Source: Allacma fusca (lineage: Eukaryota; Arthropoda; Collembola; Symphypleona; Sminthuridae). From it: DNA of 64,000 nucleotides. Both the position numbers and the translations under genes were made by a program. The stretch is from assembly GCA_947179485.1 (NCBI GenBank), contig OX359249.1, positions 3,100,001-3,164,000 on the forward strand, read 5' to 3'. Positions 1-64,000 of this stretch are shown here, in pieces. Position 1 is the stretch's first letter; each line of letters starts with the position of its first letter. The notes below the pieces were generated by a model, which was not told the origin of the DNA, made no database searches, and was given only the letters and a program-made list of their open reading frames with translations.

Positions 1-1918
1 TGTATTTACAATTGGCGTGTACGTATTTTTCATTGGCGAAGCCGAAGTTTGTTTATGCATCTCATTATCCGCATCATTTTGCTTAGAATATTTTAATACT
101 ACCCGATTAAACCGTTAGCCCCTTCTCTGTATCGTACCTTAATGTTTATATGTATCTATTACCCCTTTCGAAGCCAGCAATAGCTGGCTGTGCAGTGCTA
201 GTCCTTTATAATTTATTAAAGAGCACTTTCTGTCCGTTTATTTAAAGTTTCGCACTTTCATAGTTCAATGGCCTCACACAACGCCCAAAAGGTGGCATTC
301 ACTACCTGTCCGTTTATTTAAAGCGCTGCTCTTATTATAATCGCGCCAACAAGTCTCTAGACGGGGCTTGATTTTTAAGCCATTTGACTTTTAATTTCTA
401 CAATCAAGCTACTGCCTCTTCAAGTAATTGTCCCTGTGAAGCACAGGGCTTTTACTAGTTTCATTTATGTAGGTATATTTAAAAAAAATATATTGTAAAT
501 TGTGTTGTTTATTAAAATATAATATTTATGGAATAAACTTAAATGGGTACAGAAAAAATCTAGGTTTTAGTCTAAAATTTTCCCTAGATTTCGTTGCAGT
601 TTTCCTTTTGTATCGAATTAAACCCATTTAAAAAAATATCTGAAAGACCTTAAGGTTAACGACGAAAATGTCTTTATTTTGGGACATATGGAAGTAAATA
701 TCCAATGTTCCCGTGTGACACATTTAATTTGGAACAAGTTTCTTACTTCAACAAAGTCTAAATCTCGTCAATAGATGGTGTTGGTTCATCCATCGCTTGA
801 AATACAGAGGACGAAACCTTTTTGAAATCTGAGCAAAGTTTCCATTCATTATAATAATTATTAAATATTTTCAGATGACTTCGAGGCTTCAGCAATTTTA
901 TTGCACTGGTTCGATAGAAACTCTTTAATGTTATTTCTTATATGAAATAATTATCCAAGATATAAGTCAAGAATTGGTACTAAAACTCGAATGAACGTCC
1001 ATCACAATTTCATTTATTTTACTCAGCCGTCGCTCAGTCATTTTATCTCTCTAGGACGTCTTGGTCTTCCATATGAGCAATGTATTTAATTCTGGAAGAT
1101 TTCAGCAAAAGTACCCTCAGTATATGCAGACGTGCACATTTCGACCTTCTCAGATGTCATCAGTGTGCAGAGAAACTATATATTTACATACATACAAAAA
1201 CACTTTTGGTTCTAAAATCCTCTGGAAATGGCCCAAAATCTAAAATGGTACTCATAATGTCCAGAAGTTAATAACCATGTACTTAAATATTTAAATACGA
1301 TGGTAACAAATAAAATTTAAATTTGATTTTATTACCATATACATTTGAGTGACCATTATTATATCAATTATTTCCCATATTATTATCACCAAATTATTTC
1401 GAGCCTTTAAGTAATTTTATTTTCAACCGCTGATTTCTGCAAAATTTAAGAATAATTTAAAAGTTTTATGGAATGCCCAAACTCAATACCTCTCCTCAAT
1501 ACCAAAACTAACTTGGACAAACCTTCCTTTCTTATTTGTGTATTTGAAAGCAATTATTCATGCATGTTTCCATGATTGGTAGAGTAATTTAGATGCATTT
1601 CTGTTTACCACAACATTAATTTGATGCTCATCCCAAAAGAGTGGTAAACTGTGCTCTTTTTAATAAAATTATTATCAGTGGAGATCAATATAGTCTGACG
1701 TTATGCTAAAATGTCACTATTATTATAAAATCATTATTTTTATATTTCCCTTTGTAGCCATTTCAAAGAAAAATGAATGTTGTCGGTTGTCGCTAATTTA
1801 ACTCTGTGCTTGTCGACGAGCCCTTTATAAACAGAAACATGCCTTAAAAATTGTACTATTTATGAATAAATATATTACTACAATTCTGTACGAAGAACTT
1901 CTATTAAAATAGCGCTGA
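1..1918. other. AT-rich non-coding stretch
   Basis: No convincing exon is visible on either strand; the open frames are short and AT-driven. One 18-base block beginning CTGTCCGTTTATTTAAAG occurs at 230-247 and again at 306-323, which suggests a small local duplication 76 bases apart. Nothing else is recognised. Confidence 0.6.
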
Positions 1919-2074
1919 ATGTGAACAAGGTTTTATTCCTTTAATTAAATGCTCCTCCAAGGAGGAATATTAACGTAGTGGTAAAAACAAACTATACTAG
2001 CTAAACAAAAAATACTAGCCCCTAGAGAGGCAATGCTCATACTATGATGTCTATTATATCACGAGTCCACTGCA
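1919..2074 (+). mobile_element. Degenerate MITE copy
   Basis: The right end reads ...ATATCACGAGTCCACTGCAC, the reverse complement of the family's CAGTGGACTCGTGATAT-type terminus, and is preceded by the usual CCCCTAGAGAGGCAATGCTC core. The left end is strongly decayed but keeps the GCTCCTCCAAGGAGGAA block. Further right-end remnants of the same family lie near 2160-2190, 2445-2488 and 2568-2620. Confidence 0.42.
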
Positions 2075-2679
2075 CATACATATATGCTGGTACAAAAAAT
2101 ATAAATGTCCGATTTGTTCACATATTTTTTCAAATTTAGAGAAAATGTTCGAAAAAGCAGTCTCTTAAGGCGAGAGTCGCAATTCAGTGTTCATAACCTA
2201 AAGGAATCCTACACTGAATCTCTTAAAATTGTTTGCCCAAAAGATAACATATAGCAAGGGGATATCATACGGGCAAATGTCACTCTGTTTGCAATGAGAT
2301 AAAAATTAACATTGTGAAAATAATAAATACGGAAAATAAACACGCTGAATAAAATTATGGGAGTACATTATATAAATAATGGTAACGGGAGATAAATTAA
2401 TGCTTTTTTAACGGGAATTCGGGGAAATTATAGAGCAATAATTTAGAGAAAACGCTCTTAAAAAGGGTTTTCTAATTGCAAGAGTGCATTACTACGTGCA
2501 TAATTACTTTTAATAGGATAAACATTAGCGGATCGCGTTAAACAGACATTCATACAGATATTTGTGAGTATATTTTATTTTTGCCTCTTAGAGGACATAC
2601 TTTCACAAGTGTGTCTCGTGTAGAGAGAATAAAAAATTGTAAATAATTACTTTTCAGATGAAAAGAATTTAGCACTAAG

Positions 2680-2776
2680 GTACAGTAATCGGGAATTCGT
2701 GGAGATAATTTTTCTCTTGTAGAGGACATATGTACATATGCTCTCAAAGGGTCCCTTTTAGTATGAGAGTGCACTG
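2680..2776 (+). mobile_element. Truncated MITE right end next to gene start
   Basis: A core remnant (TTCTCTTGTAGAGGACATA) is followed by GCTCTCAAAGGGTCCC and the end TATGAGAGTGCACTGG. The left half is mostly lost. It lies about 260 bases upstream of the proposed start codon at 3039, so it may sit in that gene's promoter or 5' leader. Confidence 0.42.
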
Positions 2777-2953
2777 GGAGTGAATGAGACGATGACTGGT
2801 GAAATGTAGGACTGGTGAGCGCTGTGGAGGTTGTTTTTGGGGGGTGGGTTCGGGGAGAAGGTGCTTGGTAAATGAGAGGTGGAGAGGCAGCAGCAGCAGA
2901 GGGCAGGAGCAGGAGATTGAGAGAGGGGAAAGCAGGAGAGTGTGTGCATGGAA

Positions 2954-2975
2954 AGAGAGAGAGAGAGAGAGAGAG
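2954..2975 (+). repeat. (GA)n microsatellite in a purine-rich leader
   Basis: An uninterrupted GA run sits inside a purine-rich stretch (about 2800-3020) directly upstream of the ATG at 3039. If the small gene model is right, this is its 5' UTR or core promoter. GA runs there can bind GAGA-type factors in arthropods (inference). Confidence 0.6.
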
Positions 2976-3038
2976 AAAAAGGACTTTTTGGAGAGAGCGG
3001 AGAGAAGAGGACTCGTGTGGAAGGACTGACTGCCAGTC

Positions 3039-3153
3039 ATGAACCAGAAGGAGGAGGTAGATGTGAGCAACGTTTTCTACGCTACCAACTCTTCACTTAC
3101 TTACCACTCCACTGTTTACTCACTCGTACAAAACTACCTCAAGAAAAACCCAG
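3039..3153 (+). CDS. Proposed small gene, exon 1
   Basis: This model was built by reading splice sites. ATG at 3039 has G at -3 and an in-frame TGA just upstream, so it is a clean start. The 38 codons begin MNQKEEVDVSNVFYATNSSL and end ...NYLKKNP, with one base left over (phase 1) before a CAG|GTGGAT donor at 3154. The composition is ordinary, with charged and hydrophobic residues mixed and no low-complexity bias, unlike nearby chance frames. It joins in phase to exon 2 at 3323. I do not recognise the protein family. The donor is weaker than consensus, so the boundary is uncertain. The leader upstream is GA-rich. Confidence 0.5.
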
Positions 3154-3322
3154 GTGGATTTTCAACCCTCTTGTTTCCTCTTGTGTGGTGCAAATGTTTA
3201 CTATGATTGATTGTGTGTTTCTCGTGTGATCTCTTCATTTCCTCTACCAAGAAAAGTATAAGTGTGTGAACCGGGAAAAAAAAGATTCTCGAAAAAAAAA
3301 GTGTCATCACATTTTTAGACAG

Positions 3323-3416
3323 AGTATGAGTTACGGTATTTTTTCTCAAGTGCTAGTAAAACTCCGAAACGAAAGCCTTCAGCTCCGAACCCAGGAACTA
3401 CTACCACAAACTGGAG
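3323..3416 (+). CDS. Proposed small gene, exon 2
   Basis: A TTTTTAGACAG acceptor ends at 3322. The split codon carried over from exon 1 (G plus AG) gives Glu, and the exon then reads YELRYFFSSASKTPKRKPSA and continues NPGTTTTNW. It leaves two bases (phase 2) before an AG|GTACGG donor at 3417. The basic TPKRKP patch could be a nuclear localisation signal (inference). The intron from exon 1 would be 169 bases. A second frame over the same bases is also open, so the frame choice rests on phase agreement with both neighbours. Confidence 0.45.
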
Positions 3417-3850
3417 GTACGGATTCTTTCATTTTCCTCTTCAACCCTTATAGACCACTTTTGATATGCATGTTCCTCAACATTCTCCCAAAACTGTCTT
3501 CTCATCTCTAAAATCCAGAGAGAGAGTGATTCTTGAATGAGTGTGTGTACGAAGCGTGCCGGTCTTTCTCATGCACATTTCCCCCAACAGCTCAACAATT
3601 TTTGCCCAGCGTATATAGCTTCTTCAAATTTTGCTCATTTGTTGTATCAATGCTTTGCAATAGTCCAAACCCGCTTTGTAAATAAATTTTACCTCCTTCT
3701 GTAATGAAGTGTAACGAAATTATTACTCCAGGACCCGTCCGGAATATTCTCAGAAATATTTCACAATTATCCGGCAAATCTTCTAAATGGATGAAGTTCC
3801 TTTGAAATCTCTGAAAGAAAACAATTAGAAATTATAAGCCCTTTTCATAA

Positions 3851-4023
3851 TACAGTGAACTCGGACCACAAGGGCATCTCTATAAATAGTAAAATGTAAC
3901 TTTGGGAACTGTTCCTCTTACAAGGAGGAAAATTAAAATTGTGGTAGATAAATGGAAAGGAAATAAAATATTTTTGCCCATAAGAAACAATACAATTGAT
4001 AAGGTTCCCTCAAACAGTGCACT
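3851..4023 (+). mobile_element. MITE copy
   Basis: The left end TACAGTGAACTCGGACC is followed by a GGGCATCTCTATAAAT block. The core holds CTTACAAGGAGGAAAATT and AATATTTTTGCCCATAAGA, and the right end is decayed (GGTTCCCTCAAACAGTGC). It lies within the proposed intron 2 of the small gene. Confidence 0.52.
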
Positions 4024-5954
4024 TAATAATAGCAGCTCTCAAAGTGGAGCAAAACCTCACTGAAATGATCCCATGCGTTTTTGAAGAGAAAGTCTAGCTC
4101 CGTGTAAAACCGAATCGTCTCAAGTATTTGAGGTCCTACTTAGAAAAGGGTTTTTAAGAGGCTATATGAGAACGAGAGAAGACTGTTAATTATGATAAGT
4201 TTGAAATTTGTGAAATATTTGGGAAATACAACAGCTCTTACAAAATTTATTTGAAAATTAGGTTTTTTCAATTTGCAACTTTCATATGATATTGGACAAC
4301 TAATTTTACTGTTGAGAGCAAATTTCATTTTAATTTCAGATAAAATTTTGATCCAAGCTATGTTTTTTATGCTTAGTTTTTTCGGGTCGTTGAGCTTGCG
4401 AGGCAATTTTAGAAGACGTTTGAGCTGGACATATAATTCCAGGAGAGCGACAGCTTTGCTTTTGTTGTCTAAATGTAATATACTGCGTTGCTTCTTGAAT
4501 TTGAAGCAATTGGTCTCCTTTTAGAAACAACTTGTTTCTAAAGTGTTGTCACGTTGTGTGCTTTAAAATTAAGCGATACCTTCGGTGTAATGCTTTCAAA
4601 ATTATTGTGGGCAAATATTATAAATTTTGAAAAAATATCACTTTATTTATACCATGTCGAAAAAAGTGGTACTAATTTGTGAATTTTCAAGAACAAGATA
4701 TTACAGATTAGAAAGAATTGATCAAAGTATAGGACTGTCCGTAGTATCTATAGTTTGAATGTTTTAAGCTAAACACAATTTTTTTTGAAGGTTACATGCA
4801 TTTCTAATGTACCACGTGAAATGACGGTGTAACGTCTCCCTCACTGGAAATTGGAGAGCCAGAAGGTGCTATATTGTTATTTTAACTTACAAAATGTGGA
4901 AGCCGTACCTCTCCAAAAACTTGTAAAACCAAAGGAACCTAAAGAGTAACGCTTCCAGATTTTTTACCCGGAGTTTCTTGAGGAGCCCCTAAAATTTACC
5001 ATGCGAACTTCATCATTTGTGTCAACATTTTGTTGAAAGTTTCACTATACATTTGTGTCCTTTCCAACTGACAGTTCTCAAGAAATATTTCGGAGTGGTA
5101 TAGTCAGGAAGAGATAATTGTTAACTTTCCTCAAAGCTATTGACTCCTGTTTGAAAATACGAGCAAGGAAACATATGGTTTAAATTACTTTCAGATTTGG
5201 TTAATTTGATGAAATTTTCCAACATTTCCCGGCTTGGAAGGGTGTGAAAAAATTATGTGAAAAGTGATTTATTTCAAGGAAATTTAAATAACTCCTTTGA
5301 AACTCATTTCCCCTCAGACTTTAAGGGTATTTAAGTCATAAATAATAAGTTTATATTGAAAATACGTTTAATTAAATTTTCTTATGAAATTTCCTTGATT
5401 TGGAATCATAAGAGGAAATCCTTCAACATGCAATTTTAAATACTCTAGGTGTATTTTTCTTTGGAAACATTCACTTTGAAAGATCGGGTGTCTCCCGAGC
5501 TTGCTCTGTTTTATTTATAAAGGAAAAAGCCACGCAGCACTCTCTCCATAAGGGCAGCCTTAAAAGTCACAACATGTTTGACCCTCAATTGTGTTTGTGT
5601 ACAGAGCAAAAATAACCTTGTTTTTATTCTGTTATTACGTCAATTTCCAAAAATAGTAGCAATTGTACAGAAAACATTCTTATTTCACGGGCAATTAAAT
5701 CCCGAGTTTGTAAATATAAATTGGGGATGGAGTAAATTTTGGTAGTGACATTTTATGAAAATAACGAAACTTATCGAAAAATATATAACACTATTAAAAC
5801 TTTTCTTGTCAAAGTGAAATCAAAGGAGATTGTTTATTTTGTACCGTCGCCCGCTGAGGGGGTCGACGTAAATTTAAGAATCGTAGCGAGTGCAATTTTC
5901 ACTCTATGTACATACATCCTCCGCCTAACAATGTGAGATGAAATGAGAGGAGCC
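4024..5954. other. AT-rich non-coding stretch (proposed intron)
   Basis: No exon is recognised. A lone MITE-like left end (CAGCACTCTCTCCATAAGGG) begins near 5535 with no clear partner. The rest is unique-looking AT-rich DNA that would fall in intron 2 of the proposed small gene. Confidence 0.5.
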
Positions 5955-6119
5955 ACAGTGTACTGTTCCTATACGCGTACCCCTAAAACAAGTCAAATTT
6001 GACTCTGGAAAGAACACCATGAGACACGGCGATTGGGATATTCGGCTATGTTTCAAAACATGTTTGCTCCTAAGAGAAAATTTCCTTTAAATTGAGCCTC
6101 GTGTAACCAGTTGACTGTT
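5955..6119 (+). mobile_element. MITE copy
   Basis: The left end ACAGTGTACTGTTCCTATA runs into ACCCCTAAAACAAG and a TTTGACTC block. The right side has TTTGCTCCTAAGAGAAAAT and ends in AACCAGTTGACTGT. Size and internal order match the other copies, so it is in the forward orientation. Confidence 0.62.
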
Positions 6120-6537
6120 TTTATGTTGTTGGTGAAGAAGCGAAATGGTCCTAGTGTGTCTCCGATTAAAATTTAAATATTCTTAATGGATTTCCGATTA
6201 AAAGCAGAATGAAGAATCCATATGCTTTATTAATTTGTCATTACGAAATGTGACCATTTCCCTTTTATTCAAAAATGCATTTAAACCAATTTGTTTTTTA
6301 CGTATGAAATGCTCTTTTTTGAAAATTATTATATAATTTATTATTGAAATAAAAAAATTGACATAGCCGTAAACGGGAATGCTTTCAAATACTGTATGTA
6401 ATTATGTATTTCTACCCTATAAAAACAATGCCCTTATAAGGCAGGGACGAAGACACGGTGGATGCTCATAAAGAGAGAGCGAAAAGTTTCCATGCATTCT
6501 GCTCCCTGAGTGAGAATATTTTATTAAGGGGATCCTT

Positions 6538-6683
6538 TATAGTGAGGGCTCCCCCTCAGATGCTCCTACGAGTATAGGGGAATTAAGATTGGAGGGAATG
6601 GGAAAGTGTCCAAATATGTATTTGTGCCTCTTTGGAGGAAATGCGGTGTTGAGGGGGTCCATTATAGGGAGACCCCACTGTAC
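6538..6683 (+). mobile_element. MITE copy
   Basis: The left end TAGTGAGGGCTCCCCCTCAG leads to GATGCTCCTACGAGT. The core GTCCAAATATGTATTTGTGC precedes the right end GGTCCATTATAGGGAGACCC with CACTGTAC. The left end directly abuts another right-end remnant (near 6520-6545), so two copies may have inserted side by side. Confidence 0.55.
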
Positions 6684-7142
6684 GGGGAGGCTATTGGCTG
6701 AAGGTTTTGAGTAAAAATTTGTAGTTTTAAGGGAAGTGGAATAAGTAGAAGTGATGGGAGAAAATAATTGTGGATTGAAAAGAATTGGGGGTGACAGTGA
6801 CAAAAGAAGCAATCGGATTCTATTGACTCATGAAGCCATACTTGCCGGGATTCTTAAGACGGAGCTTTGGAAGGTAGACGAGAGACGAGAGTGAGTAGAA
6901 AGAAACAAGGGAAAAAATTGGAAGAAAATCAATTGGATCTTTTCATTTCGATTGCATTGGCAAAATGACAAAAAATGTTATCAGAATTTTTGGCGCATGC
7001 TCCCCCCCTCCCCTCCATAGTTCTTGTTCCTTCGTCTTCCGCTGGCTCCTCTTCTAATATGTAGTCCTTCATTGCTCACAGCAGTCATATAAATAATATG
7101 TACATTGGTCTTCATAACTGCCAGTCCTCTTTCCTCTCACAG

Positions 7143-7227
7143 CTCCTCACCACCAACCACGGCCACTGCCAATACACAGGCAAACCAGCCACGCCAAGAT
7201 GCTCCTCTCGACCCAACTAATAACTAA
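7143..7227 (+). CDS. Proposed small gene, terminal exon 3
   Basis: A strong pyrimidine tract and acceptor (CCTCTTTCCTCTCACAG) end at 7142. The two bases carried from exon 2 (AG) plus C give Ser, and the exon reads SSPPTTATANTQANQPRQDA before ending PLDPTNN and TAA at 7225-7227. The whole model gives 97 residues: a mixed N-terminal half and a Pro/Thr/Asn-rich, probably disordered C-terminal half. AATAAA at 7319-7324 lies at a sensible distance for 3' end formation. The gene would span about 4.2 kb with one intron of 3.7 kb. Phase agreement across three exons supports it, but each exon is short and chance remains possible. Confidence 0.42.
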
Positions 7228-7318
7228 CTACTACTCCCTTCCTCATAACAGCCATATGCAATTCCCAACCACCCAACCTTTGTTTCACGCCGTCCTCTCA
7301 TTTCTATCCTCAAATAAT

Positions 7319-7324
7319 AATAAA
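7319..7324 (+). promoter_or_regulatory. Candidate polyadenylation signal
   Basis: AATAAA lies 92 bases after the proposed TAA at 7225-7227. The hexamer is common by chance in AT-rich DNA, so it supports the gene model only weakly. Confidence 0.35.
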
Positions 7325-8595
7325 TCCAAATCTCCCCACCCTCATCCAATCTCCCTCCCCGTCCCCACCTCCGCATCCTCAACCTCTCCCTCTCCCTCCC
7401 CCTCTCACCTCCGTCATCCTCAATCTTACAAATCAACTCTGCCCTCACCTTGGACTTCCCATCCTTCATGCTAATTCCCAAACTAGTCATTAACTATGTC
7501 CCTGCCAGGTAACCATTTTCAAAGAATACAAAATCCCTCCATCTAATAATTCCAACGCACTATAAATCCCATGATTTGCTCACTGTAAGCAGCTTTTTAT
7601 AAAATTATTACTAATTAAACTTGTAAAACATAAATTACACACGTAATTACTCACAATTACATACATAGCTATTCTTGCCACAACTAAATTTTACCTCAGC
7701 CCTGATACAGATATGTACTGAAGGATAGATATCAGGATTGAAATTACAACTGTTATAAAACAACCTGCTCCTGGAATAATACCTTACATTAAAACTTGAA
7801 GATTAACAACAGCTCAAATACTGGAAGTACAATGGCGCTAATAAAAATGGCGATTCCATCCCTGAGGTTCAATTAGCTCTATGTTTAATTCTCCGTAGAT
7901 TGGGAGACAGAGTCGCTATGGTAAAGAAAGTAACAAATTTGAAAGATTTGATGCCTTGGAAAAATGAGGGATTTTCTTTCGTTGTCAAAGACATACAGTC
8001 CAGATATTAGGAGTGGTCAACGTGTTCCTGGTCTGAAGACACAAGGAAAAGGGGGGTGGAGTGCATAAGGAAGGAGATTGCACTCAGATGTGGGGGGATA
8101 GTGATAGGAGTGGAGATAAGGGCGGAGAAATTAATTTAAAATATGATTTTGTATTGTTGTTGACCGCACCGGTGCTACTGAAGATTTGTGGGGAGACGGG
8201 AATGGAGGTTGTGGGTGAAAGGAAGCAGTGTGTTCTGGAGATGGAGGAATGAAACAAGTGGTATAAGGGGAGAGGGCCAGTTGGGATCGTACCTAGGAGC
8301 TGCCCATAACATCCTGACTATAGTCCAAGTAAAGATGTGTTCCCTACCAGCCTCTACTATTCTTACCCTACAAAAAGTTAACAGGCTCCATCCTTACACT
8401 TTCCTCAAAGTCGCTCTCTCTCTCTCGTAGCCAGCGACAGCCAGAGCAGAGAAAAGGAGAGAGAGAGAGAGAAACACAAGGAGAGAGTGTGGAGTGGTGA
8501 GGGAAGGCATATGAGAGGGACAGAGCGATATGAAGGAGAAAAGGGAAATAGCGAGAGAAACGGGAGATTGAACTCTGTAGAGCATCCGAGCTATG
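7325..8595. other. Non-coding stretch with GA/CT-rich patches
   Basis: C-rich and then AT-rich DNA with short (CT)n and (GA)n patches at about 8408-8427 and 8456-8472. The open frames here are biased by composition and lack splice-site support. Nothing is recognised. Confidence 0.5.
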
Positions 8596-8773
8596 TACAG
8601 TGAACTCTCACTAGGACTGAGCCCTTCGGGAGAGCAAGCGTATACAGAGACAAAAATATTTCCCTTCGTCCCAATGACTCCAACATTAATTTCTCCCCTT
8701 CCAGGAGCATGTCTTTAGAAGAGGGGAATGTTTCTTGTGGGAAGGGTGCTCTTATAGCGAGAGTTCCAGTGTA
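8596..8773 (-). mobile_element. MITE copy, well preserved, inverted orientation
   Basis: The ends are TACAGTGAACTCTCACTAGG and CTCTTATAGCGAGAG followed by TTCCAGTGTA, clear imperfect inverted repeats bounded by TA. The internal order (CAAAAATATTTCCC before the ATGACTCC block) is the reverse of most copies, showing insertion in the opposite orientation. Length is 178 bp. Confidence 0.8.
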
Positions 8774-9132
8774 GTTGTTTCACTTGGTCTGGACATGACT
8801 CTTCTCCCGATTCTTTCCTTTCCTTACTTGTGTTCTCTGTTTTTTTCTATGACTGTACATCTTGGCTATGGGTCTGGGTGAGTTGTACGTTCATAAGTTT
8901 ATTTGTATGCGTATGTATAGATACATATGTGCGTAGTTGTATGTACGTCCATATATGTGGACCTCGGTATATGTAATTTTTGTGTGTGGGGGTAGTTGGG
9001 GTTATATAATTATGGAGCAGAGGCTAGTATTATATAATTATTATGTACGTCAGTGAGCATTAGGCATATACATATGTAATAGTGTAAGTGTGGGTATGGA
9101 AAGCATTAAGGACCCCTGTAATTTCCTCGTTT

Positions 9133-9222
9133 ATACGGTGGACTCTCTTTAGAAGAGTCCCCAGCGGAGGGTAAAATAAAAGGCTAATGAAGGGCTGCCG
9201 CTATAAAGGCGACGTATAGTAG
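9133..9222 (+). mobile_element. Possible shortened MITE
   Basis: The left end TACGGTGGACTCTCTTTAGA fits the family well. The right end (GCTATAAAGGCGACGTATAG) fits poorly and the span is only about 90 bp, so this is a deleted copy or a lone left end. Confidence 0.36.
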
Positions 9223-9225
9223 AGC

Positions 9226-9454
9226 TATATGAATTCCAGTCGAGGAAAAAAAGGAATCTGAATGGACCGCAGTGTTAGGACAAGGCTCTGTATCCACCCA
9301 GGAGCTTGGGAGAAAGAGACTTGACTGTACAGAGTTGACCAACACAGTGCGGGCCAGGCTGGGAGAAGTGCAGTGGCTGACGTCCGTTGACATATACGTG
9401 GGCATGGACGTAGTATTGAGTTCGAGAGGCCAAAAAGTGGTCCGATTGACTTAG
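9226..9454. other. GC-rich island, coding status undecided
   Basis: About 230 bases are visibly richer in GC than the flanks. The + strand is open in one frame through TAG at 9452-9454 (it includes the string ELTNTVRARLGEVQWLTSVD), and several minus frames are open too, so openness does not discriminate. There is no ATG at the start of the + frame and only a weak acceptor (TTCCAG) before it. It could be an exon, a non-coding RNA exon or chance. Confidence 0.25.
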
Positions 9455-9479
9455 CTCTTGCATGTATGTATGTATGGGT

Positions 9480-9513
<34 letters not shown>

Positions 9514-11438
9514 GGGAGAAATGTATTTATGAGTAGCCCTATGGTACTTGGAGTCTCTCCTTCCTCCCATCCATCCATCCATGCACATTCATCTCTCCAT
9601 ATGATTTCTCCTTTTCTTTCATATCCTACACATTCCCTGCCTACATCCTCCGAAACCAGCCCATTCCCTTTACTCCACGTCAGCCCGGAATTTCCTTCAG
9701 ATTTTTCTCTCCCAAAAATATCAGGTATTCCTCTTTCTCTCTCTCTCTCTCTCTCGCACTCCTCTCCCTTGTCCCTCTCACGCATACTTACATCTTATGT
9801 TGACTCGAGTAACAAACATAACCAACTTTGGTCATTTGACTCCCTTTCCTCCGCACAAGTCTCCTCTATCTCTCTTTTCTCTTCTCTCACATGACCACAC
9901 AAATCAAATATTACTTTCTCCCAACTCTCTCTCTCTCTCTCTCTCTCCTCTTCTCCGTTTCAGCCAATGATGTTCTATATGCCCATTCTAGCCATCACAA
10001 CCGTCTATTTTATTTTATTATTTCACCCTTCAATCCAGCTCTACAAAGAACATCTCCTTCATTCTCTCGAAGATCAGGGAAAAAAGACTGAGCTTCCAAT
10101 CCCCTAAAATCTTACGCCATCAAAGTCACAAGTGCAAGGAGTAAAAAAATGTCATGTAAATTACATACGAGAATATGAAAATCTTTCCTGACATTCCATC
10201 AGGTGCTACAAATATTTCCAGGCTTTTTAACGGATCGGATTGTCAACGGATGGTGAAAGGAGCAGAGTGGGCTCGGAATCTCGCATTGTACGCATCTCCG
10301 TTTAAATGCATATTTGTAAAGTATTGATGCAGGGATTCTATATGAGATATCATCCCAGGACTTTGTAATTACGAGGAGTTCCCTCATGAGGAGAAATATA
10401 ACGTTGTGCTGAAAGGGAATTTTGTTATATTTATCGTACTCATTATTTTGATCTAATAATTATCTACATTTTTTTCAAGGCAGAATAATTATTGCATGGC
10501 CAGACTGCACTTTACACATATGCAGTGGGATCTCTTTATCAGAGCAGTAACTCAAGGAACAATAGCTATTTGACTCCAAGAATTTCATGGGGTTAAAATT
10601 TACATCAAAATTTAATATTTAATAAAATGTCATTACGTCCAGATATTTTGGTTTCTGCAGAGGAAAAGTTGACAACAACTCGAAGGAAAATCCTTAAATA
10701 TCCTTTTGTCTATAGCAATATCATAGTGGACCATGTTGTCATTCACGTCCATTCATTCCAAAGTAATTTTGACTCCTCACAACACCCCGACTTTATGACA
10801 GTCTAATTTTCCTCATGTAGGGATGCTCCTAGAGGGAGATGAAATTGTACAAACCTTTATGGAATTTGAAATTGTTGACTAAGTAAATTGCTCCATCTGG
10901 AAAGGGCTGGGACGGACTGAAAATAGGAGGTGAAATAGAAATGCGCTCCTGTTTGGAAAAGCGATGTTTTGGAATGACACTTGAATGTGTGTTCCAGGAA
11001 AATGACTCCATGTTTTTAGGGGATGTAAAAATAGGAGCAATTAGTCATTCATTTGTATCTTTGGAAAGAGCGTTATCAGCATTAATCAGGCCTTTCGTCC
11101 AAGTCGTGCCAAGCAGAGTTGTTTCGTAGTACATGCCGAGTGTGAGGGAGTTCGGGCCGAGCCGAGGACGGAGGGAATGTTGAGTTTCCGTGTGTTTTGT
11201 AATTGGCAAGCTCCGTGCATTTCGGCCTGGTCATAAAAGTGAGGTATTTAAAAAATTGTGTTTAATTTTTTTACACCATGTTAGATGGCTGATAATAGAT
11301 TTGGAGTGTGTGTTTTGTACATTCACATACTCACTGGGAACAAATAGGTCTGTGAATGTGTGAGTGTTTGTGTGTGTGGGTCTACAGGACACTCCCGCTA
11401 TTGAGATAGCCCTCACTGGGGCCACGTTCACTCTCCCA
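9455..11438. other. Non-coding stretch with three GA/CT microsatellites
   Basis: It holds (GA)n at 9483-9511 and (CT)n at about 9736-9755 and 9924-9946, then AT-rich DNA. A MITE-like left end (TGCAGTGGGATCTCTTTATC) begins near 10520 without a clear partner. No exon is recognised. Confidence 0.5.
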
Positions 11439-11580
11439 GTAGAAATTGACTCTCATAGAGTCCACCCTTCGAGGGATAAAAATTAGTATTCCTGTAAATG
11501 GGAATCTATGGAAATATGTCTGAGTCTGTAGAGACAATGCTCCTACGAAGGGGGTGTCTGACAGCGTGAGTTCACTGCAT
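11439..11580 (+). mobile_element. MITE copy
   Basis: The left end is TAGAAATTGACTCTCATAGA with CCACCCTTCGAGGG. The core AATATGTCTGAG and GTAGAGACAATGCTCCTACG leads to the right end ACAGCGTGAGTTCACTGCA. The order of blocks is forward. Confidence 0.6.
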
Positions 11581-11855
11581 GAGGGTCTGGGTGAGTGAAG
11601 GAAGAAAGCTTGAGGTAATAATTGTACAGAGTACGTGAGAGTATTAAAAAGAAATGCAGTCAATCATCCAGTCATTTGTCTCCACCCACTCCGAGACCAG
11701 CAAGGGAAATGTAAAGTAAAAAAAGCCCATTACAATGCTTTTGTTCCTTCTTCTCTCCCTTCTTTCGTCTTCTTTTCCATCCAGGACTTGTTATGTTACC
11801 GTCCGTCTGCCTCCTTTATCCATGCAAAAACTCATTAATTTTTTAAAATACCTTC

Positions 11856-11928
11856 CACACACACACATACACACACACACACATACACACACACACACAC
11901 TCACTCACTCACTCACTCACTCACTCAC
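11856..11928 (+). repeat. (CA)n then (TCAC)n compound microsatellite
   Basis: An interrupted CA run (with CATA variants) passes directly into about seven TCAC units. The four-base unit probably grew from a C-to-T change at the edge of the CA run (inference). Confidence 0.9.
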
Positions 11929-12469
11929 CGCCATATTCCCCCGTTTACTTTTCACTACATACATTGCAATCATTCCCTACTCAACGTGTAACGTACCAAT
12001 GACAAATTACTCTTTTTCTCCACTCCCAAATGCTAAAAGGTCAGCAAATGTAAATATCCCAAGGTTGTGGGGCCTCACATCCCTTTCCCCTCCCCAAGCC
12101 CCCATCTCATCCCAAATCAACACTTCTCCCTTAACTTTCCCTTTCCCAACCACAAATCTCGCTCACACTCGCTCAAAAACTGAGTATCGATCTTGATCAA
12201 TCATTTTTCTCCTGGGCCTCACCATTCCCCAAAATCCGGCCTTTTCATTTAATCCATCTCCATTTCATTAATTACTCTTTTTCTCTCGTAATAACTACAG
12301 CTCCCGCAAAGCCTTTCCATCTGTAATGAGAGAGTCCTTCTGGAGTAGTGTACAAGGTGCGTCTATAACATAATAAACTATAATATAAGACGAACGTTCT
12401 AAAGGAAGTTTCTCTTTCGGGTCGACACAGTTCCCCGTCAACTTTCAAATTTACTGCATCTACAGAGCA

Positions 12470-12626
12470 TACTGTCTACTCCCTCTATAAGAGTATCCCT
12501 CCAGGAGGGGAAAAGTAATTCCGAGAAAAATCTACAGAATATTACAGACCAATACATTCCAATATTTTTCCCTCCATAGAGAAAATGCTCTTACGAGGGA
12601 GGCTCTCATAGTGAGAGTTGGCTTTA
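12470..12626 (+). mobile_element. MITE copy
   Basis: The left end TACTGTCTACTCCCTCTATA leads to AGAGTATCCCTCCAGGAGGG. The core AATATTTTTCCCTCCATAGA and GAAAATGCTCTTACGAGG is close to consensus, and the right end is CTCTCATAGTGAGAGTTGGC. It lies 32 bases before the next copy. Confidence 0.75.
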
Positions 12627-12657
12627 TTATTTACGATCCCGTGGGACCATTTCAAAT

Positions 12658-12661
12658 CCAG

Positions 12662-12724
<63 letters not shown>

Positions 12725-12893
12725 TACAGGAACTTCCCTAAAAGGAACAAAACTTGACTCTAACATTCGCAGGCATTTATAATGAGGGACACTAAAATAG
12801 AAGTAAATGGGAAAGGTCCCCAATATTTGTGTCTCAGAAAATCCTCAAAAAACTAGAGAGGGTCACCTATACAAATAGTATGAGAGCACTGTT
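12658..12893 (+). mobile_element. MITE copy whose left inverted end expanded into (CT)n
   Basis: The element opens CCAGTGTACTCTC, exactly where the family has its CACTCTC terminus, and then runs into uninterrupted CT (12666-12718) before resuming with TACAGGAACTTCCCTAAAAG and a TTTGACTC-like block. The core CCCCAATATTTGTGTCTCAG and the right end TATGAGAGCACTGTTTGTA complete it. Without the CT run it would be about 185 bp, the normal family size. Confidence 0.8.
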
Positions 12894-13030
12894 TGTACTG
12901 TAGAGGTGGGATAATTTCTGCCTTGATGCTTTCACCTGTCGCTAAATAGGGCCAGCTCTGATTTCAAAGCCATCCGCCTTGTTTCCCAGTGCTAATTGGA
13001 GATGAAAATTGTAACCAATGTAAGGGGAAA

Positions 13031-13233
13031 TAAAGGCTATTCTTTTTATAAGGGCATCTCCAAAAGTAATGGATAACATTGGGCTCAGGCAGTCCGAAGT
13101 TTTTTTTGCATAAGGATAAAAATAGCACTGTGCTAATCAGGAATGACTCCAAATAGTTTTGACCTTATAGAGAGAATGCTGCTCAAAGGCTACGCACTAC
13201 CAAGGGTGACTCGTATAGCGTGAGTTGATTGTA
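13031..13233 (+). mobile_element. MITE copy
   Basis: The left part TATTCTTTTTATAAGGGCAT with CTCCAAAAG is recognisable, though the outermost bases are decayed. The right part TATAGAGAGAATGCTGCTC ends in CGTATAGCGTGAGTTGATTG and TA. Confidence 0.6.
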
Positions 13234-13530
13234 GAGAATAAAAAATGCATAGCATAGTGGAGAACTTTTGTGTGCATTGGAATCCAAGGGTTAGGGAAAA
13301 AAACGTTTAAATCCCCCAAGTCTGGAAACATTGTTTTTAATAAACCGTTTGAAGTAGAAACTATTTTGACGGTGTCAGGTTGTGAAGGGAAGTATTAAAT
13401 TAAGTTGTTACGCAAGTTAAAGGGAGGGAGAAAAGGAGCGGGAGTGATAACAAAACGGAGTGTATTTCAACGTAAACAAGCGTGTGGGAAAAGTAAATCC
13501 TTTCCTTCAGAAAGAGACAGAAAGACGTAC

Positions 13531-15198
13531 AGAGAGTGAGAGAGAGAGAGAGAGAGAAATCTTACAAAAGGATTGGAATTGAGTGAAGCCTTTTTCTACT
13601 TTGTGGGTGTAAGTGGATATATAGACAAGAAATGTGTAGTTACGTTTAAATAGAGTATTTGTGAAGGTTTGTGAGGAAGGTGGAGTTGACTTTGTTTAGA
13701 GGAGTAAAGTATTAAAGGAGGTTGACTGCTGAGAGGTTTTGTTACATGTGAGAATGTCGTAGCATATAATGCTGAGGAAGTGCTTCATTCTCTTGAATTT
13801 ACAATGCTCTGCTTATTTATTATATTTTGATTCCAACTTTTTATCGGGCTGTTCATTCCTTTTCAGGGGAAAGACAAAGAAAACTTTGCAATGTTAATCT
13901 TGTAATGTTCATTTCGTGATTTCTCCCTCGCTTTGACTACGGACTTGGGAATTAGACGGGAGGTGAAAAAAAGGCCAGGAGTGGAAAGGATTGGGGCGAG
14001 TGGGACGGAAAAAAGGAGAGAGAGTGAGACAGAGAAAAAAAATGTGAAAAGCAAAATGGAGCGTCAGTTGGAATCTGATTAGATATTTACATTGTAATGA
14101 TAAGACCTTAATAAGATATTACTTACAGTTGTCTTGGCCGAATTTTGCTAATTCCACAATTTCCCCATCTTCAATGTCTTGAAAGCCTTTCAAATGTAGA
14201 AAATATTGTAGAAATTTATGCAAAGCTTGTCTTATTTCATGTCAACTTATTAAATAGGATTAACTCTATTTTTTTCTCTCCTTTCAAAACCCCTGGAATA
14301 TCAAAACCGCAAATTATTAGATAATATTACTTACTTCAAACAAAATAATTAGCAATTTTAGTACACGCTCTACAAGGGACGCTCCTTATAATTATTACCC
14401 CCTTTCAAAGGAGACAATTCCACTGTTAAAAAAGTAAAATGGTCTTGCACGCAGGGAAAATGAATTTGGCTAAACAAGAATCTATGAAAACATTTTGACA
14501 TATATAGATATTATAGATATAGCGACTTGACTTTTATAGCAAGGGGATATAAAACACTGTACGAAAATGTCCTTTTGTAAGACAAAAATTTACTCTGTCA
14601 TATTATCGGAAATTGTTCAAATACGTTTGCTCTCCCAGCAATGATGATTGCAAAGGTATGATTATAGTAGTCCGAGTGAACTGTATTAAGCTTATAGTTT
14701 GAGCTAATTATAATTAATTAGTTTAAGTTGCGAAATCATTTTATAATATACAGGGTACTTTCGCCATGTGAGACACTCTTGATACGAGTATTTTCTCACG
14801 AAGCAAAGACAATAATAATAATTGTACAAAGTCCCATTTAACAAAATGGTAAGTTTCGTCCTTATACGATAATACAATTCTGATATTTTCAGGGGTACAC
14901 GTATTTCATATGTATTTATTTGAGGTCAGGTAGGCTCTCACTCAATTCTATATTTTTTGTATATTCGTAATTTTTGTTATCATTTGTATTAATTATCTAT
15001 CTATTTTTAAGGGTACTCTAAAATAAGGACCAACAATATTATATGAAGTGTAATGGCTTTGAATCCGTGTTACCTTTCTCGCTTAACTCTTTTTCCAGGG
15101 AAGTGACAGATATCTCGTTGATGTCACTTGAGCTTTTTTTACGTTCATTTTTGCGTCTTATCCAGCATAATTACGAGTATCTAGATATACGTAGGAGT
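13531..15198. other. Non-coding stretch with a (GA)n run and MITE remnants
   Basis: (GA)n lies at 13531-13557. A possible MITE covers 14359-14561 (ends TAGTACACGCTCTAC and GATATAAAACACTGTAC), and a further right end (TAGTCCGAGTGAACTGTA) lies at 14666-14685. No exon is recognised. Confidence 0.5.
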
Positions 15199-15372
15199 GC
15201 AGTCCACTCTCTGTATAAGAACACCCTTACAAGACACAACTTCCGGCTTGAAGTGACGTGCTGTTGTGTGGAGAAAAATTAAGGTTGTGGGAAAGGGGAA
15301 TGGTCCAATTATTTTTGCCCCTAAGAGAAAATTCTCGTAGGAAGAGATCTCTTATAGCGAGAATTGACTTCA
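15199..15372 (+). mobile_element. MITE copy, near-consensus
   Basis: The left end GCAGTCCACTCTCTGTATAA leads to GAACACCCTTACAAG. The core has GGAATGGTCCAATTATTTTT then GCCCCTAAGAGAAAATTCTC. The right end is CTCTTATAGCGAGAATTGAC with TTCA. Length 174 bp, forward orientation. This is one of the best copies for defining the block order. Confidence 0.85.
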
Positions 15373-15633
15373 TGGAGGATTATAGTTAAGGTACATTTTC
15401 CAAGGATGCTTTCCGTTTAATAACCCCATTTTTGTCGATTATTGATTCTTACAAATAAAACAAAACAAATGGAGCGGGCTGGCTAACGAAGAGAGAGAGA
15501 GAGAGAGAGGGAGAGAGGGAAGCGAGGAGAAAGGAGAGAGAAGGAGGGAAAAAGCGGGGAGAGAAAAAAGAATTGAAAGCAATTAGAAATAGAAGAAAAA
15601 AAAAGTTTTTTTTATTTGAGACGTTGGAGGAAA

Positions 15634-15664
<31 letters not shown>

Positions 15665-17413
15665 GGGGGGAGAGAGTATGGTGTAAGATGGGCGAAAAAA
15701 GAAGAGGAAAATGTTGAGAGAATATTGTAAGACAGAGAGTTGGCTATCGATCGTTTTTCCTTAGAAATGGAAATAATCCAAGACAAGTTAGCTTTCCTCT
15801 CTACCTATATAATTAGCATGCGTCTTTTCTTAATGACACCGCATATTGAGAAAAACTCGTAGAACAATATAGGATCTTATAAAATGTTATTTACAACCGC
15901 CCTACATCCTCAGACTACACAATCGACCCTACTCCTTCCTATAATCTCACCATGTAATCACCGTGTATGAATATCTAAAAGGCCCTGGATACAAACACAC
16001 ACATCTACATACATATCCCCGGAGTACGAGGAGAGTCAGAGGATCGTGAATGATTTTCTCCCTTTTTCGCCTCCATATAAGTTACCCATACCCCAGCGGA
16101 TTTCCATATGCCCATAGCTGAGGCCAGAGAGAGAGAGAGAGAGCTGAGGGTGAGTGCATGTGCACACATCAACTTCTTCTCTGCATAGGACGTTTTCTCC
16201 GAACCAATCTTGTAAGTAGACGTAACTTTCTTGTCGGGCTTAACACTTTCTGTCCCTATCCTGGCCTTACACATGTACTCACACTCACTTTATATTCATT
16301 CACAATGTACTCCCCATTCTTTCCCAAACCCTCACATGTCATCCTGTACATACGAGAGCCCAACTCCACACACACACAGACTTCAGCCCCACTCAGACCT
16401 ACACATGGACTCAACACACACACACACACACGAACTGAACACACACACACACACACACACACACGGACAAGCACTAAGGGTTTTTTTATATTCATAGCTC
16501 CAAGTGCATTCCACCCATAGTACTAATTTGCTAGGAGCACTATACGTTATCTACATATGAATTTCACTCCCATGCATAACTCTACCTTCCCATTAATTCA
16601 TACCTTTATTCTCAGGCATTGTTCCTCAATATCTTGGCACTCAGCTCTATCAGCTACTCACTCCTTTTATGAGCATTCCTTTATACTTTTACACATAATG
16701 TATGCACAGTACCATTTTCTTGGAGGTGTAGGAATTTCACAAAGATGCATATTACATGCATGTGGATGGAGTCCGTACAGTTCCGAACATACAGCCCCGT
16801 CCCACACATAGATATAGAAACACTCAATCCAGATATGAAATCACAGTGCGTGCATATGTAGGTACATACATAAGGCTATAAATATGCATGTATCCCTTGC
16901 ATGACACTACTACCTTCCCAGGACCTACTCCTGCCTTTCACAAACACGCACGTATGCAAGGGTGGGACATGTTCATATGCAATTTAGCCGGATTTTTAAC
17001 CCCAAGCAAATGCAACTCTCTGTATAGCACTGGGTTAGACAGTATGTGTAGCATTTATTTTTGTAACTCTAACTGTCGGGACGAGAACGTCAGGAATGTA
17101 TCTATATATGTACATGTGGTTCCTACAGTATAAGCAGCTAGTAGGATTAGGACTGGTTTAGCACTCTATGTGGATACTTACATGCAGGGCTTGATCTATA
17201 AAAATGTGCGGAAAATGCAGGATATTACGCCGACAGTATATGATTACTTACATTTATGTAATTATATATAGTGGGAAGTATGCGGATACCTCTGTGTGGA
17301 GGAACGTGTATCAAATCCAAGGAAATAGCACGATATGTGAGGAGGATATAGGATATATATAATGTATGAAAAATGTTCGTACTTAGCTTGTGCAGTGCAT
17401 GGTTAGCATGCAA
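15373..17413. other. Non-coding stretch, GA/CA-rich
   Basis: GA-rich tracts lie at 15489-15560 and 15635-15665, and CA repeats at 16366-16464. The DNA from about 16530 to 17400 is dense in TACATA/TGCATATG words but forms no regular array. The open frames here follow the repeats. No gene is recognised. Confidence 0.55.
16366..16464 (+). repeat. Interrupted (CA)n microsatellite
   Basis: Three CA blocks are separated by short unique spacers, the last uninterrupted over 16440-16464. The Thr/His-rich open frames over this stretch are artefacts of the repeat. Confidence 0.88.
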
Positions 17414-17595
17414 TACAGTGCAGTCCCTCTGTAGGAGCATCCCTAAAGGGGGAAAAGATCCCGCTCCTGTAATGACATCCTGTGGTTAAGGGGGAAATGA
17501 ACATTGGGCTAAATGGGAAAATGTGAAAGTAATCCTCCCCTACAGAGAAAATGTTCTTGGACGGTGTGATCCTTGGATAGTGAGATTAGACTGTA
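17414..17595 (+). mobile_element. MITE copy, both TA-flanked ends intact
   Basis: The left end TACAGTGCAGTCCCTCTGTA leads to GGAGCATCCCTAAAGGGGG. The core has TAAATGGGAAAATGTG and CCCCTACAGAGAAAATGTTC, and the right end is GGATAGTGAGATTAGACTG with TA. Length 182 bp, forward orientation. Confidence 0.85.
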
Positions 17596-18018
17596 TGTAG
17601 GAAATGCAAAGGTATTTGTGCTCCGGTATGTATGAGAGGGAAAGAACGTAATTATGTACATACATATAAACGCCATATGTTTGCATGCGTGGGGCTCCGA
17701 ACGTAGGAAGACGTGCACCTTTTGTACGGAGGTTATTCGACTCCCGATTTCCCCCTCTATTATGACTTGGCTGATGCTCTCTTACCCAACCGGCCTCTCA
17801 ATGTGTAAAAAAGATTCCTCTGAAGCTACATGGAGCTCAATTGTGCGTGTAACGTGAAGGAACGTACGTGTAATAATAGCTGAAAGGAGTGCACTACTAC
17901 AATGAGACGTCTTCCGGACCACTCTTAAATGGGACTCCTCGTGTGGGGAATTTGCATACTGTAGGCAAGTGTGCAGGGGAAGGAGGGAAAATAGGCGGGA
18001 GTGGCAGAACATGGCAAG

Positions 18019-18042
18019 AGAGAGAGAGAGAGCGAGAAAGAG
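18019..18042 (+). repeat. (GA)n microsatellite
   Basis: A short imperfect GA run. A lone MITE left end, TACAGTGCACTCCCTCTGAA, begins 223 bases downstream at 18265 with no matching right end. Confidence 0.7.
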
Positions 18043-18423
18043 AGACTGCAGAAAAATGTGAAGGTGGCTTAATGAATTTGAAATATACGCAAAAGGTGTA
18101 ATTTTTCAATACTATCCACACCAAGCTGTAAGTCCATGGAAGGGAGGGAGGGAGGGAGAGAGCAAGAGATAAATATAGACCAGCATGCAATAATCGTTTG
18201 TCCGGACCTGAGCGAGTGATGAGAGAGGCAGTGAGAGCGGGATTGAGGGCATGGGAAAACAACTTACAGTGCACTCCCTCTGAAACGCACTCTCTCCCTA
18301 CTCCATTTTTCTTCTTAAGTTTCAAATTTTTCCCACAAATTCCCGTTTACCCTAATGTTCCATTCCAACCCCGTAAAAGTACATTCATAGCTTTCTCTAT
18401 AAAAATCACATCATAGGATAGCA

Positions 18424-18627
18424 TACACCCTGCCCTATTTTTAGGAGACCACCTCAAAAGTTGTGAGTAAATTTGACTCCAAAGTAAATGTTTTTTTCCT
18501 CTCTACAAGGAGGAAATTGTAAATAATAAATTCTCGTAATTAATTGCGAATGTATGAAAATAATGTTGCTCCTACAGAGAAAATTCTCAGAAGTGGATCT
18601 CTTTATCCATTGTACGATGAACTGTCG
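18424..18627 (+). mobile_element. MITE copy, first of three adjacent
   Basis: The decayed left end TACACCCTGCCCTATTTTTA leads to GGAGACCACCTC. The core TTTGACTCCAAAGTAAATG and TTGCTCCTACAGAGAAAATT is clear. The right end GATCTCTTTATCCATTGTAC reaches GATGAACTGT. The next copy begins at once. Confidence 0.55.
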
Positions 18628-18628
18628 T

Positions 18629-18795
18629 CACAATAGACCCTCCTCAAATTAGGGGAACCATTTCTCAATACATGGGGAAATGTTGGGGCAAATTTCCGTG
18701 TAGGACAATGGTTTCCTTTAAACAAAATCCAATTGTGAGGAAGACAATTTTGATCCATTGAGGAGTGCTTTTATAGGGAGAGGGGACTTAAGTAT
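18629..18795 (+). mobile_element. MITE copy, second of three adjacent
   Basis: The left end CACAATAGACCCTCCTCAAA leads to TTAGGGGAACC. The right end GTGCTTTTATAGGGAGAGGG finishes GACTTAAGTA. The core is more diverged than in the neighbours, but spacing and order fit. Confidence 0.5.
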
Positions 18796-18800
18796 ACTTA

Positions 18801-18979
18801 TACATTGACCGTAATAAGAACCTCCTTTACAAGAATATCTGTAATTATTTGTTCCTCGTAGGTAAAAATATTTTCACCTGTTTGTACTAAGCTCAGCGTT
18901 CATTTCCCTCGTGCCAGGATCCACGGATAGTTAAATTTGGCTACTTTGAGGGTCATCCTTATAGAGGGAGTGCACTGTA
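18801..18979 (+). mobile_element. MITE copy, third of three adjacent
   Basis: The left end TACATTGACCGTAATAAGAA leads to CCTCCTTTACAAG. The right end is well kept: GGGTCATCCTTATAGAGGGA then GTGCACTGTA. Length 179 bp. Confidence 0.62.
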
Positions 18980-19242
18980 GATGGTATCTACGTGTGTGTC
19001 TGTGTGTGCTGGGAGTGAGTGGACTGGGAATGACGAAAGGAGAGCATGGATGTAGGGACGAGTGAAAAATTGAAATATTTCGTACTACGGTTACGATTAG
19101 GAGAGAAATACAAAGGAGCCTTACAATGAGGGACATGGCAGAGAATTAATAGTGAAAAATTCATAGACTTCCTCAGTTGGTTACCATCATATCAAAATCT
19201 ATAGCGACGCACACACTGAGACAACCTATCTGCTCCCTTTAC

Positions 19243-19291
19243 AAACACACACACACACACACACACCACCTCCTCATACAAGTTTACATTG

Positions 19292-19333
<42 letters not shown>
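19243..19333 (+). repeat. (CA)n and long (CT)n microsatellites
   Basis: (CA)n lies at 19243-19264 and uninterrupted (CT)n at about 19293-19333. The CT run is preceded by TTACATTGATTCTCTCTC, which resembles the MITE terminus TACAGTGAACTCTCTC, so it may be another expanded inverted end, though no right end was found. Confidence 0.8.
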
Positions 19334-19335
<2 letters not shown>

Positions 19336-19842
19336 GTGAAAATCCTTGTAGTTTTTTTTATTATAAGTCCTTACATGCATATAATGATGTGTGTAAACTG
19401 GTATAATATAAAAACTTGCCAATCAATATCACTTCCACACGTTTCCCATCTGTTCTTCATTAAACGTATTTTCCTCGACTTTTTCCATGTTCCCAAACAA
19501 CGTCCTCTCGCCAACCATGCAGGCGTCACTTCCTCCTCACCCACCTTTCCTCCTGGCCTTACAATATGTACTCAGAGTCTCTCCTCCCGAACCTCACTCT
19601 CCCACTCAATTCTCCTCAAAGGATCCCAGCAACTCCTTTCTCCATCCACATATTTACGCACTTGTACTCCTCCAGTCCAAAAGTTCGTCCGAAAATTAAA
19701 AGGTCACAATATTTTTTTCTCAGGGAACCATCTCCGTATCCTAAACAAGGGGCAGTGTCAATAAATGAAAGGGAACTTGAAAGAGTTACACATTTCGGAC
19801 AAAGAACAAGTACATAATAAAAACCTGTGTAAATAAATACAA

Positions 19843-20004
19843 ATGCAGTGCTCTCATCCCATAAGAGACTCCCGTCTAAGAGACAAGTCTTTCTAAAGGC
19901 GGAAAATATTACATTATGCCACAATTTATCCCAACAAAATCATTGAATCGTATCAGTCCACTTTACTCATTTTAGGGATGCTCTTGTAAATAGTGCGCAC
20001 TGTA
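19843..20004 (-). mobile_element. MITE copy, inverted orientation
   Basis: The ends are ATGCAGTGCTCTCATCCCAT and GGGATGCTCTTGTAAATAGT followed by GCGCACTGTA. The internal order (CTAAGAGACAAGTCTTTCTA before GGCGGAAAATATT) is reversed relative to most copies. Length 162 bp. Confidence 0.7.
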
Positions 20005-20207
20005 CAAATGCTGTACACTCCAATCCAGGCAGAGTATAGTGTATGTATTATATACGTAATTACATATGCTCAAATAAATATAAATAATTTGGTAGAATAT
20101 AATTATATGTATATTTATGTACAATATTGACCTCATACCTTGGCTTCAACAAATCATTGATTCCCTCACAATTACAAACCCTGATTTTATGCCAAGCTCT
20201 GAATGAT

Positions 20208-20293
20208 AAAGTGCACTCTCTGTACAGAAAATCCCTGAAAGGGGCAAAATTTGATGCAGTACAAGTAGATAGCGTCTGCGGGTGACCACTGTA
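20208..20293. mobile_element. Possible internally deleted MITE
   Basis: The left end AAAGTGCACTCTCTGTACAG is good and is followed by AAATCCCTGAAAGGGG. The right side GGGTGACCACTGTA is plausible but short, giving only about 86 bp. Confidence 0.36.
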
Positions 20294-21197
20294 CAAGTGC
20301 GTTATAATTAGAAGGTTCGCTAAGAATCAAAGGTGGACAGCTTGGGGAGATTTCTGACAAGTTAATGTTTGCTTTAAGCACAAGAACAACTTTATCCCTG
20401 ACGGGAAATACTCAGTAGTTCCCTTCATTTGCTTCCCAGTGGAAAGCATAGTGTTTCAAAATACAGGGATTTATTAGCATAACAGACTTCACTATAAAAG
20501 GAAGATCAATTCAATTCTAGGGATGAGTTTAGGTTGGAGGGATAGATATTCACTTGAATGTTACTTATTATTTATTAAGGAATTGAGTTAATTACAAGTA
20601 ACTGAATCGATCCACAATCAGTTTAACTCTGTCAAGTTCTCTCTATGTCCATGCTCATTTTTGCTTCTTAGCTCATGAAATACGATTTTTACAGACGAAT
20701 TCAATAGGTATGGAATTACGTATCTACTTGAGTGTAGATACTCTTCCTAGCGTCCTAGGTAGATCTGATGTTCGGATATTTCCTTCAGAACGTCAAGCAT
20801 CTAACGTTGGATAAATAATCCGTTTTTATCCCTGTTGAAACCCCATGTACCCCTATGCTAATTTTTCTCCTTACAAAAGCGTGGAATTGTATGTGTTAAA
20901 TTGTCCTTCTTTTGAGGGTGCTCTTGTGGAAAGGGTTCATTCAAAGGAAGCATTTCCCCTTTTCCCTTTCATGAGCTTTTCACTCTACACTCTAAAAGTG
21001 ATTTTAATTTGTGAGTTTTCCGTCTTGAGCAGTCAATGGAGCTTTAAAAGATACCTTCTTATGAGGGAGTTCCCCCACAGGATCAGAAGTATTAGAACAT
21101 ATTCGAATTTAACCCAATGTTAATTTTTATATTTATGAGAGAGCAGCCAGAACAACTTTCCAATGTGGAATTTAAATCCTTAAAGGAATGCTCGTGT

Positions 21198-21230
<33 letters not shown>

Positions 21231-22052
21231 GTGCACTGTATCCCGTAGTTTTGTGTTGAAAGTAAAAGAAGGAGCCTAGCCCTCCTGAGGAAATGGTTGG
21301 ACTGGGTCAAAACTCGGGAAAATGTGAGGAAGAGGGAGGACTTTGGGAATTCGGGAATGGAGAGTGGGAGGGAACTGGTGGATTGTGAAATTCACATTCG
21401 GAATTTGATAAAACTAATAAATGTCCGTTAATGACTGGTTTTATAGACGTGCTCATTTGTAGCTGGTTGTGGGGAAGTGGAGGGTTTGGGGGAAGCGAGT
21501 GAGCTTGGGAAAAAGCAGAGACAGGATACACAAGTGCCATGATGGTTCCTAATGATAACTTTTTCTTGCCTTCGTTCAAGTATTGATTTTAAATAAATTC
21601 TGAGCAATAATAGAGCCCGAGCGCTTCTCTCCTTTCCCTCTCGCTCATCACACAATCAGCGAATCCCTCATTTATCATCTGACCAGTTCCTTACTTAAAC
21701 TCCAAAAAAAAAATCCACTCCCTATTATCTCTCCATGGGCTGTACAGTCTGAAATTAAAATGTTCCATCAGTCCTCCCCACCACATGCCTCAAATATTTT
21801 TTATAGTTTATACAGTGCAATGACTTACATTAAAAAAAAGACATTTCTCATTCTACTTTCTATTCTACATCGTGCTTTTAAATGGGGAAATTAGCCGTGT
21901 AAAATATATGCCTCAATGTTTTTGACCCTCTTGTAAACACTCTGGAAAATTGGTGAAGGGCAAACTAACTGTCTGTAGTAAAAAAAATGTAAAAAAATCT
22001 TTATTGTCTTTAAGCTCTCAACTATAAAAATCTTTCAACTACATACTGTTGC
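20294..22052. other. Non-coding stretch with MITE fragments
   Basis: Right-end fragments lie near 20918-20945 and at 21178-21240. The rest is AT-rich, with a GA/purine patch around 21300-21370. No exon is recognised. Confidence 0.5.
21178..21240 (+). mobile_element. MITE right end expanded into (GA)n
   Basis: GGAATGCTCGTGTAGAGAGA is the usual right-end approach (GGGTGCTCTTATAGAGAGAG), but the GA tract is stretched (about 21198-21231) before the exact terminus GAGTGCACTGTA. The left half of the element was not found. Confidence 0.6.
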
Positions 22053-22160
22053 ATAGTAGAGTCCACTCCTGATAGGAGCAACCTTTGACCCTTATTGTGG
22101 GAAGTTCTCACAAGGGGAAAATGCATGCTCTTAGGGACCTCTTTACAGTATCTGTGTGAT
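22053..22160 (+). mobile_element. Short MITE copy
   Basis: The left end TAGTAGAGTCCACTCCTGAT leads to AGGAGCAACC. The right side GCATGCTCTTAGGGACCTCT continues TTACAGTATCTGTG. It is shorter than usual (about 108 bp), so probably internally deleted. Confidence 0.45.
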
Positions 22161-22181
22161 GTGTTGAGAAACGAATGTGGT

Positions 22182-22356
22182 TAAAGTGAACTATTCTTTT
22201 AGAAGTGACCTTATAAGAGGATTTTTTTCAAATGGCATGGATTATGACGTGTGCTGCCATTTACCACAAAGTAATTTTTTCTGCTCATAAGAGCGATGGA
22301 TTCAAGAGGGGAATTTGCTCCTGCTAGGGCTGCCCCTCCACTCAGAGCAGACTGTA
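22182..22356 (+). mobile_element. MITE copy
   Basis: The left end TAAAGTGAACTATTCTTTTA leads to GAAGTGACCTTATAAGAGG. The right end GGGCTGCCCCTCCACTCAGA finishes GCAGACTGTA. The core GGGAATTTGCTCCTGCTAG is decayed. Confidence 0.58.
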
Positions 22357-22924
22357 TAAAGGAGGAAAGGTGGAAAGGCGAGAGTACATGGAAATAGTGG
22401 AAAAGGACATGTAAAATAGATTGAGAGGAGTTGTGGAAGGAGAGGGAGGGAACATTGGCACAAGGTCGATGGAATGAGTGGATGAGAGGCATGGAGGGAA
22501 TTGCGAAGCTAAGTGAAGCATTACTCAATACTTTGAATAATAAGTAGATAAAGTTGAATAAATGGGGAAAAAAGGTGTCTTGAAACCCGAGAGGGAAATT
22601 TTCTAGTTTATAGTTTGCTTTTACCCGGTAATTTATTTATTTAATTACTAACGAGGGACCCGAGTCCATATGCAGGGACTCCATGTACACACTAATATCC
22701 AACCATATGTATGCACACCTTTCCCGTAGGGGCTTCTCCTTCCTACTCCTCCACTCCAATAAGCCAGGGCCGGGAGGAGGCTATTAAAACTCAACTGTAG
22801 AAATGTACTACAGCTCTGGAATAACTATAGAAATGTCTCCCTCCTCTCCTATTCACTGGCACTACTTACGGCTCGTTCAAATATCCACACCGAGCTCAGG
22901 ACACTGCCTGATGTCCTTAGTCTA

Positions 22925-23560
22925 CAGCAAGGCCTTAAAAAACCATACGAGGCCTTATGCAAGGTTCACAGGTCTCCTTTGCCTTTAAAGAAGCGTCCCA
23001 CAGGGAAAACAATCTTTCAAAAACCATCGGAGGCCCGAGGTATTACTCTCAGGCCTCTTCCACTTGTCAAGTGTTCTAGGGCCCAAGGAACATTCAAAAA
23101 ACCACCTGAGGCCTGTCGCACTACTTGCTGGCCTCGTCTATTAGCAACCCTCCCGCAGGGAAAAGAAACTTTAAAAAACCATCTGGGGTCTAATGAATTG
23201 AATTATTACAGGCCTCTTCCATTAGGAAAGCGTCCCTTGACATTAAAAAACCACCCAAGGCCTTGTAAATTTCTTCCAGGCCACGTCCCTTAGAATCCGG
23301 AAATGTCACACCCAAGAACGTTAAGAACATTATGAGGCCTTACGCAATCATTTTTTAATTCCTACATTTGTAAGCCCACTAGTGGACTTACAAATTTGTG
23401 AAGTCCATTGAGATGATGTAATAAAAATAAGAATAATAATTCCACTGATTGGGGAATGAAGCGTGCTGTAAAAGAATATTTGTAAAAACTAGAGCGTTAC
23501 AAGTGACTTGAGGCCTGATGTATTCGTTATGGGCCTCTTCCCCTGTCCAGAGCTAATATA
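22925..23560 (+). repeat. Decayed tandem array, unit about 77 bp
   Basis: The landmark AAAAAACCA plus a GAGGCC word recurs at about 22941, 23022, 23100, 23177 and 23249, spaced 81, 78, 77 and 72 bases. Each unit also carries an AGGCCTCTTCCA-like block and a CGTCCC/GGGAAAA block. A further unit with GGGCCTCTTCCCCTGTCC lies at about 23490-23560 after a 150-base interruption. Units are strongly diverged, so the array is old. Confidence 0.8.
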
Positions 23561-23599
23561 AAAAGATGTTAGAAACCGAGTGCGAGCACGTAATTATGT

Positions 23600-24129
23600 T
23601 AATTACTGGCATATAGTAGTGTAAATAGGATAGGAGAATGCTTGTGAGACCATAAAGAGATATTTGAACGGAGTCCGATTTGACAGCATTATGTGAAACT
23701 CACAATGGCTTTATGCATATTTATAAAGAGCTCTGTGCTCCGATAGGGAAATTCTAGAATTAGAATTAGAAATTAAGGTGAAAATATTTCTCGACCATCA
23801 CACCCATTTAAAAGGAGAGTCATTTGAAGGCTAGTCAGACATCTGGGTGCCGGGTAGGGCTGATTGTGAGTGAGTATTCCAGTCTCTAAAATTTATGCAG
23901 GTAAATAATTATTTTAGTTTGAAATGATTGTCTCCAATACAATTATTATTCAATATAAAATTATTAAAATAGCATCAAATTTACATTATAGATGTCCGCA
24001 CTTATTTCTCTATTAGAGTCCTTTCCAGGAGCTAATCTCCCAGCCTATAACTTACTCTGGCTCCATGGTGCACACTACTCCTGTAGCCGTCCCTCCACTC
24101 GGGTTGTGTGCTAGTTTTAATGTGCAAGT

Positions 24130-24179
<50 letters not shown>

Positions 24180-25354
24180 AAGAGAGAGAGAGAGAGAGGG
24201 AGGGAGAGCTGGGAACATAAAAGTTGGCTCGGTGGCGTCTAATTCCCACAATTAAAATTTACCCGGTGTTAATGTACTTTGGCTCTGGCTCTGGCCTGGG
24301 CATATATTGATATGGTCATCGATAAAAAAGGATAATGATTGATGTATTTATTAGAGGAAAAGGGAAGACATGGGGAGGGACTCGCCATTGAACCCCACAA
24401 CACGCATTTTCCACCTTGTCGTAATTGAAAGCTCTGTCCTGTCTCGAAATCCAGAGAAAGCTTTCCGAGGGAGCAAGTGAAAAGAGTCAGAAGGTTGTAA
24501 TGCCAACAGATAGGACTCCAACCACACTCAATTTAATTGCTACCACATCCATCTCTCTCTCTTTGTCTCTCGGCTCAAGTACCGATACATCATTATTACA
24601 TGAACCCACGTACATAGGTTCAGTCCAATGTCTCTACGGCACCGAATTTCACTCATATTATCCTATGCTTCCTATCAACCAGTCAAATATATGTACTTGA
24701 GTGGTAAACGGGAGGGTGCTAAAATATTTACCTCCAATGAAACAATACTCCAATACTCTTAAGACCATCTCCTATAGGTAGAGTGCAACGTAATGATTTC
24801 CTTTTAATCAGAGAAAATTACAGTGGGGTAAAGGGAGCATATGTTCCAGGGGTACCAGCACACCGCGTATATTTTAAAAGGACAAATAAAAAATCATGCA
24901 TGAAGAATGCATCTTCGATCAAAATCAATACGTTCTGCTTCCATTTTCACTAACTGTACAAACTACACAGACTATACAGTGTGATTTTGTAAGAAGGAAG
25001 AATTCAACTGGATTGAATGGAGGAGAACTACTAGGATATGTGATATACATGGACTGCTCCAGCCCCATTAAAGGAGCAAAAATGACCCTTCTAAAAAAAA
25101 TAATCTGGGGAAAGCAATACTTTTGACTTGCCGTTGTACAACGAAATGGTTTCACAGTAAAAGTGACCCTGTGACAGCAAGAGAATATGCAAATGTATTT
25201 TTTCCTATTTTTCGATTTTGACCAGTAATTGTAATTAACCTTTGTAATGAAATGAAATGTACCTTTTGCTAGATACATATGTACATAATTACATACCTTA
25301 CTCCGGGTTCTGTAATGCTCTGCATTGTATCTGTATTGTCCGCCCCAATCTCTG
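23600..25354. other. Non-coding stretch
   Basis: AT-rich DNA with a long GA tract (24131-24210) and a MITE-like right end (CTCCTATAGGTAGAGTGCAA) near 24766-24793. No exon is recognised; the Ser/Leu-rich frames are repeat-driven. Confidence 0.5.
24131..24210 (+). repeat. (GA)n microsatellite, about 80 bp
   Basis: A nearly pure GA run with single-base interruptions after 24170. It is one of the two longest dinucleotide tracts in the window. Confidence 0.93.
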
Positions 25355-25573
25355 TACATTCCACTCTTTTTCTATAAAAGACCCTTTATAGATTTTTTAA
25401 ATGCTTTCACTAATCGAGAAACAGTTGTCAGGGGTTCTGTAGCAGCAAGAGTTTACTGGGAATGCTTTTCTAATAATTATAAAAATGACCTTGTGGAATG
25501 TGTCCAAATATGTTTTCGCACCATAGAGAGGAAGCCCTCACAAGAGGGTATTTCGGAGCGAGACTTCACTGTA
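25355..25573 (+). mobile_element. MITE copy
   Basis: The left end TACATTCCACTCTTTTTCTA leads to TAAAAGACCC. The core has GTGTCCAAATATGTTTTCGC and CATAGAGAGGAAGCCCTCAC. The right end GGAGCGAGACTTCACTGTA is clear. Length 219 bp, forward orientation. Confidence 0.75.
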
Positions 25574-25988
25574 AACCCTTCTCCTTGACTTTGCTGCGTA
25601 TGTTGTGATTAGTAAGAACGGGTGATTTGGGTGTTGGACAGGAAGGAAAAATTAATTTGCGAGTGCTACTCAGAGCTGACCTGTTGGTCTGGGAAGGAGC
25701 AGACGGGAAAAGGTCCGATGAGATTTGTATTTGCGAGTAATTTGGAGACGGAGAGAATTTCGTGTACATGTCATGTCCGCGAGCGTAATTATACACCCAA
25801 GTTGTGAATTTTTAACGAGCCCAGGGTGATAACCATGCATTTCACAGTGAGGAAACTGCTGGGTTGTGAGGTGCCAAGTTGTGTTTACTCTTCCATTCCA
25901 GCCTTCATATGTGCTTATTGTTAGATGTTCCTTCCTCCACTCTCCCCTTCGTAAACGCACATTCACAAGCCTACACACAAACCTACAC

Positions 25989-26012
25989 ACAGAGACACAC
26001 ACACACACACAC
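25989..26012 (+). repeat. (CA)n microsatellite
   Basis: A short CA run with one AGAGA interruption upstream. No gene is visible around it. Confidence 0.8.
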
Positions 26013-26099
26013 ACTTGCACTTCTTTTGTATGGTCTAACCTAAAGCATTTCGTCTCTTACCAAACTTTTATAACCATACTTTGTGACTCTACCATGGGG

Positions 26100-26520
26100 T
26101 TGGGAAAACTTTAAAATATTCTACGATAACCATCAATTTCTTCACGAAATTTCTCAAATCAAGTACAAATTTGACATGGGTTTGAAAATTTTCGAAATTT
26201 ATGGCCTGTAAACTTTTTAAAATTATCTCAAAGGTTTTCCTTCCAAATGTTTCATATATCCCCAGAAATGTTTCAATATCACTACAAGTGTTTCCCAATA
26301 TCCCTCACATTATCTGAGATGAGCAGCTTTTAGTAATTGTTCCAAATATAATTATTCCTAAATTGTTCCCAATTTTGTAATTTCCCTAAAGTATTTCCGA
26401 AATCCGGGAAAGGATTTCAAATATTCCCAAATTTATTCCAACTTTCCTAAAGGTTTTCAAAATCCGGAAGCTGTGTAAAATATTGGGTCACAAAATTTGT
26501 CAAAATATTCCCAAAACGTT
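26100..26520 (+). repeat. AT-rich self-similar block, unit about 60 bp
   Basis: The words CCTAAAGTATTTCCGAAATC (from 26385) and CCTAAAGGTTTTCAAAATCC (from 26446) recur about 61 bases apart, with CCCAAATT/TTCCAAAT words throughout. Periodicity is weak, so this is either a decayed tandem array or cryptically simple DNA. Confidence 0.5.
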
Positions 26521-26893
26521 GGAACATTATAAACCAATGTTGTTACAAGGGGGAAAAAAAAGAAAAAAATATATGTAGTTCTACGAGCTACAACTATGGT
26601 AACTACAAATGGTACAAGTCGTAAAGGGAATTGTAAATATGTATGTAAAGTTGGAGCTCGTGGAACAATTTTTGAGCATTTGAAAGATTTAGGCAGCAAT
26701 TCAAAATACTTAGGGAGCTTTAAATGATGTTGTTATTGCCACGATTCACAATATATGTAGAATAGGACCTCACCAGTTACACCACTGATATGATTATTAT
26801 ATTCAATTGTTAAAAAATACGTATAACAACACAATGTGAATGTCCTGTGTCAAAAGACAAATATCCTGATGGTATCAGTGAAATAAAACATGT

Positions 26894-26895
<2 letters not shown>

Positions 26896-26961
<66 letters not shown>

Positions 26962-26972
26962 ATCTATCTATC
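26896..26972 (+). repeat. (CT)n microsatellite ending in (TATC)n
   Basis: A long CT run with one TTT interruption passes into three TATC units at its 3' edge. Confidence 0.93.
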
Positions 26973-28503
26973 ACCCGATGGAGAAATGGATAGAATGTTC
27001 TTATTAAATGGATAATTTAGTAACAAGAGGATCGGGCAAGATAGTACTGGGTCTGGATATCCCTGTAAAATTGGAGTGGCCATTGCTGTAAGCTTAAATA
27101 AATTAATTAAAGGACTGACTTTAAAAGCCACTTGTTTCTCCGTCTTGAAAGGAGCTTTTACAATTTGGTCAATTATGACATTTTAGGGTAGATGTGAGTG
27201 ATTCCCTATGTAATTTGGTCCCTTGAAGACTGAGCTAATGGGAGGACATTAAATGCCTGTTCTCTACAGATACATATATACATATATTGCGTGAGTGTAT
27301 GAGTATTGAGGAGAGTGAAAAGTGAGACGAAGGATATCGTGTTTATGATGGCTCCATGCTGTCGTCATAATTCCAGCGTCCGACATTCGTGTGACTCATC
27401 GGAGTAGAGAGGCCGAATGTGACAATGAGTGAAATAAATGAAGGCCGCGTGTGAGCATTTTCATGACAACTACTCTCTTTCACCATCTATCAGGACATTA
27501 CCTCCGATCTCTATCTCTCCCAACAAACCCTATTCAGATGGATTTTCACTGTTTCCCAAACAACTACATTCCCTCCACTCTCCAAACCCTCCTCCTCCCA
27601 TCCTTCCCAACACTTCACATTCTCACCTCACCCACACTTAATGACACCGAACTTCATTTGTCACCATGTTCTCCGTGTCTTGGCATAAATTATTTACAGT
27701 CGACTCTCCTTCGTCAGGGATCCGCTTAGATACACCGTCACATCATTTTCTCCAGAGGGGCCAAAACACTTCCACACATTTATCCTTATCACCCACCATT
27801 CATTTTAAGAGACTATCATCGGCGAATAGTCAAAATGGACTAGATGTAGATAATTATTTTCGATTCAAATCAAAAGGATCTGTACATGTAACTTCACTAA
27901 ACCCCAAATGGACTTCACTGAAGTTTAGTATTTTCCTGTATTAAAAATTAAAGCCAAATGGATATGAAGTGTCTAAAATCTAAAAAATAAACTATTTCCA
28001 TCGTGTCGTAGTCAACATTTGACACATTTTACTTTAGTGTTCTTTAAAATTAAAGGTGTCTGGACACGTCGCCGTTTAACGCAGTGTTAATTTCTGTCCT
28101 TCGCCCAGGACGATACCTTAACAGTGAATTTGGTGATGCTCTTTTACTGTTGTAAGAATTCTTCATAGCATGACAATGGAGTCTCGCTTGTAAGAGAACA
28201 TTTCTTATGCTCATTGGGCAAAAAATAAAGTCTGGAATTGACCTACTAATGTATGTAATTACTCTTATGGGATGAATTCCATGTATAACTTGAGCTACTA
28301 AAAAAGTAGGACTGTTCTAAAGAGGAGCTGTTCAATGTCTAGGCGTGAGTTTCAATGCAAACTGGACAGCTCTGACTCTGATTGTGAGCTGGGAAGATGA
28401 TAAGAATCGTAATAATTGCTTTATTATCAAATGGCTCAGCGCTAGGCCCTCGTTTCTGGTTCCAGGAATATTGCATGACCAACGTTTACATTTATTATCC
28501 CAT
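26973..28503. other. Non-coding stretch with MITE remnants
   Basis: A MITE left end (TACAGTCGACTCTCCTTCGT) starts at 27695 and is followed by CATTTTCTCCAGAGGGGCC, the core in inverted orientation; its far end is unclear. Another inverted core (GTAAGAGAACATTTCTTATG) lies near 28190. The C-rich patch at 27470-27640 has open frames but no splice support. Confidence 0.5.
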
Positions 28504-28680
28504 TACAGTGTACTCTGGCTAAAGGAGAATCCCTTCCAAGTGTGTATTCTCAAAATGAACGAAAACGTTGGGGCACATCCCACTTTACCGCAATGGTAAC
28601 TTTTATCCTTCCCATAGCTTCCTACACAGAGGGGGATATTCTGGTGCGTTTTGGGGACACTCTTGTGAAAGTAGTATTTT
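28504..28680 (+). mobile_element. MITE copy
   Basis: The left end TACAGTGTACTCTGGCTAAA leads to GGAGAATCCCTTCC. The right side CTACACAGAGGGGGATATTC continues GGACACTCTTGTGAAAGTAG. The length is typical. Confidence 0.65.
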
Positions 28681-29164
28681 ATCCTTGTGTTTTCTTATTT
28701 GGCTCCTCTTACAATTAGGAGTGATTTTGATTGAGCTGCACTTGTCTTTAAAAATCATATGACACTTCACCAGAACTAATGAAGGCTCGGAAGCCTCACA
28801 AACCCTTGGACAGTATAGAGAAACGTGGTAAGGACTCCACTGGACTCAATCAAGTCATTCCCTTCTGGTTAGTGGAAATTTCCTCCGTCCATTCTGGTTG
28901 TCGAGGAAACTAAGGATGACATTAGGATGAGGAGATGACTGGATGAGAGTAGATGTAAAAAAGGATTATGCCTGGCGCTGGAGGGAACTGATGGGAAAGG
29001 GACTAATGTGGCTGGATAGCATCACAAGGTTCCGGGAATTTTTACCATGAGTCATTCCTTCCAGAATGCCAGGTGACTCAAGGTGCTTCGGGGGCTGGTT
29101 CTAGCTCTGGGATCAAATTCTCTTGTTCCTGGTTCTTTATAAAGATTTCCTGTCCCACTTAAGA

Positions 29165-29341
29165 TACAGTCCACTGGATCTATCAGGGCACCCCTAAAAG
29201 CAAAATCCAATTATTAGTTCCATGCTCTTCAAAGGAGAAAAATATTTTTATTGTAAACTGAAATTTGTCCGAAAATATTTGTACAGTCATCACGTTCTTG
29301 TTTCTAGCAGGGGGTTTCTCTTACTTTGAGAGTACACTTTT
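29165..29341 (+). mobile_element. MITE copy
   Basis: The left end TACAGTCCACTGGATCTATC leads to AGGGCACCCCTAAAAGC. The right end TTTCTCTTACTTTGAGAGTA finishes CACTTTTT. The core TTTGTCCGAAAATATTTGTA fits. Confidence 0.65.
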
Positions 29342-29493
29342 TAAGCTCCTGTGAGAATAATAAAATGAATAATAGAATGAATGGGAATATACCTCTACAT
29401 TTAGAAAAATGGTCTCATAAAACAACATCTTTCACAGCAAGAGTAAATATAACCTAAAACAACTGCCTTATTGTCTACAAACCCCGCGTTAGA

Positions 29494-29672
29494 TACCATG
29501 AACTCTATTTATGAGGGAATCCCTAATAGGAACAAAAATTTGACTCAGAAGGGCATACACTTATAAAATAAAATTGACTTTGAAATGTCTAATTATTTGG
29601 TCACTCAGGTTTACCACCAAACATTTTTGGCTCTTTAGAGAACATTCCATTGATACAGACAGTACGAATGTA
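29494..29672 (+). mobile_element. MITE copy
   Basis: The left end TACCATGAACTCTATTTATG leads to AGGGAATCCCTAATAGGAAC and an AAAATTTGACTC block. The core CATTTTTGGCTCTTTAGAGA follows. The right end is strongly decayed (GACAGTACGAATGTA). Confidence 0.55.
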
Positions 29673-30151
29673 GGTACAGTAATGGGCAGGTTAGAGTCCA
29701 GGGCCTTGTGTGTTATTCCCCTACTACCATGCTTAACTTGAACTTGTCCCGTATTACTTGAGGGCCAGGATGAAGCTGTTTTAGAATTCCGTTGCTTTTT
29801 CTCCTCTGTTGTCCGCTCCTGTGAGAAAGTCAGAATTGAAGTACATAGTCCGCACGTACTTGTGAGTGGAAGTAAGTGCAATGGGTAAAGCACGTGGTTA
29901 CATGATCATGATCCGTGTACGTTATAGCGTTGTTGTGAGAAGTGGGAACATGTGTGACTGTGTGTGTGGAAGTACACAATATAAAAGGAGTAGAAGGACC
30001 GTGCCTGGGACGTGGGTTCTGTGGGTCGTGCATATTAGCACATAGGAGTAGATACATACATATATATAGTATTCATGGAATACGCACGCTTGTGAATGAA
30101 CCATGTGTATCCTCGTGGAGGAGAGAGACAGCTCATAGGAATTGTTGCGAG

Positions 30152-30194
30152 TAGAGAGAGAGAGAGAGAGAGAGAGTGAAAGAGAGAGAGAGAG
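30152..30194 (+). repeat. (GA)n microsatellite
   Basis: Two pure GA runs are joined by one GTGAAAG interruption. The flank GAGTGTGTCGTG does not match the MITE terminus. Confidence 0.9.
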
Positions 30195-30348
30195 TGTGTC
30201 GTGGGTTTTCCTGGCTGCATCAACAAAACGTGCACACAGACAATGCACCAGTGAGACCCTGATCCTTCGTTTGTGTACACAAAGCCCAGGAACCTGTTGA
30301 AATCATGTGAGTAAGAAAAACAACCTAACCTCACCTTCTCAGGTCATA

Positions 30349-30513
30349 CCAGTGTCACAGTCTCCCCATAAAGGTACCCTAGACAGAGCACATTGAGACT
30401 CTATTAATTGAATACTCTAGAAAGGAGATTAGGATTTTGGTAAGTGGGGATTTCCTAAAATATTTCCGCTCCTTTAAATTCAATGTCTTTATAAAACTAG
30501 CATAAATTTTAAA
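30349..30513 (+). mobile_element. Decayed MITE copy
   Basis: The left end TCACAGTCTCCCCATAAAGG leads to TACCCTAGACAG. The core GTAAGTGGGGATTTCC and AATATTTCCGCTCCTT is recognisable. The right end is poor. Confidence 0.48.
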
Positions 30514-30515
30514 AC

Positions 30516-30678
30516 GTACCCTCTGCTCGCCACTTTAACATTGTAAGATGTAATTTCAAAATTTTTAGTTCATTAGAAACTTGGAGTGGGAAAGGTAGAA
30601 ATATCAATTCAAAATTCAAATCAAAGAAAATTTTGCGTATCTATTTCAAGGGTGCTTTTATAAAGAGAGTGCACTGTA
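30516..30678 (+). mobile_element. MITE copy with intact right end
   Basis: The right end is close to consensus: GGGTGCTTTTATAAAGAGAG then TGCACTGTA. The left end (TACCCTCTGCTCGCC) is weak and nearly abuts the previous copy. Confidence 0.55.
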
Positions 30679-32477
30679 ATGTAAGTACCTATGGGTGTTG
30701 TAGGGATACAGTAATTAAAGGCTCGGTTGTAATTGCCCGGATTTTGCCAAATGCAGGAATGTATAGCCTGTACCTTTTCCATGTGATTCCCACCAAACCG
30801 CAAATACATTGAAAGAGGAGACGCGAGAAAAAGGGTTGGGATCTCACTGACAGAGTTGGAGGGAGTAGGTCAGAGGAGATTTGCTGAAAGAGGTTGTGCG
30901 AGTTGTAGCGTGTACTTGGAATTTACAATGAACCATATAGAGACGTATAGGGTATGCACACACGGGTGTGAATATGATAGTGTACTTTTGTGCGAGTGAG
31001 TAGGGGAAAGTATGGGAGTGGAAACTGGAGCGTGTAAGCTACGAGGAGAGGAAAGAGCGGTTGCCGAATGTGTATTTTGGGCAACAGTGTTTTCTTTCCA
31101 TTCATTCAAGCCCGCTGGAGGGGACTGGTTTTAAAAAGTCAAGGTGTGTGTGAAGTCTAGGAGATGGGTTTTCGGGTGATGGAAACACTATGTACATATG
31201 TATGAGCTGAAGATACCCCTAGGGATGAGGAACATAAAGTAAACCCTCTATATGTGGAATAACACTAGAGAGTACTAAATTAACGAAGGTACAAGGTCCA
31301 GACATAAAACATTATGACAAATCCAGAAATTCCAGCTGTATGTACGCACATTAAAGTGAACGATCACTATAAGGGACTCCCTCAAAAGGCAAATTTTTTT
31401 ATAAGGGCAAAAATACTTGGATGGGATTCCGTTTGATGCATTGTTGATTCTTTGTATAAACAAGCAATGCAGAGTCAAATTTTAGTTGTTTAAGGAAAGC
31501 TTGTGGACTGTAATTCCTTTCAAAGCGTATCTATTACAGCATTATTGTACTTACACTTGTATGTAGATATGTATCCTTACTATAACATTTTGGGCTTCCC
31601 ATTGTACAATTTGATTTGGAAATTTGCTTCTTTAAGTGTTACTCCTATAAAAAGAGTGTGCTGGGGAACCCTCCATAAAAGCATCACTACATTTTTGATT
31701 CTGATGTACCATATGGGAATGGTCTTATGACGAAAAATTTCACCTAAGATAAGATTCCCTTAATGAGAATTTTTGGTGCAAGCATGTACACTGACAGTCT
31801 GCAATTTCTTATATGTTCAACGGATACCTTTTTTTTGAAAATACCTAGCATTTTGAGCATTTCTGGCAGACATTTCCGCAATACCAAAATTTCTGTTGAA
31901 GTTTTTATATGAGGGACAAGGTTGACAATTTTTATTTCCCTATTTTGAAAAAAGTTACTTTACTAGCAAAAATTGTAAAAAAACTAAAAAAGGAAGATCA
32001 TTGACTTGATTCTATGACCTAGGTCAATGTCGCATTTTTGGAGATTCTGCTCTCAAGGGAGAGTAAAAATTGTCGGTCCTTTCTACTCATTTAAGCACGC
32101 AAAGATCTTGTGGCACCCTACATACATTCTATCCAATAAGTAATCCATTCACAGTCCAATCAGATCAACTATGCAGGAGATAGTTTCTAATCCCTACAAA
32201 GCCAAATATTATCATTGACCCGAGGCATTTTGTTACTAAGCTAACGTTGAGGAAATTACAGGTACATTTGAATATGTCAAAATCTTTGGTTTTAAAACGT
32301 CTCGCTATTTGTATTCGCTTAAAACATGCCTTGCGCATTAAAAGTATACACCAAAATAAATTTGAAAGTGTCGGTGCTAAAAATGTCTAGTTTTGTCTTT
32401 ATTTGTTCAATGTCTTGAAATGTGCAAAATTCTGGAGCATTTTCGAGCATTTTAGAGCCCAAAGGATTATCTAGCCA
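30679..32477. other. Non-coding stretch with unpaired MITE ends
   Basis: A MITE left end (AAAGTGAACGATCACTATAA) lies near 31352 and a right end (ACTCCTATAAAAAGAGTGTG) near 31641-31664; they may belong to one 310 bp element or to two. The DNA at 31780-32470 is AT-rich with nothing recognised. Confidence 0.5.
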
Positions 32478-32608
32478 AATTCGACTTTATAATGGCAAGC
32501 TCTATTGAAAATACGAAATAGTATTGTTGCTCACGGGAAGAACTAAACATATTTTCCCCTTTGAGGAAATGCATTTGTCATGGTCCCTTACAGCGTGAGC
32601 GCACTGTA
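32478..32608 (+). mobile_element. MITE copy
   Basis: The left end AATTCGACTTTATAATGGCA is decayed. The core TATTTTCCCCTTTGAGGAAA leads to the clear right end GGTCCCTTACAGCGTGAGCG with CACTGTA. Confidence 0.58.
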
Positions 32609-34193
32609 TTATTTTCGGGCTCTGTGGAAATCTCACTCGGAGGAATGGATGGAGTGAGAAGCCGCTGCTGAATTCCTCTGTACATGCGAATTTCATGTGA
32701 GAGGACCATCTCTTGAGATAGGCCTGGCTCGATGGTTGAGTCATTCTCGTAGGGGGATTGCTCCCACACACTTACACACACAGCGTAGGTATAATTACAT
32801 ATATTTCTATTACTCCGGATAGTAGTAAACGGGAGAAGCCAGCGGAGAGGATAGGAGCAGACGAAGAAGATAGGAAGAGAGAAAGCGGATACAGACTGAA
32901 AGTTGCTCTACTCCAGGGCCTACTACGCGTAGGAGATGAGATTGCACGCGGGTTGTGAGTCGTAGTAGAGAGTGAGATGGGGAAGGCGAGAAATGCCCTA
33001 GCCGGTGTTCAGACCAAGGTGAAGGCTAACTGCTCCAACGACAGTCGTCCTTGGCAATGCCTCCCCATTCCCAAGATCCGGCTTCTACCGTTACCCGACT
33101 CTTTTCACTTACCATGTGCTCTCAGTTGCAAGTACACGCACGTGTTTCTGTCTCCCTTCTCTTCCTTTTTTTTATTCTCCATGCGAACCCTCAAGCTCAT
33201 CCTTCATCTCCTTTTCTTACAACTACTCTACTTTTTGCATGTCCCAATCCCTACGTCTCATTCTTCGGGAAATGGTTCCCCATTAGAGTATAGGATCCCT
33301 TGTGGAGTTGTTCTTTGGGTCATTTGAATTGGTCTCATTTGAGTTTGTCTCCTTGTCACATGGACTGCCATATGAAAGAGAAACATTGGGAGGGTTGGGT
33401 TAATGCAACACTTTCCGGCATGTCGTTGTAGCTAATGGAGGCTAATGAGGTTAAAATGCAGACATTATCTCAAGTCCCAGATATTTCACTGTTGTCGCTG
33501 CATAATTAATGGAATTTATTCAGAATTTTCCTACCACATCCCTATCTCGCTGTAAGGAGGAAGCTACAGACTTTAACACTTGGTGAAGTTGCTGTTTGGA
33601 TTCCCTCGTTGCTCTTTCCAATTTAACGGAGGTCAATGACAAAGCTTTTGAGCAAGTGTTCACCTTAATTAAGTTTCTATGTATCAATTCTCATAGCACA
33701 AAGACTTAGGAATGAATTGTTTGCATGTGGACTGGAGACTCTGGATGTAACAGCACCTCCAGATATGGCATATTCTAGTGGAATACATGGTCCTTGGTAG
33801 AGAAGTTTAACTTGGTGATTAATGAGAGACATGGGTTGCACTCTTCTAATGATTTGGGTATACTTTTGAAAAGAAGTTTTCCTGTATGTTTAAGAGTGAA
33901 TTTTTGCAAAATATTGACCTTGGACATTAATTCGTAATAGTAGCAGACTGCGTTTTGGTAGTATTACCTTCGAAGTATCTATACTTGAACTTACTGGCTG
34001 GAACGTGCGATTCACGGAATTAAATGTTGCTTGCAGAAGAGTTGCCTTTAGTGATGCTTTTGACTTGAGCTTGTGGCTTGGCTTTTGAGTGTCTGTGTAC
34101 ATTGGGATGAGTGACAATGATACGAGTGTGAACGTGGGATTGGGAATGATAATGTTGGATGTTGGTGAGGTCATATTGGTTACGTTAATTCAG
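32609..34193. other. Upstream region of the zinc-finger gene
   Basis: A patch richer in GC (about 32820-33110) includes an ATG at 32977 and an AAG|GTGAAG donor-like site near 33018, so it could be a 5' leader exon of the zinc-finger gene (weak inference). From 33110 to 34190 no exon is recognised. A TTACGTTAATTCAG acceptor ends at 34193, just before the large exon. Confidence 0.35.
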
Positions 34194-34273
34194 GGCGACT
34201 TGCTGAGAGGACTGCCGCCTTCCAAAGGGTCAGAGCGGACCACCAAAGTTAATATTGGGCGGTGGAAGCGGTG
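34194..34273 (+). other. Probable 5' UTR part of the zinc-finger exon
   Basis: After the acceptor ending at 34193 there are 80 bases before the ATG at 34274, with an in-frame TAA at 34250-34252. If the acceptor is used, upstream leader exons exist. An alternative short frame from ATG 34107 would end in TGA at 34272-34274, overlapping the main ATG as TGATG. Confidence 0.45.
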
Positions 34274-37200
34274 ATGGCAACAACAGCAACTGCAACACTA
34301 AATGGTGGGCCAAGAGGCGGGCTCCATGCTACAACATTAATTCATTCGGAAGAATCACAACAAGATGAGACGTGCCGAGTTGACAGCAATAGTAGCTTCG
34401 ACTCGGGACACGAAGATGCAACGGCAATGCCACCCCTCGGACTCGAAGACGTGTCCGGGTGGTCCGGCTACAAATCTTCCTTCTACCTGGACAACCAACT
34501 TTCCTCGATGGAGGCATCGACGGGCAACAAGAAGAGACGAAAACAATCCCGTCCCGTCCGAATCCCTGCCTCGGAACACATGGACAACCCCAGAGGAGCT
34601 CCTGGACAGCCCGGACTCCCGCCAAGCCACCCCCAGACATTCCCCCACAGCGACCACTCCAAAGTCCGAGCAGGGCCCCACCCTGACCTGGAAGAGTGTG
34701 ACAACGTGGGAAGTGAGGAGGAGGATGAGGAGGAGTCGAAACATGAGGACGACAACAGCCTCCCTCCATCCAAGCACGCGAAGAGTCGGCGTCAAGTTCC
34801 TTTGAACCTCTCGAGTAAGACCCAAGGCGATGACAGTTCCACAGACTTTGACCCCTCGGCGGGGGCAGGTCATCTCGAATCGATCAGTTCCTCTTCTCAC
34901 TTGACACAACTGCAGTTGAACTCGTTGATGGACAATGACAAGACTGAACTTCCAGGACAAGGGACCAAAGACTCGAACCGAAACTCGAATCCGTCTTTTT
35001 CCCCGGGTTTGTTTCCACTGATCAGTTCTAGCCCCTTCTTCTCCTTCTTCCCACAAGGTCAGCAGTCCGGGCACCTCAGTCAGCAGTCCGGTCATCTAGG
35101 GCAGCAACAGCATCTGCCCAACTACCAGCAGCTCGCTGCGTCTACCACTCCAAACCCTCCGTCGGGAACTCCTTCCTCTTCCTCATCGGTGGGCTCCAGC
35201 CATCCTAACCCTCACCACCACAACAACAATAGTCTCAGTAGCAACAATAATCTAGCTCCAGGTAATCTCTCCAATATTCCTCCTCAGAGGATCTTCAACC
35301 CCGAGGCGTACTGTGACTTATGCAACAAGGAATTCTGCAACAAGTACTTCCTCAAGACACACAAAGCCAACAAGCACGGCGTGTACTCTGAGACGCCAAC
35401 AGCGTCATCTCTACCGCCTAGTCAAGTCATGGCTGCCGCGGCAGCCGCTCTCAGTATTTCTTCCTCGCCTTCCACGCCCTTCCTCTCCACCTCAGCTTCT
35501 AGTCTCCTCGTTCCATCCACACAGGCCCCATCAGCCTCTGGACAACAACTTCAACCCTCCACCTCCATGTCCTTCAACTTAAAATCCTCTGCACCTGACA
35601 CCAGCGTCCTATCCAAATCACTCGCCCTGTCCTTAGAAGCCAAAGGCAGCGGAAGTAACAGTAACGGTTCCGGAGCGCGAGAGTCCTTCTGTGACTTGTG
35701 TCAGAAGGAGTTCTGTAACAAGTACTTTCTCAAACGACACAAAGCGAAGATCCATGGAATTCCGATGGATAGCAATGGTGGTGGGAGATCTTCTAAGTCC
35801 CTTCAACCAAATCGACAGAACTTTGCCAACGGACTCAGTGACACCGGACTACCTCTCATGATGGGGTCTGATCTGGAGAGTTTGGGCTTAGAACTAGTAG
35901 CAAAACATATGGAGGAAGCTGGTGGCATTGAGGAAGGAGAAGTCGGTCGTCGAGCGGAAGGAATGGAGGCAGGTCAGTTGAGTCATGACACAGGTGGGAA
36001 GGATGGTGATGAGGAGATGAGAGAAGATCAGGAGGGACCCTCTCCCTTCAAGCTGTCTTCCTTGCAGCAGCTCAAGCTTCCTTTGGGACTACCTCAACTC
36101 GGGAACGTGGGTACCAATGAGAACACCTGTCAGTTCTGCTTTCGGGAATTTAGTAGCAAAGCTCTCCTCAGATCTCACATGACCAAGAAGCATCGGCTCC
36201 TTTTGCCTACTTTCCCCCCATTCCTCCTGCCTTTCCAAGGCATCGGCACTGGTCTTTTTGAGGAGAATGCAGCAGAGGCGGGAGGAGACAGCGTCGAAAA
36301 TTTCTATTCAGCTGAAGCCATGCAAAACAAGGAAGAAGTGGACTACGAATGTAATCAATGCGGTCGCTCCTTCCAAACTGTCTACCTACTTCGGATGCAC
36401 AAGAGTTATTTCCATCCCGAATCGGACGAAATGTCGGACATCACAGCCGCGGCCGCTGCCGCTGTTACTAAAATGGAAGAAAGTTCGGATGTGGAGAGTG
36501 GCAAAAACACTCCTAATCCTCCCGGGGATCACGACAATAATAAAGCTAAAGGAGAGGAAGAGGAGCCCGAAACCGAAGGCACCTCCGACTCAGATGACCT
36601 CCGGAGACTTCAGACAATGATCATGGAACTAAATAGAGTGTCATCCGCTGCCGCCTCTTCGTCCTGGAGTCCTCCTCCGGAGTGTCCTCCAAGTGCAAGT
36701 CCAGCTAATGCTGGCCCAAGTAGCAACTCCGCATCTGTTTGTCACATCTGCTCCAAAGAATTCTATTCAGGTTACTTCCTGCAACAACACATTCAACACT
36801 TCCATTCCAATCCGGACGTCATAAAAACCGAATCTTCAGATGTTTCTTCCAAGACTCCACTCTTCGACAGTCCTAAGAAGATGAGTGAGATTTTTGATGG
36901 TTCCAAAGCAAAGGTCAGTGATCTCTTTGACAGCTCCAAGAAAATGAATGAGCTCTTCGAGAATTCCTCCTCTTCTCCTGGCGGTAAGGATAAAATCACG
37001 AAAGATTCCTTGGGAGGTTTAGAGGTAGGCGGGCTGTCCCTTCCACCAGGGTCCTCCTCTTTCCTCACTCCCGGACCTAAGTCCAGTTCGGCGAGTAGTT
37101 TAAAAACCGAGGCTTCAGGAAAGAGACCAAGTCCTTCCCTAAGTCGGAGCTATTGCACCATTTGTCATAAGGAGCTATGTAATAAGTACTTCATGAGAAC

Positions 37201-38806
37201 TCATATGTTGAAGATGCACGGAATCAGTATTGAGAGTAGCACTGGACTGGGCGGTGTGACCTGCGATATTTGCAACAAAGAGCTCTGCTCGAAATATTTC
37301 TTGAAAGTTCACAAACAGAACACGCATGGGATAGTGGAAGATGGACCGTCGCCACCTAACCCCTCCACACCTGGACCCATAGGCCTGCCATTAGTCTCCA
37401 GCGCTCCTCCAGAGCCAAGTGTGAGTATAACGACCACTCAAGCAGACCTGGTCCCATTGCTGGCAAGTAATCCGGTTGAAGTACAGAACCGCTACTTCTG
37501 TCACTACTCTGAAGTCTGCCCTTTCTGTGGAAGGCGTTTTCGAAGTGCAAAGTGGCTCAAGACTCATTTAATGTCAGACCATGGACAAGAAGGGAAGGAC
37601 AAGTGGAAGTCAATTGAGAAGTCCCTTCAGCAACAACATCACCCCCGAAGACAGTCCAAGTCTAGCACAGGTTTGAGTGTGAGTTCAAGTTCCAGGTCTT
37701 CTCAAAAGCCTGGGAAAAGTGGGCAGGGTAAGCAAGTGTCAGGTGGAAGTATCCCAGCTTCAAGCAACGGGTCAAATGGTAACAAATGTGCTTTGTGTGG
37801 TTACCAAACTCAGGACGTGGAAGTGATGAAAGTTCATCTGATCAAAGAGCATGCCAGTCAGTTGACAGGGGCAGAAGGGGGTTCCGGAGCATTGCAATAC
37901 CAAGACCCAAGTCGAGTCGTCCTTGACCCACTCACGCTCTTGTTCCAAAAAATGGAAGGAGGCACAAACAAATTGTACAGATGTGCCTACTGCCCTTTCA
38001 CCACGTCCCTCCTTGTGTACTTATATGCACATGAGAGGACCCACACAGGCTTGGCAAACTCCATGACACCTCAACCAGCACAGTCCACATCATCCGCCGC
38101 GCCATCGGAACCGAGTAACACCTTCCAGTGTCCCATGTGCTTCCACACCTTTCATCACTTGGAGACTTTCCAGCAGCACCTCATTGGGCATCAGATGTCA
38201 GGTGTACTCGCACCTTTCTTCACTCCCGCAACCTCCTCCTCTGGAGGAGGACGGATGTCATTCGAAAGTCCTCCGAGTGGAGAGATTCCGACCTTCCCGG
38301 CCCTTTCGCTTCTAAACGGCAACACTCCTGAGAGTCTCTACTTGAGTCTCAAAAGCGCCGAGCAGGAGGAGGATGAGCGCGACAGGGATGACCGTGGGAG
38401 AGGGGAAGAGGATGACCGCGATAGAACAGAAGAATATGACCGTGACAGAGATAACACGGGTGAGCGTGGAAAAGCTGAGGGAGGGAAAAGGTACCAGGGT
38501 GGAGGAGCCCCTGAGGCGATGAGTACGAATGTGTCAACGAGCATGGAACTGAAGGATAGGGTCCGAAGTCGCTCCGAAGACCAGGAATTCTTCAAGATGC
38601 GGAGGAAGTCCCGGAAGGTGAAAAGTTACAGATGTTCCTATTGTGACGGGAGCTTCCGGTCTCGGCAAGACTGTCTCAGTCACATTCAGCAGACTCATTC
38701 TCGGAAAAGAAGCAGCTACTTCCGATGTCGCAAATGTAAATTCCAGTGCAACCAGTACCAGAAGCTTCTTGTCCATAACCGTGTCCATCACTCGCTCTTC
38801 AAGCAT
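34274..38806 (+). CDS. 13-finger C2H2 zinc-finger protein, large coding exon
   Basis: The exon encodes 1511 residues of a probable nuclear DNA-binding protein. ATG at 34274 has good context (GTGATGG) and an in-frame stop lies 22 bases upstream. First Cys ligands fall at about residues 347, 473, 619, 693, 823, 961, 997, 1082, 1172, 1237, 1286, 1454 and 1485. Fingers 1, 2, 6 and 7 are close paralogues sharing an E-[FL]-C-[NS]-K-YF core and ending in HG. The N-terminal 340 residues are acidic and Ser/Pro-rich, with a PLNLSSK string near residue 178. Linkers hold poly-Asn, a poly-Ala run (about 724), two I/L-K-T-E sumoylation-like motifs (about 849 and 944) and an Asp/Arg-rich repeat (about 1370-1400). 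The exon ends in phase 0 at a GTGAGT donor (38807); reading on enters Leu/Ser-rich intron sequence. The family is certain, the orthologue unknown. Confidence 0.93.
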
Positions 38807-39629
38807 GTGAGTATACATTTACTTTTACTATCTCTTTCCGGGCTCCCCTTTCTTATCTCCCGTTTTGTTCGACTATTTTCTCTCATTCATTTTCATCTCT
38901 TACCTTCTTCATCCACATCTCTTTACCCTGTCTTCAGCGTCTACGTAGACATTAGCCTCACTCTAACTCTCACGAAGGTTTTTCTGTAGTTCCAGCTCTT
39001 TCTTTCCACCGGATTGAGTGTAGCTTGGCATGAGATGGTTCATACGCGTACATCCAGTCCTTTCATATACGCGTGTAAGGGAGGCTCAAATGGACCGGCT
39101 AATTATCCACAAGAGGCAGAGAAACGCTGGACGTTTTTCTAAATTACAGGTGCTGGAGTCCCCGAATGCATATATAAGCCTTGGTAATCCTCGTTGAGCA
39201 ACATGTAGCACTAGTTTAGCCTCCATTTATTTCCCTTTCCATGACTTGCCACATGGTAGTCATGTCTCTGTAGCTACAAGCTACAGTTACGGGAGCTTGA
39301 AGGCTGGAACTATAGGAAATGCATTGAAGAGACCCTGGGGCCGGCACAACTCATTGACATTCATGGGCAACACCTGGAGCCGATCTGCATATGTACTTAA
39401 ACCAACTTGTGCTCTTCGCAAACAATGCTAATTGCCGACTGTCACCTCCGAGCAATTAGCACAAGTCATTCCCCGTATCTACAATACGTACATGCCGTAC
39501 AAGTATATGCGCACATTTCAGGGGGCAATATCACTTCAATAATGCTCCCATCTGAATTGAAACTTTTTTCCCATTCCCGTTTCAAATTACATACTAAGTT
39601 TGTGAAAGAGGCCAAGGAATTATTTTCAA

Positions 39630-39985
39630 AATGGTATCATATTTTTCTAATACAAATATTTAATTTTTCCAGCATTTTTCTGGTAATAAGAACCGTTTCC
39701 CTTGAATTTTCTATGAAGTTAACGGAATTTGTTTCGGAATATTTTTTACAATAAAAATATTTTTCCTACCATTATTTTCTGACAGTAGAAAAATTTTCCT
39801 ACTACTATTTTTAGGGATAGAAACTTTTTTCTGGAATCTTTCCGATAACAGAGAAACAATTTTTCTGGGGAATTTTTTCTGGCATTAGAAATATTTTTTC
39901 AGGGGGATTTTTCCAGGCAATAAGAACAATTTTATGGGGTTTTATTCTGAGAATAAAGACCTTTTTCACAGAATTTTTCCCTTTG
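39630..39985 (+). repeat. Decayed AT-rich tandem array, unit about 35-50 bp
   Basis: The motif TTTTTCTGG, then a short spacer with a TAAGAA/TTAGAA/GTAGAA word, recurs about eight times, for example near 39676, 39777, 39827, 39857, 39880, 39907 and 39942. Spacing is irregular and copies are diverged. Confidence 0.6.
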
Positions 39986-42900
39986 GAACTAATTGTTAAG
40001 TAAGTAAAGGCAGGTGGGCCTGGCTATTGTAATCTGCCGGGAGGGTACACTTTGGTTGAATTTTGAAAAAGGCAGTAGGGAAAAAAATGTATGAAAAGGG
40101 AACCTACGATCACATAATAGTGTATCGTTTTGGAGAATTAAATTTGGGAGAAGGTATGGGATATGGGATGATGTTGAAAAGGGGAAGGTGCGGTGGCTTG
40201 ATGCTGGCTTGAGGTGCGGAGGACGTGTGCATGAATGAGCGACAGGAGGTGAGTTGTGGAAGTGAAGCGGAGTGAGCGGAAGACTTTTCATGGGATTTGA
40301 GAAGCTGGCTGAAAATTACAGAGGGAAAAGTGTGGAAGTTTAAGTGAACCTATGGGACCCCAGAGTGTCTTTATTTTTCAATGGTGTCCCATTCACAGGG
40401 TAAACAGTTTTCAATATGAACCTAATTGGATTTCAGAAGCATTCAAGACAACCTCTGGGGTCTTCCAGAATGGCTCGCGTGGTCCTCCATATAAGCCAGT
40501 CGTTACAACACACATTTAATGTTAGACAACAATTCTTTTATTTTTTTTTCTTCAACTAAAAACACCGAGCCGGTGCATAATCGCAGGCGTTTATGAAAAC
40601 ACTTCCGACTCTCCCGCACCTCTCAACTCCACCACTCACCTACATACAGATACATACGTCTAGATAATAGTCCTCCGTATCATTATCCCTCCATACCTAC
40701 GTACCTATTCATACATTCTTAAAAATACACTCTACCATTACATCCTTCAGAACAGAAACCTATACCTACATAATTACAGACATATGTAGACCTACGGAAT
40801 TGCGTCCTCACACAGGCATCGCTTCAGTACATACACACAACAGCATGCAATTGCAATGCAGCAGCACAAATATACCCAAACATATGTATATCTAAATGAA
40901 TACGCATTTGTACGTTCTCTCACAAATTGTCTTCATATGATGTGGACACTTATACACACACTCCACATTCCCTTCAAGCCTCTGCTTTCCCCTATCTCCA
41001 GCATCCCATGTGCTATGGTACCTATGGCATAAAAAGTCATTCCATATGATAACAACGTCATTGTAGATACCCATTACAAGCCCAAATGAAATACTGTCGG
41101 CTAAGATACAAAATAGGACGCGTGCAGACAGGGAGTCTCCTCCAAAGGAACCTTGTCTAATGTCAGTTTAGAATCAATGGAGCGAATCTTTCCGGTAATT
41201 CCAATTTGGTAATTGGTTCCTTACCCTAACCAGGACTTGTACAACATTAGTATCGTCTCATCTGGCAAGATCATTGTTGTCTAACAATAAAAGGACAAAT
41301 TCAAGCGAGAACATAGTGAGGAGTATAAGTGAGTGGCGGGAATTTTGGAGCATACGGGAGGCTATAGCTTTAATATCATCTTTAGTCCCTAAAAGAATGT
41401 TACCTGGAAAATTAAACATTCGCTTATAAATGACAATTTTGTCCCTTTCCCGCCCACACCCGCTGGAGTTTGAAGGAGCGTAAATGGAGTTGTTAATTCT
41501 TGGCGGCTATTGGAGGGGAACTCAGTTTTTGTATTGAAATCAAGCCCGAAGCTGGATTCTTTTTAACTTCTTAGCGTGAGGTATAGGATTTAATGGAGGT
41601 GCATGGGTGAGAGACTCTGTAGGCTACCAGTGCTAGGGGCAGAGCCATGAGATGGTGATGTTAAGGTGAGAGTGGGATTTCTCTGGGTGGTTGTTTCCCT
41701 GTAATTATTTATAAAGGCTTATATTTATGTAGTTGCCCCTATAGGATGAGTATGAGCACGTAAGAGACAATAGGGCCGTAATAGTAGGGGAATGACTACT
41801 CTTTGAGCACATGAGATGACTTCCTAGAGACTCCCTCCTCCCCAGACCCGACATGTAAATACATACATGTGTGGAGGAACGGCGGGAGGGAGGGGGTCAT
41901 AAAGGGCTGGTATTTCAAGAAATTATAAAAAAATGGGAGGGGGAGTAGAGGCGAACAGTAAAAATTAATGTGACATTTTGGCCGTTGTTTAGGTGAAAAG
42001 AGGGAAATCCAATCTCATTGTGTCTATTAAATGAGCTCTTATTTGGCCCATAAACGTATTTACATGAAAGATAGCTGGGAGTAAACACAAGCGCACAATT
42101 AAATTTAAAATTAAACTCACCTCCCTTGAGACCAAGGAAAAACATTTTCGCAAATAAGTAGCTGAGCATTTTTATGTACACTCGTTTTTTTTACTCTCCC
42201 TCTCTCTCTCTCTCTCTCTCCTCTCCATCATCCACTATCAACTTGTAATCTTGCTAGAATTACCTTCATGCTTTATTCACCTTCCCATTCTCTCCACGGC
42301 TCCCCGACTCTCCTCAATGATTTCTTACCTCCCACATCTCCATGCATGGATCGTCTCCGGCTTTTCCAATCTTTCGCGTTTTTCTTACCTTCCTTTACGG
42401 ACCACGAGAGACTCTCTCCTTCACTTGTTCCTCATTTCCCCCGATCCTTACTCCTTCCTAGATCACTCATCTCCTTTTTCCTAAATATAGGAGTACAGTG
42501 TACTCTCCGTACAAATATGCATTACTCTCTCGTAACGGCGTCTCTCCCATCCAGCGCTCATTGTATTTCCCCCTTTCACTCACTTTCCCATCATTTTTCA
42601 GAGGAAAGACATTGAGAGCATTAAGACCGCATCATTTTTCTGCTCTTTGTCTCATACCTCTTTGCGTGCAGTTTACTGTTGACGTGAGGGTCTTACGAAT
42701 CTATTTTTCATGCCCCCGAAACTTTTCACAGCTTTCACTCTTCTCTCAAATGTAATCCTTTGTTTTATTTTCCAAATCTGCATATTTTTTCAAGCTCCAC
42801 TTCCAACCCTGGCTCTGGCCTCAGCATCAGCAGGCTAACAATAAGTAGAGCAGGGTTTGCGTTCAATGATTGAGTTGATGGGACATTCAGTATAAGATGC

Positions 42901-43177
42901 ATACAGGGAACTCTAGCTGTAAGAGCACCACTAAAAACAATCAACAAAGTTTGCGACTCTTATAATTGGATGATCTGATAAGAGGAAAGATTTGCTTTGT
43001 GCCAAAAGGCAGAAGGACCGAAAATTCCGAGCCTGTCAAAGAGCACCTTCTTTTTAAAGCCTCCCTGTCTGACACAATTCTGAATCTTACAATTATAATG
43101 CTAAGGGGGGGGGGGAGGGTAGGACAAGGGGAGCATTCAGCAGATAATTTTTCAGTGGCGACACTGTCAAAACTTTT

Positions 43178-43318
43178 CACAATCGAACCTCTTTACAATA
43201 GCACCTCCGTACTTTGTAAGAGAGTAGATATATGCAATTACTGTAATTAATTATTACATTCTACGTAAGAGCCAAATACTATTTCTAGTCGGGATGCTAG
43301 TACAGGGAGGGAACTATT
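43178..43318 (+). mobile_element. Possible MITE or pogo-like remnant
   Basis: The left side TCGAACCTCTTTACAATAGC continues ACCTCCGTAC. The right side GGGATGCTAGTACAGGGAGG ends GAACTATT. The left end resembles the larger element at 49836 more than the common MITE. Confidence 0.42.
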
Positions 43319-43397
43319 CTGGAATTTGATTTTAGAACCTATTTGAAACTTACTGGCTTAAGATAGAATTTAGGAATCCAAAGGTGCATAGCACACA

Positions 43398-43581
43398 ATT
43401 TACACAATTCATCCTCTTGATAAGAACATCCCTTAGGAGGCGCCACATTTGACTCTTGTAATTGGATACTTATATATATGACATTAAAGATTAGGATTCT
43501 GCATAACGTAATACATCGGACTAGAGTTGCTCCTGCAGAGAAAATTCTGGAGGGTATGTTATAGCCGGAGTAGACTTCAGG
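43398..43581 (+). mobile_element. MITE copy inside the intron, near the 3' exon
   Basis: The left end TTACACAATTCATCCTCTTG leads to ATAAGAACATCCCTTAGGAG and a TTTGACTC block. The core TTGCTCCTGCAGAGAAAATT precedes the right end GTTATAGCCGGAGTAGACTT. It ends about 165 bases before the splice acceptor at 43745. Confidence 0.7.
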
Positions 43582-43745
43582 TGCATAATTTGATAGTCTC
43601 GAGAAGTCTGTCAGAGAGGGATTGTGCTGAGGACAAACTGCAGGAGGAGAAAGTGCTACGTCGGAGAATTTAGTGTGAGTCGGAGTTCGAGGGAAAGTTG
43701 TAGAGTGACGTGATTGATGACATATATGTGAACTGTTTATTGCAG

Positions 43746-44141
43746 AGTGGAAGAGGCGGAGGAGGAGGGATGAGATGTATAAAGTTGCGGGACTCGAACA
43801 GTGTGACAATGGTGGGACGAAATGAGTGGATGAGTGTGGAAGGATTGCCCCAAGGTCGAGGAGTTCCTCAAGAAGGAGTGTTGGGCGACTACCTGATGCA
43901 AGGCTTTCTCCTGTCTTGCTCCAGTGACGAGGGGAGAGAGGACAAGCCGGCTCGAGCAGGACCTGACGTGACCTCGACTGAAGATCAAGTTGTGGATGAG
44001 CCTCTGAGCCACAACAACAATCACAATTGTGCCAACAAGTACCAGTCCGGCTTATTCGTTCCGTCTTTGGTCTACCTGCCCGTTCGAGAAAAGGTTAGTC
44101 AGTCAGTCCGTGTCTCTTTCTCACTCACGCCCACGTCTTAG
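43746..44141 (+). CDS. Zinc-finger gene, C-terminal exon (read-through form)
   Basis: The acceptor GAACTGTTTATTGCAG ends at 43745. The exon opens in phase 0, matching the large exon, and encodes 116 residues to REK at 44093, beginning SGRGGGGGMRCIKL with a Gly run, an acidic SSDEGRED patch and an LFVPSLVYLPVREK stretch. Reading on gives VSQSVRVSFSLTPTS and TAG at 44139-44141, an alternating hydrophobic tail that looks like a genuine conserved C-terminus. The complete protein would be 1642 residues. However, AAG|GTTAGT at 44094 is also a good splice donor, so other C-termini are possible. There are no zinc fingers here, so this is probably a protein-contact tail (inference). Confidence 0.72.
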   Translation, partial: SGRGGGGGMRCIKLRDSNSVTMVGRNEWMSVEGLPQGRGVPQEGVLGDYLMQGFLLSCSSDEGREDKPARAGPDVTSTEDQVVDEPLSHNNNHNCANKYQSGLFVPSLVYLPVREKVSQSVRVSFSLTPTS

Positions 44142-44160
44142 ATCAACAAAACTTATCCAG

Positions 44161-44238
44161 GATTCAAAGGACGCCCACGTCATCATCACCAACATCATCG
44201 AGGAATTCAAATATTATGACATTCATTCACAACTCTGA
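44161..44238 (+). CDS. Alternative last exon of the zinc-finger gene
   Basis: If the donor at 44094 is used, the acceptor AACTTATCCAG ending at 44160 gives a 67-nt intron, a normal minimum for arthropods. The exon continues in phase 0 with DSKDAHVIITNIIEEFKYYD, then IHSQL and TGA at 44236-44238. A closer acceptor at 44141 would give a 48-nt intron and a His-rich tail (INKTYPGFKGRPRHHH...). Only one of these, or a mixture, is real; the sequence alone cannot decide. Confidence 0.42.
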   Translation, partial: DSKDAHVIITNIIEEFKYYDIHSQL

Positions 44239-44339
44239 CGTTTAATGTAGCCATTAAGGGTCAGTCTTTGACTCACCGTCTTGGTGAGCGGGACTGGTTG
44301 AAATTGTAACCTATTTAGAAGTAACTGTCGAATGCGCAA

Positions 44340-44880
44340 GTAATTACATACCAAAAACACCTCCAGGGAGGAGATCCTCACAGGGGATCCCTCCACAAGA
44401 CACAGTCAAGGGGAGTATCATGATGAGGGGATTCAGCGATGAACCCTCAAATGAGGGCAAATATATAATTATTATTATTAGAGTAATTTAGGAAATGAGA
44501 CGATAACATTGTGTAATTTCTACAAAAAGGTGATCCATGGAGGACATACATTGAGTAATTAACAAATTGAAGTGATCCATGGAGGAGGTACATTGACATG
44601 ATCCATGGAGGAGATACAGTGAGTAATTAAAAAATGAGGTGATCCGTGGAATGACTACAGTGACTAATTAACTAAATGAGGTGTGATCCATGGAGGAGAT
44701 AAAATTAATCCGTGGAGTGGATTGGTTGAGTATAGTAATTATTAATGAAATGAGGGGGGATCCAATGAGGAGTTACTATAAGAAATCCATGGAAAAGTGT
44801 ATAAAGAGGAGACCCCTGGAGGAGTAACATAGAAAAATCCCTGGAGGTGTCAAATGAGGTGATCCACGGAGAAGATATTG
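44340..44880 (+). repeat. Decayed tandem array, GATCCATGGAGGAG unit of about 40 bp
   Basis: GATCCATGGAGGA or close variants recur at least ten times, usually followed by a TACA.TGAGTAATTAA block and an AAATGAGGT block. Spacing varies from about 30 to 60 bases. It lies in the presumed 3' UTR or just downstream of the zinc-finger gene. Confidence 0.8.
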
Positions 44881-47311
44881 TCTTAAGAGTAATTTCAAGT
44901 CAAATGTAATTATATTTATAGTAACCCAAGTGAGCCACGTAAGATTGCCAATTGCGAGGAAATGGTGACTTACGACATAGTCAATACTAATCAAAAGGGT
45001 ATTTGAAACTATCAGAAGCAAGTCAAGTGGACATTTAGCAAGTATGATTAACTGTACTCACATTAAGTCTATATTAAAAAAAATGTCATGTACTGGAGAA
45101 TAGTTTTTGGGAAGGAACGCCAAAAAAAAAAGATATATTTCAAGGAGAAGAAGAGAAACACTCATGTGAGAGCATCTCAAGAAGGAGGGGATGCTCGAGC
45201 ATGGAACTAATTCCATATTACTACAGGTACCATGTAAAAATGAAAGTTTGGTGTAGGTGAACATGGACGGAGGGAGAACAACGGGTTAGTTGTAGTCGAA
45301 GCTAAAAAGTATTATGATAGTGCACTGAGAGAGGAAACATTGTAGATTCTAGAGAGTATGTATGAACACTAAACACAACACTTTCTTACTAGACAGATTA
45401 GTTTCAGTCTTACTAACAACTATATAGACTCTTAAGCGTTTGTTCCAGGTGTCTACATGTAACTACATATAATTATTATAATTACCCACCTACTTGGTCT
45501 TACCCCGTTTCCGTACGGCACATTTACTCTGTCTTCTAGCCCCAGCTCACCTTGTACGCATCTAATTTACTCCTCTTTTCTACGCACCTTTCACCCAATC
45601 CAATCAAGCCTCACTTCACTTGTTAGGAGCAAAAACCTCTTACTTTACTTCCATCGTCATGTTAGGATGGGTGTGAGGAACCGAGTTATTTCTAAAGGCC
45701 TGAGTGAGTAGATTTTAAATAATGAACAATCAAAAGAAAGGCTAAAATCCAATAGGAGGCTTGAAGGTGTAAAGTATCCTAAGACTAGGTCTCAGAAAGG
45801 TAAAATCCATGCAACTCAACGTGTAGAAACTATAGGGCAGCGCCTTGAAGTGTAAAAACCATAGGGCTACGCCCCGATGCATAAAAACCGACAAGTTTAG
45901 GTCACCAAAAACCAGATTGGAGGACTCAAAACGCGAAGGATAGTTCTCAAAAGTGTGAAAACTCCTAAGGTCAGGGCTCATATTTTTAAAACCTAGAAAG
46001 CTAGGCCTCAAAGTGTAAAAACTAGAAGGCTACGCCTCAAAGTGTAAAAACTAGAAGGCTAGGCCTCAAAGTGTAAAAACTAGAAGGCTAGGCCTCAAAG
46101 TGTAAAAACTAGAAGGCTAGGCCTCAAAGTGTAAAAACTAGAAGGCTAGGCCTCAAGGCGTAACATCTAGAAAGCTGGGCCTCAAAGTGTAAAAACCATA
46201 GAGCTAGGCCTCAATGTATGAAAATCCTGAAATGTAAAAGTGAGTAGCCAACAGAGAGATGATAGGTTTCGCGAGGGTAATTTCAGCCCAGGAATTGAGT
46301 CTCTAAAATCAAACAGGAATGACTCTGTAGTAAAAATGTGAGCCAAGACAGAGCCTCAATGAAATGGTAAAACCGGCGAGAAAGGTGCGAAGAAAAGACA
46401 TGCCAAGGCCTGGTTAGGGCTGGACGGAGACGCGTAAGACCAAGTGAGGTTAGCCACTCTATAAGTAATGACTCGTATACGTTCATGTTCTTTTCTAGTC
46501 TTCGAGATATAATTGAGCTAGTCGTTAACCACACTTGATTGGAGAGTGACCCTTAAATGTTGGTGGAGGGAAGAATACAGTGCGTGAGTTTTGAGGAGTC
46601 ACGTATAATTATATACACAAGACATACAAAACTAATCAGAGTAGGTGAAAGCTACATATATGAATATATATTTTAGGAAATGTTTGATGAAAAGTGAAGG
46701 GGAAGTACATATTGTCCTGTAGACGGTGTACAGGGACCCCCATAACTTTCTCCGGAGTGACTACATTATTATTAATGTGTGTACGACTTACTGAAGCGTA
46801 TACATTGCCAGTTTATCGTGAGACGAACTATTTAACATATGTTAGGTCTTCATGCTAATTACTACATAAATACATAAACTAACTACTTAGCAGTAAGGAA
46901 ACTATATAGTAACGGTAGAGAGAACATTAACCAATGGAATACACACTGGGAAAATCAACTGGCGTGTTCGCTCTGTTCCAAACTACAACGACTGTGATGA
47001 GAGCACGCCTTTGAGATTCACAGTGATCTGCATTATTACACTTAGGACTAACGTTTTACTACTATACATTATATATCGTATTATGTCAATTACGACATCT
47101 ACCTAATATTCTAATATAATTATGCTACATATAATTACATATGTAAGTCAGCACCTTAAACCCAATCGTAGTCCCCCTACCAAGTCTTCTGTGTACATCC
47201 ATATTTGACTCCAGGGTCAAGGCCCGGGTCAAGGGAGCACGTCTCAGGTCATTCCCATATCGCCTTGTTTTCCCACGAGTTTCAAAAAAATCGAATATGA
47301 ATAGCCTCGAT
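44881..47311. other. Non-coding downstream region
   Basis: Apart from the 29-bp array at 45750-46230, this is AT-rich DNA with no recognised exon, element or RNA gene. No clear polyadenylation signal for the zinc-finger gene was settled. Confidence 0.5.
45750..46230 (+). repeat. 29-bp minisatellite with homogeneous core and decayed flanks
   Basis: Four identical 29-base units (from AAAGTGTAAAAACTAGAAGG to CTAGGCCTC) lie at 46039-46067, 46068-46096, 46097-46125 and 46126-46154. One-base to few-base variants occupy 46010-46038, 46155-46183 and 46184-46212. Upstream to about 45750 the same words (GTGTAAAAACC, GGGCTACGCC, CTCAAAAG) continue in ever more diverged form, roughly sixteen units in all. 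Confidence 0.9.
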
Positions 47312-47637
47312 ATACAGTAGTGATTTCTCGCTATAACAACACCTCCCTAGAAGAGTCAATATGATTTTATCTCGGGTCAATTATTCTCATGGGAGGAGGG
47401 AAAATAGCATTGAATTAAATGGAGTAGGTCTTCAAAATTCACAGTACCTATCCGACTATAGTGCTTAGTATTTACATATAACAGCACCTGTGAAAATTTG
47501 ACACAGGGGTTGTATTGGAGGGCTGACAAGAAAAAATGAAAAATAATATTCTGGTAAAGGACATTTTGAGAAAATATTCACATTACGGGCAAGATGCTCT
47601 TCTGAGGGAGGTTTTTATAGCGAGAGGTTTCTTTATT
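47312..47637 (+). mobile_element. Longer MITE-family element, 326 bp
   Basis: The left end TACAGTAGTGATTTCTCGCT leads to ATAACAACACCTCCC. The right end GATGCTCTTCTGAGGGAGGT finishes TTTATAGCGAGAGGTTTC. The interior is longer than in the common copies and contains a second end-like piece (ATAACAGCACCTG near 47480), so it may be composite or closer to a parent element. Confidence 0.58.
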
Positions 47638-48169
47638 TAATTTATTAACGTACATCCGTGCTTTTTAGAATTAATTATTTTATTTTTGAAAAGTCTTAAC
47701 TAAAAGCTACACGAAGCTAGTCTTTTACAAATAACTGCAATGCAATCTTAGTGCATATAAGGCACTGGAAATTCCGTTGTAAGAAACGGGTGAAATCCCT
47801 GATGGTAAAATTCGGTCAAAATAAATTTAAGTGAATTAAAACATGTAGAGTTCAATTTGGATGGCAAAGACACTCAAAAAATCCAAGGCTTGCCTTTTGT
47901 GTACAAAATTTGTCTTACAATTTTCCTATCTAATTATGTATATCTACAAAAATTGCTATAATTATTATTAATTAAGCCGGAGTAAGATCAAGCCCAATCG
48001 TGTCTTGGTATAACGGCCAGTTGAAGTTTCCGGTCAAACTAAAACCACAGACAACAGCTATTCCTGAGCAATGGTGACTTATGTGAGCTGGAAGGAGCTC
48101 CCACTAAACAAGTATCCTCTATACCCAAAATTATAGTCTTTTTATTTACGAACATTCCAAAATGGCAAC

Positions 48170-48480
48170 CTCTTTATAACGTGCGTACGTAAAAGCTGCA
48201 TAGTGCACCCCATCTGTATCTTCTGTATAATGTACCCTGCAAAGTAACGTCTAATTACCTTATAACATACCCCACATTTTAGAAAACTCACTTATAATAT
48301 ATTCCTTAAAAAGGACCTCTCCATAAGGCATCTCCCCAAAGCCAGAGCCTCCATGTAACGGACCCGGACAAGAACACTCTCTTAAAATATGTCATGTGAA
48401 AAGGAAAGTCTCCGTATAACACCCCTAAAAGAGCAACCTCGTTATAACGATCCCCTCCCTAAACCTCCAAGCGTAAAGTA
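48170..48480 (+). repeat. Tandem array of transposon-end-like units
   Basis: Words of the type CCTCTTTATAACGTGCGTAC, TTATAACATACCCC, CTTATAATATATTCC, CTCCATGTAACGGACCC, CTCCGTATAACACCCC and CCTCGTTATAACGATCCCC follow one another every 25-45 bases. Each resembles the subterminal block of pogo/Tigger-like inverted ends. No outer CAGT terminus was found. Confidence 0.6.
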
Positions 48481-48639
48481 CACAGGGTAGTTGAATGAAA
48501 TCACTCGACTGAGTGTGAGTGTCTGTGGGGAAGGGCAATTGAGACGTTAAGACGTTAGAAAGGGACGTTGATAAAAGACTCCGGACAAGCCGTGGACAAT
48601 GGACGGGGACAAGGAGCTGACACTACTAGTCAGAGGCGA

Positions 48640-48775
48640 AGTGGACAGGGAGTGTGGGTGACAATGGAGCCAATCGCTGGTAACAATGGCTGTAAGTGTT
48701 GGTCAGTATGGCTCCAAGAGTTGGTCACAATGGTCCCAAGTGCGTCCATTGTGAATTGTGTGAGGCCAATTGTGT
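48640..48775 (+). repeat. Short decayed tandem repeat, about 30 bp unit
   Basis: Variants of TGGTCACAATGGCTCCAAGT recur four to five times with gaps of 25-35 bases. The open + strand frame across it is probably a by-product of the repeat. Confidence 0.55.
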
Positions 48776-48860
48776 TGACAGGGAAGACGGAGGGAAACCA
48801 AAGTTTTTGGAAGGAGTTTGAGGTTTTGCCCGAAGAGTGTGGATTGAGAGGAAGGTGAGG

Positions 48861-48907
48861 AGAGTGGAGAGTGGAGAGTGGAGAGTGGAGAGTGGAGAGT
48901 GGAGAGG
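48861..48907 (+). repeat. 7-bp microsatellite (AGTGGAG)n
   Basis: Six to seven perfect heptamer units occur in a row. The Leu/Ser/Pro-rich minus-strand frames over it are repeat-derived. Confidence 0.92.
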
Positions 48908-49835
48908 GCTGGGAGAGCACTTGTACCTCGGGCCATTGATATGGTCATAGATTATTAAGAGAGGGCTGTGGACTGTGAGAAGATATTGGGACCATTAAGA
49001 GGACACTCTGAGGCCATTTTGCACCAACTCCCTATCAGGGATTAATTATGTACGAGCCCTGAGGTATTATGTACGAGGATTTCAAGTGGTCATCAGGTGC
49101 TCATGCATTAATTCACATTTTGTGGACAGTTCCTCTCTTTGTCTGGTCCTTTGGACGACTGTCGCCTCGGAATTAGTCCCTCTTCTTCCACTCCCATCAT
49201 TCCCTCTATCATGAGTCCTTCCTTTAAAATTATGCATTTACAATGCTTCGGGTGAGAATCGTCTGTCAAGTATCGATTCCGAACCTCTCCACAACCAAGG
49301 CATTTTCCCTTCCTTTGTCCATAAAAAAAAACTAAATCTCCGCAACGTTCCCAGCCCAGCTCTTCTGAATGTCATGGTCACAACTCCACCATGCAACCCA
49401 AGCTGAGAGCAGTGAAAACTCCTTGTCACGGCTCACCTCCAACGAGCAAAAATTGGCTTGTCTAATGCCATATCCTCATGCACACAAAATAGAGCACTGG
49501 TTCAAATGGGACTTTATAAAAATCTGTATGCATGTACATATTTCCACTCCCTTTACAACGGCGCCCCTCGGAGTAGACCATTTACTTTCTCGAGTACAGT
49601 GTCATCAACTGCTAATCAGGGCTATGGGCATAAATGTCACTAATTATATGTACACGTAATGACTTCATAACAACCAGCACAGTCACAGTACACTCTATAT
49701 TGGGTTCAAATGCAGTAAATCCTTTTTGTAACGAACGACTCTCAGGTGGATCCTGGTAGTAATAGCAATGATTGTCCAATGATTTTATGACATTTTCCAA
49801 GAGAATATTGTAACCCTTACTCTGAGGCCTTCGTG
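48908..49835. other. Non-coding stretch
   Basis: Mixed-composition DNA with no convincing exon or repeat. A CAGTACACTCTATATTGGG word at about 49686 resembles a MITE left end without a partner. Confidence 0.5.
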
Positions 49836-50261
49836 TACAGTTGAGCCGCTTTACAACGTCACCCCGAATTTATACCTACAGGCATTCTCTATAAAAATTG
49901 GTTCCTTTGGAGTGGTATCCTCTTATACAGTTGACATTGTATAGGGCTTCTCTCTCGAAAAGATTAATTGTTATCATGATCCACCCCTTCAAGTCAGTAT
50001 TCCTTTAAAAATTCTATTTAGTTTAAAGGTTGACGCTACAAATTTTGAAGACTAATATTGCACCTTTAATAATGGTACCCTCAATTTTGTAGAAAACCCT
50101 TGTTATTACAGACCCCTCCCAGGCAATACTTATCCTTTTTATAATGGCCTCATAGATTTTTCCCCTTGGAGAAATATTCAAAGTAACTTTTTCGAAACCT
50201 CTTTATAATGGCGGAGTCTGTACATTCCTCGGAGACCGTTGTAAAGGGTTTATGCAGTGTA
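49836..50261 (+). mobile_element. Pogo-like element remnant with repeated end blocks
   Basis: The left end TACAGTTGAGCCGCTTTACA runs into ACGTCACCCC. The right end GACCGTTGTAAAGGGTTTAT finishes GCAGTGTA, an imperfect inverted match. Inside, CTTTATAATGG/CTTTTTATAATGGCC words recur at least four times. It is larger (426 bp) than the common MITE and has no transposase frame, so it is non-autonomous. Confidence 0.55.
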
Positions 50262-50930
50262 GGTTTGGAATGGCTATAAACTGTGATTGATTGGCCTTTC
50301 TTGAGGCTGCTCCATCGTTTGTGGGGTGAAGCCATTATTAAAACCGCGAAGCGGGCCAATTTTTAACCTCCTCATCTCTTTCCCTTGTGTAAGTCTTAGC
50401 TGGTCCTGGGTAGCTCTGGTTTAAGTATAGTACCCCTATCTATACGCCTGGTTGTTCACATATGGCTCCAGACCGCTTTTTATACGAGGAGTGTGTACGA
50501 CGAGCTACAGCCCCGCTCCCCTTTTTTCTCCTCCTTTGTACATTAATGCTATGGGAATGATGAAGGTAGAAAAATACAACGGCCTTTCCTCAACTCCTTT
50601 CTCCGCTGAACCTTGAGTGAGTGAGTGCACTCTCGTTGTAGAACTGCACTCACAAAGCGGGCGCTCATACAGCCTCCACGTAATTACCCTTCCCTTTCGC
50701 ACATTCCCTTCCTCCTTTTTTCTCCTTTTTTCGCTCTCCTCACTCCGTACCATTTCAACTTCCTGACTCCACTCTCACCCACCATGTGACATTTCCCACA
50801 ACCTGGCTCTCCTTTCCTCTACTCCCTCATTTCAAGCCTTATTACATGTTACTCAATTCAGTAGGGTCAACTCTCTTTATAAGAGCAGCCCCTCCAACTC
50901 AAACCAAAATAACAAACTAAGTCCAACCGG
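50262..50930. other. Non-coding stretch with a lone MITE left end
   Basis: A near-consensus left end (CAGTAGGGTCAACTCTCTTT, then ATAAGAGCAGCCCC) begins at 50860 and runs straight into the CAACAAAT-rich block with no right end. The rest is unremarkable. Confidence 0.5.
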
Positions 50931-50934
50931 CAAG

Positions 50935-51300
50935 CAGACCATTCTCTGGACCTATGTAAATAAACAACAAATTTCAACAAAATATCAAAATCTGACAACA
51001 ATCAAATTCCTTTGAAAAAATAAACATTACGCTTTACATCCCATGAACAATAAAACAACAAGTTATGATAAATTACAAGCACACATAATTCACGAATTAT
51101 TTTGGAGGAACAACAAATATCCTGGTAAACACAAACAACTGAGGGCAAAATGTCAAAAATAATTTATTTCCGTTGCAATCAGACAACAAATTAGGGAGAA
51201 CTTTATCCAGCCACAACAAATGTTCCTTACAAATTCAGGTATCAAGCAACAGAATCCATTCTGGTAAATATAATTATATTTTACAAATTAAAACTAACAC
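50935..51300 (+). repeat. CAACAAAT-rich decayed tandem block
   Basis: ACAACAAAT or CAACAAATT recurs about every 35-50 bases (near 50967, 51104, 51186, 51217), together with TCAAAATCTGACAAC-like words. Copies are heavily diverged. Confidence 0.55.
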
Positions 51301-52768
51301 TCACTGGGTCATCAAATAATAAAAGATGAAAAAATAAACATCAAAATTTTCAAACTTTGAAAGATTAGTTGGGTGAAAAGCAAAGATATTGTAAATAACG
51401 GGAAAATTATCGAATTTCCCTCACCACATAACACTCCATTACTAGGATCTGAAGAGAGCAACATGAGACTTCCTTATCCCAGAATAGAAAATAACTAACA
51501 ACAATGGAAGGATTCCAATGTTCAAAAGAGCAAAACGGGGGGAAAGTCAGAGCCCTAAGAAGTTCCATTGACTCAGTCCTATTTACCTGTGCGTTTCGAT
51601 ACTGTATGTATGTACATTGTCTATTGATTTCCACTCCCCTCGATTTACTTAGTCCTGTGAGTGATCAAGCTCCGTGGAGAAGGTGATACTTTGCATATAA
51701 ATAGGGATTTGGGCGCCAGAGGCAAGGCAGAGGACTAGGGGTCTGTGTTACGTTCAATAGGAGACTCCGGCACTTCTCAAGACAGAGGAGTGCGGATTAG
51801 AGGACGGGAGTTAAGGGGGAGAGATGAGTCTTGGAAATAAAGGTGTATGTATGTGGTTGGGAAAGGAATTAAAATGAAAATGATATGGGAGAATAAATTT
51901 GCGAGGACGGAGAAGTTGTAGGAGGAGAAGGAGGAGAAAGTAGAAGACAAGGAATTGGGGGATTTTCAATCGATGGGATGTTGGTGTGTGTGTGTGTGTG
52001 TGTGTGTGTGAGTGAGTGTATGTGTGTATGTGAATGTGAATGTGTGTGGAAGTCTGTGCGCTTGAGAGCAAGTGATTGTAATTCCCATAAAGCATACTAA
52101 TGAAAATCATAGGAAATGAGTGGAAGTAATCCATTTGTCTTGACTAAATCAGGTTTCCCTACACACACGCATATTCCCCAGCTCACCAGCTCCAAACCGC
52201 ACTTCCCAGTCAAGTGAACACGTAGCTCCGCTCCTTAGTATAAGTTAATGGCCAAAAGGTAGCAATTCACGGAGTCGTTTAATTGAGCCGACTTGAGATG
52301 AAACTCTCATGACTCTCCTCACCACGACCCACCCTTCCTTCCTATCTTCTCCTCCAACTCTCCCGCCACCAGTCCTCCAAAGCAATGGAGTCACAGTCAC
52401 AATCCCTCTCCTCCTTCCTATCCCGTAAAATTTGACCCCACTCAATCTCCCCACAACACAGGAGGAAGAATCTCCTTCAAATCTATTCCCCTCGGTAGTG
52501 ACAGCAAAAATTCTCTTCTGATTCTATACTCGGGGAGTTGTGGGGAAACCTGGAGGAGGATGACAACAGGAGGTGTTTTAGCAGGATGGGATGCAGGAGG
52601 ATCACTATAAATGGTCGGAGATTGGAGAGGATTTTAAAAAAAAGATTGATGTAGAGGAAATAGTAAAGGAGTTGTAGGATGGGAGTCTTTGAGGTAATAG
52701 AGGACCACGTCGAGATAATGGATTGTGACACTAGGAAAAGCAGAAGAGGTGTAGGAGGAAGGAGATCC
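51301..52768. other. Non-coding stretch with a (GT)n run
   Basis: (GT)n lies at 51983-52010. The C-rich DNA at 52260-52450 and the AGGA-rich DNA at 52500-52760 have open minus-strand frames that continue the character of the block at 52769-53283. No firm exon. Confidence 0.45.
51983..52010 (+). repeat. (GT)n microsatellite
   Basis: A pure GT run followed by GAGTGAGTGTATGTG variants. The His/Thr-rich minus-strand frame through it is repeat-driven. Confidence 0.92.
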
Positions 52769-53283
52769 TTACAATTGACACGGGCATGTAAGGACGACTT
52801 CCAACCCCTGTAGGAAACCAAGGAGATGGAGTTGAACTGATTGAGGCTGTAGAGGAAGTTTAGACGGAGGAGGACCCCCAACAGGTGTACTAGATGGAGG
52901 AGATGGAATCGGACACTGACCAAGTACAGGACGTTTTGAACCAGGTGGACTTCCAAGTCCAGCAGAAGACAAACGACATAGAGTGGGACATTGAGGAAGT
53001 TGAGGAAGTTTAGAACCAGAACATTTTCCAAGTATCTATAGCATGTAGAAGAACTTTTAAGGACCTAGTAATATGAACTGTCAGAGAGGCGGATGTCGTT
53101 TACAGGTTGTAGATTCCTCAAGTTGAGGGAGGCCAACTGAGATGAAGTTGTGCTAGGAGTAGAAAGATCCAGCAGGTAAATATTCTTAACGTCAATCTTG
53201 ATCCATTGCTCTTTCCAAACTAGGAGGAAGGATTGAAGTTGTAGGATGGGGGATTTGTGAGGACACTCGGAGATTTCCTCTTG
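52769..53283 (-). other. Possible minus-strand coding block, undecided
   Basis: Two adjoining minus frames read like protein. One (53283 down to a stop at 53065) includes LLVWKEQWIKIDVKNIYLLD and STPSTTSSQLASLNLRNLQP. The other (53035-52769) is Pro/Ser/Gln-rich with an echoed GSKLPQLPQ / PSKLPLQPQ pattern. They can be joined in phase 0 by a CCT|GTAAAC donor and a GCTATAG acceptor. Against this, there is no start codon, and the DNA is rich in GAGGAAGTT-type words, so a decayed purine-rich repeat can mimic coding sequence. Confidence 0.27.
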
Positions 53284-53540
53284 TTAATTATTCCTTAGGA
53301 AAGTGATGCCCCGACGTTGATGACTGGGAAATGGAATGACAAGGTTGTAGTTACATTTCACAAAATTAGATATGCATTGCATACATATCTATTGGCGAGT
53401 ACAGTGTCCGTAATACTGGAAGTATAGATATATGAGGCATCCACCACACACAGTCCAGGGCATGGAGAGTGAGGGACAAGTCAGGGAGGAAATAAAATGA
53501 CACGGAGCTCAACTCTCGGTATTTATTCCCATGCGAGAGG

Positions 53541-53589
53541 AGGAGAGAGAGAGAGAGAAGGAACGAGAGAGAGAGAGAGAGAGAGAGAA
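53541..53589 (+). repeat. (GA)n microsatellite
   Basis: Two GA runs are separated by AGGAAC. No MITE terminus is adjacent. Confidence 0.88.
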
Positions 53590-54332
53590 AGCTCGGGAAA
53601 AGTAAAGATGAGGCCTCACATCGGAACTAGTTCCTCGAGTCAAAGTTAAAGTTTGGTTGGAAGGAAGGCGATCTAATCGATAACTTTGACTCAGTCACTC
53701 CTTCAACTCTCTTTCTCTCCGCTCGCTCCTAAACTGCACATTACATTATATTACATAGTCCAGTTGAAATGATGATTATATGTACAAGGGACGTGAGATG
53801 ATATGCCGTGGAAGGTTCCGTGGGGGTCGCTATGGACTCGGCAAGCGCATACACTCCCAAAGTAAAGGGCTATAAATCTCCTCCATACGTACATACATCA
53901 TTGTAGATAATATGAATCCCGTTCAGTTCCACAAAGTTTCCTTTATCAGGAATTTCTCTAATATTTCTATTCCCATTTCGACTCGTCTTATGACTATTTC
54001 CAACCCAGCCCAAACCTGCTCCCTCTCTCTCTCACTTGTCCGCTCTCTCAATACACATCCTTCCACTTCCTCTCCCACTCTGACCCCCCCCCCTCTCTCT
54101 CCTTCTATTTTTCTCTATTTCTCTCCTCCATGCATAAGTAAGCCAATATTGTTGTTTCTCCTTGTCTCTTGCTTTCTCTATCATATACAGTCCACTCTCT
54201 TTATTTCCCAACCCCTGGAATATGTATGAACCCTCTCACTCTTGGATTCTAGACTCTACACAATTAGGACACAAAGAAAATTAAATTCAAGGAAATTAAG
54301 TTCCAATCTACGGTTCAAAAGTCAGTAATCCC
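53590..54332. other. Non-coding stretch with CT-rich DNA
   Basis: CT-rich DNA at 54020-54180 is followed by a MITE left end, TACAGTCCACTCTCTTTATT, starting at 54186, with no clear right end. Confidence 0.5.
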
Positions 54333-54891
54333 TACAGTGCACTCCCTTTATTTTAAGAACGCTGGGACTAGCCCCGGCCTCCTGTAATATACTGTAATAT
54401 AAATAACCCTTACAAGAAAACGTTGTAGTAAATATGTCACAATGTTTTAAAAATCTATAGAGTCCACTTTTTATAGTGTGCTCTTTTTATGACAACACCC
54501 CTGAAAATACAGGAAAGACAGTGACAATGTTCTGTAGATACATTAAAAAACATTGGGGTAACCGGAACTCTATTTTTTTTGAAATCCAAGGACTGTGCTC
54601 CGTGCCGTGCACTCCCTTAATTCCAGCCCTCTATTTCTGAGAGTAGAACACGCCCTTATAGCATTATCTGTAGTAAAATGCAGTATGTCTTCATAATCTC
54701 CATGTGGATTCAGAGTGGACTATAGCTGTAGAGGATTTTCTGGATGTGCATAGGTAGATGATACTCATATATGTAGGTGAACGTATTTTTGTTTAAGATG
54801 ATGTTAATTTTGTCGGACAAAAGGGCATGGAATTTGTACGAGGGGAATTGGGGTTTTGAGGGGTGCTCTAATAGAGAAAGTGTACTTTAGA
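54333..54891 (+). mobile_element. Cluster of decayed MITE ends
   Basis: Left ends start at 54333 (TACAGTGCACTCCCTTTATT), 54474 (TATAGTGTGCTCTTTTTATG, then ACAACACCCC) and 54604 (GCCGTGCACTCCCTTAATTC). One right end, GGGTGCTCTAATAGAGAAAG then TGTACTTTA, closes at about 54890 and probably pairs with 54604. Two or three nested or truncated copies are likely. Confidence 0.5.
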
Positions 54892-55276
54892 GAGCTCTAC
54901 TAGTGCCAATCGAATTTTTCCCATGCAATATGTCTGCTGTATGTATATTGTGAGGAGGGCAATTTTGCTCTTTCTTCCATATTTGCCTCATTTGTTCTAC
55001 TCGAGAAGAGCAGACTGGCCGGTCGTTGTTTTGTGTGTGGAGTCTCGTACCTTCTTGTTGTTGGGAGTCTAAGGTTGAGGCACGGTATGTGGAGGTTCCC
55101 TCGCCTTCTTTCCTATACACTCTCTACTACCAGGTACATGTGACAAGGAGTGGAAGTGATGTGCGTAATCTCGTGTCTTTATCTCTGCCAACTTCTCCCG
55201 AGCAGCATTTGACTAAGATGAGTAGCGTTCTTGTTGATAGTTCCTGCGTCCTCATATGCCAAGCCTGCTGTCCCTC

Positions 55277-55313
<37 letters not shown>

Positions 55314-55430
55314 ATCCTGTCCTATTGCATACGCTCAAACTTCTCTAAGCACTAACACGTTTAACTTCTTCCATCTCCCTCTTTCCAATGCGTCTCTTCC
55401 AGCAGCCATACATAATTACAGCGTTGGTAG
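54892..55430. other. Non-coding or undecided stretch
   Basis: Both strands have open frames over 54900-55270, including a minus frame with the string RVEQMRQIWKKEQNCPPHNI, but no start or splice pattern singles one out. (CT)n lies at 55281-55309. Confidence 0.4.
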
Positions 55431-55640
55431 ACACGCCTGTACATACCTATTTACTACACACAATGCAGTTACATATTGACTACACACAAATGCAGTTGCA
55501 TATTTATTACGCTTATGTGTCCCTGCATATTTCCTACACACTGGTCTCCTACACTGTCAACGTAAATCCTTCCATATGTAGTATACAGATATGTACTTAC
55601 CTACAAACTCACTACACACATCCGGATGTCCGCTAGTTCC
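55430..55640 (+). repeat. Decayed tandem repeat, about 35 bp unit
   Basis: CTACACACAA/ACTACACACA followed by TGCAGTTACATATT-like words recurs about five times (near 55454, 55480, 55530, 55611). The + frame over it repeats MQLHIxYxx, which is repeat-derived. Confidence 0.6.
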
Positions 55641-57554
55641 ACTCAGTAACTGCAACAACATTCACAGTTTTACCAGGCAGTCCGATTATTACATTACAGG
55701 ACTGCACGACTATTCTTCGAACTTTCTGTAGATGCTTGTTATTACACATAGACGTAGTACATATACACTTGCTTATTTTCTATGCAATTGTATAGACACG
55801 GACATATGTAGTTACAGTATTATAAATACACAAATGTCCATGCAATTTTTTGTCCATACACTGACGTAGGAGCATATTGTGGGTTAAATTTTAAAAAGTA
55901 CCATTTTCAAGGAGACCCTGTTTAGCAAGCATGGGTTGCCAAATACAAATGGTACCTTTTCAAATTTAGCCAATGGTATGTATGTATGTGCGTCCGTGCA
56001 TATAAAAAACATGTATGTATGAGAACATGCCCTTGCGTGGATATCCACTGGCTTCCAGAGGCAAATCATTTGCTAACTGCAAGAGGCAGAGCTGAGCCGT
56101 TGGTAGATGCAATGCTGCGTATCTTGGGGAAACCTTAAGAATAAGAGCCAAATTTGAATATGAGCGTAAAAAAAGTAGATACTAGAAAGCATTTTGTCTC
56201 TTTAGCAAAAAGCACAAGTTCAATGTGTTAATCCTTAGACATTTAGTAGTTGTTCATTTGAGCTGACTAAAAACCCCTGGTAGAGGTTTGAAACGTTGCT
56301 TCTGAACCAATGCCACGCACTTATTATCAGGCGATTTGAATAGAATCTACAAGAAAATCTTAAACTGGGAGGATAGAGGGAGAAAGAGAGAGAGAGAGGC
56401 AGGAAGAATAAAATACTGTGTTAAGATTCGCTTTTGTGTTGATTGAGTGCTCTTATGTAATTATATGGGATGCTCGTCTGATAGTCAGTTGTAATCTGCT
56501 AAAAGCCAAAATGGTGCTTCTTATCGGGTGCATACGCTGGGGGTAGATACATATTTGATGCACATTCCAAATGCCCAGAGTGAAAGTTCCTAGGAGCACT
56601 CTGCAGACTTATTGTTAGTGGCATATACTGTTCCTGCGTAATTTCTTGATAAACGTTGAGGAGTGGGGTTTAAAATGGAGTCGAAATTCTATTGTTATTT
56701 TGGAAGGAGATCTTTGCCGGAGGATGAGGAGATTGGAGGAGACAGACTACGACGACCAATTTTATCAAACTCTGAGCAATATCCAAACATATTAACTTTC
56801 ATTGGAGTCTTCAAGTTTTTCATCAATACTTGCCTTCTCTCTCTCTCTCTCGCTCTCATTCTACACTTTCTCTCTGTCTCTCTTCCTCTCTACAATCTCT
56901 CGCTCTTCGTCCCTACTTTCTCTCTTTGCTCTCGACTCCCAAGCTAATCGGAGCCCACGTCTCTGCTCCATGTTTTGTCTTTGTGTTTTCTTGGTAATGT
57001 TCTTAATAAGTCCAGGGAAATGAGTTGTGTGCTGGAGAGTCTAAAGGGGAAGGAAAATCAGGATACAACATCAGACCCAGCCTGGCTGGTTGCTCTGAAG
57101 AGCGAAAAGAGGTTCCTTGTTATCCTGTCATCGCCTCTTCTTTCAATCTCTCTCTCTCTCTCTCTCTCTCTCATACCTTCCCTGAACTAACTCTCAGACG
57201 CTGGCTCTTCCATGTCCCGGAGTTCCCTTTGTGGTGATTGGGAGATTGTCAATATTTGTAGGATGAGTGGAGATTGTCCAAAGTTTTCAAAGTTGCTTCC
57301 TCTCACTAATTATTGGCAATGTGGAAGTGCTGGATGAATTTTGAGCGCATTTCTGGAGCGTCAGGAGGCTTATGCAAATTCCAGAGGAATGATACACGCT
57401 CTATTTTCCCCTCCTTTCTAGGCCTTTCCCCGGCTCTTGGCTTTGGAATGACTTCAGACTATATACTCATCGAGAGGTTGAGGTTTTCCATGTGAGGTTG
57501 AGTGGGTTCTTCAGGAGGGCTGGTTGCAAAGGAAATGTCTGCTACAGGCCTTAT
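55641..57554. other. Non-coding stretch
   Basis: AT-rich DNA with CT-rich patches at 56832-56900 and (CT)n at about 57149-57172. No exon, element or RNA gene is recognised. Confidence 0.5.
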
Positions 57555-57850
57555 ACATATTTTCTCCTGCAGAACCAACGAAAATGTCTGGGACCGGTAC
57601 TAACGAGATTCTTCGCGGAAGATGTTAATGACACAGTTTTCTGTAGGTCAGGCCAATTTCTGCTAAAATATCAACGCAGGCTGCTGTTGCGGGTGGTGGC
57701 GAGAGGTATCAACAGGAAGCCCACTATTAGTTCCAATGACAAGGTCGGGAGGGTTTGATGTGAGGTGGTAGTCTCGAAGGCTGTATCTTGGACGGTTTGA
57801 GCTAAAAAATTCCTATTGACGGCTCATATGGAATGGTCTTGACAAGATAG
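57555..57850 (-). other. Possible minus-strand exons, undecided
   Basis: On the minus strand a GGAATTTTTTAG acceptor opens a frame with SNRPRYSLRDYHLTSNPPDL and VIGTNSGLPVDTSRHHPQQQ. After a second acceptor (GGCCTGACCTACAG), KTVSLTSSAKNLVSTGPRHF can be read. Both look coding, but a + strand frame over the same DNA is also open and the neighbouring DNA (57850-57960) is tandemly duplicated. Confidence 0.25.
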
Positions 57851-57960
57851 CTGAAGAGGTCTGGGAAGGCTTGGAGGAAATTTTCTTCTGAAGGTGTTTA
57901 TGTATACAAGTCTTCGGGAAGAAGCAGGAGAGGTCTGGGAAGGCTCTTGGAGAAGAAAAG
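57850..57960 (+). repeat. 75-bp duplication
   Basis: GAGGTCTGGGAAGGCTTGGAG at about 57855 recurs as GAGGTCTGGGAAGGCTCTTGG at about 57930, with related sequence around both. Two units are visible and a third is possible downstream. Confidence 0.6.
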
Positions 57961-59491
57961 GCTTTCGCAGAGAAAGTTAAATTGGAGAGGAAAAGTTGTG
58001 AGGGCCTGTCTAATAAGTCATGTTGTAATGGATGGCTGGGTTATTTGCCGATGAGTTGGGTCGAGGGAGAGGAGCGAGAGGTAAGGAGTAGGAAATGAAA
58101 TTGGTTCGAGAAAATGCTCAACTGATTGTGAAGGGAAGAGATTGGGAGTTGATTTGGAATGTAAACAAGAGGAGATTAGCGGGCGGGTTTCGCAACTTCT
58201 CCATGGCCGGTTGGGCAAGGCTTGGCTGACTATCCATGCCATACAGAAATAATTTGGAGTCTGCGAGAGTTGTTAAAACCTTAAACGCCACTCATTAACT
58301 TGTATTGATTATTCTGCAATCTGAATCGCAATTTTCACATCAACCAAATCTCGTATGAGGCAATTCCTCCCAAATCTGGCAACCTTGCCCCACCAAAAAT
58401 CCGCTCGTATTCACGCCAACGCTTTCCAAAACTCTCTCTCTCTCTCTCTCTCTCTCATTTCTTACTCCTCATTCCTGAAACCTCCCTATTAACATATACG
58501 CATCCATTTCAATACAACCAGGACAGTTGACACGAACGTTTCGGTGCACATCTTCCCTGAAAAAAAAACATCTACGGAAACAATACCAGAGAAAGTTACT
58601 TCCCCCTTCCAAAAATTCCTTCCACGATCCCTAACTCCTTCCTGAACCGCGGCCCATGCTCATTTCCAAATGTTCCTACAAAATCCTCCCAAAATGTCCT
58701 GCAAGTCGTGGTAGTTTGGGAGCGAAATTGAGACAAGAATGTAGGACCATCTTCATTAATTAGATAGACCCCAAATCAATAGACCAATTAATTAAAATAA
58801 ATCAACGCTCCTCAGGTGCCGATGTTCAGCTCCTTGTCCTTGTCCAGGAAACTGTGTGAATTATGCACGTAATGTAATTATTATTATTACGACGGATCTG
58901 TCCGCACCTTTTCCTTGGATTTCCTCCGCGGTAGGAGCAGTTGGAAGGAGTCGAGGACTATTTTAAGCTCACTCCCGTGTCCCGTGGATATTAATAACTG
59001 TTTCTGCCAGACAATGATGCAATAGAGTGTACTGGGAATTTTTAATAAATACGAATAATTATGTTTAAAATTACAACACGGGATTTCTTCCTAGAAATTG
59101 GAACAATACGTCTAGAAAATTATGCCCGAATTAAATTGAATGGATTCCCATGGATGGTCCCAGAGCCACGTGCTCACGTCCAATCCGATGCAAACTGAGT
59201 CTCAAAGAACCATGCTCTTGGGCCTCATATGTACATTACGTGACTACCGTCCTGCCCATTCCTTAATGTTATAACACAAACAGTATTACTTGTACGTGCT
59301 TGATCCCATTGATTTTATTTTGCATGATCTTTTGGAGATACAAATTAACATTGGGATAAATCGATAAAATTACTTTTGGGTCGAAATAATCATATAATTA
59401 CTTTTCCTTTTACAAAGACGTTGCTGTTATGAGGGTGTATTTTATAAGGAGACCTTACTCTAATGTATGCTCTTACAATAATAATTATTAT
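57961..59491. other. Non-coding stretch
   Basis: A (CT)n run lies at about 58434-58456. A MITE-like right end (GGGTGTATTTTATAAGGAGA) is near 59433-59461 without a clear left end. Nothing else is recognised. Confidence 0.5.
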
Positions 59492-59694
59492 CACTAGGGG
59501 GTTGCTCTTTAAATTGTGTGTTTTTCTAGGGAAGAAACGTGAGCGTTATTTTGAATGGGATGTGTCCCAATATTTCCCCCTCCCCCCGAAGGAAAAGGGG
59601 TGATGTGCCCTACTCCCGTAATATCCGTCATAGTGTCTTATGGTCCCTTGTACTAGTGTCTTATGGTCCCTTCTTATAGCGAGAGTACACTGCA
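59492..59694 (+). mobile_element. MITE copy with internal duplication
   Basis: The left end is poor (GGGGGTTGCTCTTTAAATTG). The core TGTCCCAATATTTCCCCCTC is followed by two copies of AGTGTCTTATGGTCCCTT (59632-59649 and 59656-59673), then the consensus right end CTTATAGCGAGAGTACACTG. Confidence 0.6.
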
Positions 59695-62592
59695 CTTGGG
59701 ATTTTTTTTCAGAGAGTGACGTCACTCAGAAAGACAATTGGAATGCTCCCCTTTCTGATCCTTATGCTACAGAATGACTTCAAATGGATGTGCTTATAAT
59801 ACAAAATGTGATTTGCCTGCTAGTCTTACTAAAAGTTGTGTGGTCCAGTTCGTGTGTGGAATTTAGAGGCTAAATAATAATTATGTATCTATTATTAGTC
59901 CTAAGTTGTGCATGAGAATGCTATGTCTTGTCAATGCAATGGTTTCCCTTGTTTTAGCTTTATGATTTTCTAATGAGTCCTCCGAACATGAGGTAAAATG
60001 ATTGGTACTCGATCCAGGAGGGACTGTTGTAGTAGACAGGAGGAAGTTAATGTATAATTATATTATATATACTATATGACTGTGTTGGTAAATAGTAGAT
60101 GAGGACTAGTCCCTCGCTCGCATGTTATCCCAATTGTGAATGTATTACTTACGGGAGAATTTGTTATTTGGGGGAAAGTGGAGGCTCGGGTCGGAAGGCC
60201 GGAGTAGTGTCAGACATGTTTGTAATGTACTTGATATGTTGATGAGTCAAATAAATTATTATTCATATATTTGCAGGAAAAAAAAAGAAATAATAAAGTT
60301 GAATTGAATGCTAATTTCTTTTATTATTATTTATCCTTGTGTTTAATTGTGTGTGCGTGTGTCGTCCAATTTAGCGTAGAAATCTCCATATTTTTGCTCG
60401 CTATATAATCCCCTTGAATTTTCGTTGGACTTGGCTTGAAACCAGCATGATGTGAATCCACTCTAGTTACATAGTCCAAGGTGAGCATTTCCATTCATTT
60501 ATAACTTTCATTTCATGCATGACTAGCCCTCCCCCTCCCCCCTCACTCCGTTCCAGTCAACCAACAACTCTGCCCTCACAGGCCACATCACTCACTACTC
60601 CTGGACAGTCAACTTCCGCTTTAAAATGGATCTCCAGGTACAGGGATTTTTCAATCCTATTTACATTATCGCCTTTCGTAGACTTCCGCCAATAGGAAGC
60701 GGTTCCGTGTAAAATCCCCAAATCTGTCAAAGGCTGGAAATCCTTCGCGTGGGAGTCGGCTTAAAATTTCCCTTGATTATAAATTAAGGCGCTCTATTCC
60801 AAAATCCCAGATTTTCCTTTCTCTAAAGAACACGCCTGTACGATACTCTTTCAAAATTAAACGTTTTTACGAAAACCCCCTTTCAAATTTTTCACTCTGA
60901 GGAACAATTTTAAAATCCTCAGTCCATTTCAGGATATGACGTTCTTTCTATTTGGTTAAAAAAGAGTCCCGATTTTCTAAATTTTCAGAAGCATGGTTTT
61001 TCCCAAAATAAAGAGTCATCAAATGAATCCAATGTTGCCAAGTTTAATGAGTAAATCGGATTATGAATTACATAATAAATAAATTTGGTTGGCTTGTGCA
61101 AAAAACTTCCGCCCGCATTGACACACTCCCTCAGTACGTATGTGGGTTGGGAAGTGTTTCCTGTTTGGAGAGTTTCTTATTACTGGTACGAGCGAATATA
61201 GAATTTGATAAATTTGAATGGAATTCATTCTCCAGGAAAATGTATGGGAATATTACAGTCCGATCTCCTTGGGGGAAATCCAAATCAGCGCCTTCCTGTT
61301 TACCACAATGTTAATTTTTCTTGTCTACAAGACCAGGGAATTACATCAGTGAGCATTTGCTCATATGGCAAGAGTTTTACTAAAAACAATGCACTGCGCC
61401 ACGTTTTGTCATTTTGGAGGGCAGGCCTAGAAGGACTCGGTAAAACTCGTTTAGAACGGTTTGGGTCACATCCTACTAAAATTCAGTTATGTTCCGAAAA
61501 TTCCAAGAATATATTGCAGGGCGTACAGTAGCTACAATAGAATAGGGAACGTTGCATTGTGGAAAGTGTCATCGGAATATGAGAATACCTAAAAATAAAA
61601 ATTCCCTGTCATAACGGATTTGTAAGGAGAAATATCACTACTGTCTTAAATGAGGATGCATGAACTTGATTATACTGTAGGGAGTATATATGCAATATGG
61701 AGGGATCCCTTAGAAAAAGTTTCACTGTAAATGATCGGGAATGGAATTTAGCGGTTGTGGAAGTGCATGGATGTATACAGTGTTGAGAGTGGAAGACGCA
61801 TTTAAATACATTAGCGGTGCTCTAATTGAACTGGGAATGAGTTGATTGTGACGCGGAGTGAATTCTTGGGGAGATTGAATATTAATTAAATTGTATGATA
61901 AAATAAACATGAGGATTTGAAGAAGAACGCAATGAACTCGGGGATTTGAGGGTTCAGGGCCTGCTCTTGTGCTCTCTTGTAAAGTGTGTGTGTGTATGTA
62001 TGTGTGTATGTGTGTGTGTGTGTATTACTGGAATTGATTTGGAGACCGTCCACGGCGTCTACACGAGGAGGATATTTTTGCGAATGTTTAGTTGGAAATT
62101 AATGGGTTTTCCACTCGAAAGCGCTCGAGGACTTGTCATCCGCTCCTGCTCATTGTAATTCCTGAGGAGCACCTGTTTCACATTTATCATGACATTACCC
62201 AATACTTGACATATCTGCGGGTTATGGTAATCTCCACACATTGTTTCCAGTCACCTTTTTTTATACTCCGCAATTAATTAATTAGTATTCTCATTTCACA
62301 GATGGCTCAAAAATATGGCTGCACTTCATTTCCCACTTTCCACCCATTTCCTCATCTCTGTCTCTATTTCTCTCTCGCTCTCTCTCTCTCCCTCTCTCTC
62401 TCTCTCCCTTGCTCAACAACCCATTGTTCTTTACCTTCAATTTTTACACTCATCACACACAATTCAAATTAATTTTTTCACTTCCACACTCCAAACTTAT
62501 TGTCATCCCAAGCTCCTTTGTCACTCCTCCAGCTCATTCACTCTCCAAGTCTAAACCATTTACACACAAGCAGAAGCATACAGTCCTCCAGA
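59695..62592. other. Non-coding stretch
   Basis: AT-rich DNA with a MITE-like right end (GGATCCCTTAGAAAAAGTTT then CACTGTA) at about 61702-61731, (GT)n at 61986-62022 and a CT-rich tract at 62362-62406. No exon is recognised. Confidence 0.5.
61986..62022 (+). repeat. (GT)n microsatellite
   Basis: A GT run with GTAT interruptions. No feature is attached. Confidence 0.9.
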
Positions 62593-62791
62593 TACAGTAC
62601 ATTCTCTCCCTAACAGCATCTCTACAAGCTCCTAGTCCCCTCTTACAAATGACTCCTCTCAAAAACAGAAATACTATTGTAACAACCTGCTTCAATACAG
62701 ACACTATAGAAATATTTTTTAAAGTTATGCTCATTCCCTTAAGAGGCGGTCTAATATATTTGCAGGGGTCTTTTGTAAAGAGAATTTATAT
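62593..62791 (+). mobile_element. MITE copy
   Basis: The left end TACAGTACATTCTCTCCCTA leads to ACAGCATCTCTACAAGCTCC. The right end GGGGTCTTTTGTAAAGAGAA finishes TTTATA. The core ATGCTCATTCCCTTAAGAG fits. Length 199 bp. A further right end (GGTGCTCCGACCATGAGACT) lies near 62960-62985. Confidence 0.65.
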
Positions 62792-63401
62792 TTTAAATTT
62801 CTATAATTACGTAGTATCATATCCCCAGGATGTTATTCCTATAAGACCTCCCTTTACAACAGCTCCTTCTACAGAAGGCCAAGCACATTTTGTGACATTC
62901 CCATTTAGTTGTAGCAGCCAGCATTGAATTTCATTCTTCACAAGATGTCTAATTTTAAGGGGTGCTCCGACCATGAGACTGCACTCAATTGACGGATACA
63001 TACATACGGGTTCAATTCCATCTCAACTCTCAAATTTGAAGACAGTTTCTCATAACAAAATCAACCACAGCATCAGCAATAACAACACCCAAAAAAAAAA
63101 TCCATAAACACAATAGCAAAACCTTACACGGTAGTTATTAAAGGATCCTCAAAGCATTTGAATTTGGAATAGTATTTACAGGGAAGAACGGAATATGTAG
63201 ATATATAATTACATATAAAGTGGCAGTTTGTACAGTCGAGACTGGAAAGTTATTTCAGTTAAAATTTTCCTCCTTTGGGGGGGGGGTGCTCATATTAATA
63301 ATAATTACATACGCTCATACGGAGAACTTGGTCATTTTAACAGGAAGACCCTTCATGCAAAATTATATGTAATTATGTACCCGTACCCGTGCTGACGTTC
63401 A

Positions 63402-63614
63402 TACAAGTGCACTCTCTATACATATATGAGAGCACCCCTCCAACTAGTAATTTTTAAATAGCTATCCGTACGTCCTATCAGGGGGAGGGAATATCCTTTG
63501 GTTCGGTTCAGGGGAATGTATTTCAAAAAACGGGAACGTGCCCAGACAAGTCTGGCCTTGCAGTAGAAACAATGTTTGTTATGAGAGTGTCTTCTATAAA
63601 GTGATGAGGCAGTA
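63402..63614 (+). mobile_element. MITE copy
   Basis: The left end TACAAGTGCACTCTCTATAC leads to ATATGAGAGCACCCCTCC. The right side ATGAGAGTGTCTTCTATAAA finishes GTGATGAGGCAGTA. The next copy starts at once. Confidence 0.62.
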
Positions 63615-63792
63615 TTGGAGCCAACTCTGTCTACAAGAGCATCCCTAAAGGAAGCAGTGAGACTTATAATGGCATGACGTATGCAATAAGGTGAAAAATG
63701 AAGATGGGGTAAATGGAAATATAAGCAGAAGTTTGGCCTGGACTGTGAGAAATGGTTTTGTAAGGACGTCCGTTGTAGCGAGAGTTGACTGT
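63615..63792 (+). mobile_element. MITE copy, abutting the previous one
   Basis: The left end TTGGAGCCAACTCTGTCTAC leads to AAGAGCATCCCTAAAGG. The core GGGGTAAATGGAAATATAAG precedes the right end CGTTGTAGCGAGAGTTGACT with GT. Length 178 bp, forward orientation. Confidence 0.75.
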
Positions 63793-64000
63793 GGTCTGAA
63801 TGTATGGATGAGGAGACGGCTGAAGAAGGAAGGATTTATTGTTGTTGAAGTTGTTACTTGAGTTGTTGCACTGGAGAGACTTGTGATTGAGCCAAGTGGT
63901 TGAATTTGTACTTATTTGTGATGATGTGTGCGTTGAATAAGACATTTGTTGTTCGGTGGGTAAATGCATGTAAAGTATGGGTTGTGGAGATAATTCCCCA

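Follow-up and report, generated by a model that had tools for sequence, protein, structure and literature searches.

How did a short repeat come to crowd one part of a chromosome of Allacma fusca, from what is it derived, and did its copies arrive one by one or multiply in place? These questions are raised by a 64-kb stretch of DNA (hereafter the window), whose chromosome appears to be X1; the genome report PMC10427803 was used for the X1 and X2 chromosomes. In male embryos, one copy each of X1 and X2 is eliminated. Among the papers listed by our literature search none dealt with MITEs or X-linked transposons of Allacma, and in the main text of PMC9630974, which concerns this genus, "transpos" and "repeat" occur 0 times.

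A dense repeat family in the window

An iterated profile trained on the window itself finds 60 non-redundant copies or fragments in the 64 kb at E<=1e-3, spanning 1562-63792 (56 matches at the stricter E<=1e-5). They are divided into 40 on the plus and 20 on the minus strand, and 27 of the 60 are near full length. A second profile was made from 16 copies that lie elsewhere in the genome. Of its 53 matches, 52 coincide at least in part with a match of the window-trained profile and 16 are near full length by a stricter rule; conversely, it recovers 51 of the 60 window-trained matches. Because a consensus taken from the window had served to detect the 16 outside copies, the second model depends in part on the first. 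The reversed window gave 0 matches with either profile, and so did a profile search of the 200 kb sampled from chromosome 1 (C1) after reversal. The consensus of the window copies spans ends and core, and agrees with that of the 16 copies from elsewhere in the genome. Thus, the dense family is confirmed as the preliminary description had it, namely one MITE family with at least 30 copies in both orientations. Its estimate of one copy per about 2 kb was right as to high density but too low if fragments are counted, which gives about one per 1.1-1.2 kb. The matches are listed below with strand and basis ("both", window-trained and outside-copy profiles; "window-only", window-trained profile only).

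1562..1662 - MITE fragment; window-only
1900..2075 + MITE copy, near full length; both
2110..2177 + MITE 3' fragment; window-only
2387..2488 + MITE 3' fragment; both
2505..2628 + MITE 3' fragment; both
2650..2776 + MITE 3' fragment; both
3851..4008 + MITE copy, right end missing; both
4014..4186 + MITE copy, near full length; both
5537..5682 + MITE copy, right end missing; both
5955..6118 + MITE copy, near full length; both
6350..6479 + MITE 3' fragment; both
6481..6550 + MITE 3' fragment; window-only
6560..6683 + MITE 3' part; both
8594..8766 - MITE copy, near full length; both
10520..10840 - MITE copy with internal extra sequence; both
11383..11580 + MITE copy, near full length; both
12470..12627 + MITE copy, near full length; both
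12719..12892 + MITE copy, near full length; both
13035..13234 + MITE copy, near full length; both
14400..14503 + MITE fragment; window-only
14555..14686 + MITE fragment; window-only
14747..14903 - MITE copy, near full length; both
15200..15373 + MITE copy, best match (111 bits); both
17414..17597 + MITE copy, near full length, TA at both ends; both
18264..18388 - MITE 3' part; window-only
18442..18603 + MITE copy; both
18618..18788 - MITE copy, near full length; both
18812..18979 - MITE copy, near full length; both
19842..20004 - MITE copy, near full length; both
20210..20252 + MITE left end; both
20837..20939 - MITE left half; both
21041..21205 - MITE copy; both
22182..22356 - MITE copy, near full length, TA at both ends; both
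24650..24787 + MITE fragment; both
25462..25574 + MITE right part; both
27693..27805 - MITE right part; window-only
28041..28133 - MITE fragment; both
28503..28672 - MITE copy, near full length; both
29165..29339 + MITE copy, near full length; both
29495..29651 + MITE left part; both
30358..30493 + MITE left part; both
30641..30678 - MITE left end with exact TACAGTGCACTCTC; both
31351..31512 - MITE copy, near full length; both
31619..31663 - MITE left end; window-only
32472..32609 + MITE right part; both
42902..43066 + MITE copy, near full length; both
43405..43580 + MITE copy, near full length; both
47319..47423 + MITE left part; both
47533..47636 + MITE right part; both
49410..49523 + MITE left part; both
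54475..54572 + MITE left part; window-only
54778..54886 - MITE left part; both
59321..59463 + MITE right part; both
59472..59695 + MITE copy with extra sequence; both
61271..61396 - MITE left part; both
61581..61730 + MITE copy, left end missing; both
62593..62783 + MITE copy; both
62838..62985 - MITE copy; both
63406..63604 + MITE copy; both
63619..63792 + MITE copy, near full length; both

Coverage is uneven, with no copy at E<=1e-3 in 32,609-42,902. A large C2H2 zinc-finger ORF lies there.

Derivation from a pogo/Tigger-type element

The consensus is short (179 bp) and non-coding, carries TTTGACTC, AATATTTTTGCCCC and GAGAAAATGCTC, and has TA termini and 24-bp inverted ends, which agree with each other at 22 of 24 positions. 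With so small a length and copies so decayed, the element presumably cannot code for a transposase. Among the window copies, TA stands at the model end for 16 of 28 ends on the left and for 17 of 30 on the right, worn ends that were placed by a model which itself contains TA; genome-wide, where TA was not required, 480 of 674 exact 12-bp CAGTGCACTCTC sites have it immediately before them. The TA-flanked CAGT ends postulated from the letters alone, for which a consensus and a count of TA had been proposed as the check, are upheld by these numbers, which likewise support a TA target-site duplication.

Is there a longer element from which such a MITE could be derived? Two such elements are L009, of 3.8 kb, and L010, of 3.4 kb, whose terminal sequence agrees with the left end of the MITE in 23 of 24 bases. 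Identity to their two ends is 80% for MITE positions 1-80 and 81% for positions 122-179, in colinear stretches of 78 and 58 bp, and the blocks follow the order and orientation that internal deletion predicts. When the pieces of L010 were searched separately against Pfam, CENP-B_N (1.2e-5), HTH_Tnp_Tc5 (1.1e-10) and DDE_1 (2.7e-27) were found, all above the curated cut-offs; the domain scan covered L010 only, and translations of the L009 pieces are almost identical. Between the second and third catalytic D of the partner transposase, 30 residues can be read from the translation, and pogo transposases have about 30 there. In both L009 and L010 the reading frame is split over four separate open segments, and neither an intact transposase nor an intact autonomous copy was seen among the partner elements examined. 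Two further candidates for an intermediate element were rejected: L011 (1.5 kb between exact ends) was left out because one of its ends is a whole 179-bp MITE copy, and L012 (1.3 kb) because it is a young MITE, of the kind described below, with an insertion.

The earlier suggestion of the pogo/Tigger branch, with a longer DDE transposase-bearing element of the same ends to be sought in the genome, has therefore found its counterpart in L009 and L010, and its statement that the window holds no transposase agrees with a tblastn search using the four L010 transposase pieces, which gave no match there at E<=0.01. Taken together, the sequence evidence supports the repeat as a pogo/Tigger-type MITE, probably an internal-deletion derivative. 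Emigrant of Arabidopsis and MADE1 of human are pogo-like MITEs, and they resemble the present family as short pogo/Tigger-like deletion derivatives of high copy number at TA targets; the Allacma copies, in contrast, are much diverged and gathered in one chromosomal domain. Compared with pogo/Tigger elements of Tc1/mariner (discussed in PMC7325037), CAGT ends in TA are common to both and L010 has CENP-B_N, a Tc5-type HTH and DDE_1, whereas the window element is without coding sequence and the partner frame lies in four segments. As a transposon family, the window element is ordinary.

Age and mode of spread

The copies in the window are old, their median identity to the consensus being 68%. Their divergence is star-like: relative to a star, the 32 window copies compared show an excess pairwise similarity of 0.0195 among themselves and of 0.0172 with 16 outside copies, as measured on copies at E<=1e-6 and pairs with at least 60 common columns. 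L073, whose flanks are identical to those of L071, was dropped here as well as from the outside-copy profile and the test for preserved columns. When the 60 MITEs were masked and the low-complexity filter was on, self-comparison of the window left a 29-bp tandem array, plus four further pairs that score 46-61 bits. Star-like divergence and masked self-comparison together argue for separate insertions and not local duplications. Age, separate insertion and the genome-wide unevenness of the copies lay beyond what the preliminary description could see.

It is highly probable, in our judgement, that this MITE arose by internal deletion, spread into TA sites in an ancient burst and has decayed since. 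An ancestral Tigger-like element would have lost its interior to become a non-autonomous MITE of about 179 bp, in which roughly 80 bp from one terminus and 58 bp from the opposite one survive, supposedly with the sites gripped by the transposase. Transposase made elsewhere in the genome would have excised it and inserted it at TA sites in a single burst, and each window copy would be a separate insertion that decayed afterwards. The present density might then come mainly from good survival in this part of X1, that is, few later insertions and little loss, with perhaps some contribution of an original insertion bias.

Uneven density and a young sister family

With the outside-copy profile the density is 0.83/kb in the window and 0.035/kb in 200 kb of C1, although the window was picked for its repeats and surrounds a large gene. 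The C1 samples hold 7 copies, which overstates MITEs proper because two of them (L040) are the termini of a single old, longer element that has a transposase remnant in its interior. The X1 samples, 25 kb in all, contain 9 copies, confined to four of the ten samples; of these four, one borders the window and another lies 26 kb away from it. A genome BLAST search placed 18 of 41 matches (from 40 scored of 1383 candidates) on X1 and 11 on X2, yet only 1 of 22 core-pattern matches falls on X2; these sets are counts among the matches listed, or biased toward less decayed copies. Density is thus strongly uneven across the genome. GC as the sole cause was rejected: it is 0.41 in the window and 0.32-0.39 in the 20 C1 samples, and no simple link with density emerges because the C1 copies lie in samples of 0.32-0.37 with the window-trained profile and of 0.35-0.37 with the outside-copy profile.

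A younger sister MITE of 660-700 bp exists, represented by nine copies (L013-L021), all from C1, at 86-96% pairwise identity. In most copies its terminal 24 bp differ from those of the old MITE by one base at each end, and both have similar subterminal CTCTTATAA blocks; it differs in being almost four times longer and little diverged, and its interior was not found in the window. With a 694-bp query from C1, 0 of the 40 full-length genome matches scored lie on X1 or X2, all being autosomal; they represent 20 loci, since 21 same-strand matches at C12:40.127-40.201 Mb were collapsed to one. It is on this result that the suggestion of survival as the main source of density in this X1 region is based, and the test is a weak one because autosomal density comes from C1 only, from 20 preset positions that were not selected for closeness to genes. 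The contrast between an old MITE that has accumulated on X1 and a younger sister that these matches do not show on X1 or X2 is of interest, though still under-tested. If it holds, X1 and X2 would record how paternal genome elimination and haploid exposure of the X in males alter the gain and loss of transposons.

Alternative explanations

Could the density have been high from the start? The ancestral transposase might have favoured this domain, either because its chromatin was open or because an X1 donor hopped locally, and we see this as a possibility to be taken seriously, if short of an even chance: 17 of the 18 scored X1 BLAST matches lie in 2.6-11.1 Mb of the 55.6-Mb chromosome, and 8 of 11 X1 core-pattern matches within 2.0-11.1 Mb. 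However, no copy is present in the 2.5 kb immediately to the left of the window or in an X1 sample about 50 kb to the left. If copies were themselves donors, local hopping should also have given neighbours common mutations, but excess similarity is 0.0200 for neighbours within 5 kb and 0.0202 for pairs more than 20 kb apart, though a single master donor would hide such sharing.

Do the copies persist because, around the zinc-finger gene or on X1, they took on a regulatory role or came to mark chromosome identity? Copies are in excess on X1 and around the large C2H2 ORF, per-column identity in the window is more variable than binomial (chi2/n 2.58), and there is a precedent in ISX, an X-spreading Drosophila transposon (PMC4384637). 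Nevertheless, identity is rather even along the element and highest at its ends, with no long preserved core block; a variance excess (1.79) is also found in 21 copies outside the window and could be produced by sub-families or alignment edges. The preserved-column test of the MITE copies thus gave no clear sign of recruitment, which we regard as very unlikely. Equally far-fetched is the wider idea that X1, perhaps with X2, keeps an ancient Tigger-MITE layer and escapes the recent one, in its strongest form with the X1 domain recruited as a mark for X elimination or dosage control. ISX is alike as a transposon-derived repeat of X-biased distribution; the role in dosage compensation, reported in PMC4384637 for the Drosophila neo-X, belongs to ISX.

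Segmental or tandem duplication of a larger MITE-containing unit is more improbable still. It would fit the 3' parts that follow one another on a single strand at 2387-2776 and 6350-6683, and the strand bias (40 to 20, binomial p=0.013; 25:13 among strong copies only, p=0.07), but the masked self-comparison, with nothing beyond the array and the four pairs, and the star-like divergence largely refute it. Finally, the reading that short motifs and AT-rich or (CT)n sequence merely mimic a family has practically no probability left, for although TACAGTGCACTCTC grades into many (CT)n runs and 2 of 20 end matches with at most 2 mismatches run straight into (CT)n, the reversed window and reversed 200 kb speak decisively against it, and the consensus covers 179 bp of mixed sequence.

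Anatomy and copy number of the element

The window lies at 3100001-3164000 of contig C5, in a genome of 392.74 Mb and 91 contigs, and a simple scan with the motifs of the preliminary description gave many worn matches across it. A profile trained on the window, iterated from ten hand-picked copies to a final model of 183 positions, detected 60 non-redundant MITE copies or fragments there at E<=1e-3, 27 of which are near full length. With the same profile and threshold, 9 matches were found in 200 kb of contig C1, sampled as 20 pieces of 10 kb spaced every 4 Mb and placed regardless of genes; neither the reversed window nor the reversed C1 pieces gave any match. To lessen circularity, a second profile was built from outside copies: 17 copies in 16 fetched stretches (L059-L074), picked from 41 BLAST matches to the window consensus (best 40 of 1383 candidates scored). 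L073 was left out because its flanks are identical to those of L071, so that 16 copies were used, and their consensus, 179 bp long, is the same element as in the window. Copies detected with this outside-copy profile number 53 in the window, a density of 0.83 per kb; 25 kb of C5 contain 9, and the 200 kb of C1 contain 7, or 0.035 per kb. The profile has no match in the reversed window or the reversed C1 pieces. The rates of the window and C1 differ with p=1e-25, a value to be read with the fact that the window was chosen for its repeats and C1 was sampled regardless of genes.

The left end of the element is TACAGTGCACTCTCTCTATAAGAG and the right end, read from the opposite side, is TACAGTGTACTCTCGCTATAAGAG; the two are identical at 22 of 24 positions. 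Between them lies an asymmetric core, as the preliminary description had claimed and the consensus bears out, and as a single strand the consensus is computed to form one long, imperfectly paired hairpin (-70.9 kcal/mol). Genome-wide, 480 of 674 exact CAGTGCACTCTC sites have TA directly before them, reversed-pattern controls giving 3 and 17 sites; within the window, TA is still present on the left in 16 of 28 ends and on the right in 17 of 30. Two arrangements of copies were also observed.

Whole window: 40 copies on the + strand and 20 on the - strand (p=0.013); strong copies alone 25:13 (p=0.07)
2387-2776 and 6350-6683: each three adjoining same-strand right-part matches, left parts absent between them

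Longer relatives

What kind of element could have given rise to such a MITE? Opposed pairs of exact ends lie about 660-700 bp or 3.4-3.8 kb apart (first 100 places listed, all on C1). The shorter class corresponds to a young sister MITE, whose terminal 24 bp are near-identical to those of the old one; in the longer class, elements with the same ends and transposase domains, for which the preliminary description had proposed a search, were found in L009 (3.8 kb) and L010 (3.4 kb). These two Tigger-like elements share 98.8% identity across 3188 bp, and both contain four open segments, with almost the same translations in the one as in the other. In L010, the sole one scanned, the segments match CENP-B_N, HTH_Tnp_Tc5 and DDE_1, with no domain match for the fourth segment in the same scan; the gaps between segments may be introns or may reflect decay, as a defect common to both elements. 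Bases 1-80 of the MITE are 80% identical to one end of L009 and L010 and bases 122-179 are 81% identical to the other, in the order predicted by internal deletion and with similarity extending past the inverted repeat, while bases 81-121 have no good counterpart among the alignments listed. The identification of the element as a Tigger-type MITE is secure. Divergence is far greater in the MITE copies than in L009 and L010, which are therefore probably descendants or cousins of the MITE's parent, not the parent itself.

Two exact-end pairs of intermediate length turned out not to be separate elements: L012 (1.3 kb) is a young MITE with an insertion, and one end of L011 (1.5 kb) is a whole 179-bp MITE copy. 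Positions of this copy and of an older relative are as follows.

L011 (reverse complement) 3-177: entire old MITE copy, at the end of a 1.48-kb stretch bounded by two exact ends
L040 3180-4103: older, longer relative, MITE-like ends flanking the remnant of a transposase C-terminal piece

Age and mode of spread

Window copies are 59-82% identical to their consensus (median 68%, Kimura distance 0.43). If they had multiplied by local duplication, neighbouring copies should carry mutations in common. Pairwise similarity exceeds that of a star phylogeny by 0.0195 for the 32 copies in the window, by 0.0172 between these and the 16 outside copies and by 0.0111 among the latter; for pairs closer than 5 kb the excess is 0.0200, and for pairs more than 20 kb apart 0.0202. 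Apart from one 29-bp tandem array, self-comparison of the MITE-masked window gave just four pairs, scoring 46-61 bits. Because of this star-like divergence and near-empty self-comparison, the copies are best read as separate insertions from a single old burst.

Distribution on the chromosomes

In male embryos of Allacma fusca one X1 and one X2 are lost, as two reports state (PMC9630974, PMC10427803), and C5 and C9 probably correspond to X1 and X2, respectively. The 41 BLAST matches of the old MITE (best 40 of 1383 candidates) fall on C5 (18), C9 (11), C1 (5), C12 (3), C10 (2), C8 (1) and C83 (1). Among these listed matches 29 of 41 lie on X1 and X2, which make up 26% of the genome (p=4e-9); the stretch from 2.6 to 11.1 Mb contains 17 of the 18 X1 matches. 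A core pattern (34 places, <=3 mismatches) occurs at 22 genome places, with none in the control: C5 11, C10 4, C8 3, C12 2, C1 1 and C9 1. Here X1 is over-represented again (p=7e-5) and X2 is not. As both lists are biased toward less decayed copies, the BLAST list being the best 40 of 1383 candidates, part of the X1 excess in both could come from slower mutation on that chromosome. The excess is patchy, since copies were found in 4 of 10 C5 samples of 2.5 kb; once the three samples lying no more than about 30 kb from the window are set aside, C5 has 4 copies in 17.5 kb versus 7 in 200 kb of C1 (p=0.009).

The young MITE, searched with a 694-bp query, gave 40 full-length matches (best 40 of 405 candidates), all on C1, C8, C10 and C12, and its interior is absent from the window. 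Counting the 21 matches of one C12 array once leaves 20 loci, none of them on C5 or C9 among those scored with this query from C1; the chance of 0 of 20 on X1 and X2 is 0.736^20, about 0.002. Compared with these loci, taken from the best 40 of 405, the old-MITE BLAST list, likewise of best-scored candidates, differs with Fisher 4e-8 and the core-pattern list with Fisher 7e-5. Because the query came from C1 and only the best 40 of 405 were scored, X1 or X2 may still carry a few young copies. The C12 cluster is a tandem array containing a MITE, and may hold further copies beyond the best 40 of 405 scored.

G000:C12:40127664-40200784: 21 same-strand full-length young-MITE matches, mostly 1.3-3.7 kb apart (maximum 9.4 kb)

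Why, then, is the old MITE so dense in the window? One possible cause is that old sequence survives in a domain receiving few new insertions, which fits the opposite distributions of the old and young MITEs. An original insertion preference for this domain fits nearly as well as survival. Recruitment of the copies is possible, but they have no long preserved core.

Other features of the window

34253-38989 (+): open frame of 1578 aa with several C2H2 zinc fingers of the repeated form FCNKYFLKxH... (Pfam match to zf-C2H2 with E 6.9e-14; PDB search at E<=0.001 without a sequence match), within a MITE-free stretch at 32.6-42.9 kb
45815-46250: tandem array in which a 29-bp unit like CTCAAAGTGTAAAAACTAGAAGGCTAGGC is repeated about 8 times or more

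Runs of (CT)6+ or (AG)6+ number 31 in the 64-kb window versus 4 in 200 kb of C1, and GC content is 0.41 in the window versus 0.32-0.39 in the C1 samples.
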